Below, piece by piece: positions 1 through 64,000 of a DNA stretch of 64,000 nt (the stretch's first letter is position 1; every line of letters starts with the position of its first letter). The notes under the pieces were generated by a model. It ran no database searches, had not been told where the DNA came from, and was given only the letters and a program-made list of their open reading frames with translations. The position numbers and the translations under genes are program-made. The stretch is from Symbiodinium sp. CCMP2592 (lineage: Eukaryota > Sar > Dinophyceae > Suessiales > Symbiodiniaceae), in the NCBI GenBank assembly GCA_905221615.1, contig CAJNDT010003246.1, positions 84,501-148,500 on the forward strand. Direction: 5' to 3'.

Positions 1-588
1 CCTCCCTTGAGACACTGGAGTTGAACAGCAACAACCTGGCAGAGCTCCCGGAGAAGGTCTTCCAGGGCTTGACCTCTCTTAAGAGGCTGGAGTTGTTCTA
101 CAACAAGCTGGCAGAGCTCCCCGCAGCGGTCTTCCAGGGCTTGACCTCCCTTGAGACGCTGGATTTGCGCGTCAACATCAAGCTGGCAGAGCTCCCGGAA
201 ACGGTCTTCCAGGGCTTGACCTCTCTTAAGAGGCTGGATTTGGGCAACAACTACAAGCTGGCAGAGCTCCCGGAGAAGGTCTTCCAGGGCTTGACCTCCC
301 TTGAGACACTGGAGTTGAACAGCAACAACCTGGCAGAGCTCCCGGAGAAGGTCTTCCAGGGCTTGACCTCTCTTAAGAGGCTGGAGTTGTTCTACAACAA
401 GCTGGCAGAGCTCCCCGCAGCGGTCTTCCAGGGCTTGACCTCCCTTGAGACGCTGGATTTGCGCGTCAACATCAAGCTGGCAGAGCTCCCGGAAACGGTC
501 TTCCAGGGCTTGACCTCTCTTAAGAGGCTGGATTTGGGCAACAACTACAAGCTGGCAGAGCTCCCGGAGAAGGTCTTCCAGGGCTTGA
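1..588 (+). repeat. 294-bp tandem super-repeat of four LRRs
   Basis: Bases 1-294 and 295-588 appear identical by eye. Each block holds four successive LRRs (24+25+25+24 residues), and a third partial block starts at 589. The in-frame duplication points to recent unequal exchange within the LRR exon. Confidence 0.85.
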
Positions 589-1490
589 CCTCCCTTGAGA
601 CACTGGAGTTGAACAGCAACAACCTGGCAGAGCTCCCGGAGAAGGTCTTCCAGGGCTTGACCTCCCTTGAGACACTGGAGTTGAACAGCAACAACCTGGC
701 AGAGCTCCCGGAAAAGGTCTTCCAGGGCTTGACCTCGCTTCAGGTGTTGGAGTTGTTCTACAACAAGCTGGCAGAGCTCCCGCAAAGGGTCTTCCAGGGC
801 TTGACCTCCCTTGAGAGGCTGGATTTGAGCGACAACAAGCTGGCAGAGCTCCCGGAAACGGTCTTCCAGGGCTTGACCTCCCTTGAGAGGCTGGATTTGA
901 GCGGCAACAAGCTGGCAGAGCTCCCGGAAACGGTCTTCCAGGGCTTGACCTCCCTTGAGACGCTGGAGTTGTTCTACAACAAGCTGGCAGAGCTCCCCGC
1001 AGCGGTCTTCCAGGGCTTGACCTCCCTTGAGACGCTGGATTTGAGCGTCAACATCAAGCTGGCAGAGCTCCCGGAAACGGTCTTCCAGGGCTTGACCTCC
1101 CTTGAGACGCTGGAGTTGTTCTACAACAAGCTGGCAGAGCTCCCAGCAGCGGTCTTCCAGGGCTTGACCTCACTTGAGACGCTGAAGTTGCACGACAACA
1201 AGCTGGCAGAGCTCCCGGAGAAGGTCTTCCATGGCTTGACCTCCCTTGAGACACTGGAGTTGAACAGCAACAACCTGGCAGAGCTCCCGGAGAAGGTCTT
1301 CCAGGGCTTGACCTCGCTTCAGGTGTTGGACTTGTACAGCAACCAGCTGGCAGAGCTCCCGCAAAGGGTCTTCCAGGGCTTGACCTCCCTTAAGATGCTG
1401 CATTTGGGCGGCAACAGGCTGGCACAGCCAGTGAGGCGCTGTGTTGAGGCCGCCTTGAGCTGCGAGAATTGCAGCTGCGAGGCTTCTTGA
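3..1490 (+). CDS. LRR receptor-like gene, copy 1, 3' end only
   Basis: The frame is open from the window edge, giving 495 codons and a TGA stop; the 5' part lies outside. The protein is almost entirely 24-25 residue leucine-rich repeats with consensus LAELPETVFQGLTSLETLDL plus an N-x-L turn, nineteen in all. This is the 'typical' LRR pattern also seen in lamprey variable lymphocyte receptors and Toll-like proteins. It ends in a short Cys-rich cap (PVRRC...CENCSC). The last ~440 bases are almost identical to copy 2 (16714-17150). LRRs of this type usually bind protein or glycan ligands; the ligand here is unknown. Repeats differ mainly at the variable positions after LDL (HDN, FYN, NSN, VNI), as expected of a binding surface. 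Coding is certain from codon-level repeat conservation; the function is inferred. Confidence 0.87.
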   Translation, partial: SLETLELNSNNLAELPEKVFQGLTSLKRLELFYNKLAELPAAVFQGLTSLETLDLRVNIKLAELPETVFQGLTSLKRLDLGNNYKLAELPEKVFQGLTSLETLELNSNNLAELPEKVFQGLTSLKRLELFYNKLAELPAAVFQGLTSLETLDLRVNIKLAELPETVFQGLTSLKRLDLGNNYKLAELPEKVFQGLTSLETLELNSNNLAELPEKVFQGLTSLETLELNSNNLAELPEKVFQGLTSLQVLELFYNKLAELPQRVFQGLTSLERLDLSDNKLAELPETVFQGLTSLERLDLSGNKLAELPETVFQGLTSLETLELFYNKLAELPAAVFQGLTSLETLDLSVNIKLAELPETVFQGLTSLETLELFYNKLAELPAAVFQGLTSLETLKLHDNKLAELPEKVFHGLTSLETLELNSNNLAELPEKVFQGLTSLQVLDLYSNQLAELPQRVFQGLTSLKMLHLGGNRLAQPVRRCVEAALSCENCSCEAS

Positions 1491-3420
1491 GGCCACAAGT
1501 TTTTTTAATTTATTTGCATTTAATTGCTGTACTTCAGCCTGCCGAGACAGGGAATTGCACGCGTTTTCATCTGCTGCAGGGCTTAAGCCCTCTGGTGAAG
1601 CTTTTCAAATGCCTGAGGCGATTATCCTCCTTATATCCCCTACGGTAGTCCCCTCCAAGGCGTTTAGACTCTATAGCCACAGAGCTCACGTGCAACTCTA
1701 GGCCTGCTAAGCTCTCTGCTCCTCGGCCTTCCCGAGGTGATCTCTCCAAAACGAGAGCCAGGATCCTCCGCCGCTAGGCCCCTGGTATATCGGGTACAAC
1801 AGTAGCATTGGGTTTAGGGTTTTCGGGTTCATGGGTTTAGGGTTTAGGGTTTCATTTTGAGGATCCTCCGCTTTAGGGTTTCTTGACTGCGTCTCACGGG
1901 AGACAGTCACCTGTGAGTAATTCGAAGGGAATGGTCGCGACCTTGAATTGAAGTGTTTCAGCTTCGCACTTCCTCGTTTGCATCAGATGTCGGGCTCATG
2001 TTGACTGTCTAAGCCCCTAAGCTCCAAGCCCTAAGCCCGAAACGCCTAAACCCTAACCCTAAACTCTATGCTACTGTTGTACGCGAGCCTAGCGGCAACC
2101 GCCGGCACTGCGATCTTTAGAGCTGAGATGGAAGCCCAAAGATGCCGGTGGCCAAGGATGCCGATGATTTTAAGCCTAAGCCGCTAAGCTGCAAACCCAA
2201 AAACGCTAACCCTAAACTCTGAACCCTAATACCCTAGACCCTAATAAACCCTAAACCCCAAACCCTAGACCCTAAAGCCTAAACCATGATGATAGGAGCT
2301 TTCAGTTCGCTATCCTTCAGTCCTAAGTCTGATGTAGCACCTATAGAGTACCGTGAACTCTTCGAAGATCCGTTGCGCGTTGTGCTTGGGATTCTACAGC
2401 AAGCAGAATGATGTCGTACGAAACAGAGGAATAGGAAAGCAGAAGGTCTTAGGACTCGTGCATGGGCTGTCAAGTCGATCCTTTGGACGTGCTGTAGAGG
2501 CTGCTGGCACCAAGAAGCATATGCTGCAAACAGGATAGGGAAAGCGAGAATGCGGGCGCAAGGCGTGGGGCCGAGGATGCTGCCTGGTCTGGGTTTTCTT
2601 CTATACGCAGGCTCTCAAGATATGGGTTCCCCCCAGTGTAAGTTGATCATGTTTGGACTCCCCACAAAGAGCGGAGGGAAGGAGTTACGTAGGAGCCCTC
2701 CGAACCCGGAACACTGGAGCGAAACAATGGGCTCCTGAGGCCCGCGCCAGCCAGTGTTCTGCATCTATTTCACGCCCCGTACACTGCTCATTTGGACCCC
2801 CGGAGCATCTCATCGTTCGTCAAGTTGACGGGATCGGCTTTAATCAGGGTTTTGAGGCCCATTATAAGGAACACCCCAAAATGGTACAGGTAATCATTTA
2901 GGCCCCGACCCAAAACCCCACACCTAAACTCTATAAGCGCTATAAACCCCAAGCCCTAAAGCCTAAGCCGTCCTTGTTGCCTTGTCCCTCCTGGGAGGTC
3001 GATGCGCTGAAGGCAAGACCACTCGGCACTGAGCCGGAGACCCAGAGAGGTTTAGGCTTTAGGGCCTTTAGGGTTCAGGGTTTAGGGCCCCTTGTCGCCT
3101 TGGAGAGAGCATTGTCCCATCTCAAGAGGTGCTTATGCGAGGCGGGAAGTTTGAGTGCCATAGTGCCATCTTTGAAGGCGTTGTCAAAGCAATCTGGCAC
3201 AGGATAAACCGGAACCCTAAACACAAAACCCTATCAATATTTTACACCCCAAACCCTATCAATACTAAGCCCTGAATCCTAAACCCCATAAACCTCAGGA
3301 GGCAGAGATGGGTGCACGTTCTGGAGGCTTCAGGGGCTCAGGTGTGGGTTTCGGCGGTCCGGGGTCTTGGGTCTAGGGGTTTAGGCTGCGATTTAGGCGT
3401 CTCCTGGCGGATCACAGCAG
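1491..3420. other. 3' flank of copy 1, duplicated after copy 2
   Basis: The stop is followed by a T-rich stretch that probably belongs to the 3' UTR, then by about 1.9 kb with scattered CCCTAAA/TTTAGGG words (clusters near 1810-1875, 2035-2065 and 2205-2285). It matches 17151-19150 almost base for base, except for a ~66-base block (17280-17347) present only after copy 2. Short open frames here are not supported as genes: conservation is equally high in and out of frame. Confidence 0.7.
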
Positions 3421-5199
3421 CAGTGGCAGCTGTCACACTATCCGGTTAACAGTCGCTGTGGTTTGTGGTGCGATTGTGTTTTGTGACTGCGGCCCCATCA
3501 CAAAAGAATCCCATTGCCACTACGATGGAAGCTTGAAAGATAGATTGGATCAGGCAGAAGCCCTCTTCCCCGCGTCAGCGTTGCTCGCACCCCCCGATCG
3601 GCATATCGAGCCCAGACTTAGTTTCCTCGTATACAGTAATTCAGACAGTGATCTGACCGATCGAGGGAAGCCCTCATGACCAGGCCTCCGCAGAAAGCTG
3701 CTGTGCCAGTGCGCTCCGTCGAAAGCGCCGCCGTGGCGCTGGCAAAGGCGCCTCAAGAAGGTTGCTTCACGTATTCTCTAGCTAGGGTTTATGGGATCAT
3801 AGGGTTTAGGGTTTCGGTTTCTTACATAACGTCTATGGGAGTTTAGGGTTGAAGATGCGCTGCCAGGCCGACCTTAGTAGTGTATGCATCTTTCAGAAAC
3901 CTTGGCTCTAAAAGGAGGGGATGGTTCCAGGAAAATGTTGCTAGTACGCATGTTTATTGTGTGCTGCATAAAGATGGGGAGAGGATCAAGCAGGTTTTGC
4001 CTTGGGGTTGCTGTCTCGGTTGAGGGGTCCCGGTTCAGCTTGCAGCCCAGCAGACCCTATGAACTGAAGATACGTCGGCCCAGGCCCACAAATGCGCGCG
4101 CGCGAAGGGATTCTAGTTTGCCTTTGCCAGGAGGTCTTCCTCGCTGTAGCCGAAGTGCACAAACTTCGTGCGCAGAAGGTCCACTTAAACCCTAAACCCC
4201 TAAATCCCTACACCCCTAAACCCTAAACCCCTAAATCCCTAAATCCCTAAACCTCCAAACCCCTATATACACCTCACTCGGGGATGCTCCGTTTGCCTCT
4301 TGGGCGATCGCAGGAGCGTGGCAGGCCGCAGCTCGAAGCCCGGGGCCTTACAGTCCCACACATTCTGGGAAAACGAAATTGGATCCAAGACGCCTTAGGG
4401 GTGCACCTCCCAAAGGATTTATAGGGTTTATGGAGATTGTGTAAGGCTTCAAAGGCGATTTCTACATATTTTCCTTGAAAAAGGCATTTCTATGCATCGT
4501 CGTCTTGGGTTTAGGGCTTAGGGTCTGAGATGCTCTTAATGAGCTTTCTCCAACCCTAAACCCTAAACCACCCTAAACCCCGTTTACCTCAACTCTCACC
4601 CTAAAAAAGGCAAGGGGGTGCTGGGCCTCCTAAGAGGCTCAATTTTGATACTCTTTTGCTTGTAAATGGGAGCCGCTCCCCTTGTGCCAGAACCTGTAAA
4701 CCAGAAATCCTGAAGACGAAAATATGTAGGGATCGTCTTTGAAGCCCTATACACAGTCCATAAACGTTATACATCCTTTATAGAAATTTAGGGTTTAGGG
4801 TGTAGGGTTAAGGGTTTCCACAAACCCTATACATCCTTTATAGAAATAGTCTTTAAACCCTAGACCGGGCTGGGGCAGATCGGCAGCTCGACCACACGGG
4901 GAGAAGAACAGTAGGGTTTAGGGATTAGGGTTAAGGGGGTTTAGGGTTTAAGGTTTAGGGTTATTTGGACTGATGAACTCAATCTTGATTGCGAGGAATG
5001 CAGGAGATAAGACAGAAGGAAGAACACGTAACGAAAGCTGCAAGGACAAAAAACAACCATAAACTACACAAGAAAGCAAGCAGAACGAACTAAAGCAGAT
5101 TACAGCAGAAGAGAACCGACCCCAGAACCACAAACATGTAGAAAGACAGACTGACAAACACCAACAAAGACAGAGGCTCTCCTTTAGCGTCTGCCTGCT
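3421..5199. other. Diverged intergenic spacer before copy 2
   Basis: Similarity to the spacer before copy 3 (19150-20960) is patchy here. CCCTAAA/TTTAGGG clusters sit at 4188-4262, 4553-4585, 4785-4815 and 4910-4962. No convincing gene was seen. The promoter of copy 2 should lie toward the 3' end, but I recognise no promoter motif; dinoflagellates usually lack a canonical TATA box. Confidence 0.5.
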
Positions 5200-5202
5200 T
5201 TG

Positions 5203-5673
5203 CTATGTGTTTTTCTGCTGTGGGCAGGCTGTGCCATCATGGCCTGCTCGTCGTTAGCTTCTCAGTTGGATGTCGAGTGTGGCCCCTCATATCAAGATGT
5301 CCGCTGCACGTACGGTGCGTGTTCGATACAGCTGAGGGCTGCTCGCAGCATCGCATGCCGCGAAGTTTCGGTCCATATCAGGTTGGGGCAGGTCGGTTGC
5401 TACTCAAGGCCTTTTCGCAGCGGTCTTTACTTACAGGTTCTGATCGTGTGCAGACAGGATTCACTGTCTTTCCCGCCCGGCAGAGCCCGGAGTCCCCGAC
5501 CGATTTGTTTCAAGGGATGCTGCACACGACAGCGTCCGAAATTCGTGGCCGCCATGCCTGGCACAGAGAGCCGTGCCTCGAGTGGTTTTGCTGCTGCCGT
5601 GCATCTTTCATGTTTCAACACCGTGGAAGTGGCCGTGGAGGGGACTGCTACTGCAAGTGCCCCGGAGCAACAG
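5203..5673 (+). CDS. Candidate 5' exon of copy 2
   Basis: Aligns with the copy 3 segment 20960-21349. The 3' part matches well and ends at a GT donor (caacag|gtaatg); the 5' part has diverged and has no clear signal anchor. Two frames stay open and neither is clearly preferred. It may be partly non-coding or degraded. Confidence 0.35.
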
Positions 5674-8600
5674 GTAATGTGAAGCAGAAAAGAATAGAGT
5701 TGATGTGTGAAGCTTTTCTGGGTTTGTTCAGTGTCTCATTGAATGCTGCCTCTCGCAGGTGATGTTGTCGCAGCGGTGAAGGCGTGCCTGGGCGAAGAAT
5801 TTGGGTGCAACCGGTCACCTCAGCTTTCCAGGAGTTCTGCTATGCATATCTAAACCCTAAACATCCCCAAACCCTAATCCCTAAACCCCGTTAAGCTTAG
5901 ATCTGAGGAAGTTGCCCGGAGACCCTTGGCATGGAAACGTCTTGCTGTCACGCGGCGCCCGGAAGTTCACGGAGACAGACGAGATGCCGCCTCAGACGCA
6001 GGCTGGCAACGAGTTCCTTGCGGGGAGCACTTGAGAAGATATCCCCTAGGCCTTCAATGCTAAACTCCTACAACCTAAACCCTAAACCCTAAACCCTAAA
6101 CCCTAATTCCACCACTTTGTGGTATCTCAGGTTGGCTCTGGCGAACTATGGCCGCTTACATTCAGCCGGCAGCCCGCTCCAAATCCCGACAGAGCTCAGC
6201 GGCATTACCATTCCGCAAATTCAGGCCGTTGAGATTTTCTTGGCCAGTTTGAGTCCACTGTGGCAAAGCGTTCCTTTGAGTGGCACCTGTCGACGAGGCC
6301 CTACTCGCCTTCATGCAAGGTCTGGTCCTTATGGCCTTTATGTTGTCCGTCACTGTCACTGCTGGCCTGCCCAACACTACTTGCTTTGCACACATCTGCC
6401 GTTGGCATCGCTTGCAATTCCTCAGTTGTGGCACATGTTCCGTTATGCAAGGTATGGTCCAGTGTTGGTTTGGCACGTTTGGTGCAGAGTGCGGGCTACC
6501 TCTGTCCTTTGAGTCCTTCAATCTGCGCCCTGGGTACATGTGAGCAGACGCTTTCGTAGCATCATCGCTTCATCGATGCGTATGCGTTGATGCCCGCAAC
6601 CTAGGTATCATGCAGACTACTGGATCTTGCAGCCGGCGACTGCAGGAGAGCGACGGAAGGGCTTCAGCGGCAAATGCATGCAGCAAAAGCCAAAGACAGA
6701 AAGCGGTTTTCGTGGCTACAGGAGCAGGTGGGCGCGGCTGCAGCTATGTGGAGTCCCGCGGCAGTCGCGTTGACCATTTTCTTGAAAGTAACCGCTTGAA
6801 AGTAACCGCATGCAGCAGAGGGTTCAGTCAACCCTCAGGGCGAACGCAGGCTTGTGCGTGCATTGCCCCGCATCTTAGGCTCGTGGCAGAGAGCATAGAA
6901 GCACAACGTCCCACGTGGTTTGTATCACATGCCTGGAAAGAGCCAATCGTGCCTTGGTTCATCTTCTTTGTTTGTGCTTTCTAGAGAAGCTTGAACCCTT
7001 CCAGAATGATTTCTGCACACTCTCAACTCTCCCGTGGCTGAAATCAGGTGCTGTTCCTGCGGTGCTTGCTCCGCCACGCTGCCGTGCGAGACTTGCGCGG
7101 AGATCCTGCGTACTGGGTCTGTGCCTATGCGAACAACCAGCATGCACCCAGGCAGCCTCGAACTGAAACACCAGTCCTTGACCGCTCAGAAAAACCCTCT
7201 CCCAAGGCACTCGGCGATGCCATCCCCACAGGCCGGGTGAGTCCTTGCCGCCTCGTCGTGATCGTCATGCCCGAGAGACCACATTCGACAGGTCCTGAAA
7301 GGAACTGATCACATGGTTCGTAGCATCTTTGTTGCACGGGTATCGTGATACTTATATGAAGAATACCATCCAACCGACAGATCCGCGGAAATCATCATTT
7401 TACTTGGCGATGATGCTCTGCCGTGGAGTGCTGCTGGTGCTGGATGCTGCAGCCACGCCCTTTCAGAGAATCTGGTGCCACCCGGCGTGTCTGCGTGGTG
7501 CTTCACGGTGCTTCCGATGTTTCGTCTGCTCTGCCATAAGCAGCTGCTCCAGCTGAGGCTGTTTCGAGGAAGCAATTGCTGCGGCCCGGCTGTTGTGATT
7601 GCTCTGCCTCTGCATCGCTCAGGTCGTTTAGATGAGTCTGAAGTTATAGATAGATGTTCACAGGAAGTTGAGTCTTGAATGTAGTGCTACCTTTAAGGGC
7701 CCTGTCGGAGGCCTCTCAAAGCTTCAAAAGTTTCAAAGCCCCGACCGCCTCCCCGGCAGGTTGAAAACTCCGCCAAGCTCTTTCTGGACGTGGCGGCGAC
7801 AAGCGGCGATATGGCCCACATCCTTACGGACCAGTGCGGGTAAATCTGTAGATTGTACAGCCCCGCTTGCCTAGGTCCTAGGTGTTGATTCCCAGCAAAT
7901 AGCGCATTTTTATGCGCAGTTGTTCTTGTCATCCTGCAGGATGGCCTTGCGGGAAATGAGGCCAAGTTGCTGCCCCTGCTGGGGCTACTTGCCAAATCCC
8001 GGCGTGAGGAACCTTTCCCCGCCAATTTACTGGAGCACGGACTCGGAGTCCGCATTGAGATTGCCGAGGCCTCCAGGGAGGAGGACAAGACACGAATCTT
8101 GAACAGCATTGCCTTCCCACGAGCAGGAACGCAGGCCCTGGATGAGGCACCAAAGGAGGAGCACGACAAGTATGGAGCCGTGAATCGGGCATTGAGGAGC
8201 CACTTTGCTTTGAGCAGCCTCTATGCATGCTACACTCGAGACACCGACCCAAGCAATTTTCTGGCTGCACTCCGTGTGGATGCTGCCCGCCTTTCCGTGC
8301 AGCTCTCATTGACTGGCTGCAAACACTTCAGAGATGCACAGATGCGCGCGCTCTTGGCTCATTTGCCAAGAACTCTTCTGTGCCTCCGCCTGGACCTTGG
8401 CCACACAGGCCTGCAGACCATCGCAGTGGACGGCTTTTGCTGCCAGCTGCGCACACTGCAGCTTCGCTTCTCAGGGGCATCGCTGCGAGAAGCTGTCGGC
8501 ATAGCAGCCCTCCTCGACACGGCCCAAGCTTCCTTGCTCCGTTTGGAGCTTTGGTTTGCAGCCTTGCCGATGCTTGAAGAGCTCAATCTCAGCGAAGCTT

Positions 8601-11600
8601 TGCTCCTTGCCTGCAAGATCTCAAACTGCATCGAAGACTCTTGAAAGACGCTTCGTAGCTTAGGCTGAAGCTCCGCTTGGAGGAGTTGTCTCTCCACGTC
8701 CAAGGGTGCCCCAAGGCCCTCGACCTGCTGCAATACGTTTCGTCGTGATAAAAAGGGGAGAAGGGACGGATACGGTTCCTACGGTTGAGATTTCGTGCTG
8801 GTTGAGGGTTGAGTGCTCCCTGAGAGGTTCCCCAAGCTTCGAAGCAGGCATTGCGCCTTGGCATGGCGATGTGTCTGTGCCCATGCAGTGCCCTCCATGT
8901 ATGCATCTCATTTAGCAGTGCGAAGTCGTTGGCAGCGAGGCACAATGCCGCCCGAAAGCTTCAGAGCCGTGACAAGGACTTGCAGATGTGGCTCTGCATC
9001 GAGGACTGCGCTCGGTGTTCTACCAGGGGTGATTAGCGACTAGCTGCAGCAGACGCAGACCTCTGGTCGGGAGGATGCAGCGACGTGGACGCAGCAGCTC
9101 CAGGCTCTGCTGCCATGGGATCGCATCCGGAAGTTGCAAGGCTTCCAAAGCCCGGGCCTCAGAGGTTCAAGATCAACGGCTTCCTTGCCGGCATTCCCTT
9201 TCCACTGCCTGCAGGCAGCGGCTCGGAGAAAGGGCAAAGCACGAGAACAGAATCCGAGATCAACCAGGAGCAACAACAAATTGCAACATCTTCCCTGGCA
9301 GAAACCCTAAACCCCAAGCCTGCCCTTGGAGCAGGACTTGCCGTTTCCATGCAGCCACGGGCGCTGCCCACGCTTCCATGCGAACCTGCCCTTTGGCTTC
9401 ATCCTTGTGCGAATGCCTGGTTATATAAGTGGCACGGTCCTTTCAGGAATGGATATTGCGACCAGCACTTCTTCTGCAGCCTCCGGCGGAGTGCATTCAA
9501 ATCCTTCCAAGAGGTCCGGCCCATGGCTGATCAGCTCGGTTCAAGGTTTATGTAGGTGCAAAGAAATCCCACGGCTTCTTGTTTGCTAGAGGCTCGGTGT
9601 TGGTCTGAGTTGGCTCTGATCTTCTTCGTGCAAGCAGCTGCCGACATCGAGTCCAGAGGCCAGCATCCGATCTGGTTTGGGGTGGACATTCAGGGAGCCT
9701 GCAAGGTTAGAAAAGCTGAAGCATCTGACCGAAACAAAAGAAGCAGCTTCGGTGATAGTGGCAGTTTGGGATACAAAGGCCTGCTGCTGCTGATCATGCT
9801 GTCTCTGCACCTTGACGACCATGTATACAGATTCGCCAGCATTTGCAAACCATGGCTAGGCCTTGAATTGTCCAACAGGCACGCAAAACATCCCAGGTAT
9901 CCGGTTCTGGTCTTTGGTGTGGCGAACGTGAGCGGCTTCTCTGTGTCTTGGCACTGTGAGAGTTAGCTTCCGGTGTATCCCCACTCTGCTACATTTGAGA
10001 CTCGCGGGACCATTTGAGGTCTCCTCGCTGTCCACGCTGTTGCTGGCTCTGCTGGTTGCCTCCTTCGCCTTCGCAAGTTTCCGTTTCGACCAGATGCAAC
10101 GGGCGGCACGGGAGTTCTCTTTGTCCTCGGAGGCTTTCTACTCGAAGGCACGCACGCTGCTGCAGTGCATGTAGGTACTCCCGTGGTCCTGTGCACACCA
10201 ACGCGCAACCATGGGGCCTATACCTGCGACACTGACAAAGTCGTGCACAGAGGATCTCCGCGCGCGCATGTGAGCAGGTGTTGGAGGATGACGGGCACCT
10301 GTCCCACACCTCGCTGGTCTTCGGTGTAGATGGGGAGAAATATCCGAGCGTGGACCAAGTGCGGCAGGAGCATGATTCCCCGACTTTCAGACGAAATGTA
10401 CAGTAGCAGAATTAGCCAGCAAGCAGAATGCAAGCATCCATCATACTCTAAGAAAGATGCAGTTCCTGGTCAGTTCTGGTCATAAACCTGCAGGAGACGG
10501 TGAGCGACTTGCAGCTTGGCTGCAGCTGCTTGCAGTGCTGCGCTCTTCAGCGGCTGCCCGAGGAAAAGCAGCTTTCTGTCCGCGCGGCAGCACCTTCCGA
10601 GCTTTGAGCTGCTTGGATTAGGGTTTAGAATTTAGGGTTTGGGGTTCCGGGTTTAGGGTGTCGGGAGAGCTTCGAAGGGCTGTGGGAGCTTGAGCTTGCT
10701 GGAGCATCTTCCCGAGGAGAGCGGTGCAGGAGGTTGTGAGGGCAGTGGATGCAGAAGGCATGGAAGCACGCCTGAAATGCGGAGATGAGGCTCTCCTTGC
10801 CTCTGAGTGCCAAGGCACAGGGGAAGTGTCGGGATACGTTGAATCTGAGTGACAACATATGAATTCAGGCCTTTACAAGTCTCGGCGGTTTTCAGGAGCT
10901 GTGGACATCTTGCAATATGAGATCTACTGCAAAGACATCCTGCACATGCGGCAAACATGGAACGAGCTGAGCAGGCCCGAACGGCCCCTGTGAGCCAGTC
11001 GCCCTGCATTTCATGTTTCGTCATCGTTCATCACCTTCGTCAGGGCTTTCCAGGGCGAGGAGCAGCCGATCCGCATCGTGGCCTTGCGAGACGGCTTCGC
11101 AGAAGAAGACAGCAAGCGAAGGTGCTGTGAAGTCGTGCTTTGCATCGAGGGCCGTGTGCTCAGTGAGGGTTGTCCGCGGTGCGCTGCGTGCTTTTTGCTC
11201 ACTTTGCAGCAAGAGGATACTTCGCTACCGTGCTGCTTTTGGAGCGGTCTTTGGATTCCGCAGAAAGGAAGCTTGCAGGCCTTTGCCGCATGGCTCCCCG
11301 GCTTGTGTTTGCGCACGTATGGCGAGCGCTCATAAATCCGCAAGTCAAGTTCTTCACCATGACCCGGACATCACTCCGTGATTTTTCTGTATCCAAGAGG
11401 TAAAGAGAAACAGAACGCAGGAGAACTGCAGAAGATTCTAAGGCACAGAATTTCGGCCTTCTGGTGGAGCCGCGACACAGCAGAGGCCAAGAAAGCAAGC
11501 AGGAAGCGAAGGCGAAGAGGTCTCCGAGACCTTCTCTTTGGCTTAGCATTATCCTGGGCCTGGTGAGGGCGACGGCGCTGCTGTGCAGCGGATATTTCGC

Positions 11601-14600
11601 CTTGCAGTACTCCCTGCGCTACGGGCCGCCGGAGCTGCGCGAGAGCCTGCCAGGGCTCGGTGCTCTGCTGAAGATTCAAGACGCAGAGGACAGATCCTGG
11701 TTCCAGGCAATCAGCTTGGCTCTTCCCTATGCCGTCCTTGTCCTTGTTTTCAGCACCTTGTCTAGAATCTGACCCAGACATGCAAGGGCTCCGGAGCTTC
11801 AATGTGTTTAGGGGGAGCTCGCTGCAGAGGTCTGTTGTTGCTCGATGGTATCGCAACCGTTGCCAGGTAGAGCTCAATTGAGAACAGAAATCTCATGTGG
11901 ACCAAAAGGGAAGAGCTTGCCAGGTTTTGATTGTCAGTACATTCACGAACAGTGAAAAACATGGACATTCGATCCTTTAGGCCATGAGAAATGTTCAGCC
12001 AAAGCAGCGGCAACAAATCGTACTTCTTGGACTTCGAAGCCGAATCCATGTCAACAAATCGTAGTTCGTAGTGCTGGGACACCGATTCGCGGCCAAAGCA
12101 ACGGCAGCAAAACTAACTTCATAGCACTGAGGCCTGAGGCACCGCTTCCAGGCCAAGACAGCGACAAGAAATCGTACTTCTTAGCACTAGAGCACGGCTT
12201 CGAGGCCAAAGCAACGGCAACAAATGTACTTCTTGGCACTGGGTCACCATTTCGCGGCCAAAGCAACAGCAAGAAATCGTACTTCTCAGCATTGGGGCAC
12301 TACTTCGAGGCCGATGCAGCGACAAGAAATCGTACTTCTTAGCACTAGAGTCACTAGAGCACGGCTTCGAGGCCAAAGCAACGGCAGCAAATGTACTTCT
12401 TGGCACTGGGGCAACACTTCGAGGCCAAAGCAACAGCAACCAATCGTACTTCTCAGCATTGGGGCGCTACTTCGAGACCGATGCAGCGACAAGAAATCGT
12501 ACTTCTTAGCACTAGAGCACGGCTTCGAGGCCAAAGCAACGGCAACAAATGTACTTTTTGGCACTGGGTCACCATTTCGCGGCCAAAGCAACAGCAACCA
12601 ATCGTACTTTTCAGCATTGGGGCACTACTTCGAGGCCGATGCAGCGACAAGAAATCGTACTTCTTAGCACTAGAGCACGGCTTCGAGGCCAAAGCAACGG
12701 CAACAAATGTACTTCTTGGCACTGGGTCACCATTTCGCGGCCAAAGCAACAGCAACAAATCGTACTTCTCAGCATTGGGGCACTACTTCGAGGCCGAAGC
12801 AGCGACAAGAAATCGTACTTCTTAGCACTAGAGCACGGCTTCGAGGCCAAAGCAACGGCAACAAATGTACTTCTTGGCACTGGGTCACCATTTCGCGGCC
12901 AAAGCAACAGCAACCAATCGTACTTCTCAGCATTGGGGCACTACTTCGAGACCGATGCAGCGACAAGAAATCGTACTTCTTAGCACTAGAGCACGGCTTC
13001 GAGGCCAAAGCAACGGCAACAAATGTACTTCTTGACACTGGGTCACCATTTCGCGGCCAAAGCAACAGCAAGAAATCGTACTTCTCAGCATTGGGGCACT
13101 ACTTCGAGGCCGAAGCAGCGACAAGAAATCGTACTTCTTAGCACTAGAGCACGGCTTCGAGGCCAAAGCAACGGCAACAAATGTACTTCTTGGCACTGGG
13201 TCACCACTTCGCGGCCAAAGCAACAGCAACCAATCGTACTTTTCAGCATTGGGGCACTACTTCGAGGCCGAAGCAGCGGCAAGAAATCGTACTTCTTAGC
13301 ACTAGAGCACGGCTTCGAGGCCAAAGCAACGGCAACAAATGTACTTCTTGGCACTGGGTCACCATTTCGCGGCCAAAGCAACAGCAACCAATCGTACTTT
13401 TCAGCATTGGGGCACTACTTCGAGGCCGATGCAGCGACAAGAAATCGTACTTCTTAGCATTGGGGCACCGCTTCGAGGCGATCGGTGTCATAAACGTTTC
13501 TGTCTGGTCCTTGGATGTCGGCACTTCAGATTGTTGAGACACAGAAGTCCCAAAGTGTCGGATGAATGATCCGCCGATAGGGAAGTTGAGCTGGGTTTAG
13601 ACCGTCGTGCGATAGGTCAGCTGTGTCTTATTGATGAATTTGAAGCTACGACATGCTACGACAATAATCGAAGCAAAGTACGAGAGGAACAACTGGTTAG
13701 TTTGAGGTCACGACCTTCTGCGGTGCCGGCGTCGGGTGTCCCGCAGGCCGACATAGCGGGTTTGGGCAGCGATATATCGGACGTGCTCAGAGTTCGTGTT
13801 AGGCTGCATTCTTTGGTATTTCTTTGGTTGCGCACAGTTCAGAAGGCAATCGCAGGTGAACGTTACGGGAGGAAGAGCGCGGACAACTACTCCAACAGAC
13901 GGTCCACATCCTTCAATTTTCAATTTTTGATGTCTTGTTTTCTTTATGAGCAGCAACAGCAGACCCTGGAGGCTGAAACCGTCCCAGATCATCTTTGAGC
14001 GGCACTTTGGAGTCCACGGCAACTGCTATGTTGTCAAGGCAGGGCTTGCGAAGCAAGAGTTTCTTGCAATCTTTGTTGGTGCGGCGCGACTTGAAGGTCG
14101 CACTGATCCAGATAATGACAGTGCTCCTGCAAGCCTTCGGGAAGGCGGGTTCTCACCATGTTCTCACCAATAGGACAGGGTGCCTCAGGTACTCCCCGAA
14201 TCTTCGAGGAGATACGCCATTTTCGCAGTAAGCACAATCCCGGACGTAAAGTTGCCCCCCGTGCCAGGTACCGCTTCTGAGAGGAACCGTCACGTTTGCA
14301 ATGTATCAGAACATCTCAGCAGCCTCGGTGCTGAAACGATGCTTCTGGATCTTCTATGTGCTGCTGACCTTCAACAGCCTGTTCCCGAGTATCCTGTTTG
14401 TGCGGCCAGATTCCCGCTGGTGTCGCTATGGCTCCTCGGAGTGAGCGAGACCGAGTGACGGTGAGGGGAAGTAGACAGTGCGTCCTCGTGCGGGGCACAA
14501 ATCCGAGGTGCTGCCGTCATGGATGTAGTCATGGATCTGGGATACATGCTCACCTACTTGCTCACTGTGGCCCCTTGCTGACGCGACAAGCAAGATCTAG

Positions 14601-17150
14601 ACAAGGCCGTCAGTTAAGCACGGCTCAGGTGACGGCTATGTCCGAGCTGACGCTGGAGACGGCCGTGCGTGGCAACTTCGGGGATGCGGCGGAGCTGGAC
14701 CTGAGCAACAGCAGCTTGAGCAGACTTGAGCACGAATGGAAGTGCCGCCAGCACTGTCGGGTAGCTCGTATCATGTGCGCTAAGGCATAAGCCCAACCTT
14801 CGCTTTCCCCTCTGACATCCTGCAGTTCCTGGCGGTGTACATCAGCCTTGCGCACACCTGTTGTGCCTGCCGCTCTGTCGAACGTGCCAGGGATCTGGGC
14901 AGTCTGGGCGGTCTGGGCGAAAGCTCTGTGGAGCCAAAGCAATCGAAGCGACCGATCATTCACCGCACGGTCTTTCCTGCGTGTGATGGCCGGCTGGTGC
15001 TGCGATGCCTCAAGGCACTGTACTCTCCCATCCTGCTCCTGGTGCTTTTCCTGCTTCTTCGCTCTCCGGACATGTACCCTGGTCACGACTTCAGCTGCTT
15101 CCCGTGCCGCTGCTCTGTGTGCTGCTCCTCTATCGGGTGGCGCCTGGAAAGCTGCCGATTAGCAGCCGTACTCCGACAGGCGGAGCTGGCCCTGTCCGGC
15201 GTCCACAGCATCGCCCAAGGAGCGTTCGACCCCTTGGGCTGCTACGTGCGCCGCCTATCCCTCTCCAACCACAAGTTGACCTCCCTGCCGGCCAAACGGT
15301 TCCGGCACCTGAGTTGCCTGGAAGCCCTGGACCTGGGCAGAGGACGCCTCGAGCGCCTGGAGGACGAGGCCTTCGAGGGCCTGGCGCAGCTGCGCCTTCT
15401 GTCACTCAGCGAAAACAAGCTTGCCGACCTCCCCACCCAGGTTCTGAAACCGCTGCTCGGCCTGGAGCAGCTGCTGCTAGGTGGCAAAAGCGACAAACAA
15501 GGCAATGTAATCGTGAGCGGGAACCAGCTTGTGAGTTTGCCGAACTTCACGCAGAACCCTCGGCTGAGAGTGTTGGACGTCAGCGAGAACAATCTGAAGA
15601 ACTTGGAGGACGCCACCTTCTCGCATCTCCACAGACTCCGAGTCCTGGACCTCGGCCGCAACAACCTCCTCAACGTCTCCGACCACACCTTCGCAGGCTT
15701 GACCTCGCTTCAGAAGCTGGATTTGGGCAGCAACAAGCTGGAACAGCTTCCGGAAACGGTCTTCCAAAACCTGACCTCCCTTCAGAAGCTGGATTTGCAC
15801 AGCAACAAGCTGGCAGAGCTCCCGGAAACAGTCTTCCAAAACTTGACCTCCCTTGAGACGCTGTATTTGGGCTGGAACAGGCTGGCAGAGCTCCCGCAAA
15901 CGGTCTTCCAGGGCTTGACCTCCCTTGAGACGCTGGATTTGCACGAGAACCAGCTGGCAGAGCTCCCAGAAACGGTCTTCCAGGGCTTGACCTCCCTTGA
16001 GATGCTGGATTTGAGAGGCAACCAGCTGGCAGAGCTCCCGCAAACGGTCTTCCAGGGCTTGACATCCCTGCAGATGCTGGAAAGGGTCTTCCAGGGCTTG
16101 ACCTCCCTTGAGAGCCTGGATTTGAGCGACAACAAGCTGGCAGAGCTCCCGGAAACGGTCTTCCAAGGCTTGACCTCCCTTGAGATGCTGGATTTGAGAG
16201 GCAACCAGCTGGCAGAGCTCCCGCAAACGGTCTTCCAGGGCTTGACCTCCCTTGAGACGCTGGATTTGCACGAGAACCAGCTGGCAGAGCTCCCAGAAAC
16301 GGTCTTCCAGGGCTTGACCTCCCTTGAGAGGCTGGATTTGAGCGACAACAAGCTGGCAGAGCTCCCGGAAACGGTCTTCCAGGGCTTGACCTCCCTTGAG
16401 ACGCTGGATTTGCACTGGAACCAGCTGCAAGAGCTACCGGAAACGGTCTTCCAGGCCTTGACCTCCCTTGAGACGCTGGAGTTGTTCTACAGCAAGCTGG
16501 CAGAGCTCCCAGCAGCGGTCTTCCAGGGCTTGACCTCCCTTGAGATGCTGGGTTTGAGAGGCAACCAGCTGGCAGAGCTCCCAGAAACGGTCTTCCAGGG
16601 CTTGACCTCTCTTAAGAGGCTGGATTTGGGCAGCAACTACAAGCTGGCAGAGCTCCCGGAAACGGTCTTCCAGGGCTTGACCTCCCTTGAGACGCTGGAT
16701 TTGAGCGTCAACATCAAGCTGGCAGAGCTCCCGGAAACGGTCTTCCAGGGCTTGACCTCCCTTGAGACGCTGGAGTTGTTCTACAACAAGCTGGCAGAGC
16801 TCCCAGCAGCGGTCTTCCAGGGCTTGACCTCACTTGCGACGCTGAAGTTGCACGACAACAAGCTGGCAGAGCTCCCGGAGAAGGTCTTCCATGGCTTGAC
16901 CTCCCTTGAGACACTGGAGTTGAACAGCAACAACCTGGCAGAGCTCCCGGAGAAGGTCTTCCAGGGCTTGACCTCGCTTCAGGTGTTGGAGTTGTACAGC
17001 AATCAGCTGGCAGAGCTCCCGCAAAGGGTCTTCCAGGGCTTGACCTCCCTTAAGATGCTGCATTTGGGCGGCAACAGGCTGGCACAGCCAGTGAGGCGCT
17101 GTGTTGAGGCCGCCTTGAGCTGCGAGAATTGCAGCTGCGAGGCTTCTTGA
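5203..17150 (+). CDS. Receptor-like SHAW/transmembrane/LRR gene, copy 2 (multi-exon span)
   Basis: Span of a probable single gene of about 12 kb, defined by exons that keep frame and splice phase in both this copy and copy 3. Domain order is: possible N-terminal anchor; hydrophobic segment; SHAW/ANNQH/LLVLD domain; RILNSIA region with LRR-like strands; several membrane segments; then a last exon of 775 codons with a membrane helix and 19 LRRs. The 5' exon is poorly conserved, so the true start is uncertain. Linkage of all exons into one transcript is inferred from order, strand and phase, not proven; two adjacent genes (SHAW plus LRR) remain possible. From family knowledge the SHAW-type domain is common in dinoflagellate predictions but has no known biochemical function. 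A cell-surface sensing role is inference. Confidence 0.6.
5759..5831 (+). CDS. Small exon (DVVAAVKACLGEEFG)
   Basis: Follows a consensus acceptor (tctcgcag|g). The frame reads DVVAAVKACLGEEFGCN; copy 3 reads DVIAAVKACLGKEFGCN at 21462. Substitutions are conservative, which supports coding. The 3' limit is not fixed. Confidence 0.5.
5901..6031 (+). CDS. Exon with GDPWHGNVLLSRG motif
   Basis: Begins after a TAG acceptor and is open until a TGA at 6032. The frame gives DLRKLPGDPWHGNVLLSRG and then a hydrophilic TETDEMPPQTQ stretch, preserved in copy 3 from 21604. No family recognised. Confidence 0.5.
6065..6108 (+). repeat. Short CCCTAAA array in intron
   Basis: About six nearly perfect CCCTAAA units just upstream of the exon starting at 6131. 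Copy 3 has a shorter run at the matching site (21778-21801), so the array length has changed since duplication. Confidence 0.85.
6131..6540 (+). CDS. Exon region with hydrophobic segment
   Basis: After the acceptor tctcag|g, one frame reads LALANYGRLHSAGSPLQIPT. A second frame, starting near 6280, reads APVDEALLAF and a hydrophobic helix (LLAFMQGLVLMAFMLSV), followed by a Cys-containing tail to a TGA at 6541. Both are largely preserved in copy 3 (21827-22266). At least two exons probably lie here, one encoding a membrane helix. Boundaries are unresolved. Confidence 0.45.
6620..6806 (+). CDS. Exon: charged helix then membrane segment
   Basis: The frame gives QMHAAKAKDRKRFSWLQEQ followed by a hydrophobic stretch (AAAMWSPAAVALTIFLK), then GT donor candidates. 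Copy 3 (22334-22546) keeps the same peptide with a few extra residues (EL-QRW). A basic helix before a membrane segment suggests a cytoplasm-facing side. Confidence 0.6.
6879..6969 (+). CDS. SHAW-motif exon
   Basis: 91-bp exon bounded by cttag|g and ttt|GTttgt. It encodes ESIEAQRPTWFVSHAWKEP. The WFVSHAW signature opens a domain I know from many dinoflagellate predictions (variants FVSHWWGEP, FVCHAW). Joining phase 0 to the next exon at 7048 gives the usual F-L-R-C-L-L-R-H continuation. Copy 3 has the matching exon at 22626-22719. Confidence 0.75.
7048..7152 (+). CDS. ANNQH-motif exon of the SHAW domain
   Basis: Starts after aaatcag| in phase 0. It encodes VLFLRCLLRHAAVRDLRGDP and then AYWVCAYANNQHAPR. 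The W-V-C-A-Y-A-N-N-Q-H core is the second signature of the family, comparable to the F-x-V-N-Q-H motif of related protist proteins. Copy 3: 22797-22900. The 3' end is approximate. Confidence 0.72.
7381..7478 (+). CDS. Exon with GVLLVLDAAATPFQRIWC
   Basis: Follows ccgacag| and encodes SSFYLAMMLCRGVLLVLDAA and TPFQRIWC. This is the third element of the SHAW-type domain: a hydrophobic strand, then Asp, then R-I-W-C. Copy 3 has it at 23673-23775 (SSFYSAMMLCRG). After IWC the frame becomes less family-like, so the exon probably ends there. Confidence 0.7.
7760..7828 (+). CDS. Exon VENSAKLFLDVAATSG, GA donor
   Basis: 69 bp, phase 0, acceptor ggcag|gtt. It encodes VENSAKLFLDVAATSGDMAH and ILT. Ending the exon at a GA donor (acg|GAcc) joins ILT to DGLAG of the next exon and keeps phase in both copies; the nearby GT at 7840 does not. 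Copy 3: 24003-24071, same length. Confidence 0.7.
7940..8616 (+). CDS. Long exon: RILNSIA region and LRR-like strands
   Basis: 677 bp, the same length in copy 3 (24185-24861), starting after atcctgcag|. It encodes DGLAGNEAKLLPLLGLLAKS, then EEDKTRILNSIAFP, DKYGAVNRALRSHFALSSLY, and a region with irregular LRR-like strands (LCLRLDLGHTGLQTI; LRTLQLRF; LEELNLSEALLL). In family members known to me the RILN segment follows the SHAW domain. Differences between copies are mostly conservative. The exon ends at tgcaa|GA; the adjoining GA-AG intron is only 47 bp. Confidence 0.78.
8664..8736 (+). CDS. LRR-like exon LRLEELSLHVQG
   Basis: 73 bp after gcttag|. One base completes the split Lys codon of the previous exon, then LKLRLEELSLHVQGCPKALD follows, ending at GT (caatac|gttt). 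It continues the LRR-like strand pattern. Copy 3: 24908-24980. Confidence 0.65.
8920..9036 (+). CDS. Exon ARKLQSRDKDLQMWLCIED
   Basis: The frame reads RHNAARKLQSRDKDLQMWLC in both copies (copy 3: 25155-25267). The acceptor is ambiguous, because several AGs lie within 30 bases. Confidence 0.5.
   Translation, partial: AKSLAARHNAARKLQSRDKDLQMWLCIEDCARCSTRGD
9059..9220 (+). CDS. Exon REDAATWTQQLQALLP
   Basis: Encodes REDAATWTQQLQALLPWDR, matching REDAATWTQQLEALLPKRSK in copy 3 (25288-25400). Copy 2 is five bases shorter just upstream of REDAA, so it either uses a shifted acceptor or carries a frameshift. Confidence 0.5.
9447..9545 (+). CDS. 99-bp exon, frame unresolved
   Basis: Bounded by tttcag|g and tcaag|gttt. 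One frame reads GYCDQHFFCSLRRSAFKSFQ, another MDIATSTSSAASGG. In copy 3 the first frame has a TAG near 25793; the second stays open. Confidence 0.4.
9637..9707 (+). CDS. Exon ADIESRGQHPIWFGVDIQG
   Basis: After gcaagcag|, the frame ADIESRGQHPIWFGVDIQGA runs to gcaag|gtta. Copy 3 matches up to QHP and is then replaced by TTTAGGG sequence, so this exon is intact only in copy 2. Confidence 0.45.
9764..9960 (+). CDS. Membrane-segment exon(s)
   Basis: Encodes GYKGLLLLIMLSLHLDDHVY, a likely membrane helix. A probable second exon after catcccag| reads YPVLVFGVANVSGFSVSW. Copy 3 has both (26047-26260). Confidence 0.5.
9990..10170 (+). CDS. Membrane-segment exon (STLLLALLVASFAFASF)
   Basis: Encodes LAGPFEVSS, the helix LSTLLLALLVASFAFASF and a basic flank RFDQMQRAAREFSLSSEAFY. 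Preserved in copy 3 (26290-26460) with conservative changes, supporting coding and a membrane helix followed by a cytosolic amphipathic stretch. Confidence 0.6.
10251..10389 (+). CDS. Exon VLEDDGHLSHTSLVFGVDG
   Basis: After gcacag|, encodes QVLEDDGHLSHTSLVFGVDG, then EKYPSVDQVRQEHDSP. A GA donor at 10390 (ttca|GAcg) leaves one base, which joins in phase to the exon at 10896; the GT at 10398 would not. Copy 3: about 26551-26693. No family recognised. Confidence 0.6.
10616..10664 (+). repeat. TTTAGGG insertion in intron, copy 2 only
   Basis: About 49 bases of degenerate TTTAGGG replace about 13 unrelated bases at the matching site of copy 3 (near 26890). Flanking sequence aligns on both sides. 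Confidence 0.75.
10896..10989 (+). CDS. Exon AVDILQYEIYCKDILHMRQ
   Basis: 94 bp between tttcag|g and cccct|gtgagc. Encodes AVDILQYEIYCKDILHMRQT and WNELSRPERPL. Same length and nearly the same bases in copy 3 (27139-27232). Phase 2 at its end is completed by G of the next exon. Confidence 0.75.
11044..11117 (+). CDS. Exon AFQGEEQPIRIVALRDGF
   Basis: 74 bp starting after cgtcag|. Encodes AFQGEEQPIRIVALRDGFAE and EDSK. A GA donor (aagc|GAagg) gives a consistent Arg junction to the next exon in both copies. Copy 3: 27287-27360. Confidence 0.75.
11216..11399 (+). CDS. Exon YFATVLLLERSLDSAERK
   Basis: 184 bp, exactly the same length in copy 3 (27457-27640), although the two copies differ by an indel just before the acceptor. 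Encodes YFATVLLLERSLDSAERKLA, then RLVFAHVWRALINPQVKFF and LRDFSVSKR, ending at aag ag|gtaaag. Probably a membrane-proximal helical region. Confidence 0.75.
11421..11772 (+). CDS. Exon with two membrane segments
   Basis: Starts after aacgcag|; the first G completes the Arg codon of the preceding exon. Encodes a hydrophilic stretch (SRGQESKQEAKAKRSPRPS), a membrane helix (LSIILGLVRATALLC), a loop with RYGPPELRESLPGL, and a second helix (ISLALPYAVLVLVFSTLS). A TGA at 11770 caps the frame, so the donor lies just before it. Copy 3: 27662-28013. Confidence 0.72.
12001..13495 (+). repeat. Intronic satellite: 158-bp higher-order repeat of three ~53-bp monomers
   Basis: From 12224 a unit starting ATGTACTTCTTGGCACTGGG recurs at 12391, 12549, 12707, 12865, 13023, 13181 and 13339. 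The period is exactly 158 bp after a first unit of 167, which carries a 9-base duplication. Each unit consists of three related 52-53 bp monomers sharing (A)ATCGTACTTCTTAGCA...CGAGGCCAAAGCAACGG. More degenerate monomers extend back to about 12001. It lies between the exon ending near 11770 and that near 13950, so it is intronic. Long open frames on both strands here only reflect a period that keeps stops out. Confidence 0.93.
13946..14155 (+). CDS. Exon KPSQIIFERHFGVHGNCYV
   Basis: Two frames are open in both copies. One reads PSQIIFERHFGVHGNCYVVK and the other VRRDLKVALIQIMTVLLQAF, which looks like a membrane or amphipathic helix. The copies are nearly identical (29219-29430), so conservation cannot choose; both may be used if a small intron lies between. 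Confidence 0.5.
14268..14430 (+). CDS. Exon with membrane helix (FWIFYVLLTFNSLFPSILF)
   Basis: 163 bp after gtgccag|. Encodes VPLLRGTVTFAMYQNISAAS, then KRCFWIFYVLLTFNSLFPSI and RPDSRWCRYG. A GC donor (tatg|GCtcc) leaves phase 1, completed by GT of the next exon to Gly. Copy 3: 29545-29707, same length. Confidence 0.72.
14508..14569 (+). CDS. Small membrane-segment exon (MDLGYMLTYLLTV)
   Basis: 62 bp. Encodes AAVMDVVMDLGYMLTYLLTV. A GC donor (gtg|GCcc) gives phase 0 into the next exon; reading on reaches TGA. Copy 3: 29787-29848, same length. Confidence 0.68.
14629..14733 (+). CDS. Exon SELTLETAVRGNFGDAAEL
   Basis: 105 bp, phase 0, acceptor ggctcag|. Encodes VTAMSELTLETAVRGNFGDA and ELDLSNSSLSRLEH, an LRR-like strand. 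The donor is GA (cac|GAatg). Copy 3 (29918-30022) has a tempting GTAAGT three bases later, but only GA keeps phase. Confidence 0.75.
14826..17150 (+). CDS. Last exon of copy 2: membrane helix plus 19 LRRs
   Basis: 2325 bp, open from the acceptor ctgcag| to TGA. It begins FLAVYISLAHTCCACRSVE, then a basic segment and a membrane helix (LKALYSPILLLVLFLLL). A Cys-containing cap (DFSCFPCRC...RLESCRL) follows, like an LRR N-terminal cap. Five irregular LRRs come next (e.g. VRRLSLSNHKL, RLRVLDVSENNL), then 19 near-identical 24-25 residue repeats with consensus LAELPETVFQGLTSLETLDL. It closes with PVRRCVEAALSCENCSCEAS. One repeat near 16066-16100 has lost about 11 codons in frame. If the helix is the last membrane span, the whole LRR region lies on one side of the membrane, most simply outside. 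Confidence 0.87.
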   Translation, partial: FLAVYISLAHTCCACRSVERARDLGSLGGLGESSVEPKQSKRPIIHRTVFPACDGRLVLRCLKALYSPILLLVLFLLLRSPDMYPGHDFSCFPCRCSVCCSSIGWRLESCRLAAVLRQAELALSGVHSIAQGAFDPLGCYVRRLSLSNHKLTSLPAKRFRHLSCLEALDLGRGRLERLEDEAFEGLAQLRLLSLSENKLADLPTQVLKPLLGLEQLLLGGKSDKQGNVIVSGNQLVSLPNFTQNPRLRVLDVSENNLKNLEDATFSHLHRLRVLDLGRNNLLNVSDHTFAGLTSLQKLDLGSNKLEQLPETVFQNLTSLQKLDLHSNKLAELPETVFQNLTSLETLYLGWNRLAELPQTVFQGLTSLETLDLHENQLAELPETVFQGLTSLEMLDLRGNQLAELPQTVFQGLTSLQMLERVFQGLTSLESLDLSDNKLAELPETVFQGLTSLEMLDLRGNQLAELPQTVFQGLTSLETLDLHENQLAELPETVFQGLTSLERLDLSDNKLAELPETVFQGLTSLETLDLHWNQLQELPETVFQALTSLETLELFYSKLAELPAAVFQGLTSLEMLGLRGNQLAELPETVFQGLTSLKRLDLGSNYKLAELPETVFQGLTSLETLDLSVNIKLAELPETVFQGLTSLETLELFYNKLAELPAAVFQGLTSLATLKLHDNKLAELPEKVFHGLTSLETLELNSNNLAELPEKVFQGLTSLQVLELYSNQLAELPQRVFQGLTSLKMLHLGGNRLAQPVRRCVEAALSCENCSCEAS

Positions 17151-19150
17151 GGCCACAAGTTTTTTTTAATTTATTTGCATTTAATTGCTGTACTTCAGCC
17201 TGCCGAGACAGGGAATTGCACGCGTTTTCATCTGCTGCAGGGCTTAAGCCCTCTGGTGAAGCTTTTCAAATGCCTGAGGCAACACGACACAACTGCCAGA
17301 GACTAAAACCTTCGAAGTTGAATCATGTGCGCTGTAGTCTAAGCTCCGATTATCCTCCTTATATCCCCTACGGTAGTCCCCTCCAAGGCGTTTAGACTCT
17401 ATAGCCACAGAGCTCACGTGCAACTCTAGGCCTGCTAAGCTCTCTGCTCCTCGGCCTTCCCGAGGTGATCTCTCCAAAACGAGAGCCAGGATCCTCCGCC
17501 GCTAGGCCCCTGGTATATCGGGTACAACAGTAGCATTGGGTTTAGGGTTTTCGGGTTCATGGGTTTAGGGTTTAGGGTTTCATTTTGAGGATCCTCCGCT
17601 TTAGGGTTTCTTGACTGCGTCTCACGGGAGACAGTCACCTGTGAGTAATTTGAAGGGAATGGTCGCGACCTTGAATTGAAGTGTTTCAGCTTCGCACTTC
17701 CTCGTTTGCATCAGATGTCGTGCTCATGTTGACTATCTAAGCCCCTAATAAGCTCCAAGCCCTAAGCCCGAAACGCCTAAACCCTAACCCTAAACCCTAT
17801 GGTACTGTTGTACGCGAGCCTAGCGGCAACCGCCGGCACTGCGATCTTTAGAGCTGAGATGGAAGCCCAAAGATGCCGGTGGCCAAGGATGCCGATGATT
17901 TTAAGCCTAAGCCGCTAAGCTGCAAACCCAAAAACTCTAACCCTAAAACTCTGAACCCTAATACCCTAGACCCTAATAAACCCTAAACCTCAAACCCTAG
18001 ACCCTAAAGCCTAAACCATGATGATAGGAGCTTTCAGTTCGCTATCCTTCAGTCCTAAGTCTGATGTAGCACCTATAGAGTACCGTGAACTCTTCGAAGA
18101 TCCGTTGCGCGTTGTGCTTGGGATTCTACAGCAAGCAGAATGATGTCGTACGAAACAGAGGAATAGGAAAGCAGAAGGTCTTAGGACTCGTGCATGGGCT
18201 GTCAAGTCGATCCTTTGGACGTGCTGTAGAGGCTGCTGGCACCAAGGAAGCATATGCTGCAAACAGGATAGGGAAAGCGAGAATGCGGGCGCAAGGCGTG
18301 GGGCCGAGGATGCTGCCTGGTCTGGGTTTTCTTCTATACGCAGGCTCTCAAGATATGGGTTCCCCCCAGTGTAAGTTGATCATGTTTGGACTCCCCACAA
18401 AGAGCGGAGGGAAGGAGTTACGTAGGAGCCCTCCGAACCCGGAACACTGGAGCGAAACAATGGGCTCCTGAGGCCCGCGCCAGCCAGTGTTCTGCATCTA
18501 TTTCACGCCCCGTACACTGCTCATTTGGACCCCCGGAGCATCTCATCGTTCGTCAAGTTGACGGGATCGGCTTTAATCAGGGTTTTGAGGCCCATTATAA
18601 GGAACACCCCAAAATGGTACAGGTAATCATTTAGGCCCCGACCCAAAACCCCACACCTAAACTCTATAAGCGCTATAAACCCCAAGCCCTAAAGCCTAAG
18701 CCGTCCTTGTTGCCTTGTCCCTCCTGGGAGGTCGATGCGCTGAAGGCAAGACCACTCGGCACTGAGCCGGAGACCCAGAGAGGTTTAGGCTTTAGGGCCT
18801 TTAGGGTTCAGGGTTTAGGGCCCCTTGTCGCCTTGGAGAGAGCATTGTCCCATCTCAAGAGGTGCTTATGCGAGGCGGGAAGTTTGAGTGCCATAGTGCC
18901 ATCTTTGAAGGCGTTGTCAAAGCAATCTGGCACAGGATAAACCGGAACCCTAAACACAAAACCCTATCAATATTTTACACCCCAAACCCTATCAATACTA
19001 AGCCCTGAATCCTAAACCCCATAAACCTCAGGAGGCAGAGATGGGTGCACGTTCTGGAGGCTTCAGGGGCTCAGGTGTGGGTTTCGGCGGTCCGGGGTCT
19101 TGGGTCTAGGGGTTTAGGCTACGATTTAGGCGTCTCGCAGCGGATCACAG
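17151..19150. other. 3' flank of copy 2
   Basis: Near-identical to 1491-3420 apart from the extra block 17280-17347 and a few single-base changes. CCCTAAA/TTTAGGG words cluster at 17540-17605, 17770-17800 and 17935-18015. Nothing here is supported as a gene. Confidence 0.7.
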
Positions 19151-20984
19151 CAGCAGTGGCAGCTGTCACACTATCCGGTTAACAGTCGCTGTGGTTTGTG
19201 GTGCGATTGTGTTTTGTGACTGCGGCCCCATCACAAAAGAGTTTCATTGGCGCCACTAGGATGGAAGCTTGAAAGATAGGTTGGATCAGGCCTGTTCCCC
19301 GTGTCACTGGAGGAAGCGGCTGCCTTGCTCGCGCCATGTAGGTCACCATATCATCTCGAGACTTTCCCCATATGCAGTAATTTTCTTTGCTCATTTTGAT
19401 CTCTGATTGATCGAGCGAAGCCGTCATAGTTAGGCCTCCCAGAAAGCTTCTGTGCAACGTCTCGCTGCGTCGAAAGCGCCGCCGTGGCGCTGGCTCAGGC
19501 ACCTTTGAGCTGAAGATGACTTTATATATTATCTTATTCGGGTTTAGAGGGATTAGGGTTTAGGGTTTCGGGTTTCTTATAGCGTCTATAGGAGTTTGGG
19601 GTTTCAGTGTCTTTGGTCCTGGAGGAGCCAGCAGGTTCTCACTCCAAGTGTACGTTTCAAGCGTATGAGGGATTGCGAAGAAGCCACAGAGCTTGTATCT
19701 GTAGGCGCCAGAGGTTGCAGTTCCCGTTTTAGGCTGGTCTGCACGGATTGTCAGGCTCAAGGCACAGAGCTTTGTTTCTCCACGGTTTAGATTCAAGAGC
19801 AGCGTATCCGACATAGCCCCCTAAACCCTGAACCCTTAAGCCCATAAACCCTACTGCCAGGCCGGCCTTATTGGTGTATGCATCTTCAGAAAACTTGGGT
19901 CTAGAAGGAGGGGATGATTTCAGTGGGATGTTCCGAATACGCCGAATCCGCGTTTTTATTGTTAGGCAGCTGTGTTCAATGATTCAATAAAGAGGGGGAA
20001 AGGATCAAGCGGGTTTTGCCTTAAGCTGCTATCGCTGCTTTTTTGGGGGTCCCGGTTCTGCTTTCAGCAGGATCTATACTTTGCTGGGGTGCGCCTCAAT
20101 GGATTTAAGAAGATGCGTCGGCCCAGGCCCGCAAAGGTGAACGAAGGGATTCTAGTTTGCCTCTGCCAGGAGGTCTTCCAAGTCGTAGCCGATGCGCGCG
20201 AACTTCTTGCGCAGAAGGCCCCGCGGTTGGGTGCTCCTTGATATCGGGGATGCTCCGCTTGCCTCTCAGCCCGAGTCGGAAAGATTGCGGGAAGCAGAAG
20301 TTGGGATCCAAGCTGAGGGTTTAGGGTTTAGGCTTAGGGACTAAAGAAAATCTCAAAGAATGACCTTCGGCAGGGAAGTACGTGCTGGGCCTCCCAACAG
20401 GCTCAATTTTAAGATTCTTAGGCTTGTAAATGAGAGCCGCTCCTCTTGTGCCAGAACCTTTACACCCTAAACCATAAATCCTCAAGACGAAGAGGCAAAG
20501 CCCGATACAATTTCCATAAACCCTGAATCCTGTATAGATATAGCCTCTAAACCCTAGACACTAGACTAAACCCTTGAACCTAGAGGGAGGCTTTTCAGTC
20601 CTTCCAAACACAGAGGCCCCAACCACAGGCTCCTCCTAGTACAGGAGTTCTGGCTGTACCTGCAGGTGGAAAAGAGCCCATTAAAAAAAACACAAAAACC
20701 CTTGACCCTGAGCCCTCTCCTCTTCTGCCAGAGCCTCGCGCAGAGTGCCGGAGGCTGTGGGCAGTTCGATAGCTCGACGAGACGGGTTGAACAAACCACC
20801 AAGAATGGATCAGCAAAAGGGTTTATATAGGGTATGTAGGGCTTAGGGTTTAGGCTACCAGCAATGAAGAAGATAAGAGAGAAGGAAGAACAGCTAGCGA
20901 AAACAGCAGAGACAGAAATGAAGCGATAAGCAACTCACAAAGAAACGCACACAGAACGATGTCTCCTTTCGGTTGTTTCAAAGA
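19151..20984. other. Spacer before copy 3, with a private ~210-bp block
   Basis: Patchy similarity to 3421-5199. A block at about 19600-19812 is absent from the copy 2 spacer (junction near 3850); its minus strand has a short open frame with no recognised family. CCCTAAA words occur near 19550, 19820, 20318 and 20525. No other gene seen. Confidence 0.5.
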
Positions 20985-21349
20985 ATGCGTTGGAGAACAG
21001 GCGGTGCCATCATTCTTCGTCGTCAGCTTCTCAGTTGGATGTCGGCTGCGGCATTGGGGATACTGGTGGCTGCACGCTTGGCACGTGCTTACTCCCGCTG
21101 GGAACTGGTCCGATTCATCGTGTGCCGCGAAGTTTTGGTCCAGATTAGCCGCCCGCAGAGCCCGGAGTCCCCCCAATTTATGTTTTGTACAGGCATGCTG
21201 CAGACGACAGCGTCCGAAATTCGTGGCGGGGCCGTGCCTGGCACAGAGAGCCGGGCCGCCGGTTTTGCTGCTGCCGTGCGACTTTCATTTTCCACCACCG
21301 TGGACGTGGCCGTGGAGGGGACTGCTACTGCAAGTGCCCCGGAGCAACA
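20985..21349 (+). CDS. First exon of copy 3: N-terminal anchor
   Basis: The frame runs from ATG through the hydrophobic stretch into YSRWELVRFIVCREVLVQI and a Ser/Thr/Ala-rich end (TTVDVAVEGTATASAPEQ). At the donor, copy 3 lacks one G compared with copy 2 (caaca|gttaag against caacag|gtaatg), so its splice phase may be shifted. Confidence 0.5.
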
Positions 21350-24300
21350 GTTAAGGTGAAGCAGAAAGCGTGCATGGATTTGATGTGATGCGTGAAACTC
21401 GTCGACCTGCGTGAAACACGTCGACCTGTCAAGTGTCTCACTGAACGCTGCCTCTTTGCAGGTGATGTTATCGCAGCGGTGAAGGCGTGCCTGGGCAAAG
21501 AATTTGGGTGCAACCGGTCACCTCAGCTTTACAGGAGTTCTGCTATGCATATCTAAACCCTAAACATCCCTAAACCCTAATCCCTAAACCCCGTTAAGCT
21601 TAGATCTGAGGAAATTGCCTGGAGACCCTTGGCATGGAAACGTCTTGCTGTCACGCGGCGCCCGGAAGTTCACGGAGACAGACGAGATGCCGCCTCAGAC
21701 GCAGTCCGGCAACGAGCTCCTTGCGGGGAGCACTTGAGAAGATATCCCCTAAGCCTTCGATGCTAAACTCCTACAACCTAAACCCTAAACCCTAAACCCT
21801 AATTCCACCACTTTGGGGCATCTCAGGTTGGCGCTGGCGAACTATGGCCGCTTACATTCAGCCGGCAGCCCGCTCCAAATCCCGACAGAGCTCAGCGGCA
21901 TTACCATTCCGCAAATTCAGGCCGTTGAGATTTTCTTGGCCAGTTTCAGTCCACCGTGGCAAAGCGTTCTGTTGAGTGGCACCTGTCGACGAGGCCCTAC
22001 TCGCCTTCATGCAAGGTCTGGTCCTTATGGCTGTTATGTTTGTTGTCCGTCACTGTCACTGCTGGCCTGCCCAACCCTACTTGCTTTGCACACATCTGCC
22101 GTTGGCATCCCTGTGCAATTCCTCCGTTATAGCACATGTTCCACATGCGCAGCGTACGCTCAGCAGTTATGCAAGGTATGGTCCAGTGTTGGTCTGGCAC
22201 GTTTGGTGCAGAGTGCGGGCTACCTCTGTCCTTTGAGTGCTTCAATCTGCGCCTTGGGTACATGTGAGCAGACTCTTTCGTAGCATCATCGCTTCATCGA
22301 TGCGTATGCGTTGATGCCCGGAACCTAGGTATCATGCAGACTACTGGATCTTGCAGCCGGCGACTGCAGGAGAACGAAACAGAACATGACGGAAGGGCTG
22401 CAGAGCTGCAGAGGTGGCAAATGCACGCAGCAAAAGCCAAAGACAGAAAGCGGCTTTCGTGGCTACAGGAGCAGGTGGGCACGGCTGCAGCTATGTGGAG
22501 TCCCGCGGCAGTCGCGTTGACCATTTTCTTGAAAGTAACCGCTTGAAAGTAACCGCATGCAGCAGAGGGTTCAGCCAACTCTCAAGGCGAATGCAGGCTT
22601 GTGCGTGCATTGCCCCGCATCTTAGGCTCGTGGCAGAGAGCATAGAAGCACAACGTCCCACATGGTTTGTATCACATGCCTGGAAAGAGCCAATCGTGCC
22701 TTGGTACATCTTGTTGTTTGTTGTGTTCTCTAGAGAAGCTTGAACCCTTTCAGAATGATTTCTGCACACTCTCAACTCTCCCGTGGCTGAAATCAGGTGC
22801 TGTTCTTGCGGTGCTTGCTCCGCCACGCTGCCGTGCGAGACTTGCGGGGAGGTCCTGCATACTGGGTCTGTGCCTATGCGAATAACCAGCACGCACCCAG
22901 GCGGCCTTGAGCTAGGGGATTCTTCTTATAATTTTATGGAACTATGGGCCTTCATAAATAATTAGAACAGGGTATGGGGATTCCTTCTTACAACTATATC
23001 GAATACATTACACCCAAGTTATTAACTAGCCTATTCTAAGTATGAAGGCCCCTATACCTTAAGCCGGAATAACCTACCCTTTTTAGGGTTCCTTGTTATG
23101 ATTTCTTATATACGTCCTTAAAAAAGGTAGGTTCTTCCGGCTTAAGGTATTGCCAAAGAGTTCCACGCAAAACCCTCTACCAAGGCACTGGGCGATGCCA
23201 TCCCAAGAGGCCGGGTGACTCCTGGCCGTCTCATGGCTAAGGTTTTTTTAAAGTAAGGTCCCTTTGATACCTTATAACCTACCAAAACCTACTTTTTTTG
23301 GTAGGTTTAGGGTTTAGGGTTTGTTTTTTTAAAGTAAGGTCCCTTTGATACCTTAACCTAGCAAAACCTACTTTTTTGGTAGGGTCCCTATCAATCCCAT
23401 ATCAGGGGTTTTAATATGAGAACCTACAAAAAGGTAGGGTTTGGTCGGTTAAGGTAGGGATTTTACTATAAGGGTGCCGGACTATATTGGACCTAAAATG
23501 GACCCTGATTCAGAGAACCACATTCGGCAAATCCTGTAATGAATTGATCACCGGGTTCGTAGCAGTCTCCGCTGCACGGGTACCGTACGAGAGACCCTTC
23601 AGACGAACACCATCCAACCGACCGCAGTCGAATCTGATCGGCATGACCCCAACCAACACATGCGTCCGACAGATCCGCGGAAATCATCATTTTACTCTGC
23701 GATGATGCTCTGCCGTGGAGTGCTGCTGGTGCTGGATGCTGCGGCCACACCCTTTCAGAGAATCTGGTGCCACCCGGCGTGTCTGTGTGGTGCTTACGGT
23801 GCTTCCGATGTTCCGTCTGCTCCGCCATAAGCTGGTTGCTCCAGCTCAGGCTGTTTCGAGGAAGCAATTGCTGCGGCTCGGCTGTTGTGATTGCTCTGCC
23901 TCTCAAAGCTCAGGTCATCTAGATGAGTCTGAAGTCAATCATCTTCACAGGAAGTTTGTATACAGTTGTGAGAGCGCTTTCTGCGCCTCCCCTGTTTCCC
24001 AGGTTGAAAACTCCGCCAAACTTTTTCTGGACGTGGCAGCGACAAGCGGCGATGTGGCCCACATCCTTACGGACCGTGGGTAAGCGTGGGTAAATCTGTA
24101 GATTGTTGGAGAGCCCTAGGGTCTAGGTGTTGCTTTTCAACAGGTGGCACATGTTTACGTGCAGTTGTTCTTCTCATTCTGCAGGATGGCCTTGCGGGTA
24201 AGGAGGCCAAGTTGCTGCCCCTGCTGGGGCTACTTGCCAAATCCCGGCGTGAGAAGCTTTTCCCCGCCAATCTGCTGGAGCACGGACTCGGAGTCCGCAT

Positions 24301-27300
24301 TGAGATTGCCGAGGCTTTCAGGGAGGAAGACAAGACACGAATCTTGAACAGCATTGCCTTCCCACGGGCAGGAACGCAGGCCCTGGATGAGGCACCACAG
24401 GAGGAGCACGACAAGTACGGAGCCGTGAATCGGGCATTGAGGAGCCACTTTGCCTTGAGCAGCCTTTATTCATGCTACGCTCAAGACGCAGACCCGACCA
24501 ATTTCCTGGCTGCACTCCGTGCGGACGTTGCCCGCCTTTCCGTGCAGCTCTCGTTGACTGGCTGCAAATACTTCAGAGATGCACAGATGCGCGCGCTGTT
24601 GGCTCATTTGCCAAGAACTCTCTTGTGCCTCCGCCTGGACCTTGGCCACACAGGCCTGCAGACCATCGCAGTGGACGGCTTTTGCTGCCAGCTGCGCACA
24701 CTGCAGCTTCGCTTCTCCGGGGCGTCACTGCGAGAAGCTGGCGGCATAGCAGCCCTCCTCGACACAGCCCAAGCTTCCTTGTTCCACTTGGAGCTTTGGT
24801 TTGCAGCCTTGCCGATGCTTGAAGAGCTCAATCTCAGCGAAGCCTTGCTCCTTGCCTGCAAGATCCCAAGCTGCGTCGAAGACTCTTGAAGATGCTTCGT
24901 AGCTGAGGCTGAAGCTGCGCTTGGAGGAGTTGTCTCTCCACGTCCAAGGGTGCCCCAAGGCCCTCTATCTGCTGCAATACGTTTCGTCGTGATAAACAGG
25001 GGAGAAGGGACGGATACGGTTCCTACGGTTGAGATTTCGTGCTGGTTGAGGGTTGAGTGCTCCCGAGAGGTTCCCCAAGCTTCGAAGCAGGCATTGCGCC
25101 TTGGCATGGTGATGTGTCTGTGCTCATGCAGTGCCGCAGTGCCGTATGCATCTCATTTGGCAGTGCAGCAGTGAGGCACAATGCCGCCCGAAAGCTCCAG
25201 AGCCGTGACAAGGACTTGCAGATGTGGCTCTGCATCGAGGACTGTGCTGGGTCTTCTCCCAGGGGATGATTAGCGACTAGCTGCAGAAAACGCAGACCTC
25301 TGTCTGGTGCGGGAGGATGCAGCGACGTGGACGCAGCAGCTCGAGGCTCTGCTGCCCAAGCGCTCAAAGCCGCTGCATCGCCTATGTTTCCGAGGCCCGG
25401 GCCTCAGAGGTTCAAGATCAACGGCTGCCTTGCAGGCGTCCCGTTTCCACTGGTGCGTCAGGCACCGCCTCGGAGAAAGGGCAAATCACGAGAGCAGAAT
25501 CCGAGATCAACCAGGAGCTACAGATTGCAACATCTTCCCTAACCCCTTAACCCTTAGCCCTTAATCCTAAACCCTAAGCCCCAGCCCTGGAGCAGGACTT
25601 GCCGTTTCCATGCAGCCACGGGTGCTGCCCACGCTTCCATGCGAACCTGTGCTTTGGCTTCATCTTTGTGTGAATGCCTGGTTATGTAAGTGGGCGCGGT
25701 CCTTTCAGGAATGGATATTGCGACGAGCACTTCTTCTGCAGCCTCCGGCGGAGTGTCTTCAAATCCTTCCAAGAGGTCCGGCCCATGCCTAATTAGCTCG
25801 GTTCAAGGTTTGTGTAGTCGCAAAGAAGTCCTACGGCTTCTTGTTTGCCAGAGGCTCGGTGTTGGTCTGAGTTGGCTCTGATCTTCTTCGTGCAAGCAGC
25901 TGCCGACATCGAGTCCAGAGGCCAGCATCCGATTTAGGGTTTAGGGGTTTAGGGTTCGAAGGCAAAACCTGCGCAACGGCTAGCCCACAAAATCAGAAAA
26001 GCCCAAGCATCCGACCGAAAAAAAAAGCAGCTTCGGTGATAGCTGCGGTTTGGGATACAAAGGCCTGCTGCTCCTGATTCTGCTGTCCCTGCACCTTGGC
26101 GAACATGTATACAGGTTCGCCAGCACTTTCGAGCCATCACAAGGCCTTGAACATGCATCGTCCAAGTGGCATTGTGCATGCAAAACATCCCAGGTATCCG
26201 GTTCTTGTCCTTGGCGTGGCGAACATGAGCGGCTTCTCCGTGTCCTGGCACTGTGGGAGTTGACCTCTGGAGTATCCCCACTCTGCTGCATGCGGGACTC
26301 GCCGGACCTTTTGAGGTCTCTTCGCTGTCCACGCTGTTGCTGGCTCTGCTGATTGCCTCCTTCTCCTTCGCAAGTTTCCGTTTCGACCAGATGCAACGCG
26401 CGGCACGAGAGTTTTCCCTGTCCTCGGAGGCTTTCTACTCGAAGGCACGCACGCTGCCAGAATGCATATACAAGTTAAGTGGGTACTCCCGTAGTCCTGT
26501 GCCTACCAGCAACAACGGGGCCCCTGCGACACTGGCGAAGTCATGCACAGAGGTGATGCCCAAATCTCCGTGCATCAGCAGGTGTTGGAGGATGACGGCC
26601 ACCTGTCCCACACCTCGCTGGTCTTCGGTATAGATGGGGACAAATATCCAAGCGTGGACCAAGTTCGGCAGGAGCATGATTCCCCGACTTCCAGACAACA
26701 TGTACAGTAGCAGAATTAGCCAGCAAGCAGAACGCAAGCATCAATCAAGCATACCCAAACAATTCTGCAGGAGACGGTGAGCGACTTGCAGCTTGGCTGC
26801 AGCTCCGTGCAGTGCTCCGCTCCTCAGCGCCTGCCCGAGGAAACCCAGCTTTCTGTCCGCGCGGCAGCACCTCCCGAACTTTGAGCTGCTTGGACTGTTG
26901 TGTGGAGAGCTTCGCAGGGCCTGCGTGGGAGCTTGAGCATGCTTGAGCATCTTCCTGAGGAGCGCGGTGCAGAAGGTTGTGAGGGCAGTGGATGCAGAAG
27001 GCATGGAAGCACGCCTGAAGTGTGGGGATGAGGCTCTCCGTGCTTCCGAGTGCCAAGGCACAGGGGAAGTGTCGGGATACGTTGAATCTGAGTGACAACA
27101 TATGAATAGTGGCCCTTACAAGTCTCGGCGGTTTTCAGGAGCTGTGGACATCTTGCAATATGAGATCTACTGCAAAGATATCCTGCACATGCGGCAAACA
27201 TGGAACGAGCTGAGCAGGCCCGAACGGCCCCTGTGAGCCAGTCGCCCTGCATTTCATGTTTCGTCATCGTTCATCACCTTCGTCAGGGCTTTCCAGGGCG

Positions 27301-30300
27301 AGGAGCAGCCGATCCGCATCGTGGCCTTGCGAGACGGCTTCGCAGAAGAAGACAGCAAGCGAAGGTGCTGTGAAGTCGTGCTTTGCATCGAGGGCCGCGT
27401 GCTCAGTGAGAGTGGCGAGTCGTGCGGCGTGTGTTTTTTGCTGACTTTGCAGCAAGGCTACTTCGCTACTGTGCTGCTTTTGGAGCGATCTTTGGATTCC
27501 GCAGAAAGGAAGCTCGCAGGCCTCTACCGCATGGCTCTCCGGCTTGTGTTTGCGCACGTATGGCGAGCGCTCATAAATCCGCAAGTCAAGTTCTTCACCA
27601 TGACCCGGACATCACTCCGTGATTTTTCTGTATCCAAGAGGTAAAGAGAAACAGAACGCAGGAGAACTGCAGAAGATTCTAAGGCACAGAATTTCGGCCT
27701 TCTGGTGGAGCCGCGACACAGCAGAGGCCAAGAAAGCAAGCAGGAAGCGAAGGCGAAGAGGTCTCCGAGACCTTCTCTTTGGCTTAGCATTATCCTGGGC
27801 CTGGTGAGGGCGACGGCTCTGCTCTGCAGCGGGTATTTCGCCTTACAGTACTTCCTGCGCTACGGGCCGCCGGAGCTGCGCGAGAGCCTGCCAGGGCTTC
27901 GTGCTCTGCTGAAGATTAAAGACGCGGAGGACAGATCCTGGTTCCAGGCAATCAGCCTGGCCCTTCCCTATGCCGTCCTTGTCCTTGTTTTCAGCACCTT
28001 GTCTAGAATCTGACCCAGACATGCAAGGCTTCGGAGCCTCAATGTGTTTCGCAGGGAGCTCTCTTTCGTTGCGGTGTCCCAAGGTAGAGAATGGAACAGA
28101 AATCTCATGTGGACCAAAAGGGAAGAACCTGCTAGGCTTTGATTTTCAGTACGAACACGAACAGTGAAAAGCATGGACTTGCGATCCTTTAGTGCCTGAG
28201 AAATGTTCGGCCGAAGCAACGGCAACAAATCGTACTTCTTAGACTCCGACCCGAAACAACTGCAACAAATCGTACTTCCTGGCGCTGGGGCAACGTTTCG
28301 CACCACTTCAAGGCCCAAACAACGGCAACAAATCGTATTTCTTAGCACTGGGGCACTGCAGCGAGGCCAAAGCCAAGCAAAGGCATCAAATCGCACGTCT
28401 TGGCGCAGGGGCACCACTTCGAGGCCAAAGCAACGGCAATAAACCGTACTTGCTAGCACTGAGGCCAAAGCAACGGCACCAAGTCGTACTTGGTAGTATT
28501 GGAGCATTGTTTATATTGTTTCGAGGCCAAAGGAACGGCAACAAATCGCACGTCTCAGCACTGGGGCACTGCAACGGCAGCAAATCGTACTTTTTCGCAC
28601 TAGGGTCTCACTTGCTAGCACTGGAGAAGCAACGGCAACAAATACCTGTTAACACTGGGGCACCACTTGGAGGCCAAAACAACGGCAACAAATCGTACTT
28701 CTCAGCATTGGGCACTGCTTCGAGGCTAGTGGTGTCAGAAAAGTTGCTGTTTGAGCCTTCGATGTCGGCACTTCATATTTTAGAGACACAGAAGTCCCAA
28801 AGCGTCGTATTCATGGCCCGCTGGTAGGAAAGTTGAGCTGGGTCTAGACCGTCGTGAGACAGGCTCAGGTCAGCTGTGTCCTATTGATGAATTTGAAGCT
28901 ACGACATGCTACGACAATAATCGAAGCAAAGTACGAGAGGAACGCTTCGTTGAAATAGGACTTGCCTTGCGAAACAACTTGTTAGCTTGAGGTTACGACC
29001 TTCTGCGGTGCCGGCGTCGGGTGTCCCGCAGGCCGACATAGCAGATTTGTGCAGCAATAGATCGGACGTGCTCAGAGTTCGTGTCAGGCTGCATTCTTTG
29101 GTTGCGCAAGTTCAGAAGGCGAGCGCAGGTGAAGGTTAGGGGAGGAATAGCGCGGACAACTAAGCCAACAGACGGTCCAAATCCTTCAATTTTTAATTTG
29201 TGATGTCTTGTTTTCTTTATGAGCAGCAACAGCAGACCATGGAGGCTGAAACCGTCCCAGATCATCTTTGAGCGGCACTTTGGAGTCCACGGCAACTGCT
29301 ATGTTGTCAAGGCAGGGCTTGCGAAGCAAGAGTTTCTTGCAATCTTTGTTGGTGCGGCGCGACTTGAAGGTCGCACTGATCCAGATAATGACAGTGCTCC
29401 TGCAAGCCTTCGGGAAGGCGGGTTCTCACCAATGGGACAGGGTGCCTCAGATACTCCCCGGATCTTCCTTCGGGGAGGTACGTCATGTTCGAAGTACGCT
29501 TTCGAATCCATGCAATCCAGGACGTAAAGTTGCCCCCCTGGCAGGTACCGCTTCTGGGAGGAACTGTCACCTTTGCAATGTATCAGAACGTCCCAGCAGC
29601 CTCGGTGCTGAAACGATGCTTCTGGATCTTCTATGCGCTGCTGACCTTGAACAGCCTGTACCCAAGTATCCTCTTTGTGCGGCCAGATTCCCGCTGGTGT
29701 CGCTATGGCTCCTCGGAGTGAGCGAGACCGAGTGACGGTGAGGGGAAGTGTAGACGGTGTGTCTTCCTGCAGGGGACAAAGCCGAGGTGCTGCCGTCATG
29801 GACATAGGCATGGATCTGGGATACATGCTCACCTACTTGCTCACCGTGGCTCCTTGTTGACATGAAACTGCAAGATCTAGAGAAGGCCATGCCGAGAGTC
29901 AGTTAAGCACGGCTCAGGTGACCGCCATGTCCGAGCTGACGCTGGAGACGGCAGTGCGTGGCAACTTCGGGGATGCGGAGGAGCTGGACCTGAGTAACAG
30001 CAGCTTGAGCAGAGTTGAGCACGAATGTAAGTGCCACCAGCACTTTCGGGCAGTTCGCGTCGTGTGCACTGAGGCATCAGCCCAACCTTCGCTTTCCCTT
30101 CTGACATCCTGCAGTTCCTGGCGGTGTACATCAGCCTTGCGCACACCTGTTGTGCCTGCCGCTCTGTCGAGCGTGCCAAGGATCTAGGCGAAAGCTCTGC
30201 AGAGCTTGTGGAGCCAAAGCAGTCGAAGCGACCGATCATTCACCGCACGGTCTTTCCTGCCCGTCATGGCCGGCTGGTGCTTCGATGCCTCAAGGCACTG

Positions 30301-31449
30301 TACTCTCCCATGCTGCTCCTGGTGCTCTTCCTGCTTCTTCGCTCTCCGGACGTGTACCCTGGCCACTCCGGCGACTTCAGCTGCTTCCCGTGCCGCTGCT
30401 CTCAGGAGGCGAGGCGCCTGGAAAGCTGCCGATTAGCAGCCGTACTCCGACAGCCGGAGCTGGCCCTGCCCGGCGTTCACAGCATCGCCCAAGGAGCTTT
30501 CGACCCCTTAGGCTGCTATGTGCGGCGCCTATCCCTCGCCAACAACACGTTGATCTCGCTGCCGGCGAAACGGTTCCGGCGCCTGAGCTGCCTGGAAGTC
30601 CTGGACCTGGGCAGAGGACACCTCGAGCACCTGGAGGATGAGGCCTTCGAGGGCCTGGCGCAGCTGCGCCTCCTGTCACTCAGCGAAAACAATATCACCG
30701 ACCTCCCGACCCAGGTTCTCAAACCGCTGCTCGGCTTGGAGCAGCTCCTTCTAGGCGGCAAGACCGCCAAAAACGGCTGGGGGAGAGAAATCGTGCGTGG
30801 GAACCGGTTAGCGAGCTTGCCTGACTTCACGCATAACCAGTGGCTGGAAGTGCTGGATGTCAGCAAGAACGAGCTGACGGCCTTGAAGGACGGCACGTTT
30901 GCGCAGCTCCACAGACTCCGAGTCCTGGACATCAACCACAACAAGATCTGCAATGTCTCCGCCCACGCCTTTGCAGGCTTAACCTCCCTGCAGTCGCTGG
31001 ATTTGAGCTCCATCAGGCTGGCAGAGCTCCCGGAATTGGTCTTCCAGGGCTTGACCTCCCTCAAGAGGCTGGATTTGGATGGTAACGACCTGGCAGAGCT
31101 CCCGGAGAAGGTCTTCCGGGGCTTGACCTCCCTTGAGATGCTGGATTTGTGCTGGAACAGGCTGGCAGAGCTCCCAGAAAATGTCTTCCAGGGCTTGACC
31201 TCTCTTGAGTTTCTGGATTTGCGCTGGAACAGGCTGGCAGAGCTCCCGGAAAATGTCTTCCAGGGCTTGACCTCTCTTGAGTTTCTGGATTTGGGCTGGA
31301 ACAGGCTGGCAGAGCTCCCGGAAAATGTCTTCCAGGGCTTGACCTCCCTTCAGTGGCTTGTGTTGTACAACAACACGCTGGCAGAGCCGGTGAGGCGCTG
31401 TGTTGAGGCCACCTTGACCTGTGAGAACTGCAGCTGCCAGGCTTCTTGA
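20985..31449 (+). CDS. Receptor-like SHAW/transmembrane/LRR gene, copy 3 (multi-exon span)
   Basis: Paralogue of copy 2, about 10.5 kb. The start is placed at the ATG at 20985, which opens MRWRTGGAIILRRQLLSWMS and a hydrophobic AAALGILVAARLARA, a good signal anchor or signal peptide. Exon order, lengths and phases match copy 2 for at least ten exons. It differs by only six regular LRRs in the last exon, a much shorter intronic satellite, two foldback-type insertions in the SHAW-domain introns, a TTTAGGG replacement inside one exon and a possible in-frame stop near 25793. It could be a working gene with altered exons or an early pseudogene; the intact, well-conserved last exon argues against long decay. 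Confidence 0.6.
21462..21735 (+). CDS. Copy 3 exons DVIAAVKACLG and GDPWHGNVLL
   Basis: Counterparts of 5759-5831 and 5901-6031, separated by a short intron with CCCTAAA words (21555-21595). Peptides are preserved with conservative changes (EEFG/KEFG; AGNEFL/SGNELL). Confidence 0.5.
21827..22546 (+). CDS. Copy 3 exons: hydrophobic segment and charged helix
   Basis: Matches 6131-6806. The second part reads RAAELQRWQMHAAKAKDRKR, then the hydrophobic AAAMWSPAAVALTIFLK. Small indels separate the copies in the first part (near 22036-22165). Confidence 0.5.
22626..22719 (+). CDS. Copy 3 SHAW-motif exon
   Basis: 94 bp. Encodes RPTWFVSHAWKEPIVPWYIL and ends at ttt|GTtgtg, in phase 0 with the exon at 22797. 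One codon longer than in copy 2, so the reading frame is kept. Confidence 0.75.
22797..22902 (+). CDS. Copy 3 ANNQH-motif exon
   Basis: Encodes VLFLRCLLRHAAVRDLRGGP and AYWVCAYANNQHAPR. A ~245-bp inserted block begins just after the exon, in the intron. Confidence 0.7.
22915..23158. mobile_element. Nested foldback (MITE-like) insertion, copy 3 only
   Basis: Absent at the matching point in copy 2 (near 7155-7190). The inner element at about 23055-23150 has inverted ends CCTTAAGCCGGAAtAACCTACC-type against its complement. An outer pair (GGGCCTTCATAAATAA / TATGAAGGCCC) surrounds other AT-rich sequence. No coding capacity. Non-autonomous foldback elements are the simplest reading. Confidence 0.65.
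23238..23480. mobile_element. Second AT-rich insertion with duplicated block, copy 3 only
   Basis: Contains two copies of a ~60-base block (AAAGTAAGGTCCCTTTGATA, then CTACTTTTTTGGTAGG) on either side of a TTTAGGG pair, and several short inverted pairs (ACCTACC/GGTAGGT). No equivalent in copy 2. Confidence 0.55.
23673..23775 (+). CDS. Copy 3 exon GVLLVLDAAATPFQRIWC
   Basis: Counterpart of 7381-7478. The SHAW-domain core is fully preserved (one Leu to Ser change in SSFYSAMM). Confidence 0.7.
24003..24071 (+). CDS. Copy 3 exon VENSAKLFLDVAATSG, GA donor
   Basis: 69 bp. Ends acg|GAccg, again a GA donor in phase with DGLAGKEAKLL at 24185. Confidence 0.7.
24185..24861 (+). CDS. Copy 3 long RILNSIA/LRR-like exon
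   Basis: 677 bp, open throughout and about 95% identical to copy 2 by eye. Changes include ASREED to AFREED, KHFRD to KYFRD and AVGI to AGGI. No stop and no frameshift, so this part is under coding constraint or very recent. Confidence 0.77.
24908..24980 (+). CDS. Copy 3 LRR-like exon LRLEELSLHVQG
   Basis: Joined through a 46-bp GA-AG intron. KALD of copy 2 is KALY here. Confidence 0.63.
25155..25400 (+). CDS. Copy 3 exons RKLQSRDKDLQMW and REDAATWTQQLEALL
   Basis: Counterparts of 8920-9036 and 9059-9220. The second reads DLCLVREDAATWTQQLEALL without interruption, so copy 3 keeps the better frame at this point. Confidence 0.5.
25732..25808 (+). CDS. Copy 3 counterpart of the 99-bp exon, possible stop
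   Basis: Covers the 3' part of the segment matching 9447-9545. In the frame reading EHFFCSLRRSVFKSFQEVRP a TAG follows at about 25793. The alternative MDIATS frame stays open. Confidence 0.35.
25890..25992 (+). pseudogene. Exon ADIESRGQHP interrupted by TTTAGGG, copy 3
   Basis: Matches 9637-9707 up to CATCCGAT, then TTTAGGG-type sequence (25932-25955) and about 35 further bases replace the copy 2 exon end and donor. The exon is probably skipped or lost here. Confidence 0.5.
26047..26460 (+). CDS. Copy 3 membrane-segment exons
   Basis: GYKGLLLLILLSLHLGEHVY at the 5' end, YPVLVLGVANMSGFSVSW in the middle and LSTLLLALLIASFSFASFRF at the 3' end match three copy 2 exons (9764-10170). Hydrophobicity is conserved despite substitutions, which supports membrane helices. 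Confidence 0.55.
26551..26693 (+). CDS. Copy 3 exon VLEDDGHLSHTSLVFGIDG
   Basis: Reads AQISVHQQVLEDDGHLSHTS, then LVFGIDGDKYPSVDQVRQEH. The 5' limit differs from copy 2 by small indels and is approximate. The GA donor candidate is ttcca|GAca. Confidence 0.55.
27139..27360 (+). CDS. Copy 3 exon pair DILQYEIYCKDIL / AFQGEEQPIRIV
   Basis: Exons 27139-27232 and 27287-27360 are the same lengths as in copy 2 and nearly the same in sequence. The 54-bp GT-AG intron (27233-27286) matches in length too. Confidence 0.72.
27457..28013 (+). CDS. Copy 3 exons YFATVLLLERSL and two-helix exon
   Basis: Exons 27457-27640 and 27662-28013 carry the same peptides and phases as copy 2, joined by a very short intron (21 bp by the best-fitting AGs). 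That is too short for a normal intron, so the segment may be read through or spliced at other sites. Reading straight on in the first frame reaches TAA at 27643, so some removal is needed. Confidence 0.6.
28200..28735 (+). repeat. Short, degenerate version of the intronic satellite
   Basis: About ten diverged ~50-bp monomers (CAACAAATCGTACTTCTTAG-like, CGAGGCCAAAGCAACGGC-like) without the 158-bp higher-order period seen in copy 2. Confidence 0.85.
29219..29848 (+). CDS. Copy 3 exons: FERHFGVHG, FWIFYALLTLNSL, MDLGYMLTYLL
   Basis: Three exons (about 29219-29430, 29545-29707, 29787-29848) equivalent to 13946-14569, with the same GC donors at 29708 and 29849. Helix changes are conservative (YVLLTFNSLF to YALLTLNSLY). 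Confidence 0.65.
29918..30022 (+). CDS. Copy 3 exon SELTLETAVRGNFGDAEEL
   Basis: 105 bp. Ends cac|GAatgtaagt. The GTAAGT begins at 30027 but gives a phase that does not fit the LRR exon, so GA is preferred. Confidence 0.73.
30115..31449 (+). CDS. Last exon of copy 3: membrane helix plus six regular LRRs
   Basis: 1335 bp, open from ctgcag| to TGA. Same opening (FLAVYISLAHTCCACRSVE), membrane helix (LKALYSPMLLLVLFLLL), Cys cap and irregular LRRs as copy 2, then only six FxGLTSL repeats (LAELPENVFQGLTSLEFLDL type) and the cap PVRRCVEATLTCENCSC. The last three regular repeats are nearly identical in sequence. Copy 3 therefore lacks the 3' repeat block that copies 1 and 2 share. Confidence 0.87.
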   Translation, partial: FLAVYISLAHTCCACRSVERAKDLGESSAELVEPKQSKRPIIHRTVFPARHGRLVLRCLKALYSPMLLLVLFLLLRSPDVYPGHSGDFSCFPCRCSQEARRLESCRLAAVLRQPELALPGVHSIAQGAFDPLGCYVRRLSLANNTLISLPAKRFRRLSCLEVLDLGRGHLEHLEDEAFEGLAQLRLLSLSENNITDLPTQVLKPLLGLEQLLLGGKTAKNGWGREIVRGNRLASLPDFTHNQWLEVLDVSKNELTALKDGTFAQLHRLRVLDINHNKICNVSAHAFAGLTSLQSLDLSSIRLAELPELVFQGLTSLKRLDLDGNDLAELPEKVFRGLTSLEMLDLCWNRLAELPENVFQGLTSLEFLDLRWNRLAELPENVFQGLTSLEFLDLGWNRLAELPENVFQGLTSLQWLVLYNNTLAEPVRRCVEATLTCENCSCQAS

Positions 31450-32160
31450 GGCCACAAGTTTTTAACCTATTTGTATGGTGTTCCTTCTTTTAGTCATACA
31501 AGTAAAGAGTATCGAATTAATTGAGATTGCCTAGAAAGGGAATTGCACGCGTTTTCATCTTCCGCAGGGCTGAGCCCTCTGGTGAATCTGTTTAAAAGCC
31601 TGAGGCAAGACGACACAACTGCCGGAGACGAACACCTTCAAAGTTGTTAATCATGTGCTCCTATTTTCCCCCTTAGTATCCCCTAAGGTAACAAGAGTAG
31701 TCCCCTATATAACCCCCTTTTTAAGGAGTGTCGACTCCATCCGCAGAGCTCACGTGCAACTCTAGGCCTGTTTTTAAGCTCTCTGCTCCTCGGCCTTCCC
31801 GAGGTGATCTCTCCAAAACGAGAGCCACGATCCTCCGCCGCTAGGCCCTTGGTATATCGGGTACAACAGTAGCATTGGGTTTAGGGTTTTCGGGTTTATA
31901 GTTTATGGGTTTAGGGTTCAGGGGTTTCTGGTTCAGGGTTTCATTTTAGCGAGGATCACTCCTCTTCACGCCTCCGAAAGGTTTTGCCGGAGACATGCTG
32001 AGCACGACTAGATGACTAGAAGCTTTGCAGGTGAGCTCATGTCTGTGATGTTGGCATATGACCGACCAAGTCCTGTCGGTAGCAAGCGGACAAAGGCCGC
32101 GGTGTCCAACACGTAAAATGCTCAAGGGACCCTAAACCCTATAAACCCTAAGCCCTAAAC
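31450..32160. other. 3' flank of copy 3, end of the array
   Basis: Diverged version of 1491-1990: the T-rich start, GCACGCGTTTTCATCT and the GAGGTGATCTCTCCAAAACG segment are kept, with insertions such as one near 31670-31735. Similarity fades after about 32000 except for a short GCCTAGCGGCAACCGCCGGC match at 32544. The array stops here. Confidence 0.65.
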
Positions 32161-32346
32161 CCTAAGCTCCAGGACAAGCCTCTTGGCGGCCAGAGCAATT
32201 TCGCGGATGCTGGAGCAAGCAGGAGCGCTTCTTGCATATAGAAACCCGGAACAGAAGGAAGTGATCTTGTATGCATTAGATTGGTAACGCTTGGTATGGC
32301 GATCTGGCATGCAGTGACACCGCTCATTCGGCATGCTTCGGCTCAT
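32155..32346 (-). CDS. Short minus-strand open frame, unknown
   Basis: Reads SNAYKITSFCSGFLYARSAP and SSIREIALAAKRLVLEL. The composition looks protein-like, but there is no second copy or family to support it. Could be one exon. Confidence 0.2.
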   Translation of the reverse strand: MSRSMPNERCHCMPDRHTKRYQSNAYKITSFCSGFLYARSAPACSSIREIALAAKRLVLELRV

Positions 32347-33117
32347 GTTGACTATTGCCTATGACGGCGGGTAATACTGTTGTCAACAAGGATGACTCAT
32401 CCTTTCCTTTTGGTGAGCGGTTGTGCTGTTTGTTGCTAGTGCTGCTACTGTGAACGTTACTCGCATACTTCTTTCCAAATATGAACCAGGCTACCAGTGT
32501 AACATTTCGGCATGTTTCGACACGGTTACCGTTACCCAAATGCCTAGCGGCAACCGCCGGCCCTGCCATCTTGTGTTGTACTATAGGGGCCTTAATAAGT
32601 TATTACAGTCATTACTTTTTTTTTAGGGGGGGATCACTAGGCCTTTTGGGCCACAGGTAGATGCTGGAACCCTGATAAGCCCCCTACTCAATAAACCCTT
32701 GAGGCCCTCTTTTTACGTACTGCGGCCCTACCTTAAACCCCAACCCCAACGCCCTTTCGCACAGTTACTACGGCCACTATGGTAGCTTATGCCAGGCATC
32801 AATCAGGGATCTCGAAGCAGACAGGGAAGTTTCTCAAGGCGCTGGCTGGGGAATGTAGGGCTCTTGGTTGGTTTGGGGTTCAGGCTGTAGGGCCTTAGGG
32901 CAAACGGGGGTATTCTGATTCTTGTTTCGATTCCTATTCTATATTCTATGTATGTATAGGATGATGACGATTATTGTAACTGTAACCATCATTATTCCGG
33001 CGGATCCCCAGGAGGTGTCGGGTTTGAGGTTAACGGGCTTGAGGTTGAGGAGCCTAGCGTTTTGAGTCATCGGGTTAAGTGATTCGAAGCATTGCAATAA
33101 CTTCTGAACCTGACGTC

Positions 33118-33250
33118 CTCCACCCTAAACCCTAAACCCTAAACCCTGAACCCTAAACCCTAAACCCTAAACCCTGAACCCTAAACCCTAAACCCCTAAA
33201 CCCTAAACCCACAACCCCTAAACCCTAAACCCACAACCCCAAGCCCCGAA
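33118..33250 (+). repeat. CCCTAAA array, ~130 bp
   Basis: Roughly fifteen units, many perfect, some with an extra C or CCCTGAA. Interstitial rather than terminal: unique DNA lies on both sides. Confidence 0.9.
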
Positions 33251-33387
33251 CCCTAAAGCCGATTAAGGGCTTCTGTCGTGACTCTAAACCCGAAGCCCGT
33301 CATCTTAAGATGGAAAATATCGAGCCTCCGAGCCCCTTCGGCAAAGAACTGCAGACCCTGGTGTAGACCTCTAAGTAAGGAATAGTG

Positions 33388-33476
33388 AATCTATCTACGT
33401 ATCTCCCTATCTATCTACCTGTCTATCTATCTACCTATCTTAGTATGCATTCCTCTGTGTGTGTGTGTGTATAAAG
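33388..33476 (+). repeat. (ATCT)n and (GT)n microsatellites
   Basis: Imperfect CTAT/ATCT run followed by about eight GT units. Confidence 0.85.
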
Positions 33477-34384
33477 AAACACTTACATGCCCTGAACTCG
33501 TATTCTGATTGTCAAGGCTGCTATACTAAACTTGCCGCCTTCTGTCAGTTGACATTCTGGAGTTCTGTCTTTCTTGGTCTGTGCTGCGTCTTTCCTTGAA
33601 AGAGGATCGCCCAGCATCTTCATCTGAGATGAACGATCTCAGACATGTCTCGCAATCCTGAGTCGAAGCCCATTTGCTCTAAGTTTCGAGAAGTAGCCCC
33701 AACTTAGAAGCCTAGTTTTGGGAGAAGCCCTTTTCTTGCCCCAACAGTAGGATGATTGTACTTGCAGACGGAAACCTCAAACAGGGCCATCTATCCGAAT
33801 CGATCCTAAACCCTGAGGCCCGACACAACCGATGGAACCCCCCTTAGCTTTCAGAAGCCCTTGTGGTTTAGGGTTTAGGGTTTAGGGTTTTTTCGCCGCA
33901 GCACCTTTACGGCCCGTGTGCCACCTTTGCCTACCTGGCAGCTGTTGCCCTACGATGCTCGCTGCCTTTGTCACTCCGGGAGCGGCTCGGCCAGGTCTTG
34001 GGAGGATTTTCTTTTGTCGTTTCCGGAGCGATCGCTCTCAACGGCAACCGGAAAATCGGACAGTTGACAGGAACCCTAATATCAGCCTGGAGCGAAAGTC
34101 CCATATCAACAAAAAGCACAGCTTGACTTTTGGCACTTGGGATTTGGTTCAGCAACCCTAGGCCCCAGGCCCTCAAGCCAGATCAATCCTGCCACACCCG
34201 TCTCAAACCCTACAGAAACAACATCAAACAGCCTATGCTGACTGAACGAGACTAGGCCCTACCCCCAGACCCAAAACCCACAACGGATCCTTAACCTAGG
34301 CCCTGATATCTTAACCTGAGCCCTGAACCCTAAATTGGAGTTCCCTTCAGGGCCAGGCGCCAGTGCTTCCGACACCTCGGAGTA

Positions 34385-34450
34385 GGTACGGGGTCGGAGG
34401 GGGTGGGAAGGGGGGTGGGAGGGGTTTAGGGTCTGGGGAGGGACGGGGTG
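34385..34450 (+). repeat. G-run tract
   Basis: Several runs of three to six G within about 65 bases, continuing into G-rich TTTAGGG-like text; a candidate G-quadruplex. Confidence 0.55.
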
Positions 34451-35715
34451 CGGTTTTGTTGGGGTGTAGGGGTTGGGTTCAGGCTTCGGGTTTCCGGGTT
34501 TCAGGGGGCTTGGGATTTATTTTTGGGTGTATGTAAGGGTGTAGGATTGCATTGTCTAGGTCGGGGCTGCAGGGTGGCTGCTTCGGCTTGGGCAGCTCGG
34601 GATGAAATTGAGCATGTGGATGCGGCGTGTTTCTATCATTGTTAGTGTTTACTTGATAGTTCTTGTCATAGCGAGAATTGGGCTTAGAGCCTTTGACTTT
34701 TGGACGCTCAGGGACGTAAGGTCGGATTCAGCTTTGGGTCATTGGGCTTTGGCTCCGCGTTCTTGGGTGTGGGCATCGCAAGCAGCTTAAGGTGTGTTGC
34801 AGTTCTAACAGCCTGTAGTTCATGATCGACAGACTACATCGAAAGCTGTTTTGTACTGCCGCAGGGATTATGCTGTGCAAAGCTGCTGCATGTACAACAG
34901 CCATGGCAACCGTCATACTTGCAGCAGGAAACCGTAGCCATACTCTCCGCGCGCACCAGATCCAACAAGATATTCGCGTTCTTGGAAACAGTCGCAAAAC
35001 CGCGGTGCTCATAACGTCATAGTATGGTTACACTGGCAGCCAAAACTCTTGTGGTTGCTACGAGGACCATGGTAGTCATGGCAACCATTGAAGCCGCCGT
35101 TGTCATTAGCTTGGTTGCTCAAAGTGTAAGTAACGTAGTCATTGAAAGCCCTTGTGATGGGTAAGGCTATCACCCCTAAACCTAAACCATAAGCCTAAAT
35201 GTTCTACACGAAGTATGTGTTTCAGGGTAAGTGTTGCTAACTCCTCAAGCTCCTTGATCCGCCAGAATCAGGTTAGCAAATCTTGTTGTAATTCCAACGA
35301 AGGCATGGTGGCCAGACTCCTCACCACGCCCAGATTAGTGTCGAGGACGATGCACGTCATATTCACAGCATGCTCATCAGGTTCATCGTGCTTGACTTGA
35401 GTTCTGGTGGAATTCGTCATACTCACAGCAGTGATCAGTGTTACCATCTCCGTTATTGTCAGTATCAATTCAGTCTTCATCTTCTTCACGTTCATCTTCA
35501 TCCGCGACATCACCACGACTATCACCATCGTCATCAGCATCATCAGCGTCAGCATCACCATCATCGTTATCATCATCGCCGTCATCGTCATCTTGATACT
35601 TACAGTGCCCAGTACGAAGATCCGGGCCCCGAGCCCGAAACTCTAAAGCCCAAATCCGAACCCCTCCCCAGCCCTAAAACTCAATTCTAAATCTCGACAA
35701 CCACACCAAAACTCT

Positions 35716-35825
35716 CTTGGAGGGTCATGGGTAGTTATAAGTATGGTTATAAGTCCCTTAATATGAGTTATAATGCTAGTTACCTTACTTATAACCCCAC
35801 TTATAACTACCCATGAACCTCCAAG
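35716..35825. mobile_element. Foldback element, family B (GGGTAGTTATAAG ends)
   Basis: Inverted ends CTTGGAGGGTCATGGGTAGT and its near complement ACTACCCATGAACCTCCAAG, about 110 bp apart, AT-rich between. A relative lies at 63473-63586. Confidence 0.75.
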
Positions 35826-36265
35826 CTGTTCAAGAACCTTAGAACACTAAGCTGTGACAGGCCCGCGGCTCCAAACCAAGAGCCCGGCGCCCTCCACGCG
35901 CACGCCGGCGTGGCTCTGGCGGCGGGCGCTTGCGGAGCGTCACTGGGAAAATTTGGGTTTTAAGGTCCGAGGTTCTCCAAACCCTAAACCCTACAATATG
36001 GGGCCTTTAACTATGAGTAGAGCAGGGTTCTAGGGTACAGTATGTATGGTGTAATAGTTATTCAGATTTCCCATGGTAATAACAGGCTTCTATAGCAGGT
36101 TCTAGGGTTGGAGATTTCGTGTTTGGGGATTTCGGATTTGTTGATTGATTTTCGGATTTTTTGATTGTGTCGGTTCCAGGGCTTGTTTGGCAATGGGGGA
36201 CTCGAAGTCTAAGTTGGGATTTTCGGACTTAGGGCTTGGTATAGGGTAGGGTTTAAGCTTTGGGC

Positions 36266-36600
36266 TTCAGGGTCTAGGCTGGGGTTTAGGGTTTAGGGCG
36301 TAGGGTGTAGGGTGTAGGGTTTAGGGTTTGGGGTTTAGGGTTTAGGGTATAGGGTAGGGTCTAGAAGCTGCCCTTACCTTGAAATAGGGCCTATAAGGAT
36401 TATATTAGGGCGGTACTATATTCCTATTCTACCACTATTACAGGGTGGGGGCCCCTTCTAGTTTAAGCTTTGGGCTTCAAGGTCTGGGCTTTAGGATTTA
36501 GGGTTTTAGGGTTTAGGGTTTGGAGTTTAGGGTTTGGGGTTCTAGGGTGGGGTTTAGGGTTTGGAGTTTAGGGTTTAGGGTGGGGTTCAATGGTAGGGTA
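36266..36600 (+). repeat. TTTAGGG clusters
   Basis: Two clusters (36266-36370 and 36480-36600) of mixed TTTAGGG, TGTAGGG and TTTGGGG units, separated by about 110 bases with a foldback-like TATAAGG section. Confidence 0.85.
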
Positions 36601-37395
36601 AGGCTTAGGGTTTGGGATTTGGGGCTGGTAGGGTGTAGCCTGGTTTGGCGCTCGTTTTGGCAGCTTGTGCTTTCTGCTGTGCGCTGAGTGTATTCGAGCA
36701 AGCCTGTCTGCACAAAGCAGAACTGACCTCACCTCGGTTGACAGCTCCCATAAATCCGACGCTTGATCAAGTACGAAGTCTTGAGTAGCGGCCCTCCGGT
36801 GTGCAATTGCTGACGGAGCCTCAACATTCAAACAAGAATAAACAAGTACATAATGTGTATCTTTATATGCCTATGTCTAAGTACAAAAGCATATATATAT
36901 ATATATGTATATCCATGAGTTCGTCAGTTTTTTTTGCGGTCACTGTAACAGCTGCTCCAAAATCCGAATCTCACTCTGGTATGTTCTCAGGGCCAAAGCG
37001 AATAAAAGCTACCGTTTCAGGTATTTCGGCTGGAATCAACGCCGAACTTCAAGAAAAGTTCAGCGCCGGCAACATTCGCGAAAGGCGGAGGCCTGGTGTT
37101 CTGCCTTTGGGCGTCGGAGAACTGGAGCCCCAAAACCCAAAGATGAGCCGAAGCCTGAAATCCCTACAACCTCAACCCTAAGCCTCTACGCCCGCGTTTT
37201 AGACCTTAAGCTCTACACCCTAAGCCTTAACAGCCTAAACCCCGATCAACCAAAGGAAGTGCAGGGACTTGATGTTTTGCACCTCAGCTTCGTGGGGTTT
37301 ACGGGTACTTAAATATTAGGCTCCCGAAAATAAGGTTAAGGACGGATCCACTGATGAAGGAGCTTTGGGTTCAGTGCCACTTTTTTGCACATCCA

Positions 37396-37532
37396 TGGTC
37401 TAGGGGTTTAGGGTTTAGGGTTTAGTGGTTTAGGGTTTAGGGTGTAGGGGTTTAGGGTTTAGGGTTTAGGGGTTTTGGGTTTAGGGTTTAGGGTTTAGGG
37501 TTTAAGGGTTTAGGGTTTAGGGTTACGGATTT
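37396..37532 (+). repeat. TTTAGGG cluster
   Basis: About seventeen units, several carrying an added G (GTTTAGGGG). Confidence 0.9.
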
Positions 37533-37539
37533 CACCTGT

Positions 37540-39000
37540 GCTGCAAGCTCGTCGCATGTGAGTGACTAGAGCTGGTCGTGGTAGATTTCCCGTGCAATAT
37601 ACGGGCCTTAAGAATTCGAACAAGGTTTGGGGTATTTTATCTCACAGATATTGTAAGGAACCCCATGGTATGATATTGGGGACGTCCAGCCACGACTGCT
37701 CCCTTCGGAGAGCAGTATTGGTACTGACTCAGGCTTTATAGTAGGCGAGTTGCGAGAGAACCTTTCGCCCGATGACGAGGAGCCGTCTCATGAAGACTAC
37801 GATACCTTGCTCATGAAGGCCGATGTCAGGTTGATGGGCATCAAGACTTAGGGTTCAAAGTTTCGGTCGTTTATGGTCTTGCCGTGATTGAGAGTTGACG
37901 GTCTTGGGTTTTGGAATTCAAGGTCTATGGCGTGGTGCGCAGAGTCTTCACATCAACAGATTGTCAAGGGCGGCTGAGTACTGATGAAGAATCACCCTTG
38001 CGAATGGGGTGTTAAATAATTAGGGGTCTAGACAATTCGGATCTTTTTCGAAGATTTGAAGATTTGAACTCATCCACGCTCCTGCATCTTTGAAGGAGCA
38101 CTCCAGATGTGGACATTCACTTTCCCGTCCGAAGATGGCCCTAAACTTAAGCCTATAAACCAAACCCTTGACCCTAAACCCCGAAAACCTACACCCGGAC
38201 ACCCTATATCTTAACTAAAGATCCGAAGCTGGGCACACCAGATCTGATTTTGGAGCGGTCTTAAACGGTCTGGGGGGTTTGATGTCGGGGTCTGAATGCT
38301 GATGACAAATAAGTATCCTCTAGTAGTCCTTATATCATCAGAGCATTCTGTCCCCCGGTGCCCTACTCTTATTGTTGAGGCCCCTAAATAGTCTAAGGTT
38401 TGGGTGAAGTCATGAACTTGTCCGTCAGCCCTTATCCGCCAAACTCGTAAATCCCAAACCCTCAAACACCGAAAATCTGCATCCCTAAACCCTGCAGCAT
38501 AGACCCCTAAACCGGTCTAAACCCTACACCCTAAACCCTAAACCCTACACCACAAAATCCCAAACTCTGTACCCTAAACCCTGACCCTCCAAAGCCCGAA
38601 GACCCTCCCATCTCCAATTCCTTAGGCTTAAACGTCCTTGAATTTAAACGCAGAGTGTCGAAGCGTCTCGGGCCCTTTAACCTTAAGCCCTGCTTTGGGC
38701 TCTTGACCTGCAACCACCAACCCTACGCCACCCACTTCAAGCCTTTGCGGATGAATCCTGAGGTTTAAACCGAAGCCTCCCTAATATAGTATCCTACGTA
38801 GTAGGATCCTGACTATAAGGATCCCAAAACACGGTTCAAGCCTTTCCTGACTGGAAGGCTGGGCTCCGCAACCTGCTGGGCGTGGAAGAGAGCCTTTGTT
38901 GCCACGGTTCTCTTTTTTTCTTTTCTTCTGGGGTTCCAGCTGGTCCTTCATACTGCACTTACTTGAGTCGTGAGCAGTATGACTACAGTCTTATTGCAGG
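37540..39000. other. No recognised gene
   Basis: Unique sequence with scattered single CCCTAAA words, mainly at 38450-38580. Nothing supported as coding. Confidence 0.4.
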
Positions 39001-39044
39001 ATGATGAGCCCCCTTAAGCCCTGCACCCTGAACCTTTGCCAGCG

Positions 39045-39165
39045 ATGCAGTTCATCGGCTCGCATCTGCTTTCGCTCAGGAATCGAATGGCTCACAAGCT
39101 GGAGGAAGCTTGCCAAGTGTCTTTGTCCGAAGTGTGGGATGACGCGTCCTCTGGTAGAATCTGGC
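39045..39165 (+). CDS. Candidate exon NRMAHKLEEACQVSLSEVW
   Basis: The frame from ATG at 39045 reads MQFIGSHLLSLRNRMAHKLE, then EACQVSLSEVWDDASSG. An AG|G acceptor at 39079 and GT at 39117 would cut out a 36-37 base piece, similar in size to the mini-exons downstream, but the phase is off by one. May be the upstream part of the same coiled-coil gene. Confidence 0.35.
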
Positions 39166-39176
39166 GGTTTAGAGTT

Positions 39177-39301
39177 TACTTAAAGGATCATGGGACTTAG
39201 TAACTAGGGTTATACTTACGGTAAACTATACTTATACCTACTTATAACCCCAATTAAGGTACTTATAACCTTACTTGCTAAGTCCCATGATCCTCCAAGT
39301 A
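39177..39301. mobile_element. Foldback element, family A
   Basis: About 125 bp with terminal inverted repeats TACTTAAAGGATCATGGGAC and complement, AT-rich centre with TTATAACCCCAATTAAGG. One of at least five full copies in the window (also 40241, 41192, 46332 and 53161). Confidence 0.85.
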
Positions 39302-39401
39302 GGGTCTCCAGGGTTCGAGGCATACGTTTTGGTCGTTTTGGAGGCCGGAGGCCCCCGGCATCTTGAAACCGGTTCCCCACCTCGGAGTTGTGTTTCGGTA
39401 C

Positions 39402-39622
39402 TACTTCTACATCTATATACTTCTACATCTGCATCTACTGCTACTGCTACTGCTACTGCTACGCTACTGCTACTGCTACTACTAACTACTACTACTACTA
39501 CTGCTGCTGCTACTACTACTACTACTACTACTACTGCTACTGCTACTACTACTACTACTGCTGCTGCTGCTACTACTACTACTACTACTACTACTACGAC
39601 TACCACTACTACTGCTACTAAG
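39402..39622 (+). repeat. (CTA/CTG)n trinucleotide tract
   Basis: Interrupted TAC/TGC repeats of about 220 bp. Open frames through it in all three frames are repeat artefacts. Confidence 0.92.
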
Positions 39623-39734
39623 TATTTCGAACTTCGATGCCCTAGAACAGCTTTTGCTCGTGTGTGCGCGAGGTGAGCACAGATCTGAAGCGCTGCTTGC
39701 AGGATGTGGAGGTCTGGGAAGCCGAGGATTGCTG

Positions 39735-39905
39735 TTTAGATTTTAGGGTTTTAGGGTTTAGAGTTTAGGGCTTTAGGGTTTTAGGGTTTAGAGTTTATGG
39801 TTTTAGGGTTTTAGGGTTTAGAGTTTAGGGTTTTAGGGTTTTAGGGTTTAGAGTGTAGGTTTTTAGGGTTTAGGGTTTTAGGGTTTTATGGTTTAGGGTT
39901 CCCGG
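39735..39905 (+). repeat. TTTTAGGG/TTTAGAG cluster
   Basis: Alternating TTTTAGGG and GTTTAGAG units, a distinct variant of the telomere-like motif. Confidence 0.85.
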
Positions 39906-40061
39906 GTTCCCCTAAGTCTAAGGGTTCGACGATATGAGTGTGTTAGGGTTTCTTCAGGGGCTGCTGTAGGGATTAGATTATGTCGAGGGTTTTAGGGTGT
40001 AGGGTTCCCTGCATATATGGGGTCTGGGGTCTTTGGTTCCAGCCTGTGGCACCCTCACTGA

Positions 40062-40116
40062 ACCCTAAACCCTAAACCAACCCCTAAACCCTAAACCCTA
40101 AACCCTAACCCTATTG
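40062..40116 (+). repeat. CCCTAAA cluster
   Basis: About seven units just upstream of the mini-exon at 40160. Confidence 0.85.
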
Positions 40117-40159
40117 TAGAACCCTGTTTGCCCTTTGCGGCCGCTTTGCCGCGCTGCAG

Positions 40160-40195
40160 GTGAAGCACAAGATCGCCAATGACGAGGCGCCGCAA
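40160..40195 (+). CDS. Mini-exon VKHKIANDEAPQ (36 bp)
   Basis: gctgcag| acceptor and GC donor (caa|GCaaaa). Twelve codons, phase 0. Confidence 0.5.
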
Positions 40196-43100
40196 GCAAA
40201 ACACCCTGAGCCCCATAATGTCCTATGACCCTGAATACCCTACTTGGAGGATCATGGGACTTAGCAAGTGAGGTTATAAGTACCTTAATAGGGGTTATAA
40301 GTAGTTATAAGTACAGTTACCCTGTTTAAAACCTAGTTCCTAAGTCCCATGATCCTTTAAGTACCCTATGACAACCTATATCTGCAACCCCAAGCCCGAC
40401 GTCCTCGAATTCGTGAAGAGGTTCATCCTGGTTTCCACCCAATAGAGCGACCAGCCCACGATCAAAGTGTGAAAGCGACGGTGGAAACATACTGTAGAAT
40501 TCTGAGTGAATATCAGTGCTCTCAATACAGGCTCCTTACCAAACTGGCCCTAATTAGACTGTAATATTCACCAATGTCCTGCACTAATCCTTAAGGCCCC
40601 CTCATCTTACTTTCGGCCTACTTGTTCAATTTGAGGAGCCTGATCTCATCGAATGCAGTGTTCCAAACCGGTTGCAAACTAAACCCTAGACCCTAATCCC
40701 AAGCCCAAAGCCCTAAACCCTAAACCTAAGCCCTCAACCCTAGACCCTAAGCCGCAGCTAAGAATCAAGCTGACGCGATGTCGAGACTCCGAGGGTTGGA
40801 GCCCAAATCCTTCACCCGAAACCAATGAGCCCTGAACCCTGAGCTTTCCTAAAGGCTACTAATAAGGGGCCTTAAAGGTTATCTGTACTATTTTCGGGGT
40901 TCCTTGATATAATTATAGTACAATGGGCCCCAAAACCCTATTCTAATCATTAAGGCCCCCATAGTAGGCCCTTCATAACCCCTTACTTACTTAAGAAGCC
41001 CTCAGACATCGCGCTTCTGAAGCCCTTTGGGCCTTTGATGCCCCTTTCGGCCAAGTGCCAACGGGCGGAACCTGGAGCTCCTCGTAGCCTCGGGTTTGCG
41101 ATTTGGATACCTAGGGTTCCTTTAAGGGCTCCTTTAAAGGGGATCTATAGGGGTTCCTTAAAGGGATCTATGGGGTTTAGGGTTTAGGGTCTACTTAAAG
41201 GATCATGGGACTTAGTAACTAGGATTATAATTAGGGTAACTATATTTATAACTACTTATAACCCCAATTAATGTACTGATAACCTTACTTACTAAGTCCC
41301 ATGATCCTCCAAGTAGTTTTCAAAATTAAAGTCGTTTTTTGGGTACCCTAAATATTAGGCGCCGTATTATAATAGGGACCCCAACAGGGACCATCATTTT
41401 GACAACCACCCAGTTAGAGTTGTGGGTTTAGGGTTTAGAGTCATAGACATCCTAAGTTTGCAGAGTCATAATGGGGTTTAGGGTTTAGGGTTCAGAGTCT
41501 AGAGTCATAAAAGTCCGAAGTATGTAGTGTCATAATATTACCAGTGCTCGTTGGAGTAATGGTAGCAGTAGCGGGTACTGGCAATGTTGTTGGGATTCGC
41601 AAGTTGAGTAAGAGGAATGGTCATACACGTGATTTGGCCATTCCCTGCTCACAGCAGAACCAAGGGCCCTGAAGCTGGTAGTTGTTAGCCGAAGTACAAA
41701 CCTCTATTCTGCAGTCCTTGATGATGATAGTGATAGTGTTGATAGTGGGGATGATGGGGACAATGGTCATTCTTAGATCCGCAGCCACACACTCTGAAAC
41801 CCGAAGCCCGAAAAATCCCAAGGCCCTGAATCCTTGGCGCTGAACGATTCAATGCCAGACTGTAGCCAAACCTTCAAACCCCAAGCTCCATGCCCCAAAC
41901 CTTAAATCCCTTAGCCCCAGATCTTACTCCCCAAATCTCGAACCCAAACCCATGCACAACCCTGTAGGTACCCATAGAATGATGGTAACTTTCGCTTCGT
42001 TCCCTTTTGTCTTCAACCCCAAAAGCCCAAAGCCCTGAACCCAAACCCTCAGCATCAGTACCCTAAGCCCCAACACACACTGAGACCCCAAACCCTAAAT
42101 GCCTGAGCCCTTAGCGTGACACTTAGACCCAAACCCCAAGCCTTAAACCCCTAAGCCCTGAGCTCCAGTTTTGGGGGGGTTTGGGGTTTTAGGGTTTTGG
42201 GGGTTTGAAATTTTGGGTTCAGGGCTCAAAACCCCTAAACCCTAAACCCTAAACCCCTAAACCCCTAAACCCTAAACCCTAAACCCTAAAACCCCTAAAG
42301 AAGCCCACACCAAGAAGCCGCTGCGGGGAGGTCGCCGAGCTAACGACCCGATTGGCGGCCGCCAAGGTGCCGTTTTCACGGGGCTTTTAGGGTTTAGGGT
42401 TTAGGGTTTACGGGTTTAGGATTTAGGGTTTAGGGTCTGGATATCATGGGCTTAGGCTTTAAAGGACTTTGGAGGTTTAGGGTTTTAGGGTTTAGGGGTT
42501 TAGGGTCTAGGGGTATTAGGGCTTAGGGGTCTCAGGGTTTTAGGGTCTGGGGGTTAGGCGTTTATGGTTTAGGGCTGTGGGCTTCCTTTCAAACGAATCT
42601 TTAATGATAAGGGTTACTAGAGGGCGATCGGTTTAGGGCCTGGGCTCGGTGGCTTGCTTTGGGTTTAGGGTTTGAAGGCTTAGGGCTTATGGTCTAGGAC
42701 ATTGGCTCTAGGTAGGGTGTGGGTTTAGGTTAAGGTTTTCGGGTTTTGTTCGTTTGGAGTTCGGATGTTTTGAGAGACTAGGCTTTGCAGGTTCCGGAGG
42801 CCGAGTGGAGTGTAGGGCGTGAGAGTTCCAGAGCTTCGAACTACTGGCTTTGGCTGCAGGGTTGTCTTGGCGACTTCGATGCGTCGGTATTGAGGGCGGG
42901 AGGACTGTTGGGGGTGTGTAAGGCGGTAGTCGAGGTAGTTTGCCTCTTCATTCCCCACAGAATAGCCCAAACCCAAGAAGGTCAAGCCTTAGCACGAATT
43001 TCCGGATCCCAAGGAACCGGGTACTGCAGCTCCTGGAGGTACTCTGCCACGGAAATAGTGCGACTGCGACTGGCACTACGACTGCGACTGAAACCATTAA

Positions 43101-46100
43101 GATCAGCATGTCAAAACTTTGTGAAACCGAACACCCGGAACGGATTGCCATCGCTATATACAAGGGTAGCTCCCTAGGCCCCGTTTGGGATCCTGACAAA
43201 TCTACGGCACCCTTATCAACTTTATCATATTGAGAGAGCCGGCTACAAGCTCCCCAGGCGGACAACGACGAGCTCCGTTCAGAGGTGGAGGAACTGGCAG
43301 AGCAGGCACGGGCAGCGTTAGAAGTTGCAGTACACTTGTCGCGATAAAACTTTGGGCGGCACTAAGGTTGGAATGTTGACATGATTTTGTCTTGTGTCTT
43401 GAATTCACAGGTAGCTCCGACATTCCCGCAACTCGAACCCCAAAGCTTGCATCCTCCAACCTAAAACCTCAGACGTTAGACTGTAAGTCGTAGATCCTTG
43501 AAGCCTGAAACCCATCCCGCACCCTCTAAACCTAAGCTCCTGGGTCAAACTCTACACGCTGATGTCAGGTGCGGACTCTGAAGGAAGCCAATGAGTCGAT
43601 CAAGGCGAGCTCAGGAATTGGGCCTTCAGGGAGGGGCTTTGGGTTTAGGGTTTAGGGTTTAGGGTTTAGGGTTTAAGGTTAGGGTTTCGGGTTTAAGGTT
43701 TAGGGTTTAGGATTTAAGGTTTGGGTTTCAGTGCTTTGCATTTCACGGATCTAGGTTCGGGGATAGGGGCTTGAGAACAGCGTATTGGGGTTCGAGTGTT
43801 TGGGCCTTCTGGTTTAGGTTCCGGGGTCAAGGGTTCGTGGTTCAAGACTGCAGTTGTTTAGACTGTTTGCTGATCTTACCTGCCGGGCGGTGTGAGGCCA
43901 AGAACTCGGAGCAGTGGGCCGCTCAGAAGAAGGCGGAGGACGACAGAGACAAGGCAAAGAAAGCGGAATGCCTTGGGATTCAGAGCTGTGCGCTTAGGGA
44001 GACAGCCGAATCTATCAGGTTTGAGGGTTTCGGCTGCTTCCAGGAATCGCCGGGTTGGATTCTTTCGGGGAGTTGGCGCAAATTGCAGCGGACCGTAGAG
44101 ACTGGCCTGCAAGCCCTGCACCTAGACTCTGTACCCCGGCACGCCTAAACCCCGTACCCCCGTACCCAGCCATGCATGCGCCCGCTGTTGTACCTTATAT
44201 GGGTCAGGTAGAGGGTGAGAGAGAGAGAGAGAGAGAGACATACACATCTTGTACATGCAATGACTCTAAGTACCGACACGGGAGCCCCTTTAAGGCCGAA
44301 GGATATCTTCAACCTGAAATCCTAAGCCATATAAACCTAAACTAAACCCCAAACCTTAAAATAAATCCGAGGTTCCCAGGGCTTTGGAGTTTTAGGGCTT
44401 ACGGTTGAGGGTTGGTTGTTGAAGGTGCAGTTCTCGAATTTTGGTATTACTTGCTTTGAACCTTTGTCGTTTTGGCAGTGTTGTGTGCCCCGAACGGGAC
44501 ATGATACGGTTTAGGGTTTAGGGGGTAGGGAGGGGACATGATCCTCGTTCCCGAACTCATCGGCACGTCTGTGGACCTAGAGCTAGTTAATTTATGTGGG
44601 TAGTTCTCTAAGTTAGGGTCCCTGTTATGGTACTCTTTATTTGCTAGTCTCCTTAAGAATCATTTTAAGTTCATAACACCCAAGAGAATACTAAAAGCTG
44701 CTATTTGTATTATGGTTCCAAGGGGGGTTATAGATAAGGGTTTAGGGTTAGAACTACTTGGAGGATCATGGGACTTAGTAAAGTAAGGTTATAAGTACCT
44801 TAACTGGGGTTATAAATAGTTATAAGTATAGTTACCCTAATTACAACCCCAGTTACTAAGTAGACCCTAAACCCTAACTCCCCTAAATAGATTCCTTCAA
44901 GGAACCCCTATAGATCCCCTTTTAAAGGAGCCCTAATTATAACCCCAGTTACTAAGTCCCATGATCCTTTAAGTAGACCCTAAACCCTAAATCCCCTAAA
45001 TAGATCCCTTTAAGGAACCCCTATAGATCCCTTTAAAAGGACCCTAATTATAACCCCAGTTACTAAGTCCCATGATCCTTTAAGTGCCCCCCAAACCCAG
45101 ATAGAACCTTTAATAGTAACCCTTACAGATCCCTTAAAGGAGCCTTTTAGATCCCTTTAAGGAACCCTATAAATCCCCTTTAAAGGAGCCCTAATTATAA
45201 CCCCAGTTCCTAAGTCCCATGATCCGTTAAGTACCCATGTACCGAGCCTCGGGGTTCGAGGTTTCAGCGTTTTTGTTCTTCCCGACGCAGGCTGTTCTGG
45301 AGCTGCAAGGCGCCAAGGACACGGGGCTCCGAAACGAATCAGCGCCCTCAAGCATAAGTTCTTAAACTACAACCTACATTTCTGAACTCTTTAAACTACA
45401 ACCTAAATTCCTGAACTCTTGAAACTACAACCTAAATTCCTGAACTCTTGAAACTACAACCTAAATTCCTGAACTCTTGAAACTACAACCTATATTCCTG
45501 AACTCTTGAAACTACAACCTAAATTCCTGAACTCTTGAGCATCGAGCCTGATTTTTCATTCTTTAATAATTAGGAGGACAACGGGGGTCTGCAACAGCCT
45601 GGCCTTAAATCCCAAGCCCGAGACCTTCGAAACGCGGCACAGCTGGAAGCGACGCTATTCGGTCATTCAGTTTTTTGGGGGTTTTCGGATTCAGGATTTC
45701 GGGTTTAGGGTTTAAGGTTTCGGGTTTAGGGTTCCGGGTTTAGGAGGATTTCGGGTTTAGGGTTTAGGGTTTCGGGTTTGCTGCAAGATTTTTGCGTAGC
45801 GGCAGTGTAACATGGTTTGCAAGAAAAAATAGCGGTTTTGTTGCCCTGCGAATCGCAGCCATGGCCCGACTGTGGCGGGCCATCACATACCTCGCCCACC
45901 CCATGCCGTCCGAGGCAGAGGGCAGGGCAGGGCAGGGCAGGACAAAACAACACAAGCAAGCAACCAAAAAACGCAAAAAAGCAGTTTTGTCCAAGTCACC
46001 CCCTAGGACCGGCCCGGAGGCCCCTAGGTCCTGGAACTCTGCTCGCTGGAGCTTCCAGCTAGCAGCCCCCGCCAGGATTTCGGGTAGCAGGTTTAGGGCA

Positions 46101-47487
46101 GTGAAGACGAGATAGGGGATCCCAGTGTTTGGAGAAAGGCTTGCTCCTAATTGGGTGGTTGTCAAAATTAGGGTCCCTTTTTGGGTCCCTATTATGATAC
46201 GGCCCCTTTTAATTAGGGTACCTTAATTTTGACAACTACCCAACTAGCAACTGCCAACTCTCACTCTCAAGTCCCAAACTCTCCATCGTAAGGCCCAGCT
46301 ACGTCCCCAACCCTCAGAGTTCTGCGACTCCACTTAAAGGATCATGGGGCTTAGCAGCTAGGGTTATAATTAGGGTAACTGTATTTATAACTACTTATAA
46401 CCCCAATTAAGGTACTTATAACCATACTTACTAAGTCCCCTGATCCTCCAAGCACTCTTGTCTCTGCTTGAAGGACGAGGCAGCAGCGGCGGAGATCAAG
46501 GCGGAGCATCAGGCTCGTGGCTACAGCCGACTTGCGAAGCAAGCCAGCCTCAAATCGAACAAAGTTGCTTTCAAACTAAAGCCTCGCCCCTAAACCCCGA
46601 GACTCACGACATCAACTCGTGGAGATCCTGCCAGACAATTACCACCTGCCTGTCCAGTCATGTGCTTTCCAATTAAAATGCAGCAGTGACCTTGGATTGC
46701 TGGAAATGACCGGGATGCCATCGAACATACACCCCAGGCGCCATGGTGGGTTGGTTGCGCGTAGTAGCGGAGCTTAGGGCTTTTTTCGGTGCCGGGTCAA
46801 AGCATTACGAGAAGGAAGTCCGGAATACCGTGACAGAGTACAGCACTGAACTGCCATGGGCCATGATCTGTAGCCTGCAAACCCCACAGCTCAAAGCCAG
46901 CTTCCCACATTCCTAAGCTGCACACCTTTGTCATCGAAGCCTTGCAAGCCCCTCTAAGGGCGAGGCCCTAAACAATGAACTTTCAGTTCCGCAATGCCAA
47001 CCCCAAACCCCAAACCTTTAAACCCTAAACCCCATACCCTAAAGCCCAAATTTTACATTTCGAACCCTTAACTTACCTTTGGTTAGTAGGGAATGGAAGA
47101 ATGGTAGTAATTGTAGTTATAATTGTACCCCATTCCTCCATTTCCTACTAACCAAAGGTAAGTTAATCCCTAAACCCTGTGGTTTTCAACATTTTCAGGT
47201 CAAGCTCGCCAAAGAGGAGCTCTCCGCGACGAAGTCGGAGCTGAAAGAGCTCAAGGCAGCTCCTGTGGCAGTGGTTTTCCTATTCTTCTAAAAACTGTGC
47301 GTATATATATATATATACACAGGTATACTCATATTTATATTCATACTCAGACTCGTATTCATATTCGTATTTATACTGATATTGATATTGGTACGTATTC
47401 AGGTTCAACTTCAGAGTCATCTTCAACTTCACACTCATATTCGTATTCATGGTCATATTCAGATGTCTGTTTGTTTTACACACACAT

Positions 47488-47524
<37 letters not shown>

Positions 47525-48170
47525 GTACATATGCATGTAGGCATGTATGTATGTATATGTATGTATATATGTATGTATATGTATGTATGTATGTATGTAT
47601 GTATATAGGGTGGATAGATTGATAGATAGCTACAGGAGTTTAACGTTATGAACGGGTGTACAAGGAGCTTAGAAGGTTTTTATAAGGGTACAACGGATCT
47701 CGGCTGTGGGTGCTCGAGTCTCTTTATTGAGTACGGATTGTGTAGATCTTGGGGGTTATCAAAGGGGAAAAGGAGGGACCCTTAATGGGGACCCCTACCC
47801 TATAATGGGCTATATAATGGTATATAATAGCTATATTCACGGTATACATGTAGGGGTCCTTATTAAGGGTCCCTCCTTTTACCCTTGGAGGTTAGGGCGG
47901 GCCGTTTCGAGAGCTTGGGCTTCAGGTTTAGGGAGGCATCCAAAAGGCTCCCCGAAGACCCGGAGACCGTAACAAAGAGCTTGAACACACAATATGTGAC
48001 CGTCTATAAAGCCATAAGAGCTTTATTGAACAGGTCTTGAAGCCCGAAGCTTCAACCCTAAGCCCTGAACCCTAAGCCCTGAATCCAGTCCTAAGCCCTT
48101 CTAGAGCCCGACGTTGCAAAGCATCAAGAGAACGCCGGCGAAGCTCTGTGAGGCTCAGCTCGCCGGGAAG
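40160..48170 (+). CDS. Coiled-coil protein gene built of mini-exons (span)
   Basis: At least eight short exons on one strand share an AG|G-type acceptor (the last starts with A), phase 0 at both ends, length divisible by three and a helical, charged peptide. Most are followed by GC. Sites: 40160-40195, 42331-42366, 43258-43329, 43569-43604, 43897-43962, 46474-46500, 47199-47255 and 48105-48170. Introns run from about 0.2 to 2.5 kb and carry TTTAGGG clusters and foldback elements. The composition (Lys, Glu, Ala, Gln; few aromatics or Pro) fits a long coiled coil, as in structural or motor-associated proteins; no specific family is recognised. Further exons probably lie on both sides (39045; 45291; 46803; 52527). 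Assignment to one gene is inference from strand, phase and composition. Confidence 0.55.
40241..40363. mobile_element. Foldback element, family A
   Basis: About 123 bp, with ends TACTTGGAGGATCATGGGAC and GTCCCATGATCCTTTAAGTA, inserted 45 bp after the mini-exon. Confidence 0.85.
40855..40990. mobile_element. Foldback-like element, family C (GGGGCCTTAA ends)
   Basis: Ends CTACTAATAAGGGGCCTTAA and a diverged complement with TTAAGGCCCCCATAGTAGG. Relatives at about 50965-51070 and, partly, at 40515-40610 and 61175-61285. Confidence 0.55.
41192..41315. mobile_element. Foldback element, family A
   Basis: About 124 bp, nearly identical to the copies at 39177 and 53161. Confidence 0.85.
41318..41415. 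mobile_element. Foldback element, family D, degenerate
   Basis: Directly abuts the family A copy. Ends TCAAAATTAAAG against CATTTTGACAACCACCCA. A better copy is at 46150-46253. Confidence 0.5.
42170..42580 (+). repeat. TTTAGGG/CCCTAAA clusters flanking a mini-exon
   Basis: Opposite orientations on either side: CCCTAAA at 42232-42298 and TTTAGGG at 42385-42545, around the 36-bp exon at 42331. Confidence 0.8.
42331..42366 (+). CDS. Mini-exon VAELTTRLAAAK (36 bp)
   Basis: Acceptor cggggag|g and GT donor (aag|GTgccg). Twelve codons, phase 0, strongly helical. Confidence 0.55.
43258..43329 (+). CDS. Mini-exon ADNDELRSEVEELAEQARAA (72 bp)
   Basis: Acceptor ccccag|g and GT donor (gca|GTacac). Twenty-four codons with a heptad-like L/V/L/A spacing. 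The clearest coiled-coil exon. Confidence 0.62.
43569..43604 (+). CDS. Mini-exon VRTLKEANESIK (36 bp)
   Basis: Acceptor atgtcag|g and GC donor (aag|GCgagc). Twelve codons, phase 0. Confidence 0.6.
43632..43722 (+). repeat. TTTAGGG cluster
   Basis: About twelve units, some TTTAAGG or TTTCGGG. Confidence 0.88.
43897..43962 (+). CDS. Mini-exon AKNSEQWAAQKKAEDDRDKA (66 bp)
   Basis: Acceptor gtgtgag|g and GC donor (aaa|GCggaa), or GA three bases later. Phase 0 either way. Highly charged helix. Confidence 0.58.
44218..44240 (+). repeat. (GA)n microsatellite
   Basis: About ten perfect GA units. Confidence 0.9.
44755..45235. mobile_element. Compound family A cluster
   Basis: One left-end copy (44755-44862) lacks its right end. 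The right end (TAACCCCAGTTACTAAGTCC...ATCCTTTAAGT) then recurs at about 44940, 45053 and 45198, alternating with a ~65-base block of TAGATCCCTTTAAGGAACCC type. Looks like tandem amplification of a truncated element with its flank. Confidence 0.7.
45291..45335 (+). CDS. Candidate mini-exon AVLELQGAKDTGLRN
   Basis: Acceptor gacgcag|g; phase 0 with GA donor choices at 45318 or 45336 (27 or 45 bp). Fits the coiled-coil series, but the donor is not decided. Confidence 0.4.
45359..45535 (+). repeat. 29-bp minisatellite, ~6 copies
   Basis: The unit CTCTTGAAACTACAACCTAA plus ATTCCTGAA recurs with a 29-base period and few changes. Confidence 0.92.
45695..45782 (+). repeat. TTTCGGG/TTTAGGG cluster
   Basis: A mix of TTTCGGG, TTTAGGG and TTCCGGG units. 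Confidence 0.82.
46150..46253. mobile_element. Foldback element, family D
   Basis: Ends TGGGTGGTTGTCAAAATTAG and TTAATTTTGACAACTACCCA, about 100 bp. Confidence 0.7.
46332..46454. mobile_element. Foldback element, family A
   Basis: About 123 bp; terminal base changes (CACTTAAAGG, AAGCA). The mini-exon at 46474 starts 20 bp beyond it. Confidence 0.82.
46474..46500 (+). CDS. Mini-exon DEAAAAEIK (27 bp)
   Basis: Acceptor cttgaag|g and GC donor (aag|GCggag). An alternative GC at 46513 would give 39 bp, also phase 0. Reading on gives AEHQARGYSRLAKQASL, still helix-like. Confidence 0.48.
46770..46870 (+). CDS. Candidate exon HYEKEVRNTVTEYSTEL
   Basis: Open frame GAGSKHYEKEVRNTVTEYST. Boundaries unclear; charged like the neighbouring mini-exons. 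Confidence 0.35.
47068..47166. mobile_element. Foldback element, family E
   Basis: Ends AACTTACCTTTGGTTAGTAG and its complement, about 99 bp, with a near-perfect stem. The mini-exon at 47199 starts 32 bp downstream. Confidence 0.75.
47199..47255 (+). CDS. Mini-exon VKLAKEELSATKSELKELK (57 bp)
   Basis: Acceptor attttcag|g and GC donor (aag|GCagct). Nineteen codons, phase 0, classic coiled-coil composition. Confidence 0.63.
47300..47610 (+). repeat. AT-rich microsatellite tract
   Basis: (TA)n at 47303-47318, imperfect TATTCA/TATTCG hexamers to about 47465, (AT)n at 47491-47522 and (GTAT)n at 47537-47606. Confidence 0.9.
47756..47887. mobile_element. Foldback element, family F
   Basis: Ends CAAAGGGGAAAAGGAGGGAC and GTCCCTCCTTTTACCCTTG, about 132 bp. 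A second copy is at 51755-51893. Confidence 0.75.
48105..48170 (+). CDS. Mini-exon SPTLQSIKRTPAKLCEAQLA (66 bp)
   Basis: Acceptor ttctag| and GC donor (aag|GCgcgc). Twenty-two codons, phase 0. Confidence 0.5.
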
Positions 48171-48179
48171 GCGCGCTTT

Positions 48180-50430
48180 GAGTTGGTGTTGTCGCTGTTT
48201 TGGGGCTTCGGTTTGGGGCCGGCTGCGATGCGAATGGCTCAGGGGTTGTGGGCAAAAGATTCATTTTGGGATTTAGGGTTGAAGCTTACGATTCATGGTT
48301 TGAGGATAGGGTTTAGCTTAGGACTTCAGAAGTTGAGGCCATGCTTGGGGTTAAGGGTTGGGTTTAGGGTTTGAGGAGTTTAGGGGTAGGGATTGGGAGG
48401 TTGAGGGGTTTGAGGGTCGGGATTCGGGTTGGCTTGGTTAGACGTAGGATGTGGGGTATGAGGGTAGGGTTGAGGGGTTTGGCATCTGAGGGATTTGAGG
48501 TGGGTGTTGCTTTTCATGGATTTTGTTGCTTTTGTTTGGTTTCTAGTGTTTAAGGGCTTGTTGGTGCTTTAGAGTTTGAGGGATTTGAGGAAGGGTTTGG
48601 GGTTGGGGGGATTTTCGTCGGAGCTATAAGACTTCCATATCCGTGTAGATGCAACTAGACGTCCTGCAAGATTAGCGACGATTTGTGATGCTCCTCCGGG
48701 CGAGAATTTCCGGGCGCCAATCCTTTCCAAACCCCAAACCCGAACGTTTTAGGTTTGAGGTTGAGGGGTTTAGGGAACCTTAAACCATCTTAAACCCTCA
48801 AGGCGATTCCCAAAACTCCGCCCTGAATCCTAAGCCCGACGTGCTTCTTTCTTATGCCCAAACCCTAAACCCAGCATGGGCTACTTAGATCTCACCCAGT
48901 TTCTCTCAGTTGCCCCACATCTTTCAACGTACTCGGGCTTCTAGGGGCTTTGAGGTTTAGGGTTTAGGGTGTCCGGATCTGGCTTCCGGTGGTGTTTAGG
49001 AGTTCTGGTGCTGGTCCATCCAGATGTTTACGCCGCTTGAACGTGAACTACTGCACCCTGAGCGGAGCCCCAAAAAAAAACCCTCCTCACACTGAAAAGG
49101 GGATGCCCAACTCATACAGGAACCCTTAAAGGATCCCTGAAAGGATCCTTGACAGGAACTCATGGCAGAATAATCAATTCATTCCTTTAGCTTGAGCCCT
49201 GCAAGCTACAACCCGAAGCCAACACGAAAGTCCGAAACTCTGATCTAGGGGTTTAGGGTTTAGGATTCAGGGTTGAATATTGGTTCCTTTCTAAAATTAG
49301 GTTGGGCCTGCAAGACTACAAGGCAATCGGTCTAGTTACGAATTACTCACGCGTTCGAAATAGACCCTTAACCGGAGACCATTGAAGCATCCTTGCCCAG
49401 AAAGGCAAAAAGCTGAGACAACTCCGCACAGGCCGGCTCGTGCCATGCAGATGGATGCACACACATACATTAACTGGTACGGTAAAGAGATCTGTGATTG
49501 GAGCTATGGATGTAGTCGCGAGCACACAGAACACCTAGGAATAAGCATAAGACTCATAGACATGCAAGTAGCAACACACGGATGCAGCCGCTAGCTGCTA
49601 GATGATGTGTACACAAACCATTATTTCGGACGAGACATTCATGCGGCTTTTGCAGACGAGCCTGATGACTGGACTTACACATGCACGGGCAGAGGCTAGA
49701 TTTACAGGAGTACATACATGTATAGGCATGAATGATACAGACGTAGCTGCAGATCAAGGGAATAGCAAACACCGGCAGGTGTCGATGGTAGGTTCGCTTA
49801 GCAAAATGGCTTCTACTGCAGAAATTCATCAGTTGTCTGCCGTCTCTTGCCATGTCTGCATGGCAGAAGTCCTAGTTTTTATCCCAAAATCTTGTCCCAA
49901 GCCGATATTCCACAGTCAGACTTTCGGGTTCAACGTTCTCAGTTCGGTTTGTGATGTTTCTGATCTGTCCGGCATGTGTTGCTTCTGACCCATCGAATCA
50001 ACTCTAGTGAACTAGTACTGTATATGCCGTTTCATGCCCGCGCCGTACAAGCCACATCCCGAATCCCTGCCGAAGTATAGGTTGAATAATCACGAACAGA
50101 AAAAATATGTGGCTAATCGCACTTCATAGAGCCTAAACCCTAAACACATGATGTTTCTTTGTCCCGAGACCAAGGTCTTATCTTGCTCGGCCCTTCAACG
50201 GTTTAGGGTTTAGGAACGGCCAGGGTTTACAGGGTTCGTGGGTATCCGGATACCGTTAGCCGTGAACGGCCTCGCCTACCACCTGAATCCGCTGCAGGCT
50301 CTAGCCGCCCCTGCGCTTGCAGCACGAGAAAGTGCGGTGCTCCATTTGGTCATGTAGCCCGCCTTTCGTTTCAAAGCTGGGGTGTCACGCTTCTGGAGTT
50401 ATGTTATATACTACAAGGCAAAGGGCCAAC
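48180..50430. other. No firmly supported gene
   Basis: Unique DNA with scattered TTTAGGG words (48250-48600, 48950). The part 49380-50130 is free of telomere-like words and has an open frame (49602-49988, 128 codons) of unremarkable composition with no family. A frame at 50297-50359 (ALAAPALAARESAVLHL) follows a gctgcag| acceptor and could be an exon. Confidence 0.4.
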
Positions 50431-50446
50431 CCAGTTACTTAAGCTT

Positions 50447-50872
50447 TTGGTGGTCAGACATGACTCGCGTGCTCCCAGATACTTTCTCAAGAAGATGACT
50501 GGCCCGCCGAGAGTTTCGGCACAGGGGTCCAAGGCTATCGAGCATGGCTCAGAGCTCAACTCAGTTTACGGCAAGCTGATACCTAAAGGTCTGGTTTCGT
50601 TAGTTGATGCTTTGCCTGGCACTTTGGACGAGGGTTTCAAAGGAACCACGCATGTTTCATACGATCGTGCAGCAAGTCCTCAGTTTTCGTTCGGGTTTGC
50701 TTTGTGCGGAACCGCGGGTTCTTGGGCAGGTGTTCCTTTTGGTGTCGTTGCGAGCCGATCATTATTCAAACCCGGGGTTTCTCTTGGAGCAGCATATCGT
50801 TTATGCACTGTGCCTTGGAGTTCATCACCAAACCCTGATCCGGAACTTCGAAGCTTGCACCCTAGACCCTAA
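50447..50872 (+). CDS. Open frame, 141 codons, unknown
   Basis: Reads YFLKKMTGPPRVSAQGSKAI and SFGFALCGTAGSWAGVPFGV. An overlapping frame (50604-50879) also looks protein-like (HYSNPGFLLEQHIVYALCLG). One of the two may be an exon; no family recognised. TTTAGGG-type words start right after. Confidence 0.3.
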   Translation: MVVRHDSRAPRYFLKKMTGPPRVSAQGSKAIEHGSELNSVYGKLIPKGLVSLVDALPGTLDEGFKGTTHVSYDRAASPQFSFGFALCGTAGSWAGVPFGVVASRSLFKPGVSLGAAYRLCTVPWSSSPNPDPELRSLHPRP

Positions 50873-50964
50873 ACCCTAAACCCTAACCTTCAACCCTAAA
50901 ACTTCGACCCCGAAGCTAGGACTGCATGTCTGGCCAAGAGCAGCAGGTAGCTGCCAGAGTACTA

Positions 50965-51070
50965 CAGGGGCCTAAGTAATGACCTATACTATTTAGGGGG
51001 TTCCTTATTCTAACTTCTACCCAAATACTTATTCTAAAAGTATCAAGGCCTTTCTAGTAGCATACCAGTG
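50965..51070. mobile_element. Foldback-like element, family C
   Basis: CTACAGGGGCCTAAGTAATG at one end and a diverged complement (AAGGCCTTTCTAGTAG) at the other. Confidence 0.5.
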
Positions 51071-51410
51071 CCAGTGTAGGATGCCCTCATCCACCATAGC
51101 TCATGTTTCTCCATGTGGGGCGGGGACTTCAGGCCCGCATCTTCTTAAACCTTAAACCGTCCTAAACCCCTAAACCTCTTAAGAACCCTAAACCGAAACC
51201 CCTAAACCCTTAACCTCTTAAGAACCCGAAACCCCTAAACCCTGAGCCTCTTATGATCCTAAACGGCAAAATCGTTTTAGCCTCATGGACCTCTCGGTGC
51301 TGCGGGCTGGTCATAGACACCGCCGTCTCAGTGATTTTAATATCCGACTCGTCGAACTGCGTCGTCGGAGGCAAAAGGCTCGGAGCATGGTGCTTTGGGT
51401 TCACGTGGAG

Positions 51411-51484
51411 GGTCATACCCTACCCCTTTTTTAGGGTATCTAGTTTTATGGTTGGGAACCTTAATAAGAGGGGTAGGGTATGAG
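51411..51484. mobile_element. Small foldback element, family G
   Basis: Ends TCATACCCTACCCCT and AGGGGTAGGGTATGA, about 74 bp. Confidence 0.7.
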
Positions 51485-51573
51485 CCTATAGGTAGGGTCT
51501 AGGGTTTAGGGCTTGTCGGAGCAGTTCAAACGTTAGAGCTTTACGGCTTAGCGTGTTGTGACGCGGGTTAGGC

Positions 51574-51660
51574 CCCTAAACCCTAAACCCTAAACCCCAA
51601 AACCCTAAACCCTAAACCGTAAATGCTAAACCCTAAATGCGAAACCCTAAACCCCAAAGG
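51574..51660 (+). repeat. CCCTAAA cluster
   Basis: About eleven units with some ATGC variants (CCCTAAATGC). Confidence 0.88.
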
Positions 51661-51754
51661 TTCAGGTTAGGGCTCCAGGGCTTGAAGTTCACAGTTCACG
51701 ACTCCGTGTCCAGCTTCTCGGCCCCTTCCTGGGTTCTTGTTGAGGAACTAATTT

Positions 51755-51893
51755 CCAAGGGTATATAAAAGGAGGGACCCTTAAGAAGGACCTAGGTATA
51801 TACCCTTAATATAGCCATTATATACCCATTAGGTCGCCCATTACAGGGTAGGGGTTCCCCCTTAAGGGTCCCTCCTTTTCCCCTTTTGATAAT
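51755..51893. mobile_element. Foldback element, family F
   Basis: About 139 bp, with ends CAAGGGTATATAAAAGGAGG and CCTCCTTTTCCCCTTTTG. Confidence 0.72.
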
Positions 51894-52526
51894 CAGGTTA
51901 TCATGACAAGGGAGTTTAGCATCTGAAGACTGAGCCCTAAGCCCTCAAACCCAAATGCTGAACCCTAAACCCTGAAACACCCTAAAACCCAAATAAACAA
52001 CTCATAACCCGAAAAAGTCGCAGCTCTATTGTCCCGTCGGAGCTCGGATTGCGACTTGGGACTATGAGGCCTAACGCTTCCCCAGATCATAGCATCCTAA
52101 ACTTTAATAATCCTGATGCTGCTTCAAACTCCGACGAGGGCTTGGCGTTCAGGACCTCAAGGTTTCAAGTGCGGTTTGGTTGTTAAGGATTTCAAAGCGA
52201 ACGATAAGATTCCATTGGGATTTAGGGTTTGGGGTTTTACAGGGTTTTTTTAGTAGGCTTTTTTGGAACCTCGGGCTGAAACGCTTAACAATTCCTAGTC
52301 AAACCGCAGCCGCGTCCGCTGTACATGTTGAGCCGGAATCCTAAATCTAACTTACGCGCGACATCCCACAGGGGTGGACGTGGATTTGTTCCTGAATTGG
52401 GCTTTTCGGGACCGGGGGTTTGTGGGTGAGGGTCTGGGGTTTTGGGTTTAACTGTTTCATGCTGAGGTGCCGTTCCAAGGGGTTCCATGGTTTACATGAC
52501 CTAGATCTGAAACCCTGTGCCAGCAG

Positions 52527-52583
52527 GTCTCACTCAGCTACATGACGAATCCTGCAGAGGAGCTGTACGCAAACCCGGAGAGG
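52527..52583 (+). CDS. Candidate exon VSLSYMTNPAEELYANPER
   Basis: Acceptor gccagcag|g, phase 0. A GA donor at 52578 would give 51 bp. Could extend the mini-exon gene downstream. Confidence 0.35.
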
Positions 52584-53160
52584 GGCGTTCCAGGGGTTCC
52601 GAGTTGCATCCACGGCCCTCTAAATCTGAACCGCCAGCGCCAGCGACACCAACAAGCTCGTAACTATGTCATGTAACATAGTAAAGCCCTAAACCCTAGA
52701 CCCTACCTAGACGATGTCTATGTTTAATGCTGGAATGTACAACTGTACCTCCCAGTTCCTTGAAGCCAGGCAAGCAGCAAAGGGCATTCTGGGGAGACTT
52801 GAAAGGCCATGCGGTGTGCTATGCTAGCTTTAGGGTTTAGGGCTAGCTTTGTGACCACCGGTACTTTGCGATTTCGGCCGCCCTTCCCCTGCTGCTACCG
52901 GTTTTGTTACTGCTACAACGACCACGGCTGCGACCACGACCGGATACTCCCACTACTGCTGCCGCTTCCACTACGACGGCTACTGTCGCAGATGCGCCGG
53001 CAGTCTTTGTCGGAGAGCAAAACACATGTCTTATCGTGTCGACAAAGCCCTGTCAGAGGTATCACTCCCCTTGACGGGCCTAACAGTATACGATTCTGAG
53101 ACCATTGTGAGTTCGATGGTGGAAGCCAAAAGTAAATCCGAACCCCAGACCCCCAAACCC

Positions 53161-53283
53161 TACTTAAAGGATCATGGGACTTAGTAACTAGGGTTATAAT
53201 TAGGGTAACTATACTTATAACTACTTATAACCCAATTAAGGTACTTATAACCTTACTTACTAAGTCCCATGATCCTCCAAGTA
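53161..53283. mobile_element. Foldback element, family A
   Basis: About 123 bp, best-preserved copy with TACTT...AAGTA ends. Confidence 0.87.
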
Positions 53284-53588
53284 TTCTGAAACGAACCTCG
53301 ACAGACTGGACCCAAAACAGGAGACTTCCAGAAGCTGGGCGCAGTCCTAAGAGGCAGGGGGTGATTTCAGGTTTCGAGACTTAGACCACGCGTGAAGGCT
53401 GCTGCATTTGGGACAGCAGAGGGTCAATTGCCGGCCCTTTGATTTTCAAGGTAAACGCTAAACCCTAAACCCTAAACCCGTCAACTCTAAACCCTTATGG
53501 GTTTCGGGTTTAGGAGCCCCCGCATGGAAGCAAAGACGCAAAGGCCATTTGGCTTGAAGCTCCAGGTCCTGGAAGCAAAGTAGTGGCC

Positions 53589-54011
53589 ATGGACGGTCTG
53601 TTGACCTCAGCCCTGTCATGTAACCGACCCAATCTGGGGGAGGCCGAGGGCTTCCAACGCGCCTGGGACGAGCTGGAAGCGTGTGTGAGGGCGAGGGGAA
53701 TTCTAACGGGCCAGCAGATGGAAAAGTACGAGGCACACGGGTACTGCCTCGTCCGCATGGGGCCAAAAATTGTGGAGGAAGATTGTTACAAGACAACACC
53801 ATCCCAACGGCGTGCAGGACAGGCTGATCTTAACACTTGGGCCGATTTGGCCCTTCTTGCCGTAGCCCGCGAGTTGGTCATCCTCCGTCCTGGCGAAGTC
53901 TGCAACGTCCAAAGTTTCGAAGAGCTGTACGGTGGGAGACTCATTTCGGTCCGCTCCTCATTCAGGCTGGAGTTTGCATCTGGCAGGATCGATTTTCAGC
54001 CCTCGTTTTAG
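53589..54011 (+). CDS. Hypothetical protein or exon, 140 codons
   Basis: ATG at 53589, stop TAG at 54009. The peptide has normal composition and plausible secondary structure (GQQMEKYEAHGYCLVRMGPK; WADLALLAVARELVILRPGE; SFEELYGGRLISVRSSFRLE). It opens the only ~3.5 kb of the window's right half without telomere-like words. No family recognised; may be one exon of a larger gene. Confidence 0.42.
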   Translation: MDGLLTSALSCNRPNLGEAEGFQRAWDELEACVRARGILTGQQMEKYEAHGYCLVRMGPKIVEEDCYKTTPSQRRAGQADLNTWADLALLAVARELVILRPGEVCNVQSFEELYGGRLISVRSSFRLEFASGRIDFQPSF

Positions 54012-54599
54012 CTAGTTGTCGTGTGTGTCCCAACACCACTGAGGACATAATCCCCGAAGTGCATCATGTCGACTTCAATGGCACTGAGCGTCGGAGAGAT
54101 CACACGAAGGAGCCCCATGTTCAAGTTGAAGACTCCATGTGGCCAGTGGCAGATACGGTAGTCGGGCTTCAGGCTACCCACCCGCGCAGCCCTCACCCCA
54201 ACGACGCATGTGGTCACCCCACCCCACCCTACCCTACTGTTGACTTGTGGGGCTATGCGGTGCTTTGGTTGCTAGGCTGTCCATCATGCTTGAACTTGAC
54301 TTGGGATCGGAGTGTTTGGACTTAGTCTTGCAACGCTGGAGTATGGGCCAGTGAGGGCCCATGAAGCCCAACCAGCCGCTGTCTAATCTGGCTGCACTTG
54401 CGGCTGGCAGGAACAGGAGGCACCCATGAGACTGCACGTGGATGATGCAGACCACATGTGCCGACCGCCGATCCAGCTGCTTCTGGGAATCATTAATGCA
54501 GCTTGGATGAGCTGCAAGCGGATGTGTGGGATTCGGGGGAGACAGAGTTGTGCGGTAAAGCAGATCAGACTGGCCTAAACAATGCCAGGTTAACCAGAC

Positions 54600-55103
54600 T
54601 CCAACATCGGTGGCACTGGTGCCGCCGGAAGAAGAGCTTCTAGCGGCGGGCGTCCGGGTCGATCTCCTCCGACAGCCTTTGTTCCTTCACCATCCGCCGA
54701 CCATTGGTTGCAATATTTTTTCTGTCGATGCAGTCGACTGGGCCGGAGTGTCCCTTTGTAGTGTTGCAAGCTTGAGCCAAGGAGCATCACCTCAGTATCT
54801 GCGGTTACACCCAGGCCCGTCCTTTTTGGGCCGAAGGACAGGCCAAGAATCCAAGCAGACGTGAAGTCTACGCGGGGTATTAGACCAGACGCCGCCGAGG
54901 CCGGGTACACAGAGATCGAAACGCCTAGCAGCATAGTGTATGAACACTATGCAGCACACATGATGAACCGTTGCAAGAGTGAACTCTGCAGGCTTGGGAG
55001 GACCTGCACAGAGTCCTCCAGAAAAAGACCCGCTTCTTTGCTGCAACATGCTGCCCACAGGGCAGCTCATGGTAGCAACACTTTGGGCAGTACTCCGGAG
55101 TAG
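54600..55103 (+). CDS. Open frames in the repeat-poor island, unknown
   Basis: Two + strand frames: 54610-54864 (VPPEEELLAAGVRVDLLRQP; GCNIFSVDAVDWAGVSLC) and 54861-55103 (RPDAAEAGYTEIETPSSIVY). Their overlap and the frame change suggest exons of one gene, or a decayed gene. No family recognised. Confidence 0.3.
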
Positions 55104-55265
55104 TTGTCATCAGTCAGATGATGTGGGGTCTTGAGATGATTCCGGGTATACCTTTTGCCCTACCACATGCTGCTTCTTCCTGTTCTGAGGCTTCGTTTCA
55201 TTGGCGCCAGGAGACGTGCTCGTGGCTTGAGCTGATTTGAGAGTCACGGCTTTGCAGTCCTTAGG

Positions 55266-55706
55266 GTGCCATGTTCCGAGAGGGAGGCGCTAATGCAGTC
55301 TTCAGTTTGGGATGAAGTCTGCAGCATCACGGCCCTGAACCTTAAAGCGTTTTTTCTAAGGTTCTTGACAATACACGAGTGCTTCACGGACGGGGAAGCC
55401 TGCAGCCAGTGGCAGACTCCGGGAACCGCCGCACCCTGGTTGGGCTTTCGTCGTCTGCGGTGCTTGTGGATTGTGGATGCGGATGTCATTTTCCAGCCCA
55501 GGATGGGTCAAACGGTTATGGTTGGCAGGCAGTGCGGCCGAGAAAACACTGGCTACATGTCACAATCCTCTTCAACGACATCCGCGACGCTTGGCTGCAT
55601 TGTCATGAGCAAGGGTCCCATGCAGCTCAACGCTGCAGATTTGGAGTCTTCACTTGAGGCGTGTTCAGTCGGCAAATGGCCTACGACCGGACAAAACACA
55701 TGCTGA
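55266..55706 (+). CDS. Open frame, 146 codons, unknown
   Basis: Reads SITALNLKAFFLRFLTIHEC and RRLRCLWIVDADVIFQPRMG. An overlapping frame (55379-55657) reads RPRKHWLHVTILFNDIRDAW and looks equally good. Frame choice cannot be made from one copy. Confidence 0.3.
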   Translation: MPCSEREALMQSSVWDEVCSITALNLKAFFLRFLTIHECFTDGEACSQWQTPGTAAPWLGFRRLRCLWIVDADVIFQPRMGQTVMVGRQCGRENTGYMSQSSSTTSATLGCIVMSKGPMQLNAADLESSLEACSVGKWPTTGQNTC

Positions 55707-56426
55707 GTCCTATGGAGCACTTCTGAGATTAATTTGCAACTGCTGCAGCTTATAGTTTTTTATGCAAGCCGGCTAATGCAGGAATTTCGTGCAATATGCA
55801 AGAGCGTCGAACTTGCGTGGTCTGTAGAGAGGAGCTGCAGAAACGCTCACAACATAACACTGCGCCCTTGTTTCTCTTACTTGCGTGATAAGAGAGGGCA
55901 GAAACGCTCCGTCCCTTGTTTCTCTTACGTCCACTTGTTTCTCTTTTCTGTCACTCGCTTGGAGCTATCCATGCGCGGAAAAACTTATGCCATTGGTCGG
56001 AATCCACCAAGGATTGAAAGGCCAGGCAAGCCTGAGACTTGGAAGGAGTGACTTTCAAGCTCGCAGGGGAGCTCGTCCTACCTTCTGCTAATCTGCGGCC
56101 TTGAGCGGGCTCTGATGTCTTCGTCGCAGTGTACCAGGAGTCCATGCAGATATGCAGGAAGTTTGAGATGGGCCGTAAGCTGTTCCGCCCACTAGGTTGA
56201 GAATCAGAGGTTCCAGCTTCCGAGACACAATCATGTAGTTCAGTTAGTTGAGTAGTTCTGCACTTGTGGATTCCTAAATGCGACCCGGCCACGAAGACAA
56301 GTGAGAGATCTATACGCACGTATAGAGCCGCTGTGAACACATCCGGTTCAGCATGTATGGAAAACCCAACTTCACCCAACAACTATTAATCTGACATCCG
56401 CACTGCCAGGTAGCCGAGAAGCTCCT

Positions 56427-56825
56427 TTGATAACAGTAGTCGGGATCTTGCCGCCAGCCATGGGAAAGCGCCGCTGCCGCCCGCCCTGGGCCAAGGAGAG
56501 CAGCAGGTATCTCCGCGTGGGCATGGAGGATGAGGTGTTGTTGTACCAGGATTTTGGTAGCACTTGCGATACCACTTGTCAGAGGAGCCCGATGTGCAAG
56601 GCAAGCCTGATGACCAGCCTGGTGCATAGTTTTCGGCATCATCTAACAGTCTCCTACCAGAAGTATGGCCCCCCCATTTTCCATTCTGCCTCAGCTATTC
56701 CAAGATGCTTCAGTCCTTCGACCGAATGCTCGCAGAGTCCCACCAAGCCTGGGATCAGGGGGGCATTGCCTGGCGAGTGTCTGGACCAGACCAGCGCAGA
56801 TGGCCGCTTCCCCACAGGCGGGTGA
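56427..56825 (+). CDS. Open frame, 132 codons, unknown
   Basis: Reads SRYLRVGMEDEVLLYQDFGS. A partly overlapping frame at 56705 reads FDRMLAESHQAWDQGGIAWR. Possibly two exons of an unrecognised gene. Confidence 0.28.
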   Translation: MITVVGILPPAMGKRRCRPPWAKESSRYLRVGMEDEVLLYQDFGSTCDTTCQRSPMCKASLMTSLVHSFRHHLTVSYQKYGPPIFHSASAIPRCFSPSTECSQSPTKPGIRGALPGECLDQTSADGRFPTGG

Positions 56826-56924
56826 ATGCGGGTTGTTTTCTCGTGCGCTTGACTCCTCGCCCCCGAAGCCTTGAGAACCGCTTACCAATCACACGATCCT
56901 CTTACAGCCGTTGGTCTTGTGCTG

Positions 56925-57528
56925 TTGTTGTGATTACTAAACCTACTCGTATTATTTCTATTAGTATTGTTACTATTAGTACTACTAGTATTGTTAGTAG
57001 TATTGGTGTTTGTGTTAGAGGTCGTATTAGTTTGATAATCAGCATTCGCATTAGTACTAGTATTAGTGAGTATTCGTTTGAGTATTCGTTTTTGGCACTA
57101 GAGTTAGTATTAGTACTAGTACATGTAGTAGTACTGCTGGTATAACCAGGCATATTAAGACTACTGCTATTGTTAGTGTTCGTGTTATTCTGACCACTAC
57201 CGTTATTGTTATTGTTATCATTATCATTCTCGCTATGGTTATTGTTGCCTTTATTGTTATTGTTACTGTTACTGTTGTCGGTATTGTTATTGTTATTGTT
57301 ATGACTATTGAGATCAAGGTTGTTGATATCATGATTACTGTTATCATTGTTATTCTTGTACTTGCCTTAGTTCTTATTAGTATAGTTTGGACGGTCAGGG
57401 TGATTAGAAGGTATTTGTATCTTTGCTGCTACTGTTATTGTCATGCTATTAGTGTTGTTGTTGCTATTCGTATGACCATTTGCATTCTTGCTGCTGTTTT
57501 TTGTTATTGCTATTTCTTTCTTTTTATT
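56925..57528 (+). repeat. Degenerate trinucleotide tract (RTT-rich)
   Basis: About 600 bp dominated by ATT, GTT, ACT and AGT triplets without a clean period. It leads directly into the pure repeat at 57529 and is probably an older, decayed part of the same tract. Confidence 0.75.
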
Positions 57529-57847
<319 letters not shown>

Positions 57848-58067
57848 GTTTAAGAGGTCAAACCGCAGCCCCGAGCAGCCGCGTGCTCGGCAACACCATC
57901 CTTCAAGCACTGTGAGCCATCCGAACAGTGGACAAATGTAGAGGTTGCCATAAGCGATATACCAGCCATTTATGTGAGTGTTCAGTCATGTCTGCATCAT
58001 GAGCGTGTTGCCATGTTACGTTGGCATACTTGATTATGTGCTTAGTTGACTGTGCATGCATGCAGGT

Positions 58068-58215
58068 ACGCGTGCATGAATGTAGGCAGGTAGGCAGGTC
58101 GGCAGGGCGGGCAAATCGGTAGGCAGGCCGGTAGGAAGGTACACAGGTAAGCAGCTGGGCAGATGAACAGGATAGGTCGCCAGGCAGGCAGGCCGGCAGA
58201 CAAGGAGGTAGTCAG
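58068..58215 (+). repeat. GGCAGGTA-type imperfect repeat
   Basis: Recurrent AGGCAGGT/AGGCCGGT octamers over about 150 bases. Minus-strand open frames here are low-complexity artefacts. Confidence 0.8.
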
Positions 58216-58892
58216 GTATGCATGCAGTCCGATGATGAATATCTTCAAGCAGGTATGTAAGCTTACTTCCTTGTTGCAAGATCTCCTGTGAGAAAGCTTG
58301 CACATGGGCGCTAGCTTTGGACATGCAGTTTCCTCCACAGCACACCGTTCTCAACAGGCTGACAAGCCTGAATACCTGGTAACAGTTGGTCCCTTATCAT
58401 GCCTGTGCAGATAGAGCGTATCGTGCCTTGAAATCCTCAGAACCCTAGTCCAGCAGTTTATGTAGCAGCTTTCTCGATGTTTGGCTTGGACATGCTAGAA
58501 ACCCTAAACCCTAAACCGCTAGAAACCGAAGCACCGACAGTCCTCCGTGCAGGCACGACGGTGCAAAAAGAGCAGCGGCGTGGCCTGATGTGGGAGTTTC
58601 AGAAATAGGGGGGCCCTAATAAAGGGATCCTTTACGGGTTCCTCAAAGGGATCTATAAGGGCGCTATAAAGGGTTTAGGGTTTAGAGTTTCCGAAAATAG
58701 GGGACCCAATTATAGTACGCCTAAATAGTAGGATCCTTATTATTAGGACCCCAAAGTAAGGTACCTTGGGATGCATTCGGGTGTTGTTTCGGGCAATCGT
58801 GGCACAGGTTTGAGCTTGTTAGGGGTCGGGCTGACATCACCCAACTTCGCAGCTAGTGGTCTCACCCTCGGGTATCTGGGGGTGCCAGTGAG

Positions 58893-59002
58893 TACCCAGA
58901 GACTCCAAAACCCCCTACTTAAGGAATATACATTAATTCCTATTAGGGTTCCTATTATGCTTGAAGTTATACTCCTTAATTAACGGATTTTGGAGTCTGG
59001 GT
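58893..59002. mobile_element. Foldback element, family H
   Basis: Ends ACCCAGAGACTCCAAAA and TTTTGGAGTCTGGGT, about 110 bp. A one-ended relative lies at 60190-60252. Confidence 0.72.
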
Positions 59003-59625
59003 GTAGAAAACTAAACCTTGGGTACGGCCCACACTCAGTAATAGTTGAATAATATTCATAATACAGATAGTGTAGGACCTTCATAGTAGCCCTATTATAG
59101 ACTCTTACTGTATGGGGGCCGTACCTAAACTAAACCGCAGAGCGCCAGAGTCGCAAGCTGCCAGGTTCGTCTTCGTCCCGCAAATGGATACGGCAGCCGC
59201 TGGATTTTTCAAGGGATCTGCTTTGCGTCAGCAGAAGGCCCACTTCCGGGTTTGGGGAGCAGAGGGTTTCGGGTTAGCGGACAAGGGGATCAAGCTGGTT
59301 TTAAATTTAGGGCAGACCACAGGAGGGTTTAAGATTCACAGGATTAGTTCTCGGACAGGGTTGGTTGGTCCGTAAACTCCTTTTGCAGGGGTGCCTCAAA
59401 GCGATGTGTGGGGTCCCTTCCTCCATGATCGAGAATCGAGAGAGTGGCCGAGATTGGCACGGTGAGACCCTAAGTCCAAAGCCCTCGTGAGATTCGATGG
59501 TACCTCTAAGCCATGAGACTGTCGTCCGACATCTAGACGTCCGCATCCAGACGGAAGGCCTAACCCTCGACCTCAAAAGGTTTAAGCTTTAGGGTTTAGG
59601 CTTTAGAGAAGAGTTTAGGGAACCT

Positions 59626-59850
59626 GTGCTGTCCATTCTTTGACTCATCCTTCTGCTTCGGAGCTTGCTGCAATTTGTGCAGGACCAGGTGCCATTCTCG
59701 CTCTTCGAGTGGGCCGATCCTCAAAAGCAGGACCTTTCCTCTATCGTCTGCAGGATTTCGCGCTTCGAATTTTGGAAGTTTGCGTGATGGTTCTAACGTC
59801 TGAGCTCTGAAGCATCGAAGCAGCGGTCTGATAGGTCGGTTTCCTGAAGC
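59626..59850 (-). CDS. Candidate exon of a minus-strand gene
   Basis: Read on the minus strand it starts after catgttgcag| and gives ASGNRPIRPLLRCFRAQTLE, then DDRGKVLLLRIGPLEEREWH and LVLHKLQQAPKQKDESKNGQ. It joins in phase 0 to the exon 60160-59964 through a GC donor. Basic, soluble-looking domain. Confidence 0.45.
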
Positions 59851-59963
59851 CTGCAACATGAGGACTTGACAGGAGCATGAGGTTTTGGTAAGAGACTTAC
59901 CCTGCAGTAGTTTATACCGAAGACTCGAGCAGCATGTACCACAGCAGCTTCTCCTTATTGTGC

Positions 59964-60160
59964 AGGTCCCGCCGCCAATGTCTGAAGTTCTGAATCCGCA
60001 CTAGCGATGAAGACAGCCACAATTTGTGGGATCAGCCCCATGCAAGCCAGAGTAGCCAAAGAGACAACGGGCAGCATCCAGAAGCACCATCTGCACTTAC
60101 CATACCAAAGTATACGGTATACGAAGTATCCTAGACATTCCCTAAACCTCACACTGCTGC
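59964..60160 (-). CDS. Candidate membrane-segment exon, minus strand
   Basis: Reads GYFVYRILWYGKCRWCFWML, then PVVSLATLACMGLIPQIVAV, a good membrane helix, and SADSELQTLAAGP. A GC donor follows (cct|GCac on the minus strand). A further exon upstream (KKRSSQLKKPVAG, near 60440-60480, GT donor) is possible. No family recognised. Confidence 0.45.
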
Positions 60161-60536
60161 AATCACACTCTCGCCCCCTTACTTTCTTTCAGGGTTCCCA
60201 TTATGAGTTAAGGTATATTCCTGAATTAAGGGCTTTTGGAGTTTCTGGGTCAACTGGAACTCCTCTAGGTCTGACAGGAACCCATCTTTCTCTTTCTGTG
60301 GTCTGCGGTTCCTTATAAAAAACTATCCACCACCAAAAAAGGGAGCCCTTCTGGTTTCTAGATTACTGGGGATCCCATAGTCCTCAAAGGGAGCACTGGC
60401 GCGAGGAGGCGCCGAAGGCTCTCAGACCGATTCTCACCCCGCGACCGGCTTCTTCAGCTGCGAGGATCGTTTCTTGTTTGTTTGTGGCCCTTCGACTGCT
60501 TTAGGGTTTAGGGTTCATGGTTTACAAGATCTAGGG

Positions 60537-60782
60537 CCCCTAAAGCCTAAACCCTAAACCCTAAACCCTAAACCCCAAGATCTAGGGTTTAGGGGAGTGG
60601 GTGGGCGAACTAGTCTTAGGGTTTCAGGTGGCAGGGGGTTCAGGGTTCAGGCTTCAGGCCCCCAGCATTTACTGTAGGAGCCTCGAGAAGCTCAGAAACA
60701 GCTTTCCTTAAAGTTTAAAGTTGGGGTTTAGGGTTTAGGGTTTAGGGTTTAAGGTTTAGGGTTTAGGGTTTAGGGATTTAAA
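60537..60782 (+). repeat. CCCTAAA and TTTAGGG clusters
   Basis: CCCTAAA at 60544-60574 and TTTAGGG at 60722-60780, in opposite orientations. Confidence 0.87.
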
Positions 60783-60969
60783 GTCTTGCTTGTTGAGTAT
60801 TTTTAGGAGAACGTGAACCAGATCTTTCTGCGTAATCAAGCAGATGCTGTGTGTTCCATAGGGGTATGAGCTCCACGGTGTCAGGTTGAATTTTGGAGGG
60901 TATTAGTTTGTCGACACGTTGGGTCGGGCCCATTGCTGCAGCTCCCACAGCGCAGAGCACTCGACCCAT
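60778..60969 (-). CDS. Short minus-strand open frame
   Basis: Reads DKLIPSKIQPDTVELIPLWN and TQHLLDYAERSGSRSPKN. It lies upstream, in transcription order, of the candidate minus-strand exons and may belong to the same gene. Confidence 0.25.
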   Translation of the reverse strand: MGRVLCAVGAAAMGPTQRVDKLIPSKIQPDTVELIPLWNTQHLLDYAERSGSRSPKNTQQARL

Positions 60970-61317
60970 CCTTAGTAGTAGAATAGGTAAGCTTCCACCT
61001 CTATGGTCTATGGGGTATTGTAAGCCTGTAAGCCCGAAAACATCCCAAAGGTTAACCCATAGTTACCCCAGGATGCTGGACAACTCTAAAGCACGTATGT
61101 TGCATGATTTTCTCTGCGGCACCGCAACGTCACAGCAAGCTCCAAACCCAAAACCCTAAACCCAAAACCTACACAAAACCTTACTATAGAAGACGAACAA
61201 TTACCAATATTATCCCCTTCGGGGTCCTTGTGATAATTCTAGTAAAAAGGAGCCCAAAACCCTATTCTAACCCCCTACACTACACCCCCCAAACCAGGAA
61301 CCGTGCACCCTAGACCC

Positions 61318-61512
61318 GCAACCCGTAAAACCCTACCCTAAAACCCTTCACCCGTAAACCCTACAACCTAAACCCCTAAACCCTAAACCCTTCACCCCTA
61401 AACCCTACACCCCTTAAAACCCCTACACCCTACACCCCCTAAACCCCTAAACCCCTACATCCTACACCCCCTAAACCCCAAAACCCCTACACCCTACACC
61501 CCCTAAACCCCA
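61318..61512 (+). repeat. CCCTACACCCCTAAA array
   Basis: Mixed CCCTAAA and CCCTACAC units giving a longer, irregular ~30-base period (ACACCCCCTAAACCCC). Confidence 0.85.
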
Positions 61513-61519
61513 GAGTTGC

Positions 61520-62590
61520 CAGGAGCACCGCCCCGTCCACAGCCCGGAGCTCCTTCAAAGCTGCAGGATCCGAGGCTCCAAGTGGGGGCTTTTGGCACCT
61601 CGCAGAAGGAAGGGCTTTAGGGCTTTGGGCTGAGTTTAGGGCTTTAGGGCTTAGGGCTTTGAGTTTAGGGTTTAGGGCTTTGGGTTTCGGCTTCCGGGTT
61701 TCGAGTTTCGAGTTTCGGGTTTCGGGTGTAGAGGGAGGTTACGGAGTATAGGGTTGAACAGTTGGGTTGGGGGCTTTTTCCGAGGTGTCTCGTACCTGTA
61801 GCATTCGGGAGTCAGGTGGTCGAGGTCTAGGTGTTACTTATGCTTGGGGCTCCGGGCAAGGGGTTTCTACCAAGTAGTCATATGATTCCGAGATAGTTCC
61901 TTTGCGAGTGTGGTGCAGACTGCATATTTGGCGGCTTCGGCATCCACATGGTGCCGGTTCCCGTGGTTTAACCATGACAATATGACATTGGGGTTACAAA
62001 CCGTGATACCCCAAGGCTCCTTATGCCCGAAAGACTAAACCCAAGCGCAATGTCGGAAGGTGATGTATATCCTGCACTACTTGAATTACCCTAGACCATG
62101 GGCATCATGGTATATTCCTTATATGGGCAATGCAGGATTTATATCATCCACAGAATCTCGGAAGGTGATAAATCCGTCCTTCGCGGGTGCAGGCGTGCAA
62201 GGCCAGCAAGGCGAACCTGAGAGGAGTTTAGGGTTGTTGCTCCCGGGTTCTTAGTAGATGGGGGAATGTACCCCCATTAAGGGCCCCTAGTCCCTAGACT
62301 TCAGGGGTTTAGCGTTTAGGGGTTTAGGGTTGTTGCTCCATGGTTCTTAGCAGGGAATGGGGGCATGGATCCCTATGACAGCTCTTTAAGGTCCCTGTAA
62401 GTAGAGCCTCTATATCTAACCCATTCCCCCATTGCCGACTGGAGCCAGGGAGCTTGGGGCTTGCAGTTTAGAGGGGTTTAGAGTTTTGGGTTTAGGGATT
62501 TAGGGTGTAGGGGTTTAGGGGCTTAGGGTTTAGGGGTTTCGGGTTTAGGCGTTTAGGGTCTTAGGGTTTAGAGTTGAGGGTTCAGCTTTG
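61520..62590. other. Telomere-word-rich DNA, no gene seen
   Basis: TTTAGGG/TTTCGGG words at 61612-61730 and 62462-62580. Between them lie two related blocks (62225-62270 and 62326-62370: GTTGTTGCTCC...GGTTCTTAG) and short foldback-like stretches. Confidence 0.45.
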
Positions 62591-62599
62591 GGGGCGCAG

Positions 62600-63390
62600 G
62601 GAACACTCAGAGAATAGTACTGCTAATTACTTATCTTCGGAATTCACTATTCCTGCGCCTTGAACTTCATCCGAATCGAAGGTACGTCTGCATATCCCTC
62701 TCTTGATTCTGTCGTTGGAGTGTTGGGATGCCCAAGCCACAGCTCTAATTCTCGTTCTTGGCAGCTGAAAATCGGGGTTCCTTCTCGTGACTAGTGTGCT
62801 GAACAGAGCAAGATTTCTTCTCAAGAGATGCCTTAAAGCACGCAGGCACTCTAAAGCCTACACTACGGCCCTGAACCTTAAAACCTCAATCGAAAGCACC
62901 CCCGGCCTCCTTCTAAACCCGGGATCTTCAACCTAGCTCCGAACCCTGAACTAAGCCGTAAAACCTAGACCTTAAAGCCTAAACCTTAAGGCCCAAACCC
63001 TACAGCCTAAACCCTAAAGCCCTTATCGAACCTCCGAGCTCCATGGAGCCTTGAGCTCCCCCGAAGTTCCCGCGTCCCACCTCTCTCGACCTCCGAAAGG
63101 CTCACTACGAACGAAGGCGTTGGAGCAGAGGGGCGCGAGTTGAGTCCGAGATCTGCTGCGCCGTACTGACAGTAGTGTTTTCGAGAGTTTCGGGCCTTCG
63201 GGAGTGCAGATCTGCATCAAAAACCCCAAACCCCTAAACCCTAAAACCATTTAAAACCGAATCAGTCCCGAAAGCCCGGGTAGTTCGAGGTCTGAGGGCT
63301 CGAGAATTTCAGGGCGAAGTTTGCTTGAAATACATCGCCCGTGGATTTCAGGCCGACGCCCCGCCCCCAATTCGCTCGAAGCCCTGAATC
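62600..63390. other. Mostly unique DNA, weak minus-strand frames
   Basis: Minus-strand frames at 62627-62824 and 63023-63250 have ordinary composition but no family or paired splice support. CCCTAAA words at 62960-63020. Confidence 0.35.
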
Positions 63391-63586
63391 TACTTGGAGG
63401 TTCATGGGTAGTTATAAGGGTTCATTTCAGGGGATCTCTAGGGATTCTATAAAGGTATAAGATTTAGGGCCTATCTTGGAGGTTCATGGGTAGTTATAAG
63501 TGGGGTTATAAGTAGGGTAGCTATACTTATAAGTCATATACCGGGACTTCTAACCCTACTTGTATCTACCCAGGAACCTCCAAGTA
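63391..63586. mobile_element. Foldback element, family B, plus a solo end
   Basis: A solo left end (63391-63420, TACTTGGAGGTTCATGGGTA) is followed 55 bp later by a full element (63473-63586) with the same ends and complement CTACCCAGGAACCTCCAAG. Confidence 0.7.
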
Positions 63587-63589
63587 GGT

Positions 63590-64000
63590 AAACCCAACTT
63601 TAGAGATAAGCTTGAGGTCAGGGTTCAGGGTTTGTCTGCCGCAAGAGAGCCCCAGTGCACGTGGGCAGAAATCATGCCTGCTTTCCACGAAAGATGGGTG
63701 CTGGAAATCCGAGAAAAAAGTGGGGTGGGAGTGGGGAGGCGACGCAAGCCTTGCAAAGGACTTCTCTTACACACCGCTAACTTCAGTCCCATAAACACCT
63801 CGAACCTTTAACCCCCGAGCCTGTACCAAAGCTCCCGAAGCCGGTTTCGAGTTTAATTAGGGAGACCATGGACCCTAAACCCCGAACCCCAACCAGCATA
63901 CTTTAAGTTCCCGTTCGTTTCTTGCAGCTTTTCGCACCAACAGATCTCCAGCTTCCTAAACTCCCGAACTGAACACTCCGAACCTTAGAAAGTGGAACCC
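63590..64000. other. Right edge of window
   Basis: A + strand frame (63612-63794) and scattered CCCTAAA words; nothing supported as a gene. Confidence 0.35.

Follow-up and report, generated by a model that had tools for sequence, protein, structure and literature searches.

A tandemly triplicated dinoflagellate gene probably encodes a polytopic receptor whose TIR-like end lies in the cytosol and whose LRR end, outside the cell, presents a diversifying ligand surface. Read from the sequence, one polypeptide joins an N-terminal region, a TIR-like SHAW domain, a region with the motif RILNSI, about seven hydrophobic helices and a Cys-capped LRR solenoid, and for this protein we infer a receptor function. 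The gene copies lie in the window, that is, the whole 64,000-nucleotide stretch analysed (C3246:84501-148500, from an assembly of 1.098 Gb in 5383 contigs).

Two copies, B at 5.6-17.15 kb and C at 21-31.45 kb, extend from the SHAW part as far as the LRR stop; in a self-comparison they are collinear, and most of their length matches at 82-89% nucleotide identity. The same comparison placed the tail of a third copy, A, at 1-1490; this gene starts upstream of the window. By adding 30 kb of upstream contig, we traced the SHAW-to-LRR part of A, which ends at 1490, back to about window -9.4 kb. Its main blocks are 86-91% identical to B, and a separate 5' piece lies near -18.5 kb. The DNA 3' of the LRR exon is duplicated as well (1619-3850 vs 17347-19603, 94% identity). 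Exons follow the identical order WFVSHAW / WVCAYANNQH / GVLLVLD..RIW / RILNSIA in A, B and C. Self-comparison and exon mapping thus confirmed the two full copies, the end of a third and the matching exon order that an earlier note had described. The RIWC exon of that note is present in order but is not an exon end, since a GC-donor intron splits RIWC, which runs on as CFEEAIA to give WCCFEE. Beyond A, B and C, contig C3246 holds no SHAW-motif or membrane-core place among the genome matches listed.

Gene models (Table 1) were made with a custom spliced-alignment program that penalises stops, favours GT donors over GC and GA, and leaves the base after AG unweighted. The protein of an intronless paralogue in the same genome, C3924, was aligned to B, C, A and C42, the last being an intron-rich, collinear paralogue and the fifth family member. 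In every copy, the models are weak for exons upstream of about residue 100.

Table 1. Features of copies A, B and C in window coordinates
Feature	Position	Strand	Basis or remark
Copy A LRR exon, 3' part, Cys cap, stop	1..1490	+	exon start at window -1559
Copy B small N-terminal exons to SHAW, residues 36-191 of C3924 reference	5590..6752	+	spliced alignment; low confidence before about residue 100
Copy B exon LVAESIEAQRPTWFVSHAWKEPI	6879..6948	+	spliced alignment; counterpart in A and C
Copy B exon ..YWVCAYANNQH	7048..7143	+	spliced alignment
Copy B exon ..GVLLVLDAAATPFQRIW	7381..7476	+	spliced alignment
Copy B exon completing RIWCCFEEAIA, TIR-like W-C-x-x-E motif	7558..7580	+	spliced alignment
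Copy B long exon DGLAG..RILNSIA.. to LRR-like stretch	7940..8601	+	spliced alignment; 60% identical to C3924
Copy B exons, residues 691-1060, first membrane helices and soluble segment of ~200 residues	9592..11752	+	spliced alignment, hydropathy
Copy B intron with 158-bp satellite	11753..13706	+	spliced alignment
Copy B exons, further membrane helices, residues 1061-1214	13707..14710	+	spliced alignment
Copy B last exon: last membrane helix, Cys-rich N-cap, 19 LRR unit starts, Cys C-cap, stop	14785..17150	+	
Copy C N-terminal exons, residues 40-191	21008..22499	+	low confidence before about residue 100; one alignment frameshift in 21611-21735
Copy C exon WFVSHAW	22626..22695	+	spliced alignment
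Copy C exon YWVCAYANNQH	22797..22892	+	spliced alignment
Copy C exon GVLLVLD..RIW	23673..23768	+	spliced alignment
Copy C exon CFEEAIA	23850..23872	+	spliced alignment
Copy C exon with RILNSIA	24185..24846	+	spliced alignment
Copy C exons with membrane helices, residues 691-1214	25854..29999	+	spliced alignment
Copy C last exon: last membrane helix, N-cap, 6 LRR unit starts, Cys C-cap, stop	30074..31449	+	

The window also contains repeats. The 158-bp satellite of copy B comprises 8.4 copies (12138-13479), and degenerate related repeats occupy the equivalent intron of C (28208-28726) and of A. Interstitial telomere-like CCCTAAA/TTTAGGG tracts occur throughout, within and between gene copies too. 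A dispersed repeat of ~125 bp (39177-39301, 40240-40363, 41190-41315, 44752-44861, 46329-46458 and 53160-53287), mostly 88-96% similar, in both orientations and partly palindromic, resembles a MITE- or introner-like element. There are a GTA trinucleotide array of 103 units at 57539-57847 and a CTA array at 39435-39620.

Fold and distribution of the SHAW domain

The HMM and structure searches that the earlier note had proposed for the SHAW segment left Pfam silent and gave TIR as the nearest fold; judged by the structural models, a TIR-like fold is likely. TIR chains predominate in both VIA lists of the structure comparison, SARM1 and AbTir are among the TIR-fold resemblances, and the top six Foldseek structures are plant TIRs. 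TIR NADases carry a Glu within W-C-x-x-E, in the helix after the third strand. We found W-C-x-x-E invariant in 17/17 aligned SHAW rows; among 23 SHAW frames read, the 18 that reach the motif have it and five end or diverge earlier.

Alternatively, SHAW might be a different module of Rossmann/flavodoxin type, or an enzyme resembling deoxyribosyltransferases; in that case the protein would be no Toll-like signaller. This would agree with the lack of a Pfam TIR match (no TIR family for 17 SHAW domains at E<=1, the SHAW part staying nameless), with the Foldseek result for the first SHAW model (E above 0.001, mixed list), with the non-significant profile comparison between SHAW and TIR_2-type ORFs of this genome, and with the deoxyribosyltransferases that fill 10/50 rows of structure matches listed. 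We consider it fairly unlikely, given that TIR chains dominate both VIA lists and that every aligned row keeps W-C-x-x-E. TIR and deoxyribosyltransferase folds both have a catalytic Glu, so an enzymatic reading would survive a non-TIR fold.

Sequence searches beyond Pfam were likewise silent on the putative TIR-like domain. PADLOC and NCBIfam gave no match for pieces of 567 and 661 residues taken from the C3924 frame, a PDB sequence search with the N-terminal piece gave none, and a 9-row profile (A1) matched only four unrelated PDB sequences (E 0.37-5.3). Peptide patterns fitted 5 stretches in a collection of prokaryote genomes and 61 in IMG/VR, none of which was confirmed as a SHAW relative; with one pattern per collection, this is weak evidence of absence. 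TIR-domain ORFs of the usual type occur in the same genome at L041:1306-1956, which exceeds the Pfam TIR_2 cut-off, and L047:1390-2661, which falls just short of it yet has matches to TIR-1 and SARM1 (E 2e-4 to 7e-4). None of the 22 TIR_2 places in the genome is on a contig bearing the SHAW matches.

Those matches comprise 48 tblastn rows, and the five family members account for 13. Elsewhere in the genome SHAW is fused to ankyrin repeats, RI-type LRRs or ephrin-receptor-like/FG-GAP modules, as in the long open frames L033, L034, L035, L036 and L040. With such varied partners, SHAW has the look of a signalling module in general use in this genome. The coupling of SHAW, helices and LRRs put forward earlier does exist, as one C3924 frame joins all three, but SHAW is not restricted to it. 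Three SHAW places (C2149:8876, C2149:33823 and C3824:47636) have identical scores, which suggests recent duplication or assembly redundancy.

The LRR end and its variation

The proposed HMM search with the last exon matched LRR_8 (E 4.9e-165 for the LRR region of copy B), and the top PDB sequences were ALS, LGR5 and LGR4, with TLR3 lower and TLR7 and TLR8 also among the matches. The units have 24 residues (LxxLxLxxNxLxxLPxxxF) and the exons of all three copies close with a Cys-rich cap, as in typical-class extracellular LRRs; by these sequence features and matches, they belong to the animal-ectodomain type of LRR. The likeness to lymphocyte-receptor LRRs drawn in the earlier note holds for the Cys-capped typical units but not for the nearest PDB sequences, as VLR appears among the best 60 of 312 PDB matches solely within an LGR4 hybrid. 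Each copy encodes its LRRs in a single open frame (A 1016, B 788 and C 458 codons), with one irregular 37-residue unit in B. The C3924 frame has 10 strict 24-residue units and stops without the Cys C-cap found in the window copies.

Units of exactly 24 residues were compared (A 20/28, B 14/18, C 4/5; 27 distinct in DNA). At positions 13, 14, 16, 18, 19 and 21, which we take from the LRR consensus to be solvent-facing around the LxLxxN strand, pN was 0.425 and pS 0.202; at the remaining positions, pN was 0.056 and pS 0.176. With a stricter motif filter, the concave-position figures were 2.46 (1.43-5.19) for A, 2.82 (1.78-6.15) for B, 1.32 for C (5 units), 0.96 for C42 (4) and 0.68 for C3924 (10); units within an array are non-independent, so the bootstrap is merely indicative. 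On these values, copies A and B appear to have a diversified LRR surface, in line with the diversified recognition receptor envisaged earlier; no cassette assembly was seen.

An unlikely reading is that the family consists of non-signalling adhesion, cell-wall or other structural membrane LRR proteins, whose LRR variation came from unequal crossing-over. LRRs are generic binding scaffolds, and the 29, 19 and 6 unit starts counted in A, B and C, with near-identical units, are as expected of unequal exchange. However, amino-acid change clusters at the concave positions while scaffold positions are conserved, and few parts are as well conserved as the TIR-like domain (dN/dS 0.12 for A-C and 0.10 for B-C; A-B are too similar there to measure). 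Both points speak against this reading.

Constraint and gene structure

Over residues 103-1490, dN/dS among A, B and C is 0.34-0.47 at dS 0.10-0.18, whereas dS against C42 and C3924 is near saturation. Maxima are in segments 551-690 (0.72), 956-1060 (0.79; B-C 0.08), 1215-1327 (0.71) and 1351-1490 (0.67), and segment 103-191 reaches 0.77 with few changes; such values reflect looser constraint or poor modelling in some pairs. That the three copies are decaying pseudogenes is very unlikely: the one frameshift in C, which falls in a weakly modelled N-terminal exon, the irregular unit in B and the segments with dN/dS of 0.5-0.79 in some pairs would fit decay, but aligned codons contain no stops and the overall ratio among these young copies is 0.34-0.47.

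SHAW, hydrophobic helices and LRRs are, on the gene models, nearly certainly encoded by a single gene. The single-transcript model of the earlier note is supported by C3924, an uninterrupted 1856-codon frame (C3924:101535-107102, minus strand) that contains in order the N-terminal region, SHAW (WFVSHAW at residue 205), RIWCCFEE (285), RILNSIA (372), hydrophobic helices and LRRs; two exons of B used as tblastn queries, the RILNSI exon and the TM/LRR exon, each match inside it. Spliced-alignment scores were 3226 for B, 3207 for C, 3160.5 for A and 3680 for C42. Residues 34-1215 of C3924 scored 2683.5 against B, versus 234.5-388 for six controls (reversed protein, 359.5; shuffled protein, 325, 388 and 341.5; reverse-complement DNA, 308.5; unrelated window DNA, 234.5).

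The model of copy B has 40 introns with dinoflagellate-type borders, no stop and no frameshift. GC is the commonest donor in all four genes (A 27/38, B 26/40, C 26/41 and C42 22/49 introns), and G follows AG in 32/38, 35/40, 34/41 and 35/49 introns, respectively, against a background of 190/729 AGs in the region of B. Such GC/GA-AG introns, together with the gene content, point to a dinoflagellate; for Symbiodiniaceae, a review gives GC/GA-AG borders as 25-74% (PMC11453091). B and C42 share 17 introns in position and phase (5000 random trials: mean 0.55, maximum 5).

The stretch that the earlier note doubted, at 11.8-14.2 kb, contains an intron that separates residue 1060 from residue 1061 and that in B is taken up by the satellite; C3924 crosses this point uninterrupted. 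ORF lists show in-frame stops soon after the RILNSI exon (B 8642, C 24887), which had suggested two genes; we rejected this reading because the stops lie in an intron (the TGA at 8642 in B is intronic) and C3924 reads through in one frame. It is extremely improbable that separate SHAW and membrane-LRR genes were co-duplicated as a unit, with the 2-kb satellite-bearing gap of B really intergenic, since exons and intron phases carry on through that gap in A, B, C and C42, and a 557-residue membrane core occurs at at least 18 places, all those listed being in the five SHAW-bearing family members. We infer from its absent introns only that C3924 is a retrocopy, as no spliced-leader relics (21-nt sequence, <=4 mismatches) were found in seven regions scanned.

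At a hydropathy threshold of 1.6, A and B each have nine segments (two within soluble parts), C six (one in a soluble part), C42 seven and C3924 seven, which approximates to seven predicted membrane helices per protein. The membrane core has no match in Pfam (residues 600-1260) or PDB sequences, and Pfam matches above cut-off for the whole 1856-aa C3924 frame are LRR families only, with no NB-ARC/NACHT. A ubiquitin-like N-terminus and a RelA/SpoT-like middle segment were considered, lacked Pfam support and are not claimed.

A candidate recognition receptor and known systems

In the proposed mechanism, the LRR end would face outside and bind ligands, most likely microbial or partner-cell surface molecules, with its concave face, whose residues would diversify through substitutions that alter the amino acid and as 24-residue units are gained or lost. 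Ligand binding would gather the TIR-like domains together in the cytosol, and the output may be a NAD-directed activity through the invariant Glu of W-C-x-x-E or a TIR-TIR assembly.

The molecular basis on which symbiotic algae and bloom-forming dinoflagellates recognise microbes, partners or one another is, to our knowledge, little understood. A TIR-like membrane protein with a fast-evolving LRR face is a concrete candidate, which predicts NAD cleavage and ligand binding by the concave face. More tentatively, dinoflagellates may possess their own Toll-like recognition system, in which SHAW, a divergent TIR superfamily, is the shared cytosolic output for ankyrin, RI-LRR and ephrin-receptor-like/FG-GAP sensors, and the window family is a reversed-topology, multi-pass LRR receptor in a young tandem array, its ligand face under diversifying selection.

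An atlas preprint of eukaryotic TIRs, in the sections available, reports several uncharacterised eukaryotic TIR clades and a few SARM1-like dinoflagellate sequences, and describes no membrane protein with a TIR-like N-terminus and an LRR C-terminus (PMC13142454). It began from six Pfam models, none of which matches SHAW here, although its iterative search may reach further (PMC13142454). The literature titles listed included none on such a TIR-like/membrane/LRR protein, which is no proof of absence in print.

By their defining layouts, the family is not a TLR, NLR or VLR. Like plant TIR-NLRs, which supplied the nearest Foldseek structures, it has the TIR-like domain N-terminal and the LRRs C-terminal, but membrane helices stand where the NB-ARC/NACHT would be. 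Variable lymphocyte receptors are completed from an incomplete germline gene with LRR cassettes and vary on the concave face of capped 24-residue units; the window family shares this concave-face variation but shows no sign of cassette assembly, has long cytosolic and membrane parts, and varies between germline copies and units. With SARM1 and bacterial TIR NADases (AbTir), the modelled domain shares a likely fold resemblance and a Glu in a putative W-C-x-x-E-like helix, without ARM/SAM domains, and NAD cleavage is a prediction. Toll-like receptors also join a typical-class LRR ectodomain (TLR3, TLR7 and TLR8 in the PDB) across the membrane to a TIR-type domain, but their LRRs are N-terminal, their membrane helix single and their TIR C-terminal; the window family has the reverse order, its ~7 hydrophobic segments form a core of no known relatives, and its TIR-like domain is outside Pfam models. 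With a TIR-like domain and a fast-changing LRR surface in one membrane protein, the family by analogy looks to work most like a Toll-like receptor of reversed domain order. If so, it would represent an independent evolutionary route to the Toll-like LRR-membrane-TIR design, with the parts in opposite order.
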